DNA of 64,000 bases, from contig KV419420.1 in assembly GCA_001630475.1 (NCBI GenBank), positions 270,097-334,096 on the forward strand, read 5' to 3'. A program made the position numbers and the translations under genes. The notes below the pieces were generated by a model that saw only the letters and a program-made list of their open reading frames with translations, was not told the DNA's origin and ran no database searches. This DNA is from Sistotremastrum niveocremeum HHB9708. Lineage: Eukaryota; Basidiomycota; Agaricomycetes; Sistotremastrales; Sistotremastraceae. Each line of letters begins with the position of its first letter. The first letter of the stretch is position 1. Below are positions 1 to 64,000 of this stretch, piece by piece.

Positions 1-524
1 GTGAGAAAGCTGTTGATGAAAGAAGCGTTGTCAGCACGGAGGTCGAGTGATGAGTAACCAGGACGTGGTTGCGGGTGGGTACCGCGAAAATTAATGTGGC
101 GGCTTCGTCTAGAAAGGTGGTGCAAGGGGGAACAAGACCATGACCTTGTGATCAAAGTTCGGAACGAATAACGAATTTTTCGTCTCCGCCTTTTTTTCGC
201 GCGCATCCGAGGCGGCATCGGCTCGGCAATCTGGGAGATGCCGCGTTGTGTGCCTGAACCCGGCCTCCGGCGCAATGCATTGGAAAAATTGCAGAAAATT
301 CGCTCAAGTTCGAGCTGTGAGCGTGCACGAAGGGCCCTATATGAAGCACATACTTGAGAGCATATTTATTTAAGAAAGAAAGCGACAAAGGATGTAAGGT
401 TTGGACTCCGCTTCGAATGCCGACAGCTTCGGGAACAAGGGCGCGCCGGGCGCCCGACTACCCTGTACACGAGGCGCGCCGCTTATAACCCGACGATGGA
501 GTCCAAGGCCCACCGACGGCCCAC

Positions 525-3202
525 ATGTCTCGCCCTCGTTCCCCCGCTCCCTCTCAGCCCTCAGTCCCGCCTCCCCACCCGTCCTCAACGCCCGCTGCCC
601 CTTCCGACCAGCCCTCAAATCTTGCTAGCTTAGCTCTCCTTCTTCACAATACAACCCTTGAGAGAGATGAAGCCTTAAAGCAGGTCGCATCCTTTAAAAG
701 GCGACTCGAAAGTGCCGAAAATATTCTCAACAAACTAGCTGCTCCTCCCAGCAACTCTCCCGGATCGTCCTCAGGAACGCCAACAGCAACCACTGCGACT
801 GCCAACCCGGAGGAGCCCATCTTGAATCCCCAAGCTGCTCTTGCATTGTTGAACGAAACGAGAGAAAGGCTTGATGCAGCTAACAACGCTATCGCTGAGT
901 CGCACCATCGACTCCGGTCGATTCAAATGCAGTGGGAAGAGTACGACAAGTGGCATGCCGATTGGGTGTACAAAGGAACCCAATCCCACCTCGCGATGGC
1001 TGCTGATCTTAGGGTCATCTGCGGTACCGTCAACCCGAACGGTGTTTCGTTTGCTTCACTCCCTGCGCAACAGTTTCAGATGAGACCGTCAGCATCGGAC
1101 CCTGGTACTTCGTCTCGAAGGCCGCGGACGACAGACAGCGAAGGCGAAAGGGCGACCAAAAGACATCGTGCTGATACCTATCAGCGTCCCACGGATGTAC
1201 GTATCAATATTCTCAGATTTCATCCACGCTTACGCGTCCCCCATAACAGACTATCCTTCAGCCAACCAACATTCATAGAGGTTCGACGATCACCGGTCGT
1301 CTTCCACCCCCACCATCCACATATACCCCTGCGCATAAGCCTCGCACACAGATACAGACCGCTCAGCTTGACCCCACTCCCAAGCCTCCAAATCACGTAT
1401 CAGCTATTTCACCTCAACCCGGTTTCGCTCAACCTGCTCCCGTTCCTAACCATCACGAACTACGAGACGCCAATCACGATGATACCCGCGACGACGGTTC
1501 GGACGACGGTAACTCAATCGACGAAATGATATTGGAGGCCTCATCTTCGGCTCTCCCTCCACAATCATCCACAGGATCTACACCCATCTCCCGCCGACCG
1601 CATGCAAACAGCTCCGTATCGACCTCACATCCTCCTCCATCCGCATCCTCAAGTTCATCACAGTCAATGCTTACCCAATTCTCTCAATCTGGAAATCCCA
1701 TATTTAACAACACACTCATTGCTCCAGTCAAAAAGCAAAGAGAATCCATTTCTATCCCTGGCGCATCTTCAAGTTCCACAGCCGTCTTTTCGCAAAATCC
1801 AGATGCAGCACCTCCTGCTCGCATCCAACCTATCAGTCCGCCTCAAACATTCCCTGCCACCAATGCCGAAGGTCAGAGGACCTGTCGACAGTGCGGAATG
1901 GCAGGACGATACAAAGATGGGCGATGCGTTGAGAAGTGGGGTCCTGGACCAATGGGTCCCGGAACCGTATGTGACAGGTTAGTAGACACGTTTCTTCGTC
2001 GTCGCTTATCCGGAGTACGAGCGCTTATTTCTCATCGCAGATGTCGCAAGAAGACGAAGAGGGTAGAGAGGAGATTAGCGGTCGACGCTGCCACGCACGG
2101 CATCACCGTTCCTCCCCTCACCGCTAACAATATGCAAGTCCCTTATCGACGTGAAGGATCTCAAGCACGGACTCCGGGTGGATTGATGATAGAGCCTGCG
2201 GGGCCGGAGACATATTTCAAAGCCGTTGAAAGGCACTCTCTCAGTCCTCATCCTACCAATCAACCTCGACCACGGCATTCGCTGTCCCCTCCTCATGCAT
2301 TGTTACCGAATACGCCGACTATCAGTGAGGCTACTATCCCGGCTAGCAACGGGAATGGGAATGGGCATAAGAAGAACAACCATCATTCTTCAGCGAACAA
2401 TTTCGTCAATTCGTCCACACCGATATATCCTTCTTCATCGGGCGGGGCATCGGATACCCACCTTCATCCTGCGGGTCGCGAACGAGAGAGGGATAAAGAT
2501 CGAGGCGATCGTGCATCAGGCACTGGTCCTCCTCGAAGGACTGGTTCCAGACAATCAGTCCATGGCGGAGGTGCTTCTCGTCCTTCCGGATCGAGCACGT
2601 CGAAGAGAGATCAAGACGAAGATGCTCAGGCCGAAGACGACGATTCCGCAGACACTTCCCGACCACATCCTTCGACGACGAATCACACTAACGGGACCGG
2701 CACTACCAACAACGCCAGCCTCGCAGGAGGCAGAAAGGACGCAGATATCGATATTGACATCGGGGATGAAGATGAAGATATGGACGCGGAGGGTGAACCT
2801 GAGAAGGAGGATGATTTTGAGCTTGATAGGGTTCTTGAAGATGCTGTTGCGGGCAACTCGTCATCGAACTCTTACATCAACTCACATGCGTCGAAGACTG
2901 GAGGCGGCTATCAAAATGGAACTGGTAACGGGAATAGCGTAGGGAATGGACACAGTCGGGGTGGAGGCGGAATTGTGGGATATACGTTCGACGACGACGA
3001 CGACGCCGATGGAGATGCGGAAGCTGAGGTTGATGGAGAGGGTGAAGGCGAAGGCGACACCGGACCCGACATGGACATGAGCATGGCAATGATCGATACT
3101 GAGATGTTGGCATTGGAGGAGGATATTTCGCCGGCTCTGAAGGCCAGTCTAAGGGAGAGAGATAAGAATAAGGTCTTCGTTAAGAGCGAGGGCTTTTATT
3201 GA
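525..3202 (+). CDS. GATA-like zinc-finger transcriptional regulator
   Basis: Predicted nuclear DNA-binding or regulatory protein. Three exons fit: 525-1200, 1281-1977 and 2041-3202. The 63-nt second intron (1978-2040) is a multiple of three, so it can be read through. The N-terminus is Pro/Ser-rich, followed by a short predicted coiled coil (about residues 35-70, LERDEALKQVASFKRRLESA). In the middle is a Cys4 finger, CRQC-x25-CDRC, whose last Cys pair is split by intron 2. The run WGPGPMGPGTVCDRC resembles the W..GP.GP..LCNAC half of GATA fingers, and a basic stretch RKKTKRVERR follows. The C-terminal third is low complexity, rich in Ser, Gly and Asn, with acidic Asp/Glu tracts that could act as an activation region. 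The loop between Cys pairs is longer than in canonical GATA factors (17-18), so the target site cannot be assumed. The first intron boundaries are the least certain part of the model. Confidence 0.72.
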
Positions 3203-3694
3203 TTGCGTGATCTAACATTGATCTTGGATGGAATTGCAGATCTCGCAAGGAGATTTCGTCGCGATGCCTATGCTGACTCGTTATATATTCTCACTCTGGG
3301 GATCAGGGGTTTGGCTGGTGGATAGCGCATTTATTAGCCCGGTGGTTCTCGCTTTATTATTGTAGGGGTTTTCGAGGCAGAGAAAATAAACCGTTGTTAG
3401 TCTTGGATGCTTAGTCATTCTGAACTCGCTTACATAAGCGCCTGGCTACGGTCGTAATAGAGCGCCAGGATCAAAAATCGAAACTGATCCGTTGATCGGC
3501 ATCGGCAACACATGATTCGCATCATCTTCGGAGTTCATCGGACTACATCGGCATTGACATATCGGGTAATAGTTCTCTCTCGTGTTAGATACGAGAACAT
3601 TGTTTGTGTCGTAGAATAAACTCATGTACATGTATCGCAGCAAACCTAAACCTATATATCTGAGCTATTGTACACTGTAGTCTACTCTAACCCT
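3203..3694. other. Intergenic, convergent 3' ends
   Basis: This stretch lies between the stop of the zinc-finger gene and the stop of the alpha-kinase gene on the other strand. No coding sequence is supported. It should hold the 3' UTRs of both genes and contains one arm of a 62-bp inverted dispersed repeat. Confidence 0.6.
3444..3505 (+). repeat. 62-bp dispersed repeat, arm 1
   Basis: This 62-bp stretch is identical in reverse complement to 9544-9605, about 6 kb away. The match stops at both sides within a few bases. It begins GGCTACGGTCG and ends GGCATCGG. It is non-coding in both places. It is probably a fragment of a dispersed element, but I could not assign a family. Confidence 0.8.
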
Positions 3695-6435
3695 TTATTG
3701 CCCCAAGAACGGCGGAGGAGTGGGTGCCGTGTATCCCAAAGGGATTTCATCGTTGAGGTCGGCCTTCACGTCTTCATCGCTGCGCCTGAAGTCGAGCGAG
3801 TCGGCGGACGATGGAAGCCAGAGAGAGGAGATTGTAGAAGGTCGGCGGCGAGTGTCTGGAGTATCAGGAGCGACGGAAGACAAACCCAGCTCTTCGCACT
3901 TCGCTCCGCAAACGTGTTGCTGCAAGAAGTTGTCGATGCCGGTACGTCCCTGATTCCCGAGGACCTCGTCTTCGAGATCAAAGGTGCTGAAGATGGGATC
4001 GTCAATTGTCATCTATATCTTATAGCCTCAATGAAGACATACAAATGCGCCATTGAATCGAACAATATGCAACGTTCCGTACCATCTTCCGTTAAGTTAC
4101 TCGGTTTCATGAACCCTGCGTTCAAAGCATCAGAAGTGCTCGATATAATCAATATCAATCGCTTACCTTGAAGATCTGCAAGGACCACCTGACCCTTCGT
4201 CGCAATCACCGAGAAATGAGCCAGGGCATCAGCAGTATTGCCAGCAAAATCGAGGTTGTTCCCCGCAGTCGAAGATCCAGAAAACTTGACTAGTCGACAG
4301 GACTCTGGTACAAATGGTTCACAGATGTACGCTTTGAGTTTCTTCGGCTGTCTCGGAGGGTCGGGTTTCTGAGTCAATGGGGGTGTGGTAGGATTTACAT
4401 CATTGTCGACGTCCGAGTCACCGTCAGTGTGAGGAGGAGGATGTCCATCGATCTCAATAGCAATGAAAGAGCTAGCTGCATCCATGGCTGTTGCGAGAAG
4501 GTGTCAATTTCATGTCACAAGGACTATTATGATGGATCTGCACGCACCAAATATTTCAACCTGACACTCTTTTGCATGTTTTTGGAATTCCGTCAGTAAG
4601 ATCGTGAGGAGACTGGCACGATAGTTCTCCTTTTCAACGTGGGGATAATGCTGCCAATACTCTGCGCTTTCAAAGGCTTTAATCGTCTTCGCAACATACA
4701 GGTGGCCATTATCCCGCTTAAGCTGTCAACATATATTGTTAGTTACCAGTAATACATCGGATGGATGATGTGAATGACTCGTTACGTACCAGGTAAACAT
4801 GCTTCTGTATTCCATTGGTGTTGAAAGGGGATGCCGAGATAACACCTTCGTACACAGGACGGCATTCCCAGGTCCGGAAACTGCGAGCGTAAGCTTCAGT
4901 AAATGCTGCCTTGAAAATGAGCGGTCGAGTTGGAAGTGAGGTGAGGGTGCGTAGAGGGATCTGCCCTGTGCGCTTTGCTCGTTCCGCGGCAGCATTACGA
5001 ATGGGGCCTAATGAAATATCATCCCATGTAATTAAATTCAAAAATATCTCCAAACTCACTGATTGGTTGTGTGTTTGCCACTCGTTTGCGTGGCGGTGAA
5101 CGCATCTCCAGGCTTGGACGAGGGCTGGTCTGAGTGTTTGATCGTTCTCTCTTGTTGGAGACTTCGCCCGCAGGATATGTCGAAGTCGATGGACCAGGCA
5201 TCGTCACCATGGACGACACATTCCGTACAGAATTCTCGTAGCGTTTCTGTGCCGCTTTCTTGAGTTTTGGTCGCCACAATATATTAAACAAGCTCACCGA
5301 TATGCTCTGATGGTCCAAATAGAGCATAAACCTGAGTGTTCGTTCTGCCAGATCCGCTGACTTCACGTAGACATCTTTGTACTTCTCAGAGCCCATTTCG
5401 AGAGATAGCTGATTGAGGGACCACCCGTCTTGATTACCATAAGGTTGGAGGTATTTCAGATCGATGACTGAGCCGCCAGACCACGCCACTTGGAAGTCCT
5501 CGCTGTGTATGATCACCATTAATGTTGATCTCAACAGGTATTAAATCGACTCACGGGAACTCCCAGGGAACGCCACACATTCTCTTCCATTGTTTACTCC
5601 ATCCTCCATCCATCTGCATGACTGTGACAATGGCGTCGGCGAGTATTGTGGTGCCGGGAAACGGTTTCTTGAAGGTTCGAAAACCGTCGGCTTTGGCGGG
5701 GAATGGGGTCTTGGGCTTGACACTTTGGAGATAGGTGAGCTTGGTGAGTACAACAGTGACCATCCGAACGGAATTGGCGGTGGCGTGTGCTCGATGTTGA
5801 CTTTCTTGAAGCTCCTGGGTCCGCGTGCGGTTTGCCTGGAATTTACTGAGTCCTCGGGGCATGGGCGGATTGAAGCCGAGTTCTGTGCTCACTTTTGCAG
5901 CAGGACCTCGAGCTCCAAGTTGGAGAGCTAGATATTCGGCGTTGGCGTTGACGTTGGAATAGAGGGGGTAATGGGTCGAGGCTCGCTCAGGACCAGCATT
6001 GAGGCGATGAGATTGATAAAGGGCATCGGCGTCCATATAACCTTGGGAATCTATATATATACCAATCAATACCATTCATTTGAAAAAAATACAGAAATAC
6101 TGACGAGAAGAAGACGCAAAATTTGTTTGAGAAGGCGGCGGCATGTATCGAGCGTCTTGAGCCTCCTCTTCAAGACACATGTCGCATATTTTGCCTTGCA
6201 ACATTGGATAAGAAAGTCCACAATTGCGACACTGGCACTCCTGAAGAAAGAGTTTCAGTATGACGAGTGTCACAGGTTTACTGACACTGACCCTCTTAGC
6301 CTTCCATTCGTCCTTGTTGATTTTCTTCTTGTCATATTGAAAGCACAGCGGGCAGAGTCCTTCGGCAAATGCGCATTCGGGGAACTTGCCAGAGCAGCCT
6401 GCGCAATGACTGGGATGACGATGAGGTTCAGACAT
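3695..6435 (-). CDS. Alpha-type (MHCK/EF2K-like) protein kinase
   Basis: Multi-exon minus-strand gene starting at the ATG at 6435 and ending at the TAA at 3695-3697. The N-terminus has paired Cys motifs (CAGC, CPLC, CRNC, CDMC), probably a zinc-binding module. The C-terminal kinase shows alpha-kinase hallmarks: a likely ATP-binding Lys in LYVAKTIKAF (about 4690), the segment KAYICEPFVP...VKFSG, the family signature LADLQG just before an intron (about 4170), and the terminal zinc-binding module QGRTGIDNFLQQHVC..KCEELGL (about 3880-3940). Alpha-kinases phosphorylate Ser/Thr and have an atypical fold, and the family is often expanded in mushroom-forming fungi. Introns are inferred at several points, for example between about 6103 and 6047 and around 5290-5550. 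The middle exons are less certain than the ends. The substrate cannot be told from sequence. Confidence 0.82.
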
Positions 6436-7309
6436 GACGATGATGAGTGGGATGGAATGGCAGACGATGACAGCTGATTCTGATGTCTTTTGGGGGGTGG
6501 GGCACGTCTTATAAAGGGCGGAGGGACTTCAAAATTTGTTTCGCAGTTAGTACGTCGGCATGATGGCAAAGGACACCTTTCATTCCCTTCGGTGCAACTG
6601 CGCTGTCATTCGATGGTGCCATTGACCTTGCGATGAATTGAAAATAAATATCCCAAGAAATATCAGCTGAAGGACCGAAAAATTATCAGCGAACGAATGA
6701 GAGGTGTTGAGTTGAAGCATACGGTACTATGTCGCCCCATAAATTTTGCGAGAGGAGTGAATTCAAAGTAGAGCCTGACCAATTAAAATTTGACGAGTCT
6801 CTGGTCCTGCAGCGATGACGAGCTCACAATCTTGTTTTCAATAAATCACGACATCCGGTGGCCTAAAAAATCGGTGAGTTTTCGTCAAATAGAATGACAC
6901 AATGGCAAACGTTCTTGGGAGCCGAACCAATGAAATTCAGAGAGTAAGAAATATGAGGCGGGACCCTTGGTTTCAAAGTCTGGTGGTCTGGAACAATGAG
7001 CCTTGAGGCTCGCGTGCGGCAAATCTAATCTAATCAGTATTGACCGGAGCTTCCGGAACTTGCTGAACTCACAATCTTATCTACAGATAATCGCCATATG
7101 ACTTATTTATGACATCAACTTGCTTTGAAACCTCGGGAGCAGTCGGCAGTATTCCCGAGGCTGAAGCGAACCGAGTGGCATCGTGGAAATCCCTAAAAGG
7201 CAATCAGAGCGTCACGCGTGATTGCCTCTAGCATTATTTAAGACTCACTAAGAGGCGATAATTTTGGCATCATTGCTCTTCTTTCTTCACACTCTATCGC
7301 TCTAATCAT
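6436..7309. other. Intergenic, divergent promoters
   Basis: About 870 bp lie between the divergent starts of the alpha-kinase and the integrase-like gene. No ORF here has support. It presumably contains both promoters; no clear motif pair stands out. Confidence 0.5.
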
Positions 7310-8240
7310 ATGTCTCACAATCCTGAGGGCAACAATCAGCATGGCGGCAAAAGTAAGTTCTTGACTTTCGTACTTTGAGTCCAGTGTTGATTGGGTACCG
7401 CTCCAGTTGAACGTACGCCGGAACTTGCGAATGCCATTCAGGGCTATCTGAATCGCAACATCAAGAACTATGATCACATTCGCAACCTACTTTCCGTCGA
7501 GCACAATATAGACATGAGGTCAGTAACCCGCTCTCTGCATCTGCGTTGTTGTTGATTTAGTACTGAAATAGCAAACGATCGCTTACTCGAGTGATTGGGG
7601 ACCTGCAAATCCAGACTGCTCGCCTTCGTAATCATGGACTCAGCGTTGAGGAGATCGTCCAATGCGTGAGGGAAAAGCTCATCCTTGATCCAACCTGTGG
7701 CCGTGGTCCTGCCTACATCCAGGAGTCCCTCAAGCTTGAGGGAATTCATATTCCCATGTAAGTCTGAGATTTTTAGTCCGTCAACAGAAGCTATAATATA
7801 ACTGACCCATAATGTTCCAGAAACGATATTCGAGCGGTCATGAAGATGCTGGAGCCCGAGGGATTCTTGATTCGCCACCCCGATTTTCACCGCCGCAATG
7901 TCCACACCGGCAAAGTCGTCAGCATCGGACCAAACGAAACGTGGGCGCTTGACGGACACGAAAAACTCACGGCAATTGGGATCTCAATCTACGGCATACG
8001 AGATCGGTGGGGCAAGGTCCTCAAGTTTCAAGTCGTCCCTAATGCTCGCAATGAATATGCTGTTGAGTATGCTTATTTACGCGTGGTGTTTGAGTCTGGA
8101 GGTAAGTTGCAACGACCTTGAAGTGTCTGATATCAATATGCTCACCGTGACGCAGGTATTCCACTCACTGTATCGACGGATAAGGGCACTGAGACGGGCG
8201 GCATATACGCTCGCCAAGTCTCTCTGAGGTTGGTTTTAGT
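7310..8240 (+). CDS. Integrase-core (DDE/rve-like) protein, 5' part
   Basis: The ATG at 7310 opens a gene with at least four introns (donors near 7352, 7519, 7758 and 8102). It runs into the assembly gap, so its 3' part is unseen. The N-terminal part is helical (a run around RTPELANAIQGYL, then IGDLQIQTARLRNHGLS) and may be an HTH-like region. It is followed by an RNase H-like integrase core. This includes GPNETWALDGHEKL, with the first catalytic Asp, then IYGIRDRWGKVL, and IPLTVSTDKGTETGG, with the second. The third acidic residue would lie in or beyond the gap. The layout resembles integrase-core proteins that occur as dispersed or domesticated genes in basidiomycetes. Whether it is a host gene or an element-borne one cannot be decided here. 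Confidence 0.68.
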
Positions 8241-9175
8241 NNNNNNNNNNNNNNNNNNNNNNNNNNNNNNNNNNNNNNNNNNNNNNNNNNNNNNNNNNNN
8301 NNNNNNNNNNNNNNNNNNNNNNNNNNNNNNNNNNNNNNNNNNNNNNNNNNNNNNNNNNNNNNNNNNNNNNNNNNNNNNNNNNNNNNNNNNNNNNNNNNNN
8401 NNNNNNNNNNNNNNNNNNNNNNNNNNNNNNNNNNNNNNNNNNNNNNNNNNNNNNNNNNNNNNNNNNNNNNNNNNNNNNNNNNNNNNNNNNNNNNNNNNNN
8501 NNNNNNNNNNNNNNNNNNNNNNNNNNNNNNNNNNNNNNNNNNNNNNNNNNNNNNNNNNNNNNNNNNNNNNNNNNNNNNNNNNNNNNNNNNNNNNNNNNNN
8601 NNNNNNNNNNNNNNNNNNNNNNNNNNNNNNNNNNNNNNNNNNNNNNNNNNNNNNNNNNNNNNNNNNNNNNNNNNNNNNNNNNNNNNNNNNNNNNNNNNNN
8701 NNNNNNNNNNNNNNNNNNNNNNNNNNNNNNNNNNNNNNNNNNNNNNNNNNNNNNNNNNNNNNNNNNNNNNNNNNNNNNNNNNNNNNNNNNNNNNNNNNNN
8801 NNNNNNNNNNNNNNNNNNNNNNNNNNNNNNNNNNNNNNNNNNNNNNNNNNNNNNNNNNNNNNNNNNNNNNNNNNNNNNNNNNNNNNNNNNNNNNNNNNNN
8901 NNNNNNNNNNNNNNNNNNNNNNNNNNNNNNNNNNNNNNNNNNNNNNNNNNNNNNNNNNNNNNNNNNNNNNNNNNNNNNNNNNNNNNNNNNNNNNNNNNNN
9001 NNNNNNNNNNNNNNNNNNNNNNNNNNNNNNNNNNNNNNNNNNNNNNNNNNNNNNNNNNNNNNNNNNNNNNNNNNNNNNNNNNNNNNNNNNNNNNNNNNNN
9101 NNNNNNNNNNNNNNNNNNNNNNNNNNNNNNNNNNNNNNNNNNNNNNNNNNNNNNNNNNNNNNNNNNNNNNNNNNN
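8241..9175. other. Assembly gap (935 N)
   Basis: This is a run of N of 935 positions. It hides the 3' part of the integrase-like gene and any element around it. Reading frames that cross it are not interpretable. Confidence 1.
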
Positions 9176-9425
9176 GGCACGTACACGTCAGTCTGCGATG
9201 CGACATGATGAGCAAACAAGGAGAATTAGGAACACCTTTTTGGTTAAATACATGACACGTTGGGTAACAAAAGCATGGTTTAACAGTTGCTATATTTCCA
9301 TAAGCTCTAGGACTGCGATTTATTAGGGTCTTGTAATGAAAACACCTCCTTGAGCACAATGTTGATTTGCTTTGAGTCCTTGTTCGATACGACCCTCAGG
9401 CACGCGAGAGATACGCCCGCAAGCG

Positions 9426-9451
9426 AAAGTCAACGTGATCACGTTGACTTT
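9426..9451. repeat. Perfect 26-bp palindrome
   Basis: Every base from 9426 to 9451 pairs with its mirror position, centred on GATC (half-site AAAGTCAACGTGA). This could be a cruciform, a dimeric factor site or a scar of an element. There is no gene close enough to choose. Confidence 0.85.
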
Positions 9452-9543
9452 TGGCGTTATGATGTCATTCAGGCTAGCCGGGGTTTCGCCGAACCATGAC
9501 TTTATTCTTATGACTAATGATCGCTACGGCCGAACTCTCTTAC

Positions 9544-9605
9544 CCGATGCCGATCAACGGATCAGTTTCGATTTTTGATCCTGGCGCTCTATTACGACCG
9601 TAGCC
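9544..9605 (-). repeat. 62-bp dispersed repeat, arm 2
   Basis: Exact reverse complement of 3444-3505. It lies 368 bp to the right of the assembly gap, so the hidden sequence may contain more of the same element. Confidence 0.8.
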
Positions 9606-10759
9606 TGGCAGCCGCCTAGCCGCCTCCAGTGCATTTGAAAGCCCGACGTTTCTTTTCTCATATCCCAGCATTTCTTTATCTTTTATAAACGTGCGGGAAA
9701 TGATCCGAGAAGAATTCGGCCGTTGACCTTGCTCGAGATGTCGGCCGCAGAAGCGAGAACTTTGCTACGTTGTATTCACGGAAGCTAATGGATATAAATC
9801 CTTCCAAGATCTCTATTCTCGACCACGCTGAGCCGTAATCATCCGTCCCATCGCGGTGTTGATATTCGCAACTTGAATCGCATGTATCGCCTCACAATGC
9901 ATTTTGCTGCTTTCAGTCTCCCGAAGCCGGGTTGCACGCGTTCTTGACTCCAAATCGGGATTGCAGAAAAACTCTCGAATCAGGTGCACCCGTGCAAAGT
10001 CATGCTGGCGATTTGGCATGTAGGAGAAGGATCTCAAAGGATACTATTCAACGCTGGCTAGCTCTCCGTCAATACCATTATTCTCAGGATCTCATTGGCC
10101 GCGAATGACTTTGAGAAGTTCAGCTGACTGACACAATCGGCAGCTCAGTAATCCGGTGGACTTTTCTGCTCACCATCTCGGGGACACCCATTTGATACGC
10201 TTCCTCCTTCTTTCTGAAGTCTGGCTTTCAATGAAAAATATCTCTTTAAGTGTTTATGATCCTGCGTATTCTGATGACTGTTCCATGTTCTGGGAGTCTC
10301 GTTGCCTCACTGGTGATTGATGTGGAAGAGCTCCTTTTTAGTTGAAAGCCGAACGAGCTGATCTTGATTTATGGTGACGTATAACATGCACACGTGTTTG
10401 GAAGCTATGGGACTATTCAAAGGAAGAAATTACACTGCGCGGCGCTTATCTGCTTGACTCGTTTTGTCCAACCTTCGAAATCGTCAGAACACGAAGTTCG
10501 TAGGCGAATTCGGCGCCGGTAATTCTTGGTCGGCTGGAAACTCTTCCGAAGGCATTCGTCATGATTGCACAGAGCGCTAATCTTGCTGGACATCGTTCTC
10601 TTTCATTCAGACGTCAGAATCGAGCGACCCCGCGGGTCTGTTTGCAACTCATAGACACACCTTCTCAATATCATGGCCTCATTTCGCCACTTCATCGGGA
10701 CGCACGAAGCTGGATGCCGAAGGGTGACCTTTGGGGATAAGCGCTGACAAGCTTACTCT

Positions 10760-10766
10760 TATATAT
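10760..10766 (+). promoter_or_regulatory. TATA-like box of first GH12 gene
   Basis: TATATAT lies about 62 bp before the ATG at 10828, at a spacing that suits a short 5' UTR. Confidence 0.4.
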
Positions 10767-10827
10767 TATTGAGATTTGGCGATTCTGACCGTCGACACTG
10801 AATCGTCACCTCGTCCCCGGCACCGAC

Positions 10828-12250
10828 ATGTTTACTGTTAGATCGTTGCTCTCCACCGCATTTTTGACTGCCTTCTTCATTCCAGTCTCTGCACAAACTA
10901 TCACTGGAGCAACTGACTGTGTGACTGCCGGAAAATACACATTTTGTCAAGATCTTTGGGGGGCGGCGTCGGGAGTAGGAAGTCAAAATACTACCTCCTA
11001 TTATGCATCTACCACAGGCCAGATAGCATCGTGGTGCATTTATTTTTTGCATAGACCACCCTGTCGGCTGTATTGACATTTTGTCAGGTCTACTACCTAT
11101 AACTGGGCCAATGCACCGTCTCAGGTCAAGAGTTGTGAGTCTCTGTCTTCTATGGATGGTCTGAGAATAAATATCAACCTTTCATCAGTCGCGAACGTGG
11201 CATCAAACACTGTCCAGGGTTTCCAAGTATGCTCAGATATTTCTTTTTCTTCAAAGAGACCTGACGTATTCGTCGAAGCTTGCAACCCTTGCTACTGCGC
11301 CGACATTCTGGGTTTGGGGCTACGACAGTTCATCCGCAGATCTCAAAGCCGATGTTGTGTATAATATTTGGCTCGGCACTGCTTCCTTTGGAACACCCGC
11401 TTCATCTTCTTCTAACTATCAAATGTCAGTATCTGTAACAGCACAGTTATATCTATTATTTCCGGCTGATAGTTCCTAGCATCATCTCACTATCAGGACG
11501 CGGAGGGTAAGAGTATTTTTCTTCCTTGTTTTTCGTCCAGTTTTTACAGCGTACGCTCGAAGCACTCAACCCGTAGGTTCGCTTCTTACTTCCGCCATAA
11601 ATATCCCTGGATCCGGGGCCACGTGGGATATCTGGTCTGGAACAAGCTCAACCTGGAACGTTATATCCTTCGTGTCAACGTTCGAGAACACCAACCTCAC
11701 TGCCGATCTGAAAAACTTTCTCCAATATCTTGTGATCAATAACGGTCTCCCGGCCTCTCTCGTAGGTCATCCGTCTATCCTGTTTCTCTATCTGACTGAT
11801 CCCTAGTACATCCAATCTATCCAAGCGGGGACTGATGTATACGTGGGAAGTGCTGAGCTTTACACAACTAGATATTCCGTGGAGGCCACTGCTGGTGGAG
11901 ATATATTGAGTCCTCCCCCCAGCACCTCTTGCTACTCGACCAGTCCGCCAGCACAAACGCATTACGGGCAATGGTACGTCGATCACTGATTCACTGGAAG
12001 CGAGAATAACGGCATTCTGATCGCATTCAATCAGTGGCGGCATTGGATACACCGTAAGTCACACCATCCACGAACTTGCACCGTCTTCTGTATCAAATCA
12101 TGACTCAACATCTCGAAGGGACTGACTTCGTGCATATGCGGAACAGCTTGCTACGTCGAGAACCCATATTTTTCCAACGTCAGTAAATTTCTCCCATACA
12201 TTGTTTACCTCCGCTCATTGGAAGAAATCCGGGCGATTAAGTGTTACTAG
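10828..12250 (+). CDS. GH12-CBM1 paralogue lacking both catalytic Glu
   Basis: Secreted glycoside hydrolase family 12-like protein. The signal peptide ends at about VSA-QT, then a GH12 domain (CQDLWGA, APSQVKS, YNIWLG), a short Pro/Ser linker, and a CBM1 (QTHYGQ-W-CGGIGYT...C..C, ending in a 9-nt exon TGTTACTAG at 12242-12250). GH12 enzymes cut beta-1,4-glucan or xyloglucan using two Glu residues. At the nucleophile site (YEIMIW in the neighbour) this copy reads YQ-III-S. At the acid/base site (GTEPF) it reads GTDVY. It also lacks the intron that follows WGA in the neighbour. All other splice sites, the signal peptide and the CBM cysteines are kept, so it is not an obvious pseudogene. A wall-binding protein without hydrolysis, or a much weakened enzyme, is the likely product. 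Confidence 0.78.
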
Positions 12251-13074
12251 CTCGATACTCTCTTGCTGAATAACATACATGGGTACCCCAACGTTTGAGA
12301 ACCTAGGCGTCGCACTGGAATGAGCTCACCTACTACATTCGGAAACCAGTCGAAACTTCTGATGGACTTTTGGCATTCCAATGAGATTTATTGAAAGGAT
12401 GTTGATAAACCTCGCAATGAATGTTAGTGATGTTTCAACCCAGGTTGTTTCAAACCGGCTCAGGCACAGTCGGAGAATTATTTCCGATATGTGCGCGTCC
12501 ACGACTTAAACTTATGTAAGCATACGTGTTCGTAATTCAGTCCTGCAGCGCGTCCTTCACGACGACTGCCTGTCTATTCGCCATGAAGATGCACCTCTCT
12601 CAGAAGTTGTCAATGGCATCCAAGCTCAAGCTCACAATTGACCTCGACTCAGAAAGCCCTCAGGCAGCTCCACTCCTTTTAACCGTCCTCCGAGCTTGAG
12701 TCTGCGGAAGGAATATCTCCCTATACGAACATTTCGGAATTCGAGGGTCATAAACGTGCTCTAGTTACTCCAGTGAATGCAACAGAAGACTGGAAGAAAC
12801 CACGTGCAAGGCATGATCTCTAAATCGAGGACAGTTTCTCTCCGAATCCCGAGACTGGAAACATTTCGCGCTTTCTCTGGCTCTTCTTCGCTCCGAAAAC
12901 CGAAGCTCCGATCGACTATTTCTTGTGATCTACCGATTAATGAACTCGTGAGCTCTATGTGACTATGCTTCGCAACACTCTTGGTCGAATCTTATAAGCC
13001 GCTGGTGAGGGCGAAGCTCTTGTGACGTTGCCATTCTTTGAGCCCCTTCCCCCCTTCTTACGTCTCTCAAATTA
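12251..13074. other. Spacer between the GH12 genes
   Basis: About 820 bp separating the two tandem GH12 genes. No gene is supported. It holds the 3' UTR of the first and the promoter of the second. Confidence 0.6.
12993..12998 (+). promoter_or_regulatory. TATA-like box of second GH12 gene
   Basis: TATAAG lies about 80 bp before the ATG at 13075. Confidence 0.4.
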
Positions 13075-14639
13075 ATGAAGTTACTCTCTGGACTCGTTTC
13101 AGTCGCCGTCGCCGTCAGTACGGTTTCGGCACAGGTCCTGACTGGCGCAACAACTTGCGAACCAGCGGGTGGATACACGTTATGCCAGAATTTGTGGGGC
13201 GCAAGTACGTTCTCTTAGCACCCTTTCTCTTTTGGATTCTGTATTGATTGGTGGTGATCCCGACTTTAGAGGCTGGCGTGGGTGGTCAGAATTCAACACT
13301 GTTGTCTGCGACTGGCAATACCGTTTCATGGTGGGCAATTCGACCGTCTCCTGATCATTGGATGCTGAAATGGCGCGAAGGATGACGAACTGGACCTGGG
13401 CAAACGGCCCCAACAGCGTCAAAAGTTGTACGTACCTTCATTCGAGGACTCCGAAGTGGAGAAGTAGAATCTGCTTCTCATAACCCAATATAGACGCCAA
13501 CGTACAATCCAATTCCGTCCAAGGGGTTCAGGTATTAGTCCTCCATTCGAGCATCCCGAAGGCCGTGCTTATATACCTTTCAGCTCTCTGCCCTTACTAG
13601 CGCACCGACTACTTGGAGCTGGGAATACCTCTCTCAGTCGGATGGGATTCGCGCTGATGTCTCATACGATATCTGGCTGGGAGCAGCACCAACTGGAGCC
13701 CCAGCCTCTGCAGCATCCAGCTATGAAATGTGGGTTACGATCGTTTCAAACTAACGATCAACATCTGATATACGCGAATCGATAGCATGATCTGGCTCTC
13801 TGGTTTAGGCGGGTTCGTTATGGCAATTCTTCCTACATCCTCTTACTGATCAACGTCTATCATTCAGTATCCAACCCGTCGGCTCTCAGATTACCACTGG
13901 AACACCCATTGCTGGGACTACCTGGAATCTCTGGTCTGGACCTAACACGAATTGGCACGTATACTCATTCGTGGCCACGTCTCAAATCAACAACTTCAAC
14001 GTCGATTTGAAAGCGTTCTTTGATTTCCTCGTTGCCAACGAAGGAGTCGCAAGCTCTCAAGTAAGCATTGTATCTGGCACGAGTCGAATCGTTGAAAGTA
14101 ATTGTTCTTTGCAGTACATCCAAGCCATCCAAACCGGAACTGAGCCTTTCACCGGAAGTGCCGTGCTGATGATCAGCAGCTACAGCGTTTCGGCCATTAC
14201 TGGAACTCAATCTTCTTCCAGTAGCTCTTCCAGCACCACCTCATCGACTTCATCTACTAGCAAGTCTACTTCATCCTCTTCGTCATCTTCTTCGTCCTCG
14301 AGCAAAACCACGACCATCACTACTACCTCGACTACGTCTACATCCAGCGCTTCCGGAGCTACTCAGACCCATTGGGGACAATGGTACGTGTCTTCCCTAA
14401 TGAGGCATACTGTCAACTGACGAATCATCATAGTGGAGGAATCGGATATAGTGTAAGACTATGCTCTGATATTCACAAGATTTAAACGGCTGATAATTTC
14501 TCTTCATGAATAGGGCCCCACCGCTTGCGCTTCCGGAACTACTTGCAAAGTCTCCAACCCTTATTACTCCCAGGTACGTCCACTCGATACTTCATATTGC
14601 GAACAAACGCTCAAGGTTTCTTCATATTAGTGCTTGTAA
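13075..14639 (+). CDS. Secreted GH12 endoglucanase with CBM1
   Basis: Predicted extracellular endo-beta-1,4-glucanase or xyloglucanase that attacks plant cell wall glucan. The ATG at 13075 gives MKLLSGLVSVAVAVSTVSA as signal peptide. The GH12 domain follows, with CQNLWGA, TWTWANGPNSVKSY, VSYDIWLGA, the nucleophile in YEIMIWLSG and the acid/base Glu in TGTEPFTGS. A long Ser/Thr linker (about 14210-14360) joins it to a C-terminal CBM1: [36 protein letters not shown]. The gene is cut into many small exons: the CGGIGYS exon is 19 nt (14434-14452) and the final exon is 9 nt (TGCTTGTAA, 14631-14639). It forms a tandem pair with the preceding GH12 copy and is the catalytically complete member. Confidence 0.9.
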
Positions 14640-15026
14640 ATCACGGAGTGACCTTCAGTCGGATGCAGCCTGCAGGATAGCGGCGAGGGAGAAACATGAC
14701 CTTTCAAATCAGTATTTTTATGGATAGCATCGTAGGACTGCGCAAGGATGAGAATTGATATATCTTTACCATTCAGTAGATGAACACGCCATGGTTTAAG
14801 CCCATCCTTCCATATAATCCTTCCATATACTAGGTGACGCTGAAGATGCACACGCAATCATATACAATTGCTCCCGCCCGCTCCGAAAGGGCTAACTCCG
14901 TTTCGAATCAGCAACCGTCAACAAAGGTCAACAACGCTTCCCTTTGTGACGGCGCGTTGTGACAGTGCCTTTCACTCCCTTGTTCTCTGCCACTCTCACA
15001 CAACGCCTACAAATCACTGCGTCAAC
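14640..15026. other. Spacer before the oxygenase array
   Basis: About 390 bp between the GH12 gene and G1. No gene is seen. Its right end holds the GTGAC-N8-GTGAC promoter element of G1. Confidence 0.6.
14946..14963 (+). promoter_or_regulatory. Two-part GTGAC element, G1
   Basis: GTGAC-GGCGCGTT-GTGAC, direct form with 8-nt spacing, 63 bp before the G1 ATG. The same architecture is found before all ten array genes. Confidence 0.6.
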
Positions 15027-18000
15027 ATGCGACGACCATACTGTGAGTTTCGTAGGAAGTCACTCGATCACTGGAGCGAAGATGGAACCCACTCTACGAG
15101 GACCTTGAAGCCATGTACGGTTGCCGAAATCGACCAAATCGACGACAAGGATAGGTATTCCAGGATCGCCAATCCTTGTACTGATATTAAAGTATGTATT
15201 TTACTATGTTTTATGAGTCACCGCTTCTCATAATTCTTTTTTGAAGACCCAACTGGATGCCGTCTTGAGTAGAGAGAAATCCAAGAAAGCTCGAGGATCA
15301 TTCGCCTGTTTCACTACCATTGATAAAGCGCCAACGCCCGGACTCAACATCGATGGTGTGGGAGACATACCCATCCCAATCAACGAGAAGGTCATCGAAG
15401 AAATCATCAATGCCTACACTCCTGCCACCTCTGCCACCAACAAAGGCAAGAAAGCGTCGAAGGGCAAAAACACAGGCAATAATAGTTGGGAGATCGGAGC
15501 TTCTCAAGCAAGTGACTCATTGGCTTCAACCAGCCATCTACTTACGTGAATCGATAGCTCTCCTTTGGTAATGCTCACTGGACCGAGTGGATTAAATCCT
15601 TTGTTGTCCCTTATGCTGCCAAGTATCTCGATGTGACTTCCGTCTCGAGTTGCGAGCTTAATAGGTTAGTTGTGTATGAAGCGGGTGCCAGGCAAGTCGT
15701 TATCGGTTTGACATGGCACATCATTATATTAACGCATCGTCGAATAAATAGTAGTCCCCTTGTTGATGCAGATCAAAGGTCAGAGCCTCTCTCTTCACGT
15801 CTCATCTGCGTACCAAGACAAAATATGCATAGCGCCGACATCCCAGATAATCTATGCGCTAGGATTTTCATCGGTCTTCCCTCAAGATTCGAAGGAGGTC
15901 TTTTGACCATATCCCATGGAGAAAACAAACAAACCTTTGATGTGGCGAAGGAGAGTGCCTTCTGTACCTCGATTCTGGCTTGCCACACCGATGTCCAATA
16001 CGAATCCCACTACATCACCTCCGGCTTTCAGGTCGCTCTATGCTACGACGTATTCTCTCCTCCAGGTGTTCCAAATTCCGGCTTCCTCGGTAACTCCAAG
16101 ACTGTCGCCGCCATGCGTCATGCACTTCTGTCATGGAAGCAGTCATTTGATGCCTCCGTACCTCAGAAGCTGGCTTATGTAGTAAATTTCTGGGATGAAT
16201 CTGAGGGTCTCATTCAACGTGGACATCTTGAGGGCATCCATATCTATACGGCCAAGCTTCTGCGGGCGTTGGCCAAGGAATGTCATTTTGACGTGTATTT
16301 GGCGAATGCGGAGTTGCAGATCGCTACACCTGCCCTCTATGAGGAATATGACTCAGAGGATGACGTCGGCATCGGAAGGGACGATGGGCCAGATCGCGAA
16401 CGACAATTATCTTTTTCCCGCATTGTGGACCTCGACGGGAAAGACGCCGGCTTTTCCGATTTACATCTGAAGTTCAAGCACCCGGAAGAATTTTTTCCTG
16501 ATAGCCTTGATTCTGGCGAGCCAGTGGACGTCGAGAGTGAAGCATACTCCAGCACTGTGCGTGTTTGTTTCTTTATTAGAGTTCAAGCGACGTTTGCTAA
16601 TTTTCAAATTCGATAATAGTATTATCGGGCAGATATTCGACGTATGTGGGATTCTCTTTCTCGGCGTCACTCATTCAGAATGAATTCCTAGATTATGAAG
16701 AGAAGGTCATCTTAATGTGGCCTCGTAATCGCCGCGAAGCCGTGTTTGGCAAGGACTGGCTTGCAGGAGCAGTTGAGAAATTAAAGACCACAGTCTCAAC
16801 ATCAGCTACGCCAGCCGAGAAAAAGATCGCCGAACGCATGATTTACCACCTCGAAGGCGGGGATACAAGTGTCGCCGCTTGTCGTGAATTATGTGCATCT
16901 GCTCTGAGATGGAATGACTTTGAACTTTGGCTCCGTGCTGCTCGTGTTTCTGACGTCGAACATGCTTCTCCGTCACTGAGCTTTGAAAATTTGATTGATG
17001 CGATAGCGACGTTTGGATTTGATGATTTAAAACCATTGTGAGTCCATCAATGTTATAGCTTCGATATATACTCACGGTTCTTCGTATCAGAGTGACCACC
17101 GCACTTACTAACACGTCATCCAACGCTTATCGACTTGGTCTGCTCACGGCGATCTCGGAATCTCCACTTTCTGAACAATCAGATGTCACGATATGGTGCA
17201 AGGAACAACAAGATCGTGTCGTTCAGAATCTTCGGATCGCCAAGCTGGATGATGTCCCAGCTTTGGTTTCGATTGCACGATTGAAAGGAATCAAATTCTT
17301 CAAGTCTACGTGTGTCTTTTCTCGAACACGATCGAATTTTCGCTAATCATTTGCCTCAGAGTGATCCCGCAACTATTTTCAATGAAATGCGAGCGAGAAA
17401 TCTGGCTTGCTCTACTCCCGAGGCTCCAGTATGACCGTCTTGCGATACCACCTTCGCTAGTACACGTGGATTACGTAATCGATGAAGTGCTTACGTCACT
17501 CATCCAGAATATCGAACCATTCGCAGCTAAGCCGAAACAACCATGGGACAGAAGTCCACCAGATTACGATCCTCGACCAGTTATCGACGCAATCAAACTA
17601 TGCCACTCACTGAATTCTCTTACTCATTGCAACACGATACTGAAGACGCTTCAGGAAAGCGACAACCTTGATCCCGAGATTCGAAAAGCTCGAGCGTCGA
17701 GATTGTATGGCCCGATCATGGCGGCAGTCGTGTCAATCAACGACCCCGAGCCTTCTATAAGATTCGATACTCCGTCTTTCCATGCATTCTCGAAGTTTGC
17801 TGTCAACGAAATTCTAGAAGATGCATTGCATGCACGTGAGCCTGCTTGGGAACGCGTTGTCAAAGCTACAAGGTTGTTAGGAATAGAAGGCGTGCGTCTG
17901 CTAGAATCCAAGTACGTACTTTGCCTCTCAATTATTCGCTTTCTGATTTGTAGCACTTCATAAAGGCTTGGCCCACTATTTAGTTCATCAAATCCCGCAA

Positions 18001-19086
18001 GCAAATCCTCAGCAATCGCAGGAGCGCTGAAGGAAGCCTGGGTTTGCACTCCCAATACTCCAGAACGCGACGCTGTGAATAAACTCATCACACGTCTCGT
18101 CGAAGTCTCGATCGCTAAGGAAAACATCATGTTCGACTCTAAAGATACCTACGAGTATTGGAAGCCTTGGCTCGGAAATTCATTAGCGTTGTTAAAGCTT
18201 TGCTTAGCGGTCAAGAGCGAGGCATCGTTACCGGAACTTTTCTCGCGCCTAATGTCTCCCACCCAGGATTTGGACGAGCACTTCACGAAAGTCGTTCTTC
18301 CATTCGTATCGGCGCTTTGCAAAGAGCTCGCTGACCGGAAGATCGATGTCTTCTCAGAACCTTATCGAAGATTCTGCGAAGAAGCCCTCACCACCTTTAC
18401 CAACAAAATTTTAGGTACTCGACCAGGTGGTGCCGAGAATGCCAGTTCCTTAAGTGAGGCACTTGCAGTGTTGGGATGTGGATGCGAGCCCTGCAACGAG
18501 ATGATCGAGGAGTTGTCGACCCCCGAGACAACTATCACCATTAAACGCGCTGAAAAGGAGCGTAAACATCTAATCAAGAGAATTGGGAAGAAGATGGGAA
18601 TAACATGCCGCACTGTGAAGAGCGGATCTCCACATGGTCTTGAGGTAGGTCCTTCCGTTCATGAATATTTATTCTGCAAGGTGACTAAACATTCCCCGTT
18701 AGATAACGAAACCGGCCTCGCTGATCAACTGGGGAAATTGGGCCAAGTATCAGAAAAAAGCCCTTGATGTACTTACTGCCATTGGATCCGTCGATATCCA
18801 GCGGAAGGTTCTCGGTCAACATTTCACTGGTATTTATGACCGACTTGGTCTTCTGCTGCCTGAAGAAAATCCAGTGGAGACTCAAGATAGCCCGACTCCC
18901 GCTATCGAAACACCGACTCCTCATCCCAATACATCCCAGATAGGTGGCCCTGAACAGACTTCCAGAGGTAGTAAAAGAGCCGTTTCGACTCTTTCGAGTG
19001 TCGAAGAATTAAGCGAAGAACCACAACCAAAACGAAGAAAGACATCGACCGCTCTCTCCGCCAGCTCTCCTTCCCAACGCAAGTGA
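15027..19086 (+). CDS. G1: 2OG-Fe(II) oxygenase-like pseudoenzyme
   Basis: First member of the array. The ATG at 15027 (MRRPYCEFRRKS) matches the G2 start (MRRRY). It has the family layout: N-terminal segment ending NPCTDIK, then TFxxPGLNIDGVG, the oxygenase domain, the WPRNRREAVFGKDWL region, the helical C-half with the GCGCEPC cluster, ITKPASL, and a basic tail PKRRKT. The HxD His is absent: the micro-exon (probably 15755-15778, 24 nt instead of 18) reads PLVDADQ. The distal motif VRHEV..ITSGYR of active copies is VQYES..ITSGFQ here, so the second His and the 2OG-binding Arg are also gone. The reading frame is otherwise open across about 11 exons, so selection appears to keep the protein. 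The intron before the micro-exon seems to use a GC donor (GCAAGT). The terminal (V/I)IDL motif is absent. Confidence 0.75.
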
Positions 19087-19206
19087 ATTTCAGGCACAGA
19101 ATGACTCTTGGAAGTTGGTTATACCAATCGCTTATATTAGTAAGATATCTTCCACACACATATGTCGTCATCAGTAAGAATTTCTGTTAAAAGCATGTAT
19201 AAAATA

Positions 19207-19472
19207 CTGTACTAGATCAATCTATTGTCCCAAGGGTTGTGACCGTGACAAAAATGAACATATTGTCCCAATGTCCCAAGCCAAAATTTTGGACGTGACA
19301 TATCCAAAATTTTTGTCCCAGGTGCCTCGCAGAGCCCGAAAAATATTATTTATATTATTTATTTCCGGATTTTTTGTCCCAAAACTCTGTGTGACAAGTG
19401 ATGGGACAATTTTTTTGTCCCAATTTTTGAGTGTGTGACGCGTGACTGGGACAATAGATTGATCCAGTACAG
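19207..19472. mobile_element. 266-bp TA-flanked MITE (Tc1/mariner-like)
   Basis: The left end CTGTACTAGATCAATC... and the right end, read in reverse complement, agree over about 26 bp with one mismatch. Both ends are flanked by TA (19205-19206 and 19473-19474), as for Tc1/mariner insertions. The interior has several TTGTCCCA repeats in both orientations and no coding capacity, so it is non-autonomous. It lies in the G1-G2 spacer, about 165 bp before the G2 GTGAC element. The high agreement of the ends suggests a young insertion. Confidence 0.85.
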
Positions 19473-19636
19473 TAATATACTAGTGAGATAGCCAAATCCA
19501 TGTTCTGATTCCCTTCATTCGTCCTCAGCGGCATTTAAATTTGCATTTTGAGAGAAACCGAGTGTGATTTCACGGAAGGAAATTTGACTTGGATTTCGAA
19601 GTGCTCGAGCAAAGCGCTGAGCGCCTATGTGCGCTT

Positions 19637-19656
19637 GTGACCGCGCGCTCCGTCAC
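19637..19656 (+). promoter_or_regulatory. Two-part GTGAC element, G2
   Basis: GTGAC-CGCGCGCTCC-GTCAC, inverted form with 10-nt spacing, 71 bp before the G2 ATG. Confidence 0.6.
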
Positions 19657-19726
19657 GCATCGTCCTCTCCGACTCTCACAGCGCCGCCAGGGCCATTATA
19701 CTGTCTACTCCCAAGCTGCTTAAAAC

Positions 19727-22700
19727 ATGAGAAGACGTTATGCTTGTGCATATAAATCGGCACCGAGGACTTCATTCGGCCAGGACATCAATACTACGTT
19801 ATCCAAGGTTTCAATCCCCGCCGACTTGACTGCGGACGACGGCGTGGACGATCAAGACACATACGAAAGGATTGCTAATCCGTGTGACTTGAAGAATATC
19901 AAGGTGCCTCAGCAATGTTTCAGGATTCTTCCAGCTCACTGACTCGATTTTAGGCCGAGCTTTCCGCGGCATTAGAGAGTCAACCAAGCGGCGATAAAGC
20001 TGCTCAGACTCAAAAATCCTTCTCGTTCTGCACGCCTCTTCCTCATGCCCCAACGCCTGGATTGAAGATTGTTGGGATCGGAAGCATCCCACTACCTCTG
20101 ACAGAAAACGGAGCGAAGGAGCTTATCAAAGTCTGCGCTCCCGCGAATACCGTTGCAGGAAAGAAAACGAGCAGTGCGAAGAGTGCAGGGGGTACATGGG
20201 AATTGGCGGCTTCTAAAGTTTGTTATGACATACTATCTTCAATCAATATTCCACTCAAGCGTTCATCTTCAGGTCTCCTTCGAGAATCCACATTGGAATG
20301 CATGGTTGCAATCTACCGTCATCCCCAACATCACGAAGACCCTGGACATAGCTTCCATCTCGGGCTGTCAACTCACAAAGCTGTATATATACGAAAAGGG
20401 CTCTCGGTGAGCCTCCTCCTGTATTGACCTCTTCGTAGCTAACCGTGCGTAGTTTCGTACCTCCTCCAAGGTGAGGCTCCTAAATACTAGTATTCCACAG
20501 CACCTCCCCTCATTCACTTGCTTAAATCTCAGTTCGAGCACTTCAAAATCCGTCTTTGCCTCCCTAGCGATTCTTCTGCCTTCAAAATTCGAAGGCGGTC
20601 TGCTCCGCATGTCGTACGGCGGCCAGGCGAGATCCGTTGATCTTGCTAAAGAGAGCGCTTTCAGCACGTCCATCATAGCTAGCTACTTGGATGTCAAGCG
20701 CGAAGTCAATGCCATCACTAGAGGATACCAGCTCGCCCTCTACTTCGATGTCATCGGTCCTCCGGGTGTTCAGCGACCTGGGCTTTCCGGAAACTCAAAA
20801 TCCATGGCTGCAGCCCGTCACATCTTACTCTCCTGGAAGCAGAGCTTCGACGCCTCCGTTCCACAGAAGTTAGCATATGTTCTCGACGATGACTACGATG
20901 AATTCGACGTAGTAACCCCTGAGCGCCTAAAGGGCTTTGACGCCTATATCGTCCATCAGCTACGCACACTCGCCAAAGAATGTCGGTTCGAGGCGTACCT
21001 GGCTAGTGCCACACTACATGTCTCTAGACCCGCGAACGACTTCATGTACGAGATGGGCCTTTATGACGATGATGATGACATGGAGGATACCCGCTTGGAC
21101 ATCCAAGGCATTATTGGTCTTGATGGAAAAGCACCGACATTTCCGCAATATTCATTGAAGTTCAATCATCCGGGAGATTTCTTCCCGGAGAGCTTAGATG
21201 CGGACGAGCCAGTTGACGAAGATTATGACGGCTATTCGAGTGCAGTGCGTCTTTCATGCTTTGTGGATTATTTGGATGCTAATGAGAATTTGTACCGCAG
21301 TTTGGTCATTCATCTACTCAGAGTATGTCGATCCATATATCTCAGTCATGTCAGACTGCTAATGTCCGCGGTTAGCGTTCAAGCGTGCGGTCGTCTTACT
21401 TTGGCCGAAGAACCGCCACGAAGCCGTTCTGGGAAAGGACTGGCTCGCTGGCGCTACCACAAAGCTGAAGACTTTGACTTCGGCCGCACCAACGGCTCGA
21501 GACAAGAAGCTGGTCCAACGAATGATCTTCCATCTAGAGGGCGGAGCCAAATCCGATACTGCCTGTCATGAGATTTGCTTAGCTGCTTGCCGATGGAAAG
21601 ACTTCAACATCTGGTCGAAGTCGGCCAGTATAGCGACTGCCGCATCCGAATCAGTAATCCTCAAGCACCAAGAATTGGTGAACGCCGCACTTACATTTGG
21701 CTTCGATAAATTACGCGATATGTGAGTCGTGTTCATAACGTCTCAAATCATCACCGTTCTCATGTGCGACCCTCAGGCTGACTAGTACACTCGCCAAGAG
21801 CACTTCAAATGCCCGCCGAGACGAGCTTCTATCGTCAATCTCGGAGTCCGCATTAGCGAACGAGACGAAGGTCAAGGCATGGTGCCAAGAGCAACGCGAT
21901 GTAGCTACCAAGGATCTCAAGTCTGCGACGCTTGACGATGTTAAGGCATTAGTCTCCATCGCCCGATCGAAGGGTATCAAATTCTTCCAAGAAACGTGAG
22001 TTTCACTGAGAATATAAGACTTGCCTGCTGACTTATTGTAACAAAGAATTATCCCCCAATTATTTTCTCTCGAGTGCGACCGCACTGTGTGGACTGCAAT
22101 ACTCTCCGCATTGAAAGCGGAACGCGCTGCGATTGCTCCCTCGCCCAAAGCAGTTGATGACGTGATCAAAATTACGATGACGTCAATACTGGAGAAAATC
22201 GATCCGTTCGCTCTCAAGCCTGCTCCGGCCCACCTTTACGATAACAGTCCCACCTATGATCCTAAACCTGCCATCGAAGCTATACGTCTTTGTGCTACTT
22301 TGAACTCTCTCGAGTCCTGCGGACCTATCTTCGACAAGTTAAAGAAGCTCGATGACGTGGAGGAAAAGATTCGGAAGGCTCGATCTCTTCAAATCTGTCG
22401 ACCTGTGTTAGAAGCGATTGCATCCATGAGTGATCCTCCTACCTCTTTCGCCTTCAATACTCCTGCTTTTATCGGATTTGCCAAGGCAGCTGTAGCTGAT
22501 ATTATCGACCATGGTGTCAAAGAAACCAGCTACGCAGAATGGAAAAGGATAATAAGAGAAGTGATGACGCTAAAGTTTGAAGGGATCGTTCTTCTAGCAA
22601 CAAAGTACGCCGTTTCGGAACCTTCATTGGCTGGCGGAAACTGACGTCAATGAAGACTCAAGACGCTACTCAACGTGGCAGGATCGGAACCTTCTTCGGT

Positions 22701-23816
22701 GCTTCCTTCGACAATCGCAAAGGCTTTGAAGGAAAACTGGACGTATTCTCCGAAGACACAAGAAGGCATCATGGTCCAGAAACTGATCAAGACGCTTATT
22801 GGCGTGTCAATTCTGAGGGCAGATATACTGTACGATGCCTCGAAGTTGAAATCGCCGTGGTTTATTCCCCGGTGGCTTCGGACGGCCGAAGACCTCTTAA
22901 CCCTCTGCTTCTCAACCGAAAGCCCTTCCGCCGTTGCAAGTCTCCTTTCACGCCTCCAGTCTCCCACGACCGATATCAATGCCCACTTGACCTATGTCGC
23001 GGTGCCTTTCATTCCAATCCTCGTTCGAGAACTTGCATCTCAAGACATCAAGATTTCCAGTGCTCCGTATCCTTCCTTCTGCCAGGAGGTACTAGTCGCA
23101 TTCGTCGATAAGGTTCTCGGATCCCGGCCGGCCGCCATTTATAAAGCCGCCACGTTGCGCGACGAATTGGCTGTTATAGGCTGCGGGTGTCATGTGTGTA
23201 ATGACATGATTGTACAAGTCGCCGGCAATCTCCCTGTTGTTGTAATCAAGCGAGCCGAAAAAGAGCGAAAGCATCTCGAGCAGCGCATCAAAGCCCAACT
23301 CGGTTTAGTGTGTCGGACTATCAAGTCTGGATCGCCGCATGGCCTTGAGGTGAACACTTTGACTATAGCGCATTGCCGAACCACTGATCAGAAAATGGCT
23401 TTCAGATCACGAAGCCCCCCTCACTCGTAGAATTCGGCGCATGGTCTATTCGTCGAAAGGTCGCAACCGATGCGTTGGATGCCATTGGTTCCTCAGAAGT
23501 GCAACAGGCTGTCCTTGGTGCAAGCTATACTCGCATCATGACTCGCCTCGGCCTTCCTTGCGCTACTTCTGCCAAGGCAGCCGAGCCGCAAACTGTCCAA
23601 TCGAAATCCAATCTACCCCCTCCCACTGCTCCATATACTGCTCATGTCCATTCCGCTACTATACCGCCCACTCAAATATCGTCGGTACCGCCTCCGATGA
23701 AAACCACCGCCTCGACAGGCACCAAAAGATCGTTGCCTTCGTCCCTCGTTTCAGTCGATATAGTCCCACGGAAGCGGAGCAAAGCGGCATCCACATCGAC
23801 TATCCACACTTCTTAG
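19727..23816 (+). CDS. G2: 2OG-Fe(II) oxygenase-like pseudoenzyme
   Basis: Second array member, closest to G1 in its start (MRRRYACAYKS) and text. Family layout: NPC..LKNIK, APTPGLKIVGIGSIPLPLTE, the oxygenase domain, VVLLWPKNRHEAVLGKDWL, the helical C-half with GCGCHVC, ITKP, and the basic tail PRKRSK. The 18-nt micro-exon is present at 20453-20470 but encodes FVPPP, so the HxD becomes P-P-S. The distal motif reads VKREV..ITRGYQ, which removes the second His and the 2OG Arg. The second micro-exon keeps its 22-nt length. The tail ends STSTIHTS with no (V/I)IDL motif. All exons stay open, so it is a likely expressed pseudoenzyme and not a decayed gene. Confidence 0.75.
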
Positions 23817-24336
23817 GATTAATCCCGCTTTCTGACATGTTTCTTTTTTCTTGGTTGTTCGCATCTCCACATGTTTTAATCGCTTTCTGTATATTTTTCT
23901 TCAACTTGTTTCTTGATGCATATCATTATTTATGTAAATATCACCGCGTCCTTAACACCCGATAGATGATCCAACCTCCTATACTTCCTCCAAGCTCATC
24001 ACATAGGCTCGGATTGCTGCGTCAAAAGAAAAGAAAAGTGACTGCGCGTGCGTCACGGTCACGGTCAAGCTGACTCGGAGTTCCTCCATCGTCCCTAGAT
24101 TTGCCACACTTGTCTTATCTTGAGCGCGTATTCGACAGTCGGCCTACACGCTTTCACGTTCACACCTGAAGATTTGGACTGCAGCACAACGGCCTCCTTG
24201 TTACTGCCTTCCATCTTGACCCGCAATTTTCCGGCTACAAACTTGGGAAAATCCTTGACACAAGCTCCTGGTCAGTAGGAGATCAGGATGCATTTACTTT
24301 ATTTAGTACTAAATGTAGCCCATCAGAACATATTTT
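23817..24336. other. Spacer G2-G3
   Basis: About 520 bp with the G2 3' UTR and the G3 promoter element at 24038. The element lies 281 bp before the chosen G3 ATG, farther than in most copies, so a longer 5' UTR or an unseen 5' exon is possible. Confidence 0.5.
24038..24056 (+). promoter_or_regulatory. Two-part GTGAC element, G3
   Basis: GTGAC-TGCGCGTGC-GTCAC, inverted form with 9-nt spacing. Confidence 0.55.
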
Positions 24337-26599
24337 ATGAACGCTGAAGCGTTGCAAGCGGTCCACGGAGGCGAGGGTGGCATGGAGGAGAAAATTGCTC
24401 GCACCGGGTTGAGAGGATCCAACGGGACTACCGATGGCGAGGCGAAGAAAAAATTGAAGAGTCCGATCAAAGATATCCAGGTGCCTGTTACTTCTGTGTA
24501 ACGAATGCAGGAGGCTGATTTTGTTTATAGGCCGCTCTCAGCGCCGCACTTGGAACCATCACGAAATCGGGCTTTACAGGAACATTTGCATACTCAGAAA
24601 CCTTCAAAGTCGCGCCGTTGCCAGGCTTAAAGATCTCTGGGATTGGCAGGATTTCTCTACCAATGACCGAAGATAGCGCACGGGAGTGTATCAAGCTCTG
24701 CGACTCGTTGGTGGCCGGAGGGACGAGCGTCGCTGACAGGAATATGTGGGAGTTAACTGCCGATAAGGTGTGCTTCATATTCACCTTCTGTCACCCCGCT
24801 ATGCATTCTGAATGAATACTCCAGATTCTCTTGGAGAATTCATTTTGGGATGTGTGGATGAAGACAATCGTTCTGCCGCAAGTTGCACGGCAGCTTGGAG
24901 TTGCTCGCATTGCGAGCTGGCATCTTTCCAAACTGACTCTGTGCGGAAACGGACCCCGGTGAGCTCGGTTCGACATATGTTGCTCTCAATTAGGTACTGA
25001 CATCGCTTATGCAGCTCCTCCTCTGATGGCACGTGAGTCACCAACATTGACATCGCTGAATGCATCCTCACGTACTGACAGGATCAAACCATCTAATGAA
25101 GCCTTCGCCACGATCGTGATAACTCTACCTTCCACCTTTGAAGGCGGTCAGCTCCATGTTTCTCACAGCGGCCTCACGAAGGTCTTCGACGTGGCGAAGA
25201 ACAGCACTTTCTCAACGTCAATCGTGGCATCATACTCCGACACTCATCACGAGCTACAAGCAATCACCGCCGGGTATCGACTTGCATTGTCTTACGATCT
25301 GGTCGCTCCAGCCAACAAGCCACGTCCCAACTTATCGGCTTATTCTCAAGCTGCGAAGGCCACTCTCCGTGTTTTATTGTCATGGGCGCAGACGTTTCAG
25401 GATCATACCCCCAATAAACTCGCCTACGTTCTCGACCACAAATTCGTCAAAGCGTCATCACCTAGAATCCCTGTCCTCACCGGAATTGACGCTTGCAAAG
25501 CTGATATCCTACGATCTATGGTGGAAAGTTGTCAGTTTCGAATGTATATCGCCAAAGCAAAATTCAAACAGTCTGGGCAGTCAAGAAGATACGACGGGTA
25601 TGAGATAGATGAGGTGGAAGACGAAGATTTGACCATCACCGATTTCGTCGATCATAGAGGGAAAGCAATAACGTTTCCGACAAATCCAATTCATTATCGA
25701 CATCCTGAGGAGTTCATCCCACATAGCCTATCTCATGGGGAGCCCGATGAGGAGGATTACGAGGACACAGACGACGTCGGCTACGACGGGGACGAAGACG
25801 ACGAAGACCTTGGTGGTCGTCACATCGAATTTGGTGAGGCCACCAATTTTATTCCGTCGTTCTCAGCCTTCTCACCGAGAGACCAGGATACATCAGAGCT
25901 GTTATATTGCTTTGGCCGATCAACAGGGATGAGCACGTCATGGGAGACTATTGGCTTGATATAGTGTCATCGCAATTGCGGAATCCTGCTTCCACAGTCC
26001 CCTTATCTCAACAGGTGGACATAGTGAGGCGTGTCTTGTCGTGCTTGGAGAGGGGCTCGATCCATCGTGACGCTTCACACGGAGTTTGTCTGAAAGCCCT
26101 TGAGTGGAGAAATTACGAGCTCTTCTTGCACATCATCAAGATCAAGGGCTTTGCCTCTCGTGTTCCGGACATCTTGTCAAATCATGAATTGATCGAACTG
26201 GTCACCGTCTTCGGCTTCGAGAAGATTCGTGGTCTGTAAGTCAATCTCCTTTTAAAAATGCGGTCCACTCTTCACAATTAGTTATCTAGATTGAATGATG
26301 TTCTCATGAACAGCCGTTCAATGGCGTACAACTCTGATCTTATCGAATCTTTCGAGACGGGATTAGGCGCCCGCAGCGAAATCAAGCTTTGGTGTCAAGA
26401 GAGGCGAGATACGGCAATCCGGAACTTTGAACCCCCAACCGCAATTTATGCCGCCACTTCCACTTCAGTTTCTTCCCACGGAGGGCCAATATTCTCTCCA
26501 ATTTTGGTTTCTGGCGCAGAGACAAGCTCCAAACGGAAATCTCCCACTGCTTCATTCGCCGAGGTGACCGAACCACGTCCCAAGCGCAAGGCTACATAG
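24337..26599 (+). CDS. G3: short 2OG-Fe(II) oxygenase-like pseudoenzyme
   Basis: Third array member, about 2.3 kb instead of 4.1 kb. ATG at 24337 (MNAEALQAVHGGEGG). It keeps the PLPGLKISGIGRISLPMTE segment, the oxygenase domain, the VILLWPINRDEHVMGDYWL region and the start of the helical part (WCQERRDTAI). It then passes directly into a Ser/Thr-rich linker and a basic tail, RPKRKAT. The whole C-terminal half with the Cys cluster and ITKP region is missing. The micro-exon 25015-25032 (18 nt) reads SSSDG, so the HxD is lost. The distal His and Arg are kept (THHEL..ITAGYR). The sequence between the oxygenase domain and the WP motif is extended with Asp/Glu (25735-25830), and the 22-nt second micro-exon is not obvious. 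The frame is open, so this looks like a remodelled short protein. The N-terminal start is the weakest point. Confidence 0.65.
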
Positions 26600-27168
26600 T
26601 AAGTATGATCATGACGCACAGTACCTGTACTTATACCTGGCCATTTGCGCTTGCAGGCTGTACACACGAATCTTCAGAACTCTCTCTCGAAGGATTGGGA
26701 ATATTTTTATGGAGATATCTATTGCCTATCTGAATACTTATCTTCTCCGCTTCCCCAATTATCGTTTCCTTTCATCCCTTGTCAATCATGCTTTATGACA
26801 TTCTGCTCCTCAAGCCTCATTGCTGCCCTGGAGTATCCAATCTGCAAAAATTGCCAATTATCGTACTTTAGAGCATTGCGTATGGGTCGAGCGCATGCGC
26901 CTTACTCTCTGGCCAGATTCTGCATTTTGGATTTTCTTGGACGTTTCGATCCTGTGTATTTCGTGACTTGCGTACAAGCCTCCGTAGATTGCTCGAGAGA
27001 CCGCTGAGAACGCAAGGCAAGGCGAACACGAATGTTTGCTGCGTGACTGCGCGCTTGTCACAGTACCGGTCCTCGCTTCTTTCACCGGCACTTCGTCGTC
27101 GTCACGACGGTCGTACTGTGCTCCTTTATGATCCATACAGCTACTCATACATCTCTGCTTTGGCCGTA
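26600..27168. other. Spacer G3-G4
   Basis: About 570 bp. No remnant of the missing G3 C-terminal half was recognised by eye. It holds the G4 promoter element at 27043. Confidence 0.5.
27043..27061 (+). promoter_or_regulatory. Two-part GTGAC element, G4
   Basis: GTGAC-TGCGCGCTT-GTCAC, inverted form with 9-nt spacing, 126 bp from element start to the G4 ATG. Confidence 0.6.
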
Positions 27169-30100
27169 ATGGCGTCTGCTACACAGACAGGACAGAGCTC
27201 TACAACTCCCATTGCTGTTCGGACATCAGCCCACCCGGCCCCTATATTACCATCTGAATCTACCAAGCCTTCAATTGATCCGGCTGGCTCGTTTCTGAGG
27301 ACCTCCAGAGCACTCACTCAAGCCGAATACAATGCTTTATCCCATTTTACCATCGGGAAAGATGAGGAAGATGAGGAAGATGAGGAAGAGTACGGTGATG
27401 GCGGTGAAGAGTACGATGTAGAGCACGGTGAAGATGGGGGAAATGGAGGACCCGATGATCATGATGATGATGAAGACGACGAGCTCTTCGAAGACATCGG
27501 CGTGAGTGATAGTGATCTTGAGCAGCCTTTCGTTTTGCTTATTCATGCCATAGACAGCACTCACTTCAGCGTTTGCTATGAAACCTACGTCCGGTACTGT
27601 AGGCACATTTGCCTTCTCCAAGACGGTTGAAAATGCTCCGATCCCTGGTCTCAACATTGCTGGCCTAGGAAGAGTCCCAATTCCTCTGACCGAACGTGGC
27701 GCTCGAGACCTCATCGACGTCTGCGATCTGGCTCCATTCGGAAAGGGTGAAAGCACGGTTGTGGACAAGAGTGTTCGAGACACATGGGAGCTTGCTGCCG
27801 ATAAGGTTTGTGATATCATAGTAATCCGGGTTAAATATACTGAATTCCTATAGGTTTCCTTTCATAATCCACGGTGGCACAGTTGGGTCGAGTCTACTGT
27901 TATTCCCGAAATCAGCGAGCGCCTCGGCGTGACCTCTACCGCAAGATTTGAGCTTTACAAGCTGCTAATTTACGAGAAGGGATCCCAGTACGTCATTACT
28001 CCGCTCCTGTACCCTGTATTCAATCACGTACGGATAGCTTCCTTCCACATCAGGAGTGAGTCTTATCCAAAATCCGACTCATCATTCAATAACTCCCTTA
28101 ATCAGCACAGAAAAGACCAAGGGGATGTTCGGCACATTCGTCATTGTTCTCCCGACATTATTTGAAGGCGGTCAACTTCATCTTTCGCACAGCGGTCAAA
28201 GCAAAATCTTCGATAGCTCGATCAACAGCGAATTCAGCACGTCCATCTTGGCTTGGTACACTGATGTGCTCCACGAAGTCAAGCCCATCACCAGCGGATT
28301 TCGACTAGCGCTCTCCTACAACCTGATAACTCCGACTGGTGTACCTCGCCCTCGCCTTTCTGATTCTTCGGAAGTCGTACTGGCAGTCAAGGGCGTCTTG
28401 GAATCTTGGAGGCAGAACGTCTCTCGCGCCCCATCCAGATTGGCATACGTCTTGAGCCATAAATATTCGTCGTTCGGGATCGGGAGCGGAGTTCTAAAAG
28501 GCTCTGATGTCCAGATCGTCGAAGTCTTGCGTTCTCTGGCAGACGAATGCGGGTTCCGGGTTTACTTGGCGAAAGCGGAACTGTACGTCAGGGGTACAGA
28601 AGACGAGCCCTATCAAAGCTCCTGGAGGAGGGTCTGGGATGATGCAACCATGGGAGAAATCACGGAAGAGAAGATGACTATAGAAGATGTCATCGATCTG
28701 GACGGAAACCCTATGAACTTTGTCGGTCTCAAGTTTCATCATCCCAACGACTTTATTCCGCGAGCTTTGAATAAGGGTCCGCCTGATAAACAAGAGAGCA
28801 CGGGCTATATGGGAAACGTGCGTGTCATCGCCTTTCGAGGAATGACATTATTGACTGAGATTCTCTTTCATTCAGTACGCAGGGGACGTTGAATATTGTA
28901 CGTATATCTCACTCCGTCCTCAAGAGATTGAATCTCATGTGTCGATCTAGGGTACAATCAAACAGTTGTCCTTATCTGGCCGGAGCAATGTCATGAGCAA
29001 GTACTGGGAAACAACTGGCTCAAAGACGCTGCTTACACTCTGAAACGATCCACGTCGACATCCGCTACAGATGGGGAGAATGTCCCCACTTCCCGGATGA
29101 TAATTCGACTGCAGGCCGGAGTCGCATCGGATATCGCATGTCATGAGCTCTGCGCGGCGGCTCTGAGGTGGAAGGACTTTGATCTATGGCTGCGTGCCGT
29201 AAACTTGGGAAAGACTGCTGGTCGGTCGTTGGTGCTCACCCATCCTGGACTGGTGCATTCGGCGGCGACGTTCGGTTTCAACAAGATCAAGTCATTGTAT
29301 GTTGATTTTATTATCTACATCATACCTGAGTCTCCTCTGACTTCTATTAGCCTTTCCATTACCATCAAGCAACTTCCGTCCAATGCGCAACGTCTTGGCC
29401 TCATTGGGGCTTTCTCGGATGCCGAGCTGTCGAAGGATCGCGATGTCGGAGCGTGGTGCGAAGAGCAGCGGGACATCGTATTCACCAGTTTGAAACCTGC
29501 CAATGTCAAAGATGTCGAACCTCTGACGGCAGTTTGTGTATCCAAAGGGATAGAGTTCTGTAGCACAATGTTTGTTCATTCAACATCTACCGCTACGCCT
29601 TTTGCTAATTTCTTCTTTGTAGACTTGTCCCCCAACTCTTCTCCGTCAATTGTGCGCGAGACTTTTGGATCGCATTCTTACGAGAACTGCACGCTCAAAG
29701 AGACATTATCCCTCCTTCGGCTGAGACAGTGCATGACGTCATTGGCTCAATTATTGCCACGTTGCTGGCCCGAGCCGAGCCGATGCTCACAACGTCCTTG
29801 CCTTACGGTTCCACGGAAAGGTATCAACCAGAATGGATCATTTCATTAATCCAACTCTGTGTCGAATTGGAATTCGTCGAATCCTGCTCAGTCATTTTTG
29901 ACAAAGTCACCAAAATCAATTCACCAACGGAGCGTCATATTCTCAGATCCCGAACGACACAGCTGTATCGTCCGCTCCTCACAGCGGTACTCTCCCTAGC
30001 CAATCCACCAAATGCCCTCGATCTGGATATGCCAATTTTTGCCAACCTTCTGGAGTTTCTCGTGGATCAGATTGTCGAGGAGGCCTTGGATCACCACAAT

Positions 30101-31349
30101 CCGGATTGGGGTGCAGCCATTACGTCAGCAAAGCATTGCCGAGCTTCGGGCGTCAAGATCCTGGAAAAGAGGTACTGTATCTCCTCCGTCCTTTTGTGTA
30201 CTTCAAATTCTCACACCGGCTTAGATTTATGCTCCGTGTAGACGCGTTACAAGATCATATCTCCAATCTAGTGAACGCTTTGCAGAAGAACTGGACCATC
30301 GATTCGACATTGGAAGAGGGTGCTGCCGTCCGGAATCTGATCAGAACTCTGGTGGAGCTTGCGATCTCGAAGGGAGATGTAGTTTTCCCTCGCGCTGGAA
30401 TTCCGCCTTATTCGAAGCCAGAATATCATCGAAACGCTAGCCAACTTCTCGTGCTCTGTCTCTCGACCGATAACGCCGAGCTATCCTCCCTCCTTCTCGA
30501 TCGCGTAAGATGCCCGCCAGAAAATAGCAAGGAGCACATCCTCAAGGTCGTCCTCCCTTTCATGCTCCTGCTCTCCGAAGAGCTTACCGTTCGTGGCATC
30601 AATATATCATCGAATCCCTATGGCTCTTTTTGTAGGAACGTTCTCGTGAATTTTATCGACAGAGTAATGGGTCCTCGCCCAGCCTCGAATTCTCCCCCTC
30701 CCCGTGACGAATTGAAGGTCCTTTCATGCGGTTGTGCCATATGCGAGGATATGATAAATCGCCTCCTGGAGCCTGGCATGACTGTTACGATCAGACGACA
30801 TCTGAAAGAGCGGGAGCACCTACAACGCCAGATTGGGGGTCAACTTGGCATTCAATGTCAAACAATCAAGAACAGGTCCCCACATGGTCTGGAGGTGAGT
30901 TGCTTCACGTAATTTCGAGACAAAGTCGGCGCTTACTAAGCTGTTAGATTACGAAACCAGCGTCGCTTACTGCGATTGGGCTTTGGGACGAACGTCAAAT
31001 GATTGCTAAGAATGCTTTTGAAGCACTAAAACCGATCGAAGCCCGTCGAGAAATATTTGGAGACCAACACGATCGAATATGCGCTCTTTTGTATCCTGAG
31101 ACTTCAGGTGCAACTGCCCCGGCAGTCGCCGCCCCTGCCTTCTCTTCGCGTACCACTCCATCCTCTACACAGCCCCAGCGTATATCTCATCTTCCTCGTA
31201 CACACGCTGTGCCATTCCCCTCAATAATTCCGTCTCCATCGAAACGGACATTGCCTGTCGAAGCCTATTCTGACCATGGTCCTTCCAAACGAAGCAAGAC
31301 GGAATCTGAGGCGGTTATTGATCTATCCACGCCATCTCCAGGGAAGTAA
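27169..31349 (+). CDS. G4: nuclear-type 2OG-Fe(II) oxygenase, active site intact
   Basis: Array member with a complete active site. ATG at 27169 (MASATQTGQSS). A long acidic Asp/Glu N-terminus follows, then TFAFSKTVENAPIPGLNIAG, FGKGESTVVDK and WELAADK. The 18-nt micro-exon 28038-28055 gives FLPHQ and splices to D, so the HxD reads PHQD. The distal motif is VLHEV..ITSGFR, with His and Arg present. The C-half includes the CGCAIC cluster, SPHGLEV and ITKPASL. The tail has KRSKTESE followed by AVIDLSTPSPGK. It should bind Fe(II) and 2-oxoglutarate and hydroxylate an unknown nuclear substrate; the nuclear location is inferred from the tail and the absence of a signal peptide. It sits between pseudoenzymes G3 and G5. 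All exons are open. Confidence 0.78.
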
Positions 31350-32017
31350 GGGCCCCTAGACACGACACTTGACCTTACGGTTTGACCTGTGACATCTATG
31401 TGAAGCTGTGTGTATTTTCTATCGCAAGTTGCGACGTCGGTTGGTTTTTCTTGTACGATTCATGGAGGATGTGTTGTAAGTAATTTAATGAGTAATATTC
31501 TATTCAATGCAGAGCTATGTTGTCGTATCAGTGCAGTGTCGTATCCCACAACTTCAAATAGAATTACCAGAAGTGACTTAGAGGAGGACAAGGCCGCCAC
31601 AGGTAGGTGTATTCCAAATGACCATGATCACGGTGAAAAGAAGCAGCTGTGACGCGTGACGTAACATAAGCTTTTGTACTTGGATTTCTCGTCTTCAAAG
31701 TTATTGCATATTCGACTCAGATCAAGCGCAGTCAGAGATCCGGCAGATAGAACTGTCGTTCAAATGCTGAGCGTGGACTTCCGAGCAATAACAGACGCTA
31801 CAGCTCAATTTTGTGTTTGTGACCATCGCGATGTCACGCAATACAGTTTAGTCACGCAGGTACTGCAAGCATTTTGTCTGACTTTTACTCTCTAACTTGA
31901 CGACTCTAATTCTTTTTTCACTGGGCTTCATCTATACCGAGACTAGAAACAGCTGCACCTTACTATCCTCGACCATTAACGTTGGAAGACTCGGGCTATA
32001 CACCCGAGCGACAACTG
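31350..32017. other. Spacer G4-G5
   Basis: About 670 bp. It has two GTGAC clusters: 31649-31660 (GTGAC-GC-GTGAC) and the family-type element at 31819. No gene is supported, although an unseen 5' exon of G5 could lie here. Confidence 0.5.
31819..31837 (+). promoter_or_regulatory. Two-part GTGAC element, G5
   Basis: GTGAC-CATCGCGAT-GTCAC, inverted form with 9-nt spacing and a near-perfect palindrome, 181 bp before the first in-frame ATG of G5. Confidence 0.55.
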
Positions 32018-35000
32018 ATGCACTCGCACTCTGCTGAACCGAGCCACGTCAGGGATGGAGACGCCTATGAGTCTGATGATGGTGAAAGCACTGATGAAGA
32101 GTCTTATGTGAAGGTTCCCAAGCCTTGTACAGATATCAAAGTCTGTCAATTTCGTGATATTTTGCTTGGTCAACCTGGCCCTCTAAAACATGTACTTATT
32201 CGCCGCCATAGGCTGCTCTAGCTTCCGCACTCAAAACGCGCTCTTCAAGAACCGAATTTCGTGGCACGTTCGCTTTCACCCATACTTACAATACCACACC
32301 GCATCCCGGTCTCAATATCGCTGGATTTGGTCAGATGCCTGTACCCTTGACGCAAAGTAGCGCCCAATCGTTAATTGCGTGCTGTGGCCCGGCTTCACTG
32401 AAGAGAGTTAAAATGATGAAGGCGGAAAAAACATGGGAGATCCTTGCTGACAAGGTTTCTGCTATTTCGACCTCTCTATCCTTATTGTCCTCAAGTACGC
32501 TCAGATAACATTCGAAAATCCACACTGGAATAAATGGATCGAATCCTCTGTCATTCCACAAGTCCGCCAACACTTCGATCTGGATTTCGTCCCCAAGTGG
32601 AGCTTTACTAAACTCGTCCTAGGCGGCGAGGGCTCTTGGTAAGTGGCCCACTTTTTTGCAGCGTTTCGGAACCCTAATGCCACGTTGATTCATGTATCGT
32701 TAGTACGATGTTTGATTCAAGGTCAGTGGTCCCCTGTTATCCAGTCTGGAACTTACTCAATTACTTCTCACCCCAGCGTGCCAAGCTCAAAGTCTGTATT
32801 TGCCACCTTGAAGATCATACTTCCTTCGCTTTTCGACGGAGGTCAACTGTACATGTACCACGAAGGCCTTGAGAAAAGTTTTGATGTTGCAAAGGAAAGC
32901 GCATTCTGCACGTCAATCATGGCCTCTTTCTGGGGCACGTCTTTGGTATCTCACCCTGTCAAAAGGGGATATCGACTAGCACTGATATTCGACATGTCGG
33001 CTCCAAGTCACATTCCCACGCCCAATCTCTCCAAATTTTCCAACACTGTCGGCGTGCTCCGACATGTACTCCTCTCCTGGAGGCAGGACAAGAGCCCTGG
33101 TGTGCCCTCTAAGCTAGCTTACATCCTTGATCGGTATCCTGATCAAGGAATGACGGGCTCAAACGTGAATAAATTGGAAGTGCTCCGCTCTCTCGCCAAG
33201 GAATGCAACTTTCGAGTTTACCTCGCTACAGCGCTGTTACACATTGAGGAATCTACCGATTTATATGGCTCAGGGTATGACGAAGACGACCATTCTAACT
33301 TGGATGAGGTTTATGGGTCAGGTCTGACTCTCACTGGTGCCAAAGACTCTGAAGGGCACGTCGATCACCTCCCTGCCGATCTGCAATTTGAGGACCCGGA
33401 GGATTTCATTCCATGTAGCATGCAAGATGACGGTCCTGTCAAGCAGCACTTTTCGAAACAGACTGGCGAATTTGAGAAAGGTTAGTCGTCTCTGCCTGAT
33501 TGCATAACCTTTCCGAAGCTCGTTATAGTGTACAAAACGAATGTCATCCTTCTGTGGCCCCGAAACCGCGACGAATCAGTGCTAGCTAGGGAGTGGCTGG
33601 CGAGTGCTTCGAAACGTTTGAGTCGTCCAACTTCTGGTGTGCCGTCCGCGAAGCTGCGGAGGCTTGCGGAGCGTATGAAGTCATGCCTCATGGAAACAAT
33701 GGATCGAACAGGATATCGCGAGCTCTGCTTGGCAGCACTTCGGTGGAACGATGCGGATCTTTTCTTGCGCACGTCTCAGAATCATGGGTTCCCAAGTTTA
33801 GTCTCGGAATTTCTGACTAATCAGGAACTGGTGGACATCACGCTTGCCTTCGGCTTTGAGAAGATGAAAGATTTGTGAGTCTGAAAATTTTGAGTATAGA
33901 ATTTTGATTATCTCACAACTTTCAGATTGACTCAAATTCTTGCTGACAGTTGCAGCAATTCTGGACGTTTTGAATTTCTGACAATGCTGTCAAAGGAGCT
34001 TTCACAAGATCAGGCCGTCGCCAGATGGTGTGAGAAACAACGAGATATAGCGATCCGGACTCTGAACTACCCCTACCAAGAAGACATAGGCCACTTCATG
34101 CATTTCAGTCGTGCCAACGGAGTTGAGTTCGTTCAGTCTACGTATGTTTTTTGTTCCGATTTGGACGTCTTAGGTGTTGAGGGCTGTATTCCAGGCTCAT
34201 TCCACAGTTAGTCTCCTTGAAATGTCGTCAGGAGTTCTGGACGGCGTTCCTAGAAGCGCTGCAAGCAGAACGTGATCAGCTAGCATCGTCAACGGACGCC
34301 GTCGACAAGATGATCAAAGCGACGCTGATGTCTTTCTTGAAAACAACCGAATTGAGACTCGCCATTTACCGCTACACTGATGGAGTTCAGACGACAGAGT
34401 ACGACCCTCAACCAACATTGGAACTCATCCAGCTTTGCGCTAACTTGAACGCTATGGACGCATGCGCGGCCATCTTCAAGAAAGTTGAGGAATTCAACAA
34501 AGAGCGCGGACACGCGTCTCGTAAAAACCTCGTCACTCATGTCTACCGACCAATACTGGACGCCATCCCAAAACTAGCCAATCTTCGCCAGCCAATAAAC
34601 CTTCATAACCCGCCCTTTCTCTTATTCCTCGAAATGCTTGCCGGTGAAATAATGGAGCTCAACCTCCGGGGAACTAATCCGGATGGGAAAGCGGCGGCGC
34701 AGGCAGTTAAGTTGTGTAAAAGTAATGGGATCAAGATATTGGCAAGCAGGTGAACCTTTTTGCCCCTGTCTCATCCGGGAATCATCAATATGTTGATTGC
34801 TCTGAAGGGTCATGACAATCCTAAAAGAGCCAGAGAGTACTCCGACGAGGACTCTCACTTTGGTCAGACTTCTGAAAGCAACATGGCAATTAGATTCGGC
34901 AACGGACGAAAATCAAAAGCTCGAAAAGCTAATCGAAAAGATGATTATCTTCTCCATTTCAAAGGGACATGTGATCTACGATGAATCAGCGTACCGATAC

Positions 35001-35842
35001 TCGTATCGGAAACCAAAGCACGTCCAAAATGCTAAGGATGTACTACTCTTGTGCTTGGACGCTGATCACGCCGCCTTGTCGTCGCATTTATTCGCTCGTC
35101 TCCTGAAGTCCGAGAAAGATGCCAAGCCCCACTTCATCGAGGTCGTCCTGCCATTCATTATCGAACTTCAAACCGAATTGAAATCTCGAAACATTCCTTT
35201 ACCAGCCGAGCCATTTGGTACCTTCTATCGTAACGCAATTGTCAAATTTGCTACCGAAATAATGGGACCTCGCCCTGCCGGTTATGAACCCTCAATGAGC
35301 CAAGAGCTTGCAGTTTTCAATTGCAATTGCGCGTTATGCGAGGGCATGAAAACGAAGCTTGCAAGCACTAAAAATCCCATCAAATACGAAGGAAACACAT
35401 CAAATTCTCAACATATCGAGGACCAATTCGGATCTCAGCTAGGACTAACCGTGTGCAATACTCGTCTCTATAAGGGCCGTCACAGCGTAAATGTGAGTTG
35501 ATCCGCTTGCCCAAGACGTTGCACCTACTAATCGCCGCATAGATCACCAAACCTGTCACATTCGTTGCTTTCAGCGAGTGGTGCTCCCTCAGTCAAGCCG
35601 CACTCGATGTGATCAAAGCCCTCGGAGATCCTGTTGCTCAGCGAAGCATTTTGGGCGATGATTATTCACGGGTCTCTGACCTTCTAGGCCTAGTGACAGT
35701 CAGCCAGAATACCTATGCATCCTCCGCGCGCTCATCTGGCAAGACAAAATCGAGCTCTGTGCGTAGCAAAAGATCAGCTTCTGACCTCTCCTTGATCCAG
35801 AACTCGAAGCCGACAAAGCGAAATCGGGCTGCGGATGATTAA
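32018..35842 (+). CDS. G5: 2OG-Fe(II) oxygenase-like pseudoenzyme
   Basis: Array member with full length but a dead active site. The first in-frame ATG is 32018 (MHSHSAEPSHVRDG), then ESTDEESYVKVPKPCTDIK. The N-part TPHPGLNIAGFGQMPVPLTQ is normal, but the usual FGKG(E)..VDK loop is replaced (GPASLKRVKMMK). The 18-nt micro-exon 32705-32722 reads TMFDS, so the HxD is lost. The distal His position is Leu (GTSLVS..VKRGYR), while the Arg is kept. VILLWPRNRDESVLAREWL, the CNCALC cluster and ITKPVTF are present. The tail is KPTKRNRAADD without (V/I)IDL. The region after the Cys cluster is also more divergent. The frame is open in all exons. Confidence 0.74.
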
Positions 35843-36216
35843 ATTTGAACACATTGGTCTCGTTCACTGTATATTGTTATTGGATTTACTCAGAAATTAT
35901 ATCTCTGCCCTTGGGCGTTGTGCCCATCCTCTCATTGTCCCTTAGATCCTCTCTTCGCGTTGCCGTCGCGTAGCATAATTATATTCACAAAAGGTATTCC
36001 AGAGCGTAGCGTGACGTGACTTTCGCGACGTCACACATTTCCTCTCTCCGGAACCGCAACCTTCAACTCTCCTATCCCGACTAACGTTAATATTCTATTC
36101 TACCGGTTTTAAAAGAGCGTATATCCCTCACGATACTTTGAGGAAGCCAACAGCAGTGTCTATACAGCCTTGGAAATTACCCCCGAGCCATCGCACCGCA
36201 GAAAACATTGTAGACA
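35843..36216. other. Spacer G5-G6
   Basis: About 370 bp with the G5 3' UTR and the G6 promoter element at 36016. Nothing else is seen. Confidence 0.55.
36016..36034 (+). promoter_or_regulatory. Two-part GTGAC element, G6
   Basis: GTGAC-TTTCGCGAC-GTCAC, inverted form with 9-nt spacing. A further GTGAC directly precedes it at 36011. Confidence 0.6.
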
Positions 36217-39200
36217 ATGCCAGACATGCCTCTTGTGCATTCTCAGTCTCTTTCTGGAGCCTTGATCACCACTCAACCGATCCTAGAGACTCCAGCCATG
36301 TCGCTGCATACTGATCCTACGGCCCAAGAGCCCCAAATTATAACGACAAATTTCGCCGACAAAGACCAGGCACCTCGAATGAACGTAGATGAGACCGAGG
36401 ACAAGCAAAACGCTGATGATTCTGACTCTGATGTCAGCACCGACGAAGAGTCAGAAGAACGGCTGGCGAATCCTTGTGAAGATATCGGGGTACGTTGACT
36501 GTCCTTCAGACATTTTATATACTAATCAAAATCGCAACAGACTGCTTTAACTGCTGCTCTCGCCCAAAAATCGACCGGTGAATCCAAGGGCACGTTCGCA
36601 TTCGCACATACATTCAATCTTGCTCCCACCCCTGGACTCAATGTGGCCGGTGTTGGAGAGATTTCTCTGCCTCTGAGAAGCCGGGACGCTCAGGAGCTTA
36701 TTAGTGTCTGCGAGCTAGCACCATTTGGGAAAGGAGATAAAACTGTTGTTGATACAGAGGTGCGGAATACCTGGGAAGTTGGTGGGGATAAAGTATGTGC
36801 CTCTCTAGACTCTTTCCCGATGGGCAGAGCTAACTTATTATCAGGTTACTTTCGAGAATCCTCAGTGGGACTCATGGTTCAAGAGCTCTGTAATCCCCGA
36901 AATCACACAGCAGCTTGGCGTAGCTTCAATCTCCAACTGGGAACTATACAAACTTCTTCTATACGAGACCGGATCCCAGTAAGTTGCTGGGTTCAGACGG
37001 GCGCTTATGATATTGACGAACATGTAGCTTTCGCCCTCATCAAGAGTTCGTCTCATATAATCCTTATCTCGAGAAGATCACTGATGTATTTCTTCTTCAG
37101 CACCGAAAAGGCCAAGGGCATGTTTGCCACTGTCGTCATCGTGCTTCCGTCAGCCTTTGAGGGCGGTGAACTCCATACGTCGCACAACGATCAAACGAAA
37201 ATATTCGACGTATCCAAAGACAGCAAGTTTGGCACTTCTATCCTCGCTTGGTATACCGACGTCCGTCACGAGATCAAATCAATCACAAGCGGATACCGGC
37301 TCGCCCTGTCTTTCAACTTGATGGCCCCTACCGGCATACCTCGTCCAGGTCTATCTGGATTCTCTCCAACAGTAGCGGCAGTCCGCCATGTGTTACTTTC
37401 ATGGCGACGGGCTTCGCGCGCACCTGACAAGCTCATTTATCTCCTCGAACATGAGTACTCGTCATTCGGCTTCGAGAATGGGATCCTCAAAGGGTCCGAT
37501 GTGCACACAGTCAACATCCTACGTTCTCTTGCGAAGGAATGTCGATTTAAGGTCTATTTCGCCTCGGCGAAGTTACATGTTCGTGGAGATGCCAATGGAT
37601 ATGAGGACGAATACGAGATGGGGGATGATCCGTGTTCGTCTTTAACGCTCGAGAATGTCATCGATGTCAACGGACGACCCGCCAAATTCTCCATCGATAA
37701 TGTGGAGTTCGAGCATCCCGAAGACTTTATACCGCGTGGCTTGGATACGGGAGCTCCGGATGATGAAGAGTACGAAGGGTACATGGGTAATGTGTGTTTG
37801 GTATTCTTCGCAGTGTTCCGATCGCTGATCTGTTTTGGTTCTAGCATGCGGGAGAGCTTCAATATTGTGAGTGTTCTTCTGATATCTTGAATTGAGACGT
37901 ATTGAATCATTAAAGGGTATAACAAGACTGTTGTGTTGCTGTGGCCCAGAAACCGACATGAAGACGTGTTAGGTGACGAATGGTTGGAGGGAGCTGCGGC
38001 AAAGCTGCAAAATTCGACTTCGACTTCACCGACATCACGGGAGCGGAAGCTAGTAGAACGAGTCATAAGCCGCTTTGAAGGAGGAGCAGATCATGACTTT
38101 GCTTGTCATGAACTCTGTATGGCGGCTATTCGGTGGAAAGATTGCGATCTTTTCGTGCGCGCCGCTAGAGCAGGAGGAGTTGACCGTCGAACATCGGAAT
38201 CACCGATTTTGAGCAATCAAGAGCTGATTGATGCTATACGCGCTTTGGGCTTTCAATCGGTCAATGAATTGTAAGCCTCGCCTTTGTTGTTGATTCAGAT
38301 CTTCTTACGATTTATCAGGATATCCGAAATCATCGCCAAATGTCGAACCAACGCCTTCGCTTTCGCCCTGATCACATCGCTCTCGGATTCTGACCTTGCG
38401 GAAAATTCTGATGTCAAATCTTGGTGTGAAGCTCAGCGAAAATACGTTCTCGAACACTTGAAAATGGCGATACCGGACGACGTGAAAATTTTCGTCGGCG
38501 TTGGCCGAGCCGAAGGCATCGCCTTCATCGAGTCCACGTAAGCGCTCCCTCAATGCTTTCCGACTCCTCTCTAATCGCAATCGCAGTATCATTCCACAGC
38601 TTTTATCTCTGGAATGCAGTCAAGATTTCTGGATCGCGTTTCTCGAAGGATTGCATGCCGATCGGGACGCGATCGGTCCTTCGGCACAAGCAGTCAACGA
38701 AGTTCTCAGAACCACCCTGACGTCCTTCTTGCAACGCACCGATCCCATTCGTATCAAGAAACCCGCGGAGATGTATCAGCCTCCCAAATATAGCGCTCGA
38801 TCCACGATCGATTTGATCCGACTCTGCATCACTGTTCAAGAGCCAGAATCCTGCTCGATCATCTTTGACAAAATGAAGACATATTACGATGAAAATCCTC
38901 GATTCAGGGATGCACTTGTATTGCAAGTGTATCGACCAGTCATTGCGGCGCTCACATCCTTCCAACATCCGCCCTCGTCAGTCAACCTTGATGGATCTCC
39001 GTTCGGATCCTTCTTAGAGACGATCGCACCTGATGTCATGCGTTTGAAGATCGATGAGCAGAAAGCAGACGAGTGGAAAGGTGTCATCGAGCAGCGAGAT
39101 GGTGTACAGCGGAAGGAATGGCGTTCCTAGCTTCCAAGTGCGTCTTGCCGTTTCTTGTTTATCTACCGTACACTAATTCCCATTATCACTAGGATCAAGG

Positions 39201-40400
39201 CGTGCTTTGAAGGCCCGAGAGCTAATCCTGGGCTATCTTCGACGCTAGCGAAGCTTCTGAAAGATACTTGGTCCACCAGTCCTTCCGCCGAAAACATCGT
39301 TGCCATCCAGAAACTGACCCAATCTCTGCTCGACATTTCGATTTCAAATGCAGACATTCTCTTTGCGCCACCTCCGAAGTCGTATCTACAATCTGTGCCG
39401 CCTCCCGATCCTTTAAAGAACGCGAAGGATCTTCTGAGACTCTGTTTCGAGACCGATAACGGGCCGATCTCATCTGTACTCTTCTCTCGCCTCCAGTCTC
39501 CGAAGAAGAATATCCCAGCACATTTCATCAACATAGCCCTCCCGATGATCGCCGTCCTCAGCGAAGAATTGGCGTCTCACAATATACTCATATCCTCAAA
39601 TCCGTATGCTACGTTGTGTCGCAGTACCATCACCACATTTGTGGATAAGATTATGGGACCTCGACCAGCTGCCAATGGACCAACATTAGCTCAGAAATTA
39701 GCAGGTCTAGGATGTCATTGTGTCCCTTGCACCGAAATGAGGAATCTCCTTGAAGGCGAAGACTCCACGGTTATAATCCGACGAACCGCGAAGGATCGCA
39801 AGCACCTAGAACAGCAGCTGAAGAAATCTCGACTAGGATTGACATATACGACGGTCGAAAACTGTAGTCCTTATGGTCTCGAAGTGAGGCTTCTGTGTTT
39901 TGTCGTCTTGACTGGGCTGATGGCTCACCGAATTCCAGATCACCAAGCCGCATACGCTCATTAGTCTTGCCACGTGGAGTGATCGCCGGAAGATCGCAGT
40001 TGATGCAGTCAATGCCATCGGTTCTCCGGAAGCTCAGCAAGCTGTGCTCGCCTCTGACTATGCTCGCGTCCTTGGTATATTGGACATCCCTACTGCACCC
40101 TTAATAAATCCGCCGCTCCCGACACCGATTACGAAGTCCACGGCGCTCAATCCCATGAGCTCTTCTACTGCAATTCCCAGCCCTCATCCTCAACCACCAT
40201 TTCCTGCCCAATCTAAAGCTACTTTGCCGATTCAACCTTCGTTCGTCGACCCTACTGCTCCCAAATCCGGCACGAAAAGAGCGTTGCCTAGTGTTGGCGC
40301 TCTCACAGCTCAGACACCTCGAAAACGAAGCAAGGCGGCTTCTGATATGGTGATCGATCTGTGTACACCTTCTCCCTCACCCAAGAAGAAAGCTTCGTAA
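36217..40400 (+). CDS. G6: 2OG-Fe(II) oxygenase, active site intact, probable frameshift
   Basis: Array member. ATG at 36217 (MPDMPLVHSQS), acidic N-terminus ending STDEESEERLANPCEDIG. The micro-exon 37028-37045 (18 nt) encodes FRPHQ and splices to D, so PHQD is intact. The distal motif is VRHEI..ITSGYR. The micro-exon is followed by a non-consensus donor GTTCGT. The C-half has GCHCVPC, ITKPHTLISLATW and a tail PRKRSKAASDMVIDLCTPSP. In the ninth exon the frame breaks near 39088-39093. Upstream the reading is ADEWKGVIE; downstream the homologous AARWCTAEGMAFLASK lies in another frame, consistent with loss of one base. The gene is either newly broken, giving a protein without the last third, or this is a sequence error. 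Everything else is open. Confidence 0.7.
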
Positions 40401-40783
40401 TCGATTCACTCATGCTTCATCCCATCCACACCTGATTATGGGTTCCTTTCATGGTATTTTGATAACCCACTCACATAGATAGATCTGTCATGTCATCGTT
40501 GCATTTGGATCATGTGTCACTGTGCTTATTGATTTCTCTGATCTGTAAATTATCTTAGCAATAGAGCTTGTTCGTATTTTTGACAGAATTTTTGACAACT
40601 CGTTGCGGAGATCCGTGACGCCACGTTATGTCACAATCCGGGCCTCATCCTTCGTCTCCAGTCTCGACTGGCATTACACCCACCTTTTCTTGGATTTATG
40701 GCAGTCTGAACAGTGCAGGCATTGGATGATACAGAACTCTGCCCCGATACGGACACTAAAGATCTCTCCGTGTCTGATTGGCC
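40401..40783. other. Spacer G6-G7
   Basis: About 380 bp with the G6 3' UTR and the G7 promoter element at 40615. Nothing else is seen. Confidence 0.55.
40615..40634 (+). promoter_or_regulatory. Two-part GTGAC element, G7
   Basis: GTGAC-GCCACGTTAT-GTCAC, inverted form with 10-nt spacing. This is the only copy whose core lacks CGCG. It lies about 150 bp before the ATG. Confidence 0.5.
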
Positions 40784-43700
40784 ATGGTGCCAAACGTAAC
40801 ATCGACTAGCGGGGAGGCTGCTACCAGCGAGCCTGAAACTACAGGCCCTCAAGGAGAACAAGGCGTAGATAAAGTCCAATCCACCGGTCTTAATGACACT
40901 TCATCTGTCCCAGAGGACGTTTCGATGTCCGAACAAGTCCTAGGCGAAGAGGATGTCATCCCAGTGGGGGATGCAGAGGCAGATGACGATGATACATATG
41001 TCAGCACCGACGAAGAAAGTGAAGAGAAAATAGACAAGCCTTGTAAAGACATCAAGGTACCCATGAATCTCTCTCTGCGAGCCGGAACTCATTTTCGTAT
41101 TGGTCATATTAGGCCGGTCTCACTGCTGCGCTCTCCGCGAAGACTTCTGGTGAATTTAAAGGGACGTTCGCCTTCTCGCACACGTACAATATCGCACCCA
41201 CCCCTGGATTGAATATCGCGGGATTTGGACCGCTTCCTCTCCCTTTGACGGAGCGTGATGCTAAGGCACTTATCGACGTCTGCGAACTGGCTCCATTCGG
41301 AAAAGCAGAGCGGACTATTGTCGATAAGCAAGTGCGAGATACATGGGAGATCGATGCCGCCAAGGTCAACTTCTGCTTTCTCTTTCTTCCGTATGACATC
41401 CGCTCATCGATTATCAGGTGACTTTCCAGAATCCTCACTGGGAACCCTGGTTCAAGACTGTAGTCATACCTCAAATCTCTCAAAGCCTTGGCGTGGCTTC
41501 GATATCAAATTGGGAGCTTTACAAGTTGCTATTATACGAAGAGGGGTCCCAGTAAGTGATCATGATATCCGGGCGCCTACCTCTGTTTAAGACGGATTTA
41601 GCTTTCTTCCCCACCAAGAGTGAGTCGTCAGTCATGCTTCGGTCATCTTGTCTTACTCACGCGACGCGTTCAGCACAGAAAAGTGTGAGGGCATGTTTGC
41701 AACAGCCGTCATCGTTCTTCCTTCGGCTTTCGAAGGCGGTCAACTCCACTTGTCACACAGCGGCCAGGAGAAGATCCTCGACGTAGCGGGCGATAGCGGC
41801 TTCAGTACTTCCATTCTAGGATGGTATACCGACGTTCGTCACGAAGTCAAGCCCATTGTCAGCGGATACCGACTCGCTCTTTCCTTCAATTTAATGGCGC
41901 CAACGGGCGCACCCCGACCCAGTCTATCGCGTTACTCCAAGACGGTGGCTGCTGTTCGTCATGTTTTGATGTCCTGGAGACAAAATCCCACAGCACTAAA
42001 GAAGCTAGTCTATCTTCTAGATCACGAATACTCATCGTTCGGTTTTGGAAACGGAATTCTAAAGGGAGCGGACGCTTATAAAGTCGACATCTTACGTTTG
42101 CTGGCTAAACCATGTCGATTTAAGATATATTTTGCAACTGCAAAATTATATATCAAAGGCGATGCGATGGCAGAGAGCGAAGAATACTACGAGATGGGAG
42201 AAGACCCTGAAGTGTCTTTCACGGTCGAGAACATCGTGGATATCAACGGAAGTCCAGCCGACTTTTCGCAAGACGTAGTCGGCTTGTCTCATCCGGATGA
42301 TTTCGTCCCATGTGGTCTGGATGACCGAGAGCATAGCAAAGAAGAGTATCAAGGATATATGGGAAACGTAAGCCTTCGTCTTGTCTTACATTGATTTGCG
42401 TACTAAATGACTTGTAATCTGTAGTCCGGTGGCGAACTAGAATACTGTGAGAATTCCTTGTCTCTGCTTCCGTACCGCTTCCTCATTTCTGGACTTGCAG
42501 GGTACAACAAGACTGTCGTCATATTGTGGCCAAGAAATCAACATGAAAATATATTGGGTGATGTTTGGTTTCAAGGTGCAGCAGCCAAATTAAGAACGTC
42601 GACATCCGCAATCGCTACTAGACGAGAAAAGAAGCTATGGGAGCACCTGGTCCAACGCTTGGAGGGTGGATCCACGAATGATAGCGCATGTCGTGAAGTT
42701 TGCAGAGCTGCCGTGAGGTGGAAGAACCGAGATTTTTTCATGCGGGCTGCCAGGGCCGGAGATCTTCCTGGGCGGTCGTCGGGGTTTGAAACTCTGAGTC
42801 ACGAGGAGTTGATAGACGCGACGTTTGCTCTTGGGTTTCAGGCCTTAAAACCACTGTAATTCGTCCCGTTTATCTTCCTTGAGTGTGTCTGACAAGTCGA
42901 CGCATCAACAGATTAACTGAAATCCTTGCGAAAAGCCGATCCAACGCGTACAGTTTCACTCTTATCGCATCAATCTCGGACTCCAGAGCATCACACGATC
43001 TGCATCTGGCTGAAGTCAAAAACTGGTGCGACGAGCAGCACGATTTTGCTATAAAGAATCTCAAAGTCGCGACTCCTCCTGATGTCGAAGTGTTCCTCGG
43101 CATTAGCCGTAAGAAAGGAATTGATTTTATCCGCTCTATGTAGGTTCTCACTAAGCGAAAGGGTGACGCGTTCACTAACTTTCATTCCAGCATCCTGCCG
43201 CAGCTGTTGGCACTTAACTGCCCCCAAAACTTCTGGGTCTCTTTCTTGAAAGAACTACACTCCGAACGAACTACAATATCGCCTTCGGCAGACGCCGTCG
43301 ATGACGTGGTCAAAAGCACCGTGAACTCCGTACTACAAACCCTCGAACCGATTTGCTCGAAACGTCAGAAAACGGAATCAACTGGACTTAAATTTCAGAG
43401 ACTACGACCTCAACCCCTAGCGTACGATCCTCAACCGACTCTTGAGCTTATTCGGCTCTGCGCAATTGTCCAGTGTCCAGAAGCGTACACGATCATCTTC
43501 GACAAAATTCGAGCATATCATGGAGAAGATCCTGCGCGGCGTTCGACCTTGGCATCACATGTGTATCGACCAGTCCTAGCGACGCTCTTGTCTTTGACTG
43601 CTGCCCCGTACTCAATCAATTTAAACACCCCAATCTTCCTTCCTATCCTAGGCATGATCGGAGGTGAAATCGTAGATGCCCAGATCGACGATTCAAAATT

Positions 43701-45016
43701 CGTCAACTGGAAATTGATGATTGAGGCTGCTAAGTGGTGTGGAGAGAAGGGTGTCAAGAGTCTACAGTCCAGGCATGCAATCTCCGCTGTCATCGAGACG
43801 TAATATCAGCTGACCATGCTATCCAGAATCTTGACCAGTATTAATGCCGCAACGATTCCTTCCGATATGCAGATCGCACTTGTTAAGCTGTTAAGACAAG
43901 CATGGCCCATCAGCTCTGAATCGGAACATCTCTTCGCCGTTCAGGGGCTCATCACCACTGTTGTCAAGAGTGCAGTTGCGAAGGGAGTCGTCGTCATCGG
44001 GCCATCACAACTCGTGTTGTCGAAGTCTATGCCTATTCTCGTTGAGAACGCAAAGAAGCTCCTCTTACTCTGCCTCGATTCAGCGAATGCTCCAGTTGCA
44101 TCTGAGCTTCTATCGCGTTTGAAGTCACCCAAAAATATTCCAGCGCAGCTTATCCATGTGGCAGTTCCATTCATCACATCTCTTCGTCAAATTCTCGATA
44201 CTCACAACATTGACATCGCTGGAGAGCCGTATGGTGAATTCTGCCGAACCACGATTATCATGTTCATAGACAAGTTACTGGGACCCCAGCCGGCTGCTGA
44301 TTCTTCGAAGATGCAGAGGAAGCTCGACAATCTGGTGTGCCAGTGCAAGCTTTGTCAGGAGGTAAAGAAGCGCCTCGCCACCGAGGACCCCGCCATCGTG
44401 ATCGTGGCGACTACAAAAGAGTTACCCCACTTGGAGAAGTCAATCAAAGGGTTATCATCTGCTTTGATCGTTCGAGAAATATCAAAGGATCGTCAATTTG
44501 GCCTCGAGGTAAGCACGTTCACTCGAATCGATAGGCCACATTTCCGAAGTTCGCTCATGCACTTCACAGGTCACGAAGGCTTATCCTTTCTTAAGCTTCT
44601 CCGCGTGGACTGTACGAAGGGAGATTGCGGTGAATGCAGTCAATGCGATTGGCCCCCCTGAGATCCAGCGAGCGATTTTTGGCGATGAGTACCTTCGGGT
44701 AGTTCGGCTTCTCGGCATCCCGGCTGCAGACTGCGTCATCGAACAGGGTACCTCAAGCTTAGTGCAGATTCCGCGATCAGATACAGACACAGCGACCGCT
44801 TCAGCTTCTACTACGAACTTACCAAATTCCAGTCTTACACAGTCACCAAAATCCACCTCTGTCCCCACTGTCGATCCTCAGGTCGGCTTGAAAAGGGTCC
44901 TTCCCAGCGACGCAACTGCTGATTTGACGACACCTCGTAAACGAAGCAAAGCCGTGACTGAAGATATCATAGACCTATGCACGCCCTCGCCTTCTCCAAA
45001 GAAAAGCGCATCTTGA
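40784..45016 (+). CDS. G7: 2OG-Fe(II) oxygenase, active site intact
   Basis: Array member. ATG at 40784 (MVPNVTSTSGEAATS), acidic region ending STDEESEEKIDKPCKDIK. The N-domain has APTPGLNIAGFGPLPLPLTE and WEIDAAK. The micro-exon 41602-41619 (18 nt) encodes FLPHQ and splices to D. The distal motif VRHEV..IVSGYR is complete. VVILWPRNQHENILGDVWF, the CQCKLC cluster and a tail PRKRSKAVTEDIIDLCTPSP follow. The ninth intron (after LQS, about 43770) appears to start with GC (GCATGC) instead of GT. If that splice is not used, the protein ends early at ..AVIET. Otherwise the frame is open to 45016. Confidence 0.75.
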
Positions 45017-45213
45017 TGCACAATGCGGCAACGCAGTTTCCCTTGTCCACGTTATATCATTGGCATTACTATTCGTAATTATATATATAACGATCGAATA
45101 CTTTAGTTTAAGATTTTTCTTTGGTGTTGGACTTTAAGCTGGTGGCGTTGAGTTCCCATCGAAAGCGTGGTGCTGACTTCGCCTGTCCAAACATTGACAT
45201 GACACGAAAGTAG

Positions 45214-45239
45214 TGACAACGCGGTGTGACAACGTGACC
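45214..45239 (+). promoter_or_regulatory. Two-part GTGAC element, G8
   Basis: GTGAC-AACGCGGT-GTGAC (45214-45231), direct form with 8-nt spacing, plus a third GTGAC at 45235-45239. It starts about 100 bp before the ATG at 45315. Confidence 0.6.
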
Positions 45240-45314
45240 TTCTCCCATCAACTTGAAGCCTGAGTGCTCCAACCCATCCCGTCGTACTTTGCTGCGCGTT
45301 AGTACACTTTTGAA

Positions 45315-48300
45315 ATGAAGAGACCAGTAAATCGAGCGACCACCACTGGTGTTAGTCCGCCAACGCACCACGCTCATCCACCAAATCCGTCCATGGCACA
45401 GTCAACACACGAAGACGAGGAAGACGATGAAGATGAAGACGAAAGCGATTCTGATGAGAGCACCGACGACGAGCTTGAGGAGAAGGTTTCAAATCCCTGT
45501 GAAGACATTAGAGTACGTCGTTCTCTTTGACTACCGAATTGCGGTTCAGCTTGTCTTTACGTAGGCTGGGCTGGTAGCAGCATTTAATATTAAATCCACT
45601 TCGACAACCCAAGGCACTTTTGCGTTCTCTAAATCATATCAGGATGCTCCTGTGCCTGGACTACGCGTCCTAAGTCTAGGCCGGGTGGCTCTTCCCTTGG
45701 ACAAGAACAGTGCCCAGAAACTCATTGGGGTATGCACACCGGCTCCGTTCGGGAAGGGGGAAAGGAAGATTGTGGATAAGAACGCTCGAGATACATGGGA
45801 GCTCACCCCGGACAAGGTACGCGAGATCTTGAGCCCAAAAGCATTGTTTGTTGAAGCCACTACCTTCCGCAAGGTGTCCTTCGACGATGGTGATTGGGAT
45901 TCTTGGTTAAAGACCACGGTCATTCCGCAGGTCAATCGCCAACTAGGAGTGTCATCCACTGTCGGATGTGAGTTCTACAAGCTGCTAGTCTATGAACAAG
46001 GCTCCCAGTGAGTATTCATCTCGTCTTCCATAAAGTTCGAAATGATAGGAAATTGCCGAATGTTTAGCTCTCTGCCTCATCAAGAGTCAGCATCTCTTAT
46101 CACTCTCAAAGTTTCATATTCATGATGTTCAACCCATTTACAGTACCGAGAAATCGAAGGGGATGTTCGGCACGCTCATCATTGTCCTGCCTTCAGCCTT
46201 CCAAGGAGGCCAACTTCACGTGTCTCATAGCGGCGAGAAGAAAATCTTTGATATAGCAGAAGATAGCAAATTCTCCACTTCGGTCATGGCCTGGTATAGC
46301 GATGTCCGACACGAAGTCAAGCATATCACCAGCGGATACCGTTTAGTACTCTGCTACAATCTCATCGCGCCAACCGGAAGCCCACGTCCCGGTCTTCCTG
46401 ATCACTCTCAAACTGTCTCCGCAGTCCGCCACGTTCTCATGTCATGGCGTCAGAACTTCGCCGGGTCCACGCCGGATAAACTCGCCTATACTCTCAGTCA
46501 CAAATATTCTTCGTTTGGTCTCGGAATTGGCGTTTTGAAGGGTGCCGACGCTCAAAAAGTCGATATATTGCGTTCTTTGGCTAAGAAGTGCCGATTCAAG
46601 ATTTATCTGGCGTCGGTCAGGCTTCATCTCATCGGCGGGGCGGAAGGGTACGACGGCTACTACGGAGACGACGACACCGATGACGAGCACAAAAGAGACA
46701 TGGAGTCTGTCTCGAAGGAAAACTTGACCATCGAGAACGTGGTTGATCTTGATGGAGAGAAACCGGGTTTTACGGGTGGCGATTTGGTTCTTAAGAATCA
46801 CTATCATTTCCTCCCATGCTTATTAGATGCCGGGAAGCCCGACAGAGAGGAATATCATGAGAGAGGTATGGCGAATGTGAGTTCATCAATTCTCAATCGT
46901 TTCTCTTTACTAACGAGAGACCTTTCAGGAGGGTGAAGAAATCGAATATTGTGATGTTTCCCCGGACGTCCATTTCTGACCGGTCTGGCTAATCTTTGGT
47001 CTATGCAGGGTTCAGACACAACGTCATTCTGATCTGGCCTCGAAATCGACATGATGCAGTCTTGGGTGTAGATTGGCTTGCGCGTGCATTCGGGAGACTA
47101 GTGTGTTCGACCTCTACGTCGGCTACGCCTCGAGAACAGAAGTTGATGGAGCGAGTGTTAGTCCGCATCGAGAGCGAACCAAGCTCAGATAAATATTTTC
47201 CTGAGCTGTTCAAAGCGGCGATAAGTTGGAAGGATATCAAGCTTTGGCTTCACATCGCCCGTGTAGCTAAAATCGAGACCCGACCTTCGGTTCTCACTTG
47301 TCAACAGCTGACAGACGCAGCTGTGGATCTTGGATTCGATAAACTGCAACCTTTGTGAGTGACACTCTTGACACACGCTTCATGCTTATACTGACCTTGC
47401 TGCAGAATGACCAATATCATTTTCTTGTCTCCGTCCAACGCGTATCGTTTCAATCTCGTTGCTGTCTTTGCCGAATCGAAACTCTCCAAACAAGCAGCTG
47501 TCGCAGCCTGGTGTGATGCGCAACGACAGCTCATCATCGAAACCTTGAAAGTTGCAACGCAGGATGACGTTCAGCCTTTGATTGCCATTGCTCGATCTAA
47601 AGGGATTTCTTTCATTCAATCTAGGTACATTTTGCGCAATCAATGGAGCTTGAACATGCTTACTCATATAATTCACACAGAATTACCCCCCAACTATTAT
47701 CTTTAGACTGCAAACGGTCCTTCTGGTTTACTTTCCTCGAGGAGCTTGTTGGGCAAAGAGACGCGATTGGCCCCTCGGCTCAAAAAGTTGCCGACGTGGT
47801 CAAAGCGACGCTTACGTCACTGCTACAGAAACTTGATCCCTTGACGCTGAAGCCTCGGAATCGGCGTCGCTTCTACGAAAGTACACACGAATATGACACA
47901 CAAGCAACCATGCAGCTACTCAAGACGTGCTTCAAGTTGGATTGCTCAGATCTAGCCTCCATCGTCCTCGGAAAATTGATGAGGAAAAATAACGAAGGAG
48001 ATGAGAGAATCCGCAAGCTACGAACGTCCCAAGTTTATCAGCCGGTCATGACGGCACTAATCTCTTTCACGAAGCCTCCTTATTCGATCAATCTCGAGAA
48101 TCCGCCCTACGCTGATTTCATCAAGATGGTGGCTACTGATGTCGTCGACATCAGCCTGGGTCGATGGAATACGGATTGGGGAGCAGCGATTCATGCTACA
48201 AAGATCCTCAAAGCCCAAGGGATTGCGCTTTTGAGTACCAAGTGAGTGCGCTCACGTCATCCTTCTTGATAAACTCATGGATTGTATTTTTAAGGGTCAT

Positions 48301-49562
48301 GGCCTACTTGAAGCAACGTGACATCAATGCCGACTTCCCCCCAACAATGGCCAGGCTTTTGAAGAAGGAATGGCCTTACAGTGCAGCTACGGAAGAAGGC
48401 GCTGCAGTACAGAAACTGATCCAGAATCTCGTCATCGCTGCACTTTCGCGAGCCAAGGTCCTATTCGAAGAATACAAAATCCCGTCATATTCACGGTCAC
48501 ATCCCGACTTCTTGAGAGGTCCAAAGGACCTCCTTCTTCTATGTCTCGATACCAATAATGCTGCCTTGGCATCCAGACTTCTCACACGCCTGCGGGCGCC
48601 AAAGAAGGACGAAAAGCAGCACTTTACCCATGTAGCTGTACCATTCATCAGTATTCTTTGCACAGAACTGGTATCCCGGCGTATCCAAATATCCTCTGAT
48701 CCATACGGCGAGTTCTGTCATGATGTCTTGGTCGCCTTCGTCGACAAAGTCCTTGGACCCCGACCTCCTGCGAATGGACCTCCTCCGCGCGAGCTACTAG
48801 CGCAGATGGGATGCCAGGGAGGGTGCAAATTGTGCAATGATATGATCGGGCTCCTTACGAGGGAAGGATCTGAGCTCACGATCGAAATCAGGCGCCCTGA
48901 GAAGGATCGTAAGCACCTCCAACGTCAAGCAGCTGCTTCTCGCCTTGGGTTTACATTCGGTACCATCCGTGATCATTCACCGTATGGTCTTCAGGTATGC
49001 CGGACCTCTTATCCTTGAGACAATAGAACTAATTTACCGCCTTAAGATCACCAAACCAGCTTCGCTAACCGCTTTGCCTGTCTGGAATGACCGAAAGAAC
49101 CTGGTTTGTTCAGTGATCAAGGACATCCATCATAAGGAGCTTCAAGGTATCTTGCGAGACGATTATGGTCGTATTATGGCCCTACTTGGTTTAGCTACGG
49201 TTCCCCCGATTCCAGGCGCGAATCCTACAGCGCCGACGGAAGCGACCATTCCCTCAGGACAGCCCACCCAGCAGCATCCTCAAACGAATACTGAGCGAAC
49301 CCAGACGAAAACTGCCAGTGCTCCTGGACCGGATAATTCGTCAGGTTCAGCGCCTACCGGCAAGGAGAACAAAAGACCTGCGTCGACGTTTGAAATACTT
49401 CTTACCCCAAGGAAACGGAGGAAGACAAACTCCGCTACAATCGTTCAAGTTGATCCTTGCATTCCTTCGCCGACGTTTGAGATACTTCTTACCCCAAGGA
49501 AACCGAGGAAGACGAAGTCTGCTGCAATCATTGATCTTTGCAGTCCTTCACCCGTGAAGTAG
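45315..49562 (+). CDS. G8: 2OG-Fe(II) oxygenase, active site intact
   Basis: Array member. ATG at 45315 (MKRPVNRATTTG); a second in-frame ATG at 45393 (MAQSTHEDEEDD) could be used instead. Acidic region, then NPCEDIR, APVPGLRVLSLG, FGKGERKIVDK. The micro-exon 46068-46085 (18 nt) encodes SLPHQ and splices to D. The distal motif is VRHEV..ITSGYR. The 22-nt second micro-exon is present. In the C-half MGCQGGCKLC is the Cys cluster and ITKPASL follows. The tail is duplicated: two 87-bp units, 49386-49472 and 49473-49559, each encode TFEILLTPRK.. The first unit has drifted (VQVDPCIPSP) and the second ends AAIIDLCSPSPVK. The frame is open throughout. Confidence 0.8.
49386..49559 (+). repeat. 87-bp tandem duplication in the G8 tail
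   Basis: Two in-frame units of 87 bp (29 codons) sit at the end of G8: 49386-49472 and 49473-49559. Both begin ACGTTTGA.ATACTTCTTACC. It doubles the basic nuclear-type patch. Only the second unit keeps the terminal IIDLC motif. Confidence 0.9.
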
Positions 49563-49729
49563 AGTATGTACAACGCTGCTTGATCTTCGCTGGCTATTGC
49601 TTCCATTATCTGTCTCAATTGTTCTCTTAATTTCTTGGAACATAGTACCACTATGTACTTCTTGTATTTACTCTGCCAACTATTCGGAGTTCGGTATACA
49701 TTCTATTCAATAGTGTCCGTCCGAACCTA

Positions 49730-49980
49730 CGATCAAGGTCATCGCGATGGTACATGTACCATCTCAAGCGAAGGCATCAGCTCGAAGGTTTTCGGTATAT
49801 CAACCTCCAGGTTGGAATTTCAACAGCGACTCGTGGTTCCCAATTTCAGAGATCGTCCCTCCTTCAATCGCAGCAATCTTGTCAGTCTTATGGGCGGTGC
49901 TGAATACATTTAGAATATAGAGCGTCGTCTCTGCATTATCCGTGTCAAGTTATCTCACAGACTCTGCGATAAAGCCGGAC
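49730..49980 (-). pseudogene. Remnant of ABC transporter 3' end
   Basis: This stretch aligns by eye with 59560-59790, the last coding part of the ABC transporter at the right end of the array, in the same orientation relative to the upstream oxygenase gene. Shared blocks include TCAGAGATCGTCCC.CCTTCAAT and GCGAA.GCATC. It is far from intact and non-coding. It indicates that a duplication unit included an oxygenase gene plus the adjoining end of the transporter. Confidence 0.75.
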
Positions 49981-50173
49981 CTATTAAGCAATTGCAAGTT
50001 TGCCGCTTTCCGCTAGTGGTACAGAATGTAATTGTCATGAGAACTACCTTAAGATTGATATATGAAGATCGATCTTACCTTCTTTCAAGTAATTTCTGTC
50101 TCCTCTCGTTCTGTGATCTGGAATTCTTGAGTCGCCGTCGAAAGCATAGAGCTCACACGCTGACACAAAAGTA

Positions 50174-50199
50174 ATGACAACGCGGTGTGACAGCGTGAC
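50174..50199 (+). promoter_or_regulatory. Two-part GTGAC element, G9
   Basis: ATGAC-AACGCGGT-GTGAC with a third GTGAC at 50195-50199. It is nearly the same as in G8 apart from the first base. Confidence 0.55.
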
Positions 50200-53157
50200 C
50201 TTCTCCCTCAACGGAAGCCTCGGTGCTCCCACCCTTTGAGTCGTGCTCTACTGCACTCTAATACGGCTTTTAAATGAGAACTCAAGTGAATCAAGTCGCT
50301 GCATCTGGTATTAGCCTGCTGACTGATTCATAGAAGGCGTCCGTGGAACAGTCAGAACGCGGAGAGTCTGAAGAACATGCCACCGAGGATGAAGTCGAAG
50401 ACGACGAGGAAGAAGAAGACGACGACGACGACAGTGATGATGATGAAGACGAGTCTGATGAGAGTACCGACGACGAGCCTGAAGTGAAGATCTCAAATCC
50501 TTGCAAAGACATTAAAGTACGTCGTGCTGCTTGATGCCCGAGATACACCTCAGCTCATCGTTGCGTAGACTGGGCTGGCAGCAGCACTCAAGACGAAGTC
50601 TAGCTCAACAAACCAAGGCACTTTTGCGCTCTCTAAGACGTATCAGGACGCTCCAGTGCCTGGGCTACGCGTCGTAGGCTTGGGCAGGGTCGTTCTTCCC
50701 TTGGACAAGAAGAATGCCCAGAAACTCATTGGAGTATGCAAACTGGCTCCTTTTGGGAAGGGAGAAAGGACGATAGTCGATAAAAACGTTCGTGATACAT
50801 GGGAGCTCGCCCCGGAGAAGGTATGCAGGACTTTAAAGCCGATCACATCGATCATTGATGCCACCACCCTTTGCCAGGTGTCCTTCGACAATCGACATTG
50901 GGATTCCTGGTTAAAGACTACCGTCATTCCGTATGTCAATCGCCAACTAGGAGTGTCAGCTATCGCTAGATGCGAGCTTTATAAGCTATTGGTCTACGAA
51001 AAAGGGTCCCAGTGAGTACTTGTCTCGTCGACGATGCGATCGATGATGATAGGATACTGATGGATCTTTAGTTTCTTACCTCATCAAGAGTCAGCACGTC
51101 TCGTCGCCCTTTCAGTATCATATTCATCATGCTCAACCCGTTTTCAGCACCGAGAAAGCCAAGGGGATGTTTGGCACAGTCATCATTGTCCTCCCCTCAG
51201 CCTTCGAAGGAGGCCAACTCCACATGTCTCATAGCGGTCAAACCAAAATCTTTGATATCGCCGAAGATAGCGAGTTTTGCACCTCCGTCATGGCCTGGTA
51301 TAGCGATGTTCGTCACGAAGTCAAGCCCATCACCAGCGGATACCGCTTAGCTCTCTCCTACAATCTCATCACACCAACCGGCTCTCCACGTCCCGGTCTT
51401 TCCGATCACTCTCAAATTGTCGCCGAAGTCCGCCACGTTCTTATGTCTTGGCGACAGAACTTTGCCCAGTCCACGCCCGATAAGCTCGCATACATCCTCG
51501 ATCATAAATACTCTTCGTTTGGTATCGGAAGCGGTGTTTTGAAGGGCGCTGACGCTCAGAAAGTCGAAATATTACGTTCCCTGGCTAAGGAATGTCGATT
51601 CAAGATTTATTTGGCGTCGGCCGAGCTCCATGTCAGCGGCGGTGCGGATGGGTACGACTCCGAGGAGGGATGCGCAGGAGGGATGGCGTATGTAAACGAG
51701 AAAGACTTAACGATAGAGAACGTCGTCGACCTTGATGGAGAGGACGCGGAATTTGCAGATGAGGATTTGGTTCTTCAGAATCCTGATGATTTCATTCCAC
51801 ATGCATTGGATGCCGGAGAGCCTGACAATGAAGAAAACGAGGGATACACGGGGAATGTGGGTTGATTTATTCTCGAGCTTTTCTCTTTACTTACGAGAGA
51901 CCATTTAGGAGGGTGGTGGAATCGAATATTGTAAGGTTCCCACGGACATCTACTCTTGATTGGTCTGGCTAACGCTTTGTTCTGTGCAGGGTACAATCAA
52001 ACCGTTATTCTGATCTGGCCTCGAAACCGACAGGATGCGGTCTTCGGCGCAGATTGGCTAGCAGGTGCGACCCGGAGACTGATGTATTCGAACTCCATCT
52101 CGGCGACGCCTGCAGAACAGAAGTTGGTGGAGCGGGTGTTAGTCCGCATTGAGAGCGGAACAATGTCTGACGAAACCTGTCGTGAGCTGTTCAAAACGGC
52201 GATAGGATGGCAGGACCTCAAGCTCTGGCTTCGCATCGCTCGTATTGCCAAAATCGAGAGCCGGACTTCGGTTCTCACCTGTAAAGACCTCACAGGCGCA
52301 GCGGTCACTTTCGGATTTGATAAAGTGCAGTCTTTGTGAGTGATACTCGTGATAGACGCGCGAACTTCTGTTGAAAGTGCCGCAGGTTGACTAATATCCT
52401 TTTCCTGTCTCCATCTAATGCCTACCGCCTCAATCTCGTCGCTGCGATCAACGAATCAAAACTCTCCAAACAGGCCGATGTGGCAGCCTGGTGTGAAGCG
52501 CAACGAAAGCTCATCATTGAAAGCTTGAAGATTGCTACGCAGGATGATGTTCCAGCTCTCGTTGCGGTTGCTAAATCTAAAGGGATTTCTTTCATTCAAT
52601 CGAGGTAGATTTCGAACAACACGTATAATTTTAGCACCCTTACTCACATATTTCGCATAGCATCATCCCTCAATTACTATCTTTGAGTTGCAAGCGCTCC
52701 TTCTGGTTTACATTCCTCGAAGAACTTCAGGCCCAAAGAGACGCGATCGGCCCATCGGCTCAAAAAGTCGCTGACGTGATCAAAGCGACGCTTACGTCAT
52801 TACTAAAGAAAATTGATCCCTTGACAGTGAGGCCTCAGGTTCCGCGTGCCTACTCTTACGATACCACGCCCGAGTACGACCCGCAACCCACCATACAGCT
52901 ACTCAAGATATGCCTCAAGTTGGATTGCCCGGATCTATGCGCCACCGTTCTTGGGAAATTGATGAAAAAGAACAGTGAAGGAGATGAGCGTACCCGCCAA
53001 CGACGAACGTCCCAAGTCTATCAGCCGGTTATGACGGCACTTACGTCTTATACCAAGCCCCCTTTCTCTATCAACCTCGAAAATCCACCCTTCGCCGAAT
53101 TCATGAAGATGGTCGTTGGTGATGTCGTCGACATCAGCCTGGGCGGATGGAATATAG

Positions 53158-53165
53158 ATTGGGGA
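53158..53165. repeat. Target-site duplication, left copy
   Basis: ATTGGGGA, 8 bp, identical to 53675-53682. The uninterrupted sequence is seen in G8 and G10 (..GATTGGGGAGCAG..). Confidence 0.95.
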
Positions 53166-53674
53166 TAGTGTTCTGAGGTCCAGTCACGACTGGACTTTTG
53201 ACCCCCGGAGGGTGCGACTGGCAACTGCCGGTCCAGTTGCCGTCCAAAATTTGGCGTGACTGGCAACTGCGACTGCGGTTGCGGTCCGGCGACCGGTCAT
53301 GGCTGCGACTGGTTGCGCAACCAGTCATGGCCAGTTTTTCCAGTCACAACTGGGCTCATGTCAATATTTTAATCATTATTATATTATATATACTGTATAT
53401 ACACCTCATATGATGTGGTACATGCATATAGAGACCAATATATACCAGATATGTCACCATAAACACCCATTTGAGACCCAAAATACCCTCCAGGTACCCT
53501 GGTTGGGGACCCTTAAGGGTCCTCGGTTGCGACCACGGTCACGACCGGTCATGACTGCAGTTGCCGGTTGCCTGATTTTCCAAGAACCTAGGCAACCGGC
53601 AACTGCGGTCCGGTCACGGTCCGGTTGCGACTGCCGGTTGCCACCGGTCACGGCAACTGGACCTTGGAACACTA
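53166..53674. mobile_element. 509-bp hAT-type MITE inside G9
   Basis: The ends are inverted repeats: left TAGTGTTCTGAGGTCCAGT, right in reverse complement TAGTGTTCCAAGGTCCAGT. It is flanked by a perfect 8-bp duplication, which is the hAT hallmark, and a TAGTG-type end fits that superfamily. The interior has many short direct and inverted repeats of the GGTTGC, GCAACTG and ACCGGT kind, plus an AT-rich centre. No transposase is encoded. The insertion lies in a coding exon of G9, and the perfect duplication suggests a recent event. Confidence 0.93.
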
Positions 53675-53682
53675 ATTGGGGA
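53675..53682. repeat. Target-site duplication, right copy
   Basis: Second copy of ATTGGGGA, directly after the right terminal repeat of the hAT-type MITE. Confidence 0.95.
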
Positions 53683-54945
53683 GCAGTGATCGATGCAACG
53701 AAGGTCCTCAAAGCGGAAGGGATCGCGCTTCTGAGTACAAAGTGAGTGTGCTCACGTCATTAGTCGTAACGAGCTCATGGATTGCCTGTTCAAGGGTCAT
53801 GGCCCACGTAGAGCAACGGAACAGCAAGCTCGACTTCGCATCTGCGATGGCTAGGCTTTTGAAGCAGAAGTGGCCCTACAATGCTGCTACGGAAGAAGGT
53901 GTCGCAGTACAGAAACTGATTCAGAATCTTGTAATCGCGGCACTCTCGCGAGCCAAGGTCCTATACGAAGAATATGAAAGCTCGTCGTATCCTTATTCAC
54001 GGCCCGATTACTTACAACGTCCGAAGGAGCTGCTCCTTCTCTGCCTCGACACCAATAATGCTGCATTGGTGTCCAGACTTCTCACACGTCTGAAGACGCC
54101 AAAGAAGGACGACAAGCAACACCTCACTCAAGTAGCTTTGCCATTCATCATCGTTCTTCGCGCAGAATTGGTTGCGAGGGGTATCAGAATGTCCTCTGAT
54201 CCGTACGGCGGGTTCTGTCATGACGTCATTGTCACTTTCGTCGACAAAGTGCTTGGACCGCAACCTCCTGCCAATGCACCTACTCCACACGACCTAGTAG
54301 CGCACATAGGATGTCAACCGGCCTGCACGCTGTGTAACGATATGATCAGCCGCCTTACAGGTTCCCAGTCCACTATCGAAATCAGGCGACCAGAGAAGGA
54401 TCGTAAGCACATCGAACGTCAAGCAGCCGCTTCTCGCATTGGATTTAGATTTGATACCATCCGTAACAGATCACCGTATGGTTTGCAGGTATGTCCTTCG
54501 ATCTAGTTCTTGCGATAACGAAATTGAATAATACATGAAGATCACTAAACCAGCTTCACTAACTGCTTTCGGTACCTGGAATGAACGCAGGATGCTGGTA
54601 CATGCAGTGATCGCGGCCATTCGTGACCACATGGAGCTTCAAGGTGTCTTGCGCGACGACTATGCTCGTATCATGGCCCTCCTCGGTTTAGCTACGGTTC
54701 CCCCGATCCCAGGTGCAATTCCAGCACCGGTCCAGGCTGGGTCCTTGGGACAGCCTACACAACCTCATGCTCAGACAAACACTGCCGATGCTTCAGGTCC
54801 CGGTAATTCCTCAGGATCGGCACCTACTCGCAAGAAGAACAAACGACCGCCGTCGACGCCCGAAGCCGGTGCAGCTCCAAGGAAACGGAGCAAGAAAAAC
54901 TCGACTGCAGTCATTGATCTCTGCAGCTCTTCGCCTGACCAGTAA

Positions 54946-55266
54946 AATCTGTACAACACTGCCTCATCTTCACTAACTCCTGCTTCTAATTATAATATCT
55001 GCCTCGATTGTCATCTTCATTTTTTAGAACACATCGCTACTGTATACTAATTGTATTTACTATGTGGACTATCCAGAGATCAGTGTACAATCTAATGAAC
55101 ATTTTCCCTTCAAACCTACGATCCATATCATCGCAATGAGGCCAACTCAAGCAAAGGCATCGGAATGGCCGTGACAACGCGACGTGACAGCGTGACTCTT
55201 CTTTCAGGCTACCTTCTCCCGCCTATTCGACTCGCGCTCTACCCACGCAGGCTTCACGTTTCTGGA
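54946..55266. other. Spacer G9-G10
   Basis: About 320 bp with a 3' UTR similar to that of G8, a very short trace of the same ABC-linked flank (about 55110-55165), and the G10 promoter element. Confidence 0.6.
55171..55196 (+). promoter_or_regulatory. Two-part GTGAC element, G10
   Basis: GTGAC-AACGCGAC-GTGAC (55171-55188), direct form with 8-nt spacing, and a third GTGAC at 55192-55196. It lies about 71 bp before the ATG. Confidence 0.6.
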
Positions 55267-58200
55267 ATGGCCGACCCAGTAGACCAAATAAATTCCCTTG
55301 ATCCTGACCATCATGCACCTCAATCAAATCTGGATATCGAGTCCCCAAACGCGTCCGTCGAACAACCAGCAGATACAGAGCCTGATGCCGATGATGCAGG
55401 TGACGACGACGGCGACGAGGAAGGTGGAAGTGAGGACGATGAGAGCACCGACGATGAATCGGAAGAGAAGATTGCCAATCCTTGTATTGATATTAAAGTA
55501 CGTGTTCGTTCTTCATGCCACCTTGAAATGCAGCTCACCCTGTTATATATAGACTGCATTGACTGCAGCACTGAAGACCAAACCGACATCTAATTTTCAA
55601 GGCAGCTTTGCATTCTCCAAGACGTATCAAGATGCCCCAATGCCTGGGCTGCGAGTCGCCGGCTTGGGCAGCGTGGCACTCCCACTGACGAAGAAAAGTG
55701 CCCAGAATCTCATCAAAGTCTGCGAGCAGGCACCGTTTGGGAAAGGGGAAAGGACTATAGTGGACAAGAGCGTTCGGGATACATGGGAGCTTGCTCCAGA
55801 GAAGGTGCCTCTAAATGCTAACGCAAAAAGATATGGTATTGACCCCTGTCCAGGTTTCTTTCGACAATCGACATTGGACGTCTTGGTTAAACAACACCAT
55901 GATTCCTCAGATATCCCAAAGCCTCGGAGTGTCATCTACTCCCAGATGCGAGCTTTATAAGTTGTTGGTATATGAGAAAGGGTCACAGTGAGTATCCGTC
56001 AAGTTCACGATAATATAATGATTAATGGATATCTAGCTTCTTGCCGCACCAAGAGTGAGCATTCCCTACTACCCTCCTGTCGATATTCATCCGCTGACTC
56101 TACCTCCAGTACCGAGAAGGCAAAAGGGATGTTCGGCACAGTCATCATCGTCCTGCCCTCAGCATTCGAAGGCGGCCAACTTCACATGTCCCACAGCGGA
56201 CAAACGAAGATATTCGATATCTCAGCAGACAGCAACTTCTGCACCTCCGTCATGGCATGGTATAGCGATGTCCGTCATGAAGTCAAGCCTATCACCAGCG
56301 GATATCGACTAGCACTTTCCTACAATCTAATAGCACCAACCGGTTCTCCCCGTCCCGGTCTTTCTGGGTATTCCCAAACGGTATCGGAAGTGCGGCACGT
56401 CCTGATGTCCTGGCGACAAAGCTTCGCAAAATCCACACCGGATAAACTTGCCTATATCCTCGATCATGAATATTCAGCGTTCGGCATCGGAACTGGTGTT
56501 CTGAAGGGTGCAGACGCTCATAAAATCGAGATCCTACGTTCGCTCGCTAAGGAATGTCGATTTAAGATCTATCTCGCATCTGCTAAACTCCACGTTACTG
56601 GTCAAGGCGAGGGGTACGATGACGATGATTACGAGATGGGATGTGTATCGGAGAAGGAGTTGACGATTGAGGACGTCGTGGATCTTGATGGGGAAGAACC
56701 CGATTTCGCGGATGAGGACCTGGATCTTAAAAATCCTGATGATTTTATTCCTCACGCCTTGGATCACGGAACGCCGGACGACGAAGAATATGAGGGATAT
56801 ATGGGCAACGTGAGTGTTTCTGGATTCTCGAGAACTATGTACCCTTGAGCTGATTTCTACTTTCAGCACGGTGGAGAACTTCAATATTGTAAGAGCCTCC
56901 TACGCTTATTTCGGACTCACTAAGCTTGCACTTGGTATAGGGTATAATCAGACCGTTGTCCTAATTTGGCCCCGGAATCGACACGACGCGGTCCTCGGCG
57001 AAGATTGGCTTTCAAGCGCTGCCTCCCGACTGAAGCATTCAAATTCGACGGCCGCAACTCCTAGAGAGAAGAAATTGGTAGAGCGGGTTTTATTCCGCAT
57101 AGAGGGCGGAGCAGTATCAGACGACGCATGTGGTGAACTGCTCAAGTCAGCCCTGCGGTGGAAAGATGCCCAGCTCTGGCTTCGCATAGCCCGAATTGCC
57201 AAGATAGATACACGATCGTCGGTACTCACGTGTCAAGACTTGGCTGATGCAGCTGTCGCTTTGGGTTTCGAAAACTTGGGACCTTTGTGAGCGACATGCG
57301 ATGAAAGCTCCGAGCTCTACTAAAGTGCCTTCTAGATTGACCAATATTCTCTTCATGTCTCCCTCGAATGCATACCGTCTCGACCTCATTGCAGCGATCG
57401 CGAATTCCGAGCTCTCCAAGCAAGAAGATATCGCAACCTGGTGCAATTTGCAGAGAGAACTCGTTCTTCAAAGCTTGAAAGTAGCGACGCAAGATGACGT
57501 TCAGGCTCTTGTCAGCGTTGCTCGATCTAAAGGAATCGCTTTCGTCCAATCTAGGTAGATTTCTCAGCTCAAATTTTCTCGAGTCCATACTCACAGACCT
57601 TTCGCAGCATTATTCCCCAATTATTATCTCAGAATGGCAAACGCTCCTTCTGGTTCGCGTTCCTGGAAGGACTGTTCACGGAAAGAGATGCGATCGGACC
57701 CTCAGCCCAGGAAGTCACCAACGTGGTCAAAACGACGCTTACGTCACTCCTCAACAGAATCGATCCCATCACAGTGAAGCCTGGCAATCCAAATTTCTGG
57801 ACTTCCAGGGTCGAATACGACCCACAACCTACGATCCAACTAATCAAGACCTGCTTGAATTTGGAATCGCCGGAACTATGCTCCATCATCCTGGAGAAAC
57901 TCATCAAGAAGAATGGCGAAGGAGACGAGAGTACCCGAAAAGCGCGCACGTCTCAAGTATTTCAACCGGTGATGACGGCACTTGTATCCTTTACCAATGC
58001 TCCTTATTCTATCAGCCTTGATGTCCCTCCCTTCCTCGCTTTCATGAAGATGGTCGCTGGTGATGTCATCAATATCAGCCTGAACCAGTGGGACGCAGAT
58101 TGGGGAGCAGTCATTGACGGGGCGAAAGTCTTCAAGGCCCAAGGAATCGTGCTTCTGGGAACAAAGTGAGTACACCGGTGCCACTGCTTCCCTTCGTGCA

Positions 58201-59396
58201 GCGCTTATTAGTGTCTTTTCAAAGGGTTATGGCGCACCTAGAGCAGCCAAATACCAAGCCCGACCTCGCCTCTGAAATTGCCAGGCTTCTGAAGCAGAAA
58301 TGGGCATTCGACGCTGCGACAGAAGAAGGTGCTGCGGTGCAGAAACTTATCCAGACTCTCATCATCGTCGCAATATCGCGAAGCACGGTTCTCTACGAAC
58401 AATACCCGAATTCGTCATATTCGACACCCGATTACATACAAATTCCCAAGGACCTCTTGCTTCTCTGCTTTGACACCGATAACGCGGCTTTATCTTCCCG
58501 GCTTCTCACCCGACTGAAGACCCCGAAAAAGGAAGACAAGCAACACTTTACCAAAGTAGCTTTACCGTTCATCGTGGTGCTTTGTCAAGAGTTGGCATCT
58601 CGCGGTATCAGTCCATCTTCGGATCCTTACGGTCCATTCTGTCGAGACGTTTTGGTCACCTTCGTTGATAAGGTCCTCGGAGCTAAACCTCCCGCCAACG
58701 CACCTACTCCGTCCGAATTGCTCGCTCGTATAGGATGTTCAGACATGTGCTCACTATGCGACGAAATGATCCGTCTCCTCCAAGGATCCGAAGCCACCAT
58801 CGAAATCAGACGCGCAGAGAAAGATCGCAAGCATCTTGAACGTCAAGCCACCTCCTCCCGCCTCGGATTCACATTCAAGACTATCCGCGGTGGATCTCCT
58901 CTTTGTCTTCAGGTGTGTTATATTCCGCGATCGCGAGAATGATTGAGCTGATTGAACTGTGAAGATTACCAAACCAGCTTCCTTAACCGCTTTCGGTACA
59001 TGGCATGAACGCAAGGACATCGCACTCAAAGCCATCAAAGCCATAGGCTCCCACAGATCCCTCCAAGAAATTTTAGGCGATGATTATTCTCGAATCATGG
59101 CCTTACTCGGCTTAGCTGCTGTCCCTACAATTCCCACCGGCGCTCCTTCAGCTACAGCCCAAAGCGGTTTATCAGGTCGAACTGGACAGGCCCATGTTCT
59201 GTCGAACGGTGCGCCCCAGGCAAACGCCACAAGCTCCTCACGAGCCAGCACGTCCTCCGCCTCGGCGCCTATTCAGAAGAAGACGAAAAGAGCACAGCCT
59301 TCGACGGCGACAGCTGCTCCAGTACCTCGAAAGCGGAGTAAAACGAGTTCCCAATCTGAAGTCATCGATCTTTGTAGTCCTTCGCCACAGAAGTAG
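55267..59396 (+). CDS. G10: nuclear-type 2OG-Fe(II) oxygenase, intact reference copy
   Basis: Best-resolved array member. Eleven exons keep one frame: 55267-55497, 55553-55804, 55854-55987, 56037-56054, 56110-56809, 56867-56888, 56941-57286, 57336-57554, 57608-58165, 58225-58912, 58965-59396. They encode 1,199 residues. Residues 1-77 are acidic and end STDDESEEKIANPCIDIK. The oxygenase domain follows with iron ligands H210 and D212 (PHQD, mostly from the 18-nt exon) and H268 (VRHEV), and 2OG Arg R278 (ITSGYR). Next comes the VVLIWPRNRHDAVLGEDWL motif, then a long helical region with GCSDMCSLC, ITKPASLTAFGTW, and a tail PRKRSK...EVIDLCSPSP. It has no signal peptide or membrane segment, so it is not an ER collagen-type hydroxylase. 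The substrate is unknown; a nuclear protein is my inference. Confidence 0.87.
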
Positions 59397-59574
59397 AATA
59401 CCATCTACTACCGAACACTTATTCGGGATATTTACCTAGATTATCTTCATCATTTATATTGATCTACGTCTTTTGTATAATTCTTGTATTCACCCCACCA
59501 GCGACAATGTATTTGATATTGTCTTTCCGCTCTGAACGCAAACCATACCTCATTTTATCGGCAGTCGTACTGGC

Positions 59575-62359
59575 TCACGCGAACGCATCGGCCTGGAGCT
59601 TGAAGAATTCGGCATATCGACCGCCAAGCTTCATCAACGACTCATGATTTCCTATCTCAGAGATCGTCCCGCCTTCAATTACAGCGATCTTATCGGCCTT
59701 CCGGACGGTACTGAACCTATGCGAGATGTAGATCGTTGTCCTGCATTACCCACATCAGTCCATCACCCACACTCTGCGGTAGAAGTCGAACTTACCGAGC
59801 ACGTTCACCGCTTTCTGATAAAGATAAAGAATGTATTCGTTCGAATAATTCATGTTCGGCTTTCGCATCCAGCGCGGACGAAGGTTCACTAAACGAAGAG
59901 AAGAAAAGTTCAGCTATCCGTAATCTCGGAGTGTATATCAGCGAAACTCACTCAAAGACCACAAGCGAAGCGTCATTCGTCCTCACGAACGCCCTAGCCA
60001 AAGCCATCCTCTGCCACTGTCCCCCACTCAAGGCAGTCTTATCATCATCCTCCGGTCTAGCCTTCGCAGCCTGCGGAACGCCATAAGGACACAGTAACCC
60101 ATCCAAACTCCCCGCAGCCCCCATCACATCCGATGCGCCTCCTTTAGCTAAGGCGGCTTCGAGTTCGGAATCTTCATATAGTGATGACCATTTGCCGACT
60201 GCTATGTTTTCGCGGACTGTCATGTTGTATTTTTGGAAATCTTGGAAGCAGGCTGTTGTGCGGGCGAAGAGAGATGCGGGGTTGTATGACTTTGCTTCGA
60301 TGCCGTCGATAAGGAGTTCGCCTTCGTATTCGAAGCTGCGAGAAGTGTGAGATGGTACTCGCTGAGAGGTCGGGTTGATGACTTACAGTCCCATCAGTAC
60401 TTTAACGAGAGTCGTCTTTCCTATAGCGGAGGAATCTCAGTCCATCAAATCGCTTTCGACTAGAGGAGCCTACTAACCTCCTCCGTTGAAGCCAACTAAT
60501 GCCAGCGTCTCGCCAGGCTCGATAGTAAGGTTGATGTTCTTCAAGGATGGCTTATCCGCCCCCGGATAAGTGAATGACAGATTCCTAGGGACGGCATGTT
60601 GAGACAGATCTTGAGCCGATAGTGACGGTACTCACTTGGCTTCAATCCTCATTCCCTTCCTCCCTTTCTCATCGACTGCAGGAGCGTACGTAAGTAGCCC
60701 CGCCCGCTTCTGATCTCTCTCCTCGACCATTCTATGACATTCTTCCAAAGCTGCGGATAGGAAGCATGCCTCCAATACATTCAACAATGCGTTCTTAAAG
60801 TCTTGAAAGGCTCTGATCAATGCAGAAGCTGCGTTTTGATACAACGTCAAGGAGCTGACGCTGATCGATTTTGAATAAGCGCTCAGCGCAAGGAATGCCT
60901 ATCGGATATATATCAGGCTGCGATCGAAAGACAGCGTAAGGGGGCATCACTCACATATTGGGAGAGTTGAATACATTCTTGAGCGGCGGTGAAAGGGAGC
61001 GCAGTATTCCTGCTATACGTGCGCTTATAATAATCGTCCGTCTTCGCCTTGGCGACTTCCCATTCCTTCAAGACCCAATTTCCCCAATCGAAGAGGTAGA
61101 CTTCTTGCTTATAAGATTCATCAGATGCAATCCAATTCAACATCCATTGTCGGGAAAGAAGGGCCTCCTCTTCTTTCGTCATTGATGGATGGGCGGGTTG
61201 GAAGAATTCGGCGAGGGGTGGGAGGAAGCAGAGGAAGAAGGCTACGGTGCGGATGATGAGCACGTCCGAGGACCGAGTGGGGATGTTGAACCATAAAAGA
61301 GATAAATTAGATATGACGGTGACGCTGTGAATACGTATGAGCTACATCGGTGCTTGAGAAGCAAACGACTTACATTTGAGTGAGGATCACGATAGTGTCC
61401 GTTAAGAAGGTCGAAGGACTAAGCCATCTCTTCTGCCCTTTCGCGGTCATTATATGCGATTCGCCGACGATGATGGAAGCTTCATATAGGAGGTCCAATG
61501 TGTCTTGATTCGATAAATCGGTGGGGGAAAGCTTGATCCTCATTCTCATATAATCATAACTGGAGTGAGATTGTCAGTAATTGATACCGATCTCAAAGCC
61601 AAGAACCCACATTATCTTTTGATCTAGTTTCTCCGTAACAAACTCTTCATTCCGCTCGCTATAGAAAGCCACATGATTTAGTCGCAGAGAGGTAGATGTA
61701 AGGTTGAGATGCACTCACAATATAAGCGTCCGTAGGTGAGCAGCGCTGTACGATAGTAGAGCCATGGTTGTGGCTGCTATGACACGTGAACGATCAATTG
61801 AGTTTCCTGTGGCAGCATCTTGGACCTAGAAACAAGCAATCAGCGAGAGCGGTTTACAAGTCGACTAGACATACACAATCTAGAAGATTGGCCAAAGCTA
61901 GTCCTTTCCATGCAGGTACTGGGATGAAAGTTCAGGGAAGCTATAGTGGAGCGATAAATCGTTTGACTCACTGACGCCTTGGGTGGCTTTTGAGATTATC
62001 ATTAGCCAAAGTCTTGTTAAAGAAATCTCTCTCAAAGCTCGAGAGAAAAGCCTTAAAGAGAACGGCAGGACCTTGCGTCCAGTCTTGATATTCGCCCACG
62101 TAAGTGGCCGAACGTGTCCCAGAGCTCTCAGATTTCCATCGTCCTGCTTCCTCGACTCGAGCCACAGTTGATAAATGTCCGATCGGTCATCGTCGGCCTT
62201 CCTTTGAGTGATAGGTGATGGAGTAGATGCTTTATCTTTTTCGTTGAGGTCGAAGTCGTTGAGGGTGGTAGTCTCAGACTCAGAATGATCATTCAGGTCA
62301 TGACCAGCAGTAAGTTTGGAGGGCCGAATGTAAGGCTGCGGAGCATCAGTTCGTTCCAT
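59575..62359 (-). CDS. Half-size ABC transporter
   Basis: Minus-strand gene with ATG at 62359 (MERTDAPQPYIRPSKL) and stop at 59575-59577. The N-terminus is a hydrophilic Asp/Glu/Lys-rich tail, followed by a membrane region spread over several exons (about 62100-60850). A single nucleotide-binding domain is at the C-terminus: LSFTYPGADKPSLKNI, Walker A GFNGGGKTT (split by an intron near 60480), Q-loop ACFQDFQKY, signature LSGGQWQR, Walker B SLVVFDEPSSALD (split by an intron near 59945), H-loop ISHRFSTV, then IEGGTISEIGNHESL. It should work as a dimer that exports an unknown substrate. Its last part has been copied into the array (see 49730-49980). Exon borders in the membrane part are only approximate. 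Confidence 0.85.
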
Positions 62360-63107
62360 CCTGTGATAACGAGGTCGATATCGCTCACCTCTCAAAGCCT
62401 TATATACTCCAACGTCAGAAGCCTACGGTACCGCAGCTACGCTTTTGTTTAGTCGCCGAATCGTAATGGCGACTGCTACGCATGGGCGATCCGTCCATCT
62501 CAATACATATTGATGACCTAAGAGCTCCGTAGCTCTACTGCCTGCGTGCTTATTCTCCAATAGACAATCGATGACTCGCTATTGTGGGGAGGCCTGGACG
62601 CCGCGTACGAGTCATGGAAACGGTGTGCATGAGGCAAGGCCGAAAGCTGTGAGCGCAGAGAGCGGAACTTTTTGATCTCCGAAGAAATCGACCAGAAAAT
62701 GGCTCATCCGGAGATAAGCGCCCGGATAACGGATGCCGCTGCTATGCCGGCGAATATTTTGTTTCTTTTTCCGGAAGCATCAGTGCGTCATCGGCCAGAT
62801 AAAGAAGACTTGACATCCAGGAAAGGAGCACAGGATTACCAGTCGTGCCATCATGACGTCGTACAATCAGATCAGATCAACGGAAAGACGCGAGATCAGG
62901 GAAGGAAGCACCCAACGGCATCCCCTTTTGTGAAGAGAACAGCCAACCAGAATCTTCCCAAGATATTGAGAAGTTCGACAAGCGTTAACTGCAATATCCT
63001 TTTATATATGCAGCAAAAAAGAATAAAATACATGCGGTTGGTATACAGGTATACAATATGACTCGGTTGCCAACTTCAAAGTACACGCCTTCAATCGATA
63101 GAACTTC
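62360..63107. other. Spacer ABC transporter - F-box-like gene
   Basis: About 750 bp containing the promoter of the ABC transporter and the 3' UTR of the F-box-like gene. No supportable gene is seen. Confidence 0.55.
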
Positions 63108-64000
63108 TCAACCTACAGTATGAATTCGTTTGAAAGTCATAATATCATTTCCCAAAGACCACCAAACGTTCAGCTCCTCCTCACTCTCAATATGAACCAC
63201 ACAAGAAATCCAACTCGGGAACGAAAAGTGAGACAAAGCCACTCGGCCTCTTCCGGGCAATGTTACTCCCGGCTCTCTCTCGCTGTACAACTCCTGTGGA
63301 GGAAGGACGCTCGGCATATGAGGATCATCCCTTGCCCGAAGAGGCCACGGTCGTAACGGCCGAGCCGTTTTCGGTGCGAGAGGTCTCTCAAGTGCAGCGC
63401 GAGGGACTAAGGGATCATCTACGAAGGCGACGAAGCTTCTCTGTCCTCGAGGAACGTTCGCATCCCCTGTGATCTTGACAGCTTCACTAAGAAATGAAAA
63501 TATGATTAGTTTCGAAAAGTCGTAGCAAAAAAAAACTTACATCACACGAACGCCTGGTCTCAAATGTCCAGGACTTGCAGCCACCTCTGCGGGGAACATC
63601 TCACGAACTATATTGAATCGACCATTCTGACTTGAGAACGGCCCATGATCCCCATCAGCCACAGATCCCTGCCCGAAATGGCCTTCCCAGAACCACGACG
63701 AACCAGCATCGAAATCCCGCTCCGTAAGCGTCCGCATTCCAATCCAAAGAAATTCGGAACCATGCGTTGCATACGTTGCGGTATATATACCCGCTTTGAA
63801 GAATATATCGGATGAGGAGGAGAAATCATGGGAGGGGTTAACGATGGGTACGTAATTTCGAGGGTGGATGCCTCGGTGTAGAAGCAGTGATAATTGAGGC
63901 GTTATGAGCGATCGAAGAGATTGACATTCTGCGGAGCGCAGGAGAGGAAGTAGGGGCGGGCTAGGATATGGCGTTGGAGGCATATCGTCTGGGCCCTCTA
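63108..64000 (-). CDS. F-box-like protein, C-terminal part
   Basis: Minus-strand gene that runs off the right edge, with its stop at 63108-63110. Two exons are visible, joined by a short intron (about 63480-63534). The upstream exon contains FFKAGIYTATYATHGSEFLWI and ends HLRPGVRV. The last exon begins EAVKITGDANVPRGQRSFVAFV and ends with WISCVVHIESEEELNVWW and FKRIHTVG. The run of a TATYGPHG-like block, KITGD.NVPRG and a C-terminal strand pattern resembles the substrate-binding half of FBXO31-type F-box proteins, which recruit targets to SCF ubiquitin ligases. The F-box itself would lie outside the window, so the assignment rests on the C-terminal half only. Confidence 0.6.

Follow-up and report, generated by a model that had tools for sequence, protein, structure and literature searches.

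The window analysed here, a stretch of 64,000 nucleotides from contig KV419420.1 of Sistotremastrum (now Sertulicium) niveocremeum HHB9708, contains ten paralogous genes (G1 to G10) arranged head-to-tail on one strand. A preliminary description had placed ten same-strand copies of one gene layout between positions 15027 and 59396; comparison of all open reading frames in the window and spliced gene models bear out the layout, and the models, whose intron positions are common to the copies, match that span exactly. The cluster runs past position 59396: six further copies follow on the same contig, bringing it to 105 kb and at least 16 copies, and two more family members are found elsewhere in the genome. 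The model of G8 has the length of P0001, an annotated protein of S. suecicum (1232 aa; identity 99.0%), those of G1 and G2 are equal in length to their S. suecicum orthologues, and G15, a copy outside the window, is identical to the annotated S. niveocremeum protein P0005 (1097/1097 letters). G3 is shortened internally, the C-half of G6 contains a frameshift near position 39089 or, alternatively, a 96-nt intron, and G9 is interrupted by 509 bp of inserted sequence, at whose left edge lies an in-frame TAG stop. This insertion looks like a hAT-type MITE, as judged by the rule for hAT elements.

Table 1. Genes, promoter elements and insertion in the window (positions counted from its first letter).
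Feature	Position	Strand	Model	Fe triad and 2OG-binding Arg	C-half and tail	Remarks
G1 promoter element	14946..14963	+
G1	15027..19086	+	1169 aa	no HxD; distal His and Arg lost	Cys cluster and basic tail present; SIM absent	two GC-AG introns in model; S. suecicum orthologue P0122, identity 96.9%
G2 promoter element	19637..19656	+
G2	19727..23816	+	1184 aa	HxD, distal His and Arg all lost	Cys cluster and basic tail present; SIM absent	S. suecicum orthologue P0121, identity 94.2%
G3 promoter element	24038..24056	+
G3	24337..26599	+	647 aa	no HxD; distal His and Arg present	most of solenoid and Cys domain missing; basic tail present
G4 promoter element	27043..27061	+
G4	27169..31349	+	1176 aa	triad intact	SIM-type tail VIDLS	start approximate
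G5 promoter element	31819..31837	+
G5	32018..35842	+	1107 aa	HxD and distal His lost; Arg present	Cys cluster present; SIM absent
G6 promoter element	36016..36034	+
G6	36217..40400	+		triad intact	SIM-type tail VIDLC	start 36217 or 36379
G7 variant element	40615..40634	+				GTGAC pair without CGCG core
G7	40784..45016	+		triad intact	SIM-type tail IIDLC	start 40784 or 40925
G8 promoter element	45213..45230	+
G8	45315..49562	+	1232 aa	triad intact	SIM-type tail IIDLC	model consistent with P0001
G9 upstream variant of element						one letter changed; begins ATGAC
G9	50274..54945	+		triad intact	SIM-type tail VIDLC	C-half broken by insertion
Insertion in G9	53166..53674	.	509 bp			perfect 8-bp target duplication ATTGGGGA; TIRs begin TAGTGTTC
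G10 promoter element	55171..55188	+
G10	55267..59396	+	1199 aa	triad intact	SIM-type tail VIDLC	cleanest copy

Family members are composed of a P4H/EGLN-like oxygenase fold followed by an alpha-solenoid, a small CxCxxC...H domain, a basic tail and a C-terminal SIM-type motif (VIDLT/C). The first of these elements has the DSBH fold of a P4H/EGLN-type 2OG-Fe(II) oxygenase. The Fe triad and the 2OG-binding Arg are intact in six of the ten window copies (G4 and G6-G10), and the same six score above the cut-off of the PF13640 profile (30.8-36.6 bits against 27), in agreement with the earlier view of large P4H-type oxygenase paralogues of mixed catalytic status. The triad is broken in the other four (G1, G2, G3 and G5), which gave zero match to PF13640 and for which, because they fail on the triad, we make no oxygenase claim. 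One exon of G6, taken by itself, scored 20.1 against this profile. The HxD...H triad and the Arg are present in 112 of 126 homologues; outside the genus all four residues (HDHR) occur in 110 of 120, with a gap at HxD in nine more. The N-termini of the copies are charged (by inspection and count), and the acidic N-terminus initially ascribed to the array holds, strongly, for G4 and G6-G10, while being weaker or absent in G1-G3 and G5.

Known P4H/EGLN-type protein hydroxylases (P. putida P4H, PHD2/EGLN1 and OGFOD1) match about 200 of some 1160 family residues and are comparable in the oxygenase part only, to which the array family adds the large solenoid, the Cys domain and the basic/SIM-type tail. 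A sequence search for solved structures related to P0003 returned one weak chain (E 2.1). The reading as an ER collagen prolyl 4-hydroxylase was provisionally set aside. In bacterial '2OG-Fe(II) oxygenase' proteins of ~780 aa the core can be aligned with the family over its full length, oxygenase through CxCxxC...H domain, whereas their helical part is shorter and the acidic N-terminus and SIM-type tail are absent in the alignment. A search with P0124 gave 3757 matches, and the named ones among the best 120 of these 3757 are bacterial. The NCBIfam scores of P0242 and P0124 fall far below every cut-off, so that the name YbiX, given in some metagenome records, is unsupported.

R3H domains, such as those of Smubp-2 and KhpB/EloR, have the motif R-x3-H. 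The C-terminal domain of the family bears a weak fold resemblance to them, with R-x-H as its motif; it has no Pfam match, and solved relatives were found neither by sequence (E up to 10) nor by Foldseek (under 0.001). Three Mycenaceae proteins are, at the level of the protein sequence, apparently fused to a Fungal_trans domain. Nuclear-type basic tails were found in the copies, the basic tail having been described from the outset, and would be consistent with a nuclear location. Like the SUMO-interacting motifs of the PIAS/RNF4 type, the family has a VIDLT-type core, here 5-11 residues from the C-terminus in homologues; SUMO binding is putative. The core [VI]-[VIL]-[DE]-L is present in 72 of 123 listed homologues (shuffled mean 0.4), with 51 lacking it, and in six of the ten window copies. 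The tail is disordered in the model of P0003, a protein which itself has no such motif. Long copies without HxD retain the Cys cluster and basic tail and have mostly lost the SIM-type motif. This link between motif and catalysis is imperfect across copies: P0003 combines the triad with a motif-less tail, G11 has no HxD and ends in ATIDLCTPSP, and G12 and G17 possess the triad and have short ends without the motif.

Most array genes are preceded by the element GTGAC-CGCG-GTSAC. The shared promoter element first noticed in the preliminary description is real: a GTGAC-pair pattern (N8 direct or N9-10 inverted) matches nine times in the window, each time 81-299 bp ahead of the start codon of an array gene (G1-G8 and G10). 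The strict element, with its CGCG core, precedes eight of the ten window genes (the core is absent at G7 and one letter is changed at G9); within the family, it was not found upstream of G7, G9, G11, G14-G16 and the single-locus member G18. Plain word counts upstream of the ten starts revealed only a slight excess (an 8-letter word in 5/10 against a shuffled maximum of 4, and a 10-letter word in 4 against 3). As the element was first read from the array promoters, its fit at the array is partly circular, and the independent part of the evidence is the genome-wide excess together with the replication genes. Genome-wide, the strict element has 55 strand matches, compared with 0, 1 and 6 for three altered control patterns, the last six being sites that match the strict element too; the plain pair GTGACN{8,10}GTSAC is hardly enriched (222/227 against 201/211 reversed).

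Ten of the 44 strict sites in the 34.7-Mb genome are upstream of family members, and four lie 17-27 bp ahead of where genes read as POL2, RPA1, PSF1 and RAD5 are predicted to begin (the domains of RPA1 and PSF1 are named by Pfam, and the names POL2 and RAD5 are our reading of family-B polymerase and HIRAN plus SNF2 matches). Of the remaining 30, none adjoins a family gene or a recognised replication gene; eight fall into two groups with similar flanks and one more pair into another. Around the 34 non-family sites, six predicted genes have their start no more than 100 bp away; here the best-scoring gene per direction was taken rather than the nearest, and nine strict sites were viewed with only ~1 kb on either side. 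No strict site was found near six MCM gene places. The weight given to the four replication/repair genes is a matter of judgement rather than of a formal test. The SBF/MBF promoter elements of G1/S genes, as described in PMC5137879, also have a CGCG core; the array element, with replication-like genes nearby, differs from these by its flanking GTGAC pair. The preliminary description did not mention the SIM-type tail, the bacterial relatives that share the core, the extension of the cluster beyond ten copies or the element at replication/repair-like genes.

The reading that we tentatively favour, at somewhat less than an even chance, is that these proteins are nuclear, SUMO-guided protein hydroxylases of a G1/S replication-repair programme, accompanied by derived pseudo-oxygenases. 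On this view a large nuclear 2OG-Fe(II) oxygenase would have been expanded in tandem in this lineage, and the six triad-intact copies, judging from their P4H/EGLN-like fold, most likely hydroxylate a protein side chain. The basic tail may direct them to the nucleus and the VIDLT/VIDLC motif may recruit them to SUMO-modified partners, while the solenoid and the CxCxxC/R3H-like domain could grip a partner protein or single-stranded nucleic acid. The shared element would allow transcription together with G1/S replication-repair genes, which would make replication-fork or chromatin proteins the likeliest substrates, and the long HxD-less copies may be pseudo-oxygenases acting as non-catalytic competitors or scaffolds. 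The same P4H-like fold might instead oxidise or demethylate bases or nucleotides in DNA or RNA that the R3H-like domain would hold, during replication or repair, which we consider unlikely. Assignment to the TET/JBP or AlkB nucleic-acid oxygenases was rejected, given that Pfam returned no such match for six family proteins (E up to 0.1) or ten window pieces (E up to 1). The TET/JBP dioxygenases of fungal transposons belong to the 2OG superfamily, carry HxD or HxE and occur in several copies in some fungi (PMC12730594), whereas the array has no TET/JBP match and no transposase gene was seen between its ten copies.

The family occurs widely in Agaricomycetes, and its core architecture is also that of bacterial proteins; family members are listed from many mushroom-forming fungi under names such as 'hypothetical protein'. 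Coprinopsis cinerea has members of its own (P0075 and P0115). Trees of the copies with homologues support the lineage-specific expansion proposed at first and place several array neighbours as closest relatives (G1-G2, G6-G7 and G8-G9-G10). In a first tree the HxD-less copies, except for P0005, formed one subclade; a larger tree lacks the resolution for a single loss of HxD and needs three changes, one of them forced (G14, whose N-part is missing, counted among the others). Pairwise dN/dS over whole copies was tested for 8 of the 45 pairs, of which three were saturated and five gave 0.14-0.26 (two of them at dS above 2.6). Such values, together with near-saturated synonymous sites, point to old copies on which selection has been mainly purifying. 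The suggestion of a rapidly evolving system thus stands only as regards turnover, by truncation, insertion and frameshift, and a recent adaptive expansion is not supported.

These observations bear on two further explanations. The copies could be redundant, partly decaying tandem duplicates of a housekeeping nuclear oxygenase, devoid of an array-level function, as the close kinship of neighbours, the damage or shortening of G3, G6 and G9 and the heritability of promoters by descent might suggest; however, the element has been kept though synonymous sites are near or at saturation in most pairs tested, and the HxD-less G1 and G2 keep full-length frames and orthologues that are 94-97% identical, leaving such drift improbable. 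A birth-and-death recognition or immunity array, whose targets would be transposons, viruses or non-self nuclei and whose dead copies would serve as decoys or scaffolds, is distinctly unlikely: truncations, insertion and frameshift in a cluster of at least 16 copies, S. suecicum orthologues of only G1, G2, G8 and G11 among the matches listed and, on our reading, AAA plus HNH-like genes near 4 of 75 bacterial relatives would fit it, but against it stand the purifying selection in measurable pairs, the conservation of HDHR outside the genus (with the gap at HxD in nine more), the lack of any conserved operon partner in 75 bacterial loci (of 80 fetched from 416 relatives found; best recurrent neighbour 6/75) and generic 2OG profiles as the best PADLOC match for all six proteins scanned.

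Returning to the SUMO-guided hydroxylase reading, its broadest form, which we hold to be doubtful, is that of an undescribed class of replication-fork oxygenases, in which an architecture shared with bacteria would have acquired an Agaricomycete nuclear/SUMO tail and, in this lineage, expanded into a cell-cycle-driven array; its catalytic copies would be offset by pseudo-oxygenases, most of them SIM-less, and DNA replication or repair would be coupled to oxygen, iron and 2-oxoglutarate status. The family has a wide distribution in mushrooms and a large set of bacterial relatives, yet no functional study of it was found in open-licence PMC text, in keeping with the initial statement that no established function is known for this layout. 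The switch shared with four replication/repair-like genes is the first testable hint of its role, and the tail motif and promoter element give a blank annotation concrete predictions, namely that the proteins bind SUMO, are nuclear, are expressed in S phase and act on a substrate linked to replication or repair. The array also offers natural HxD-less copies for studying such proteins after loss of catalysis. If the reading is true, an oxygen- and iron-dependent enzyme would have been added to the replication programme.

The ten same-strand window copies of the 2OG-Fe(II) oxygenase-type family (G1–G10) proved to be a real array, with ten + strand gene models that have common intron positions when built by homology guidance. 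The size given in the preliminary description stands for the window and not for the cluster as a whole, which is larger, with six further copies (G11–G16) downstream on the same contig. The window occupies C27:270097-334096 of a 34.7 Mb genome in 111 contigs, and the species is now named Sertulicium niveocremeum (Agaricomycetes) in the NCBI taxonomy. A genome search with the homologue P0003 gave at least 63 matches and also located G17 and G18 on other contigs; because 40 of the 75 candidates were scored, the copy counts are lower bounds. G12, G13, G14, G16 and G17 are short. The G8, G1 and G2 models have the length of their annotated Sistotremastrum suecicum orthologues P0001, P0122 and P0121 (the G8 model used is the one length-matched to P0001, an alternative, worse in the tail, having been set aside), and the G15 model is identical to the S. 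niveocremeum protein P0005 over 1097/1097 residues.

In both trees, one group (SH-aLRT 100) unites the cluster copies with G17 and the S. suecicum proteins, and the expansion is therefore lineage-specific. Orthologues in S. suecicum were recognised, among the matches listed or passing a length filter, for G1 (96.9%), G2 (94.2%), G8 (99.0%) and G11 (86.7%); orthologues of other copies may exist. G18, which has the triad (HxD plus distal His) and ends in VIDLTLSP, lies on a long branch outside the cluster clade, among other Agaricomycetes in the larger tree. Since its model includes one frameshift step and is without the Cys cluster, labelling it the ‘ancestral type’ is only a guess.

Catalytic status within the array is indeed mixed: HxD, distal His and Arg (HDHR) are all kept in G4, G6, G7, G8, G9 and G10, exactly the copies that exceed the cut-off of the P4H/EGLN-type profile PF13640, while HxD is missing from G1, G2, G3 and G5. 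Outside the genus, HDHR is present in 110 of 120 homologues; in nine others a gap stands in place of HxD ahead of HR, which may reflect gene-model errors, and the remaining one, P0006, reads HDRR. Loss of HxD falls in one subclade plus P0005 in the first tree, and takes three changes, one of them forced, in the larger tree.

A second feature lies at the C-terminus. The motif [VI][VIL][DE]L occurs within the last 30 residues of 72/123 listed homologues, P0001-P0123 (shuffled controls, mean 0.4, max 3; random windows, mean 1.1, max 6). It reads VIDL in 60 of these, with T next in 58, and begins 5-11 residues before the end. In known SUMO-interacting motifs, VIDLT forms the core. A basic cluster within the last 90 residues accompanies 106/123 homologues (random windows, mean 12.8, max 22). 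The tail motif extends beyond the genus (71/117) and is found in 70/109 proteins with HDHR vs 2/14 others; in the window, all six triad-intact copies carry it and none of the four HxD-less ones does. Exceptions are P0003, G12 and G17, which have the triad and lack the motif, and G11, which is HxD-less yet ends in ATIDLCTPSP. As the copies share kinship, the association may represent few events. In the G8 tail, a 66-bp segment in two tandem copies repeats the LTPRK basic stretch.

The shared promoter element likewise held up: a pair pattern (GTGAC-N8-GTGAC or GTGAC-N9/10-GTCAC), derived from these same array promoters, has nine matches in the window, every one 81-299 bp upstream of an array start, and lies within 400 bp upstream of 9/10 genes, against 0.02 in shuffles (max 1). 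Genome-wide, the core-less GTGACN{8,10}GTSAC gave 222/227 hits against 201/211 reversed. With a CGCG core (GTGAC-CGCG-GTSAC), 32+23 strand hits define 44 distinct sites, against 0+0 reversed and 0+1 for scrambled half-sites. A GCGC core yields 3+3, from three sites that all reappear in the CGCG list.

Ten of the 44 sites lie upstream of family genes (G1-G6, G8, G10, G12, G17). Four of the 34 others stand 17-27 bp upstream of predicted start codons, those of a RAD5-like gene (HIRAN/SNF2 domain matches), RPA1, PSF1 and a gene for a family-B DNA polymerase, by our own reading a putative POL2. Two more lie upstream of predicted genes, by 25 bp and 82 bp; the first of these genes matches nothing in Pfam, and we read the second as a short-chain dehydrogenase. 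Eight fall into two similar-flank groups, one joined by 30 bp only, and two form a pair; for the remainder, no gene start was found within 100 bp in ab initio models. Similar-flank sites include L109, L111, L112, L124, L129, C27:396650 and C27:400034, with DUF6535 genes on L111 and L112. The genome-wide search found no strict element near six MCM gene places. At the level of sequence, the replication- and repair-like genes at these sites would link the array to a G1/S programme. In C. neoformans, replication genes with periodic expression show an enrichment of a CGCG-core motif in their promoters (PMC5137879).

Constraint was estimated by NG86 for 8/45 copy pairs, G6 and G9 being read-through models. 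The dN/dS values are 0.26 (G8-G9), 0.16 (G8-G10) and 0.14 (G9-G10), with 0.16 for G6-G10 and 0.19 for G2-G10, both at dS > 2.6; G6-G7, G1-G2 and G4-G10 are saturated. Per-domain values span 0.06-0.34 for the first three pairs and, where estimable, G6-G7. Decay is also visible: G9 carries a 509-bp inserted element whose 8-bp target duplication is perfect and whose TIRs start with TAG, as in hAT elements, and which brings an immediate in-frame stop, G6 has one frameshift or, in another model, a compensating intron, and G3 has lost its middle and retained its tail.

The family reaches beyond fungi. A search with the metagenome protein P0124 gave 3757 hits, the named ones among the best 120 being bacterial; in alignment, these proteins correspond to the fungal ones from the oxygenase through the Cys domain. 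Relatives are encoded in 416 prokaryote genome stretches. Eighty loci were kept and 75 examined; no recurrent neighbour gene was found, the best reaching 6/75 loci. By our own reading, a primase-like gene is near 6/75 oxygenase genes, and AAA-ATPase-like and HNH-like genes are each near 4/75, a combination perhaps reminiscent of a Septu-type pair. In the family members P0007 (Mycena venus), P0014 (Favolaschia claudopus) and P0026 (Mycena sanguinolenta), a Fungal_trans domain (PF04082) is joined in the C-terminal part, through either fusion or merged gene models.

Upstream of the array, a 6.2-kb stretch encloses an alpha-kinase gene and a putative integrase-like ORF; bounded by inverted repeats of 66 bp with 98.5% similarity, it resembles a DNA transposon that carries cargo. 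The predicted protein with a CxxC-type patch preceding it gave no Pfam match in two ORFs or the Cys piece.

Features of the window and family copies beyond it (window positions unless a contig is named)
Feature	Position	Strand	Remark
Predicted protein, ~847 aa	525-3202		CxxC-type patch
Inverted-repeat stretch	3440-9609		
Alpha-kinase gene	3695-6036	minus	PF02816
Putative integrase-like ORF (our reading)	7310-8121		no Pfam hit
935-N gap	8241-9175		inside inverted-repeat stretch
Two tandem genes	10789-14417		glycosyl hydrolase family 12 matches
G1-G10	15027-59396	plus	
G8 tail repeat	49377-49529		
ABC transporter gene	59575-62359	minus	adjoins end of ten copies
G11-G16	C27 341,650-390,162		P0003 genome search
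G17	C56		P0003 genome search
G18	C16		P0003 genome search

No functional work on the family was found in open-licence PMC text. As a reasoned guess, to which we give slightly less than an even chance, the proteins would be nuclear, SUMO-guided protein hydroxylases of a G1/S replication-repair programme, with derived pseudo-oxygenases among them. The function of the family can now be approached by two new handles, its C-terminal tail of SIM type and its G1/S-type promoter.
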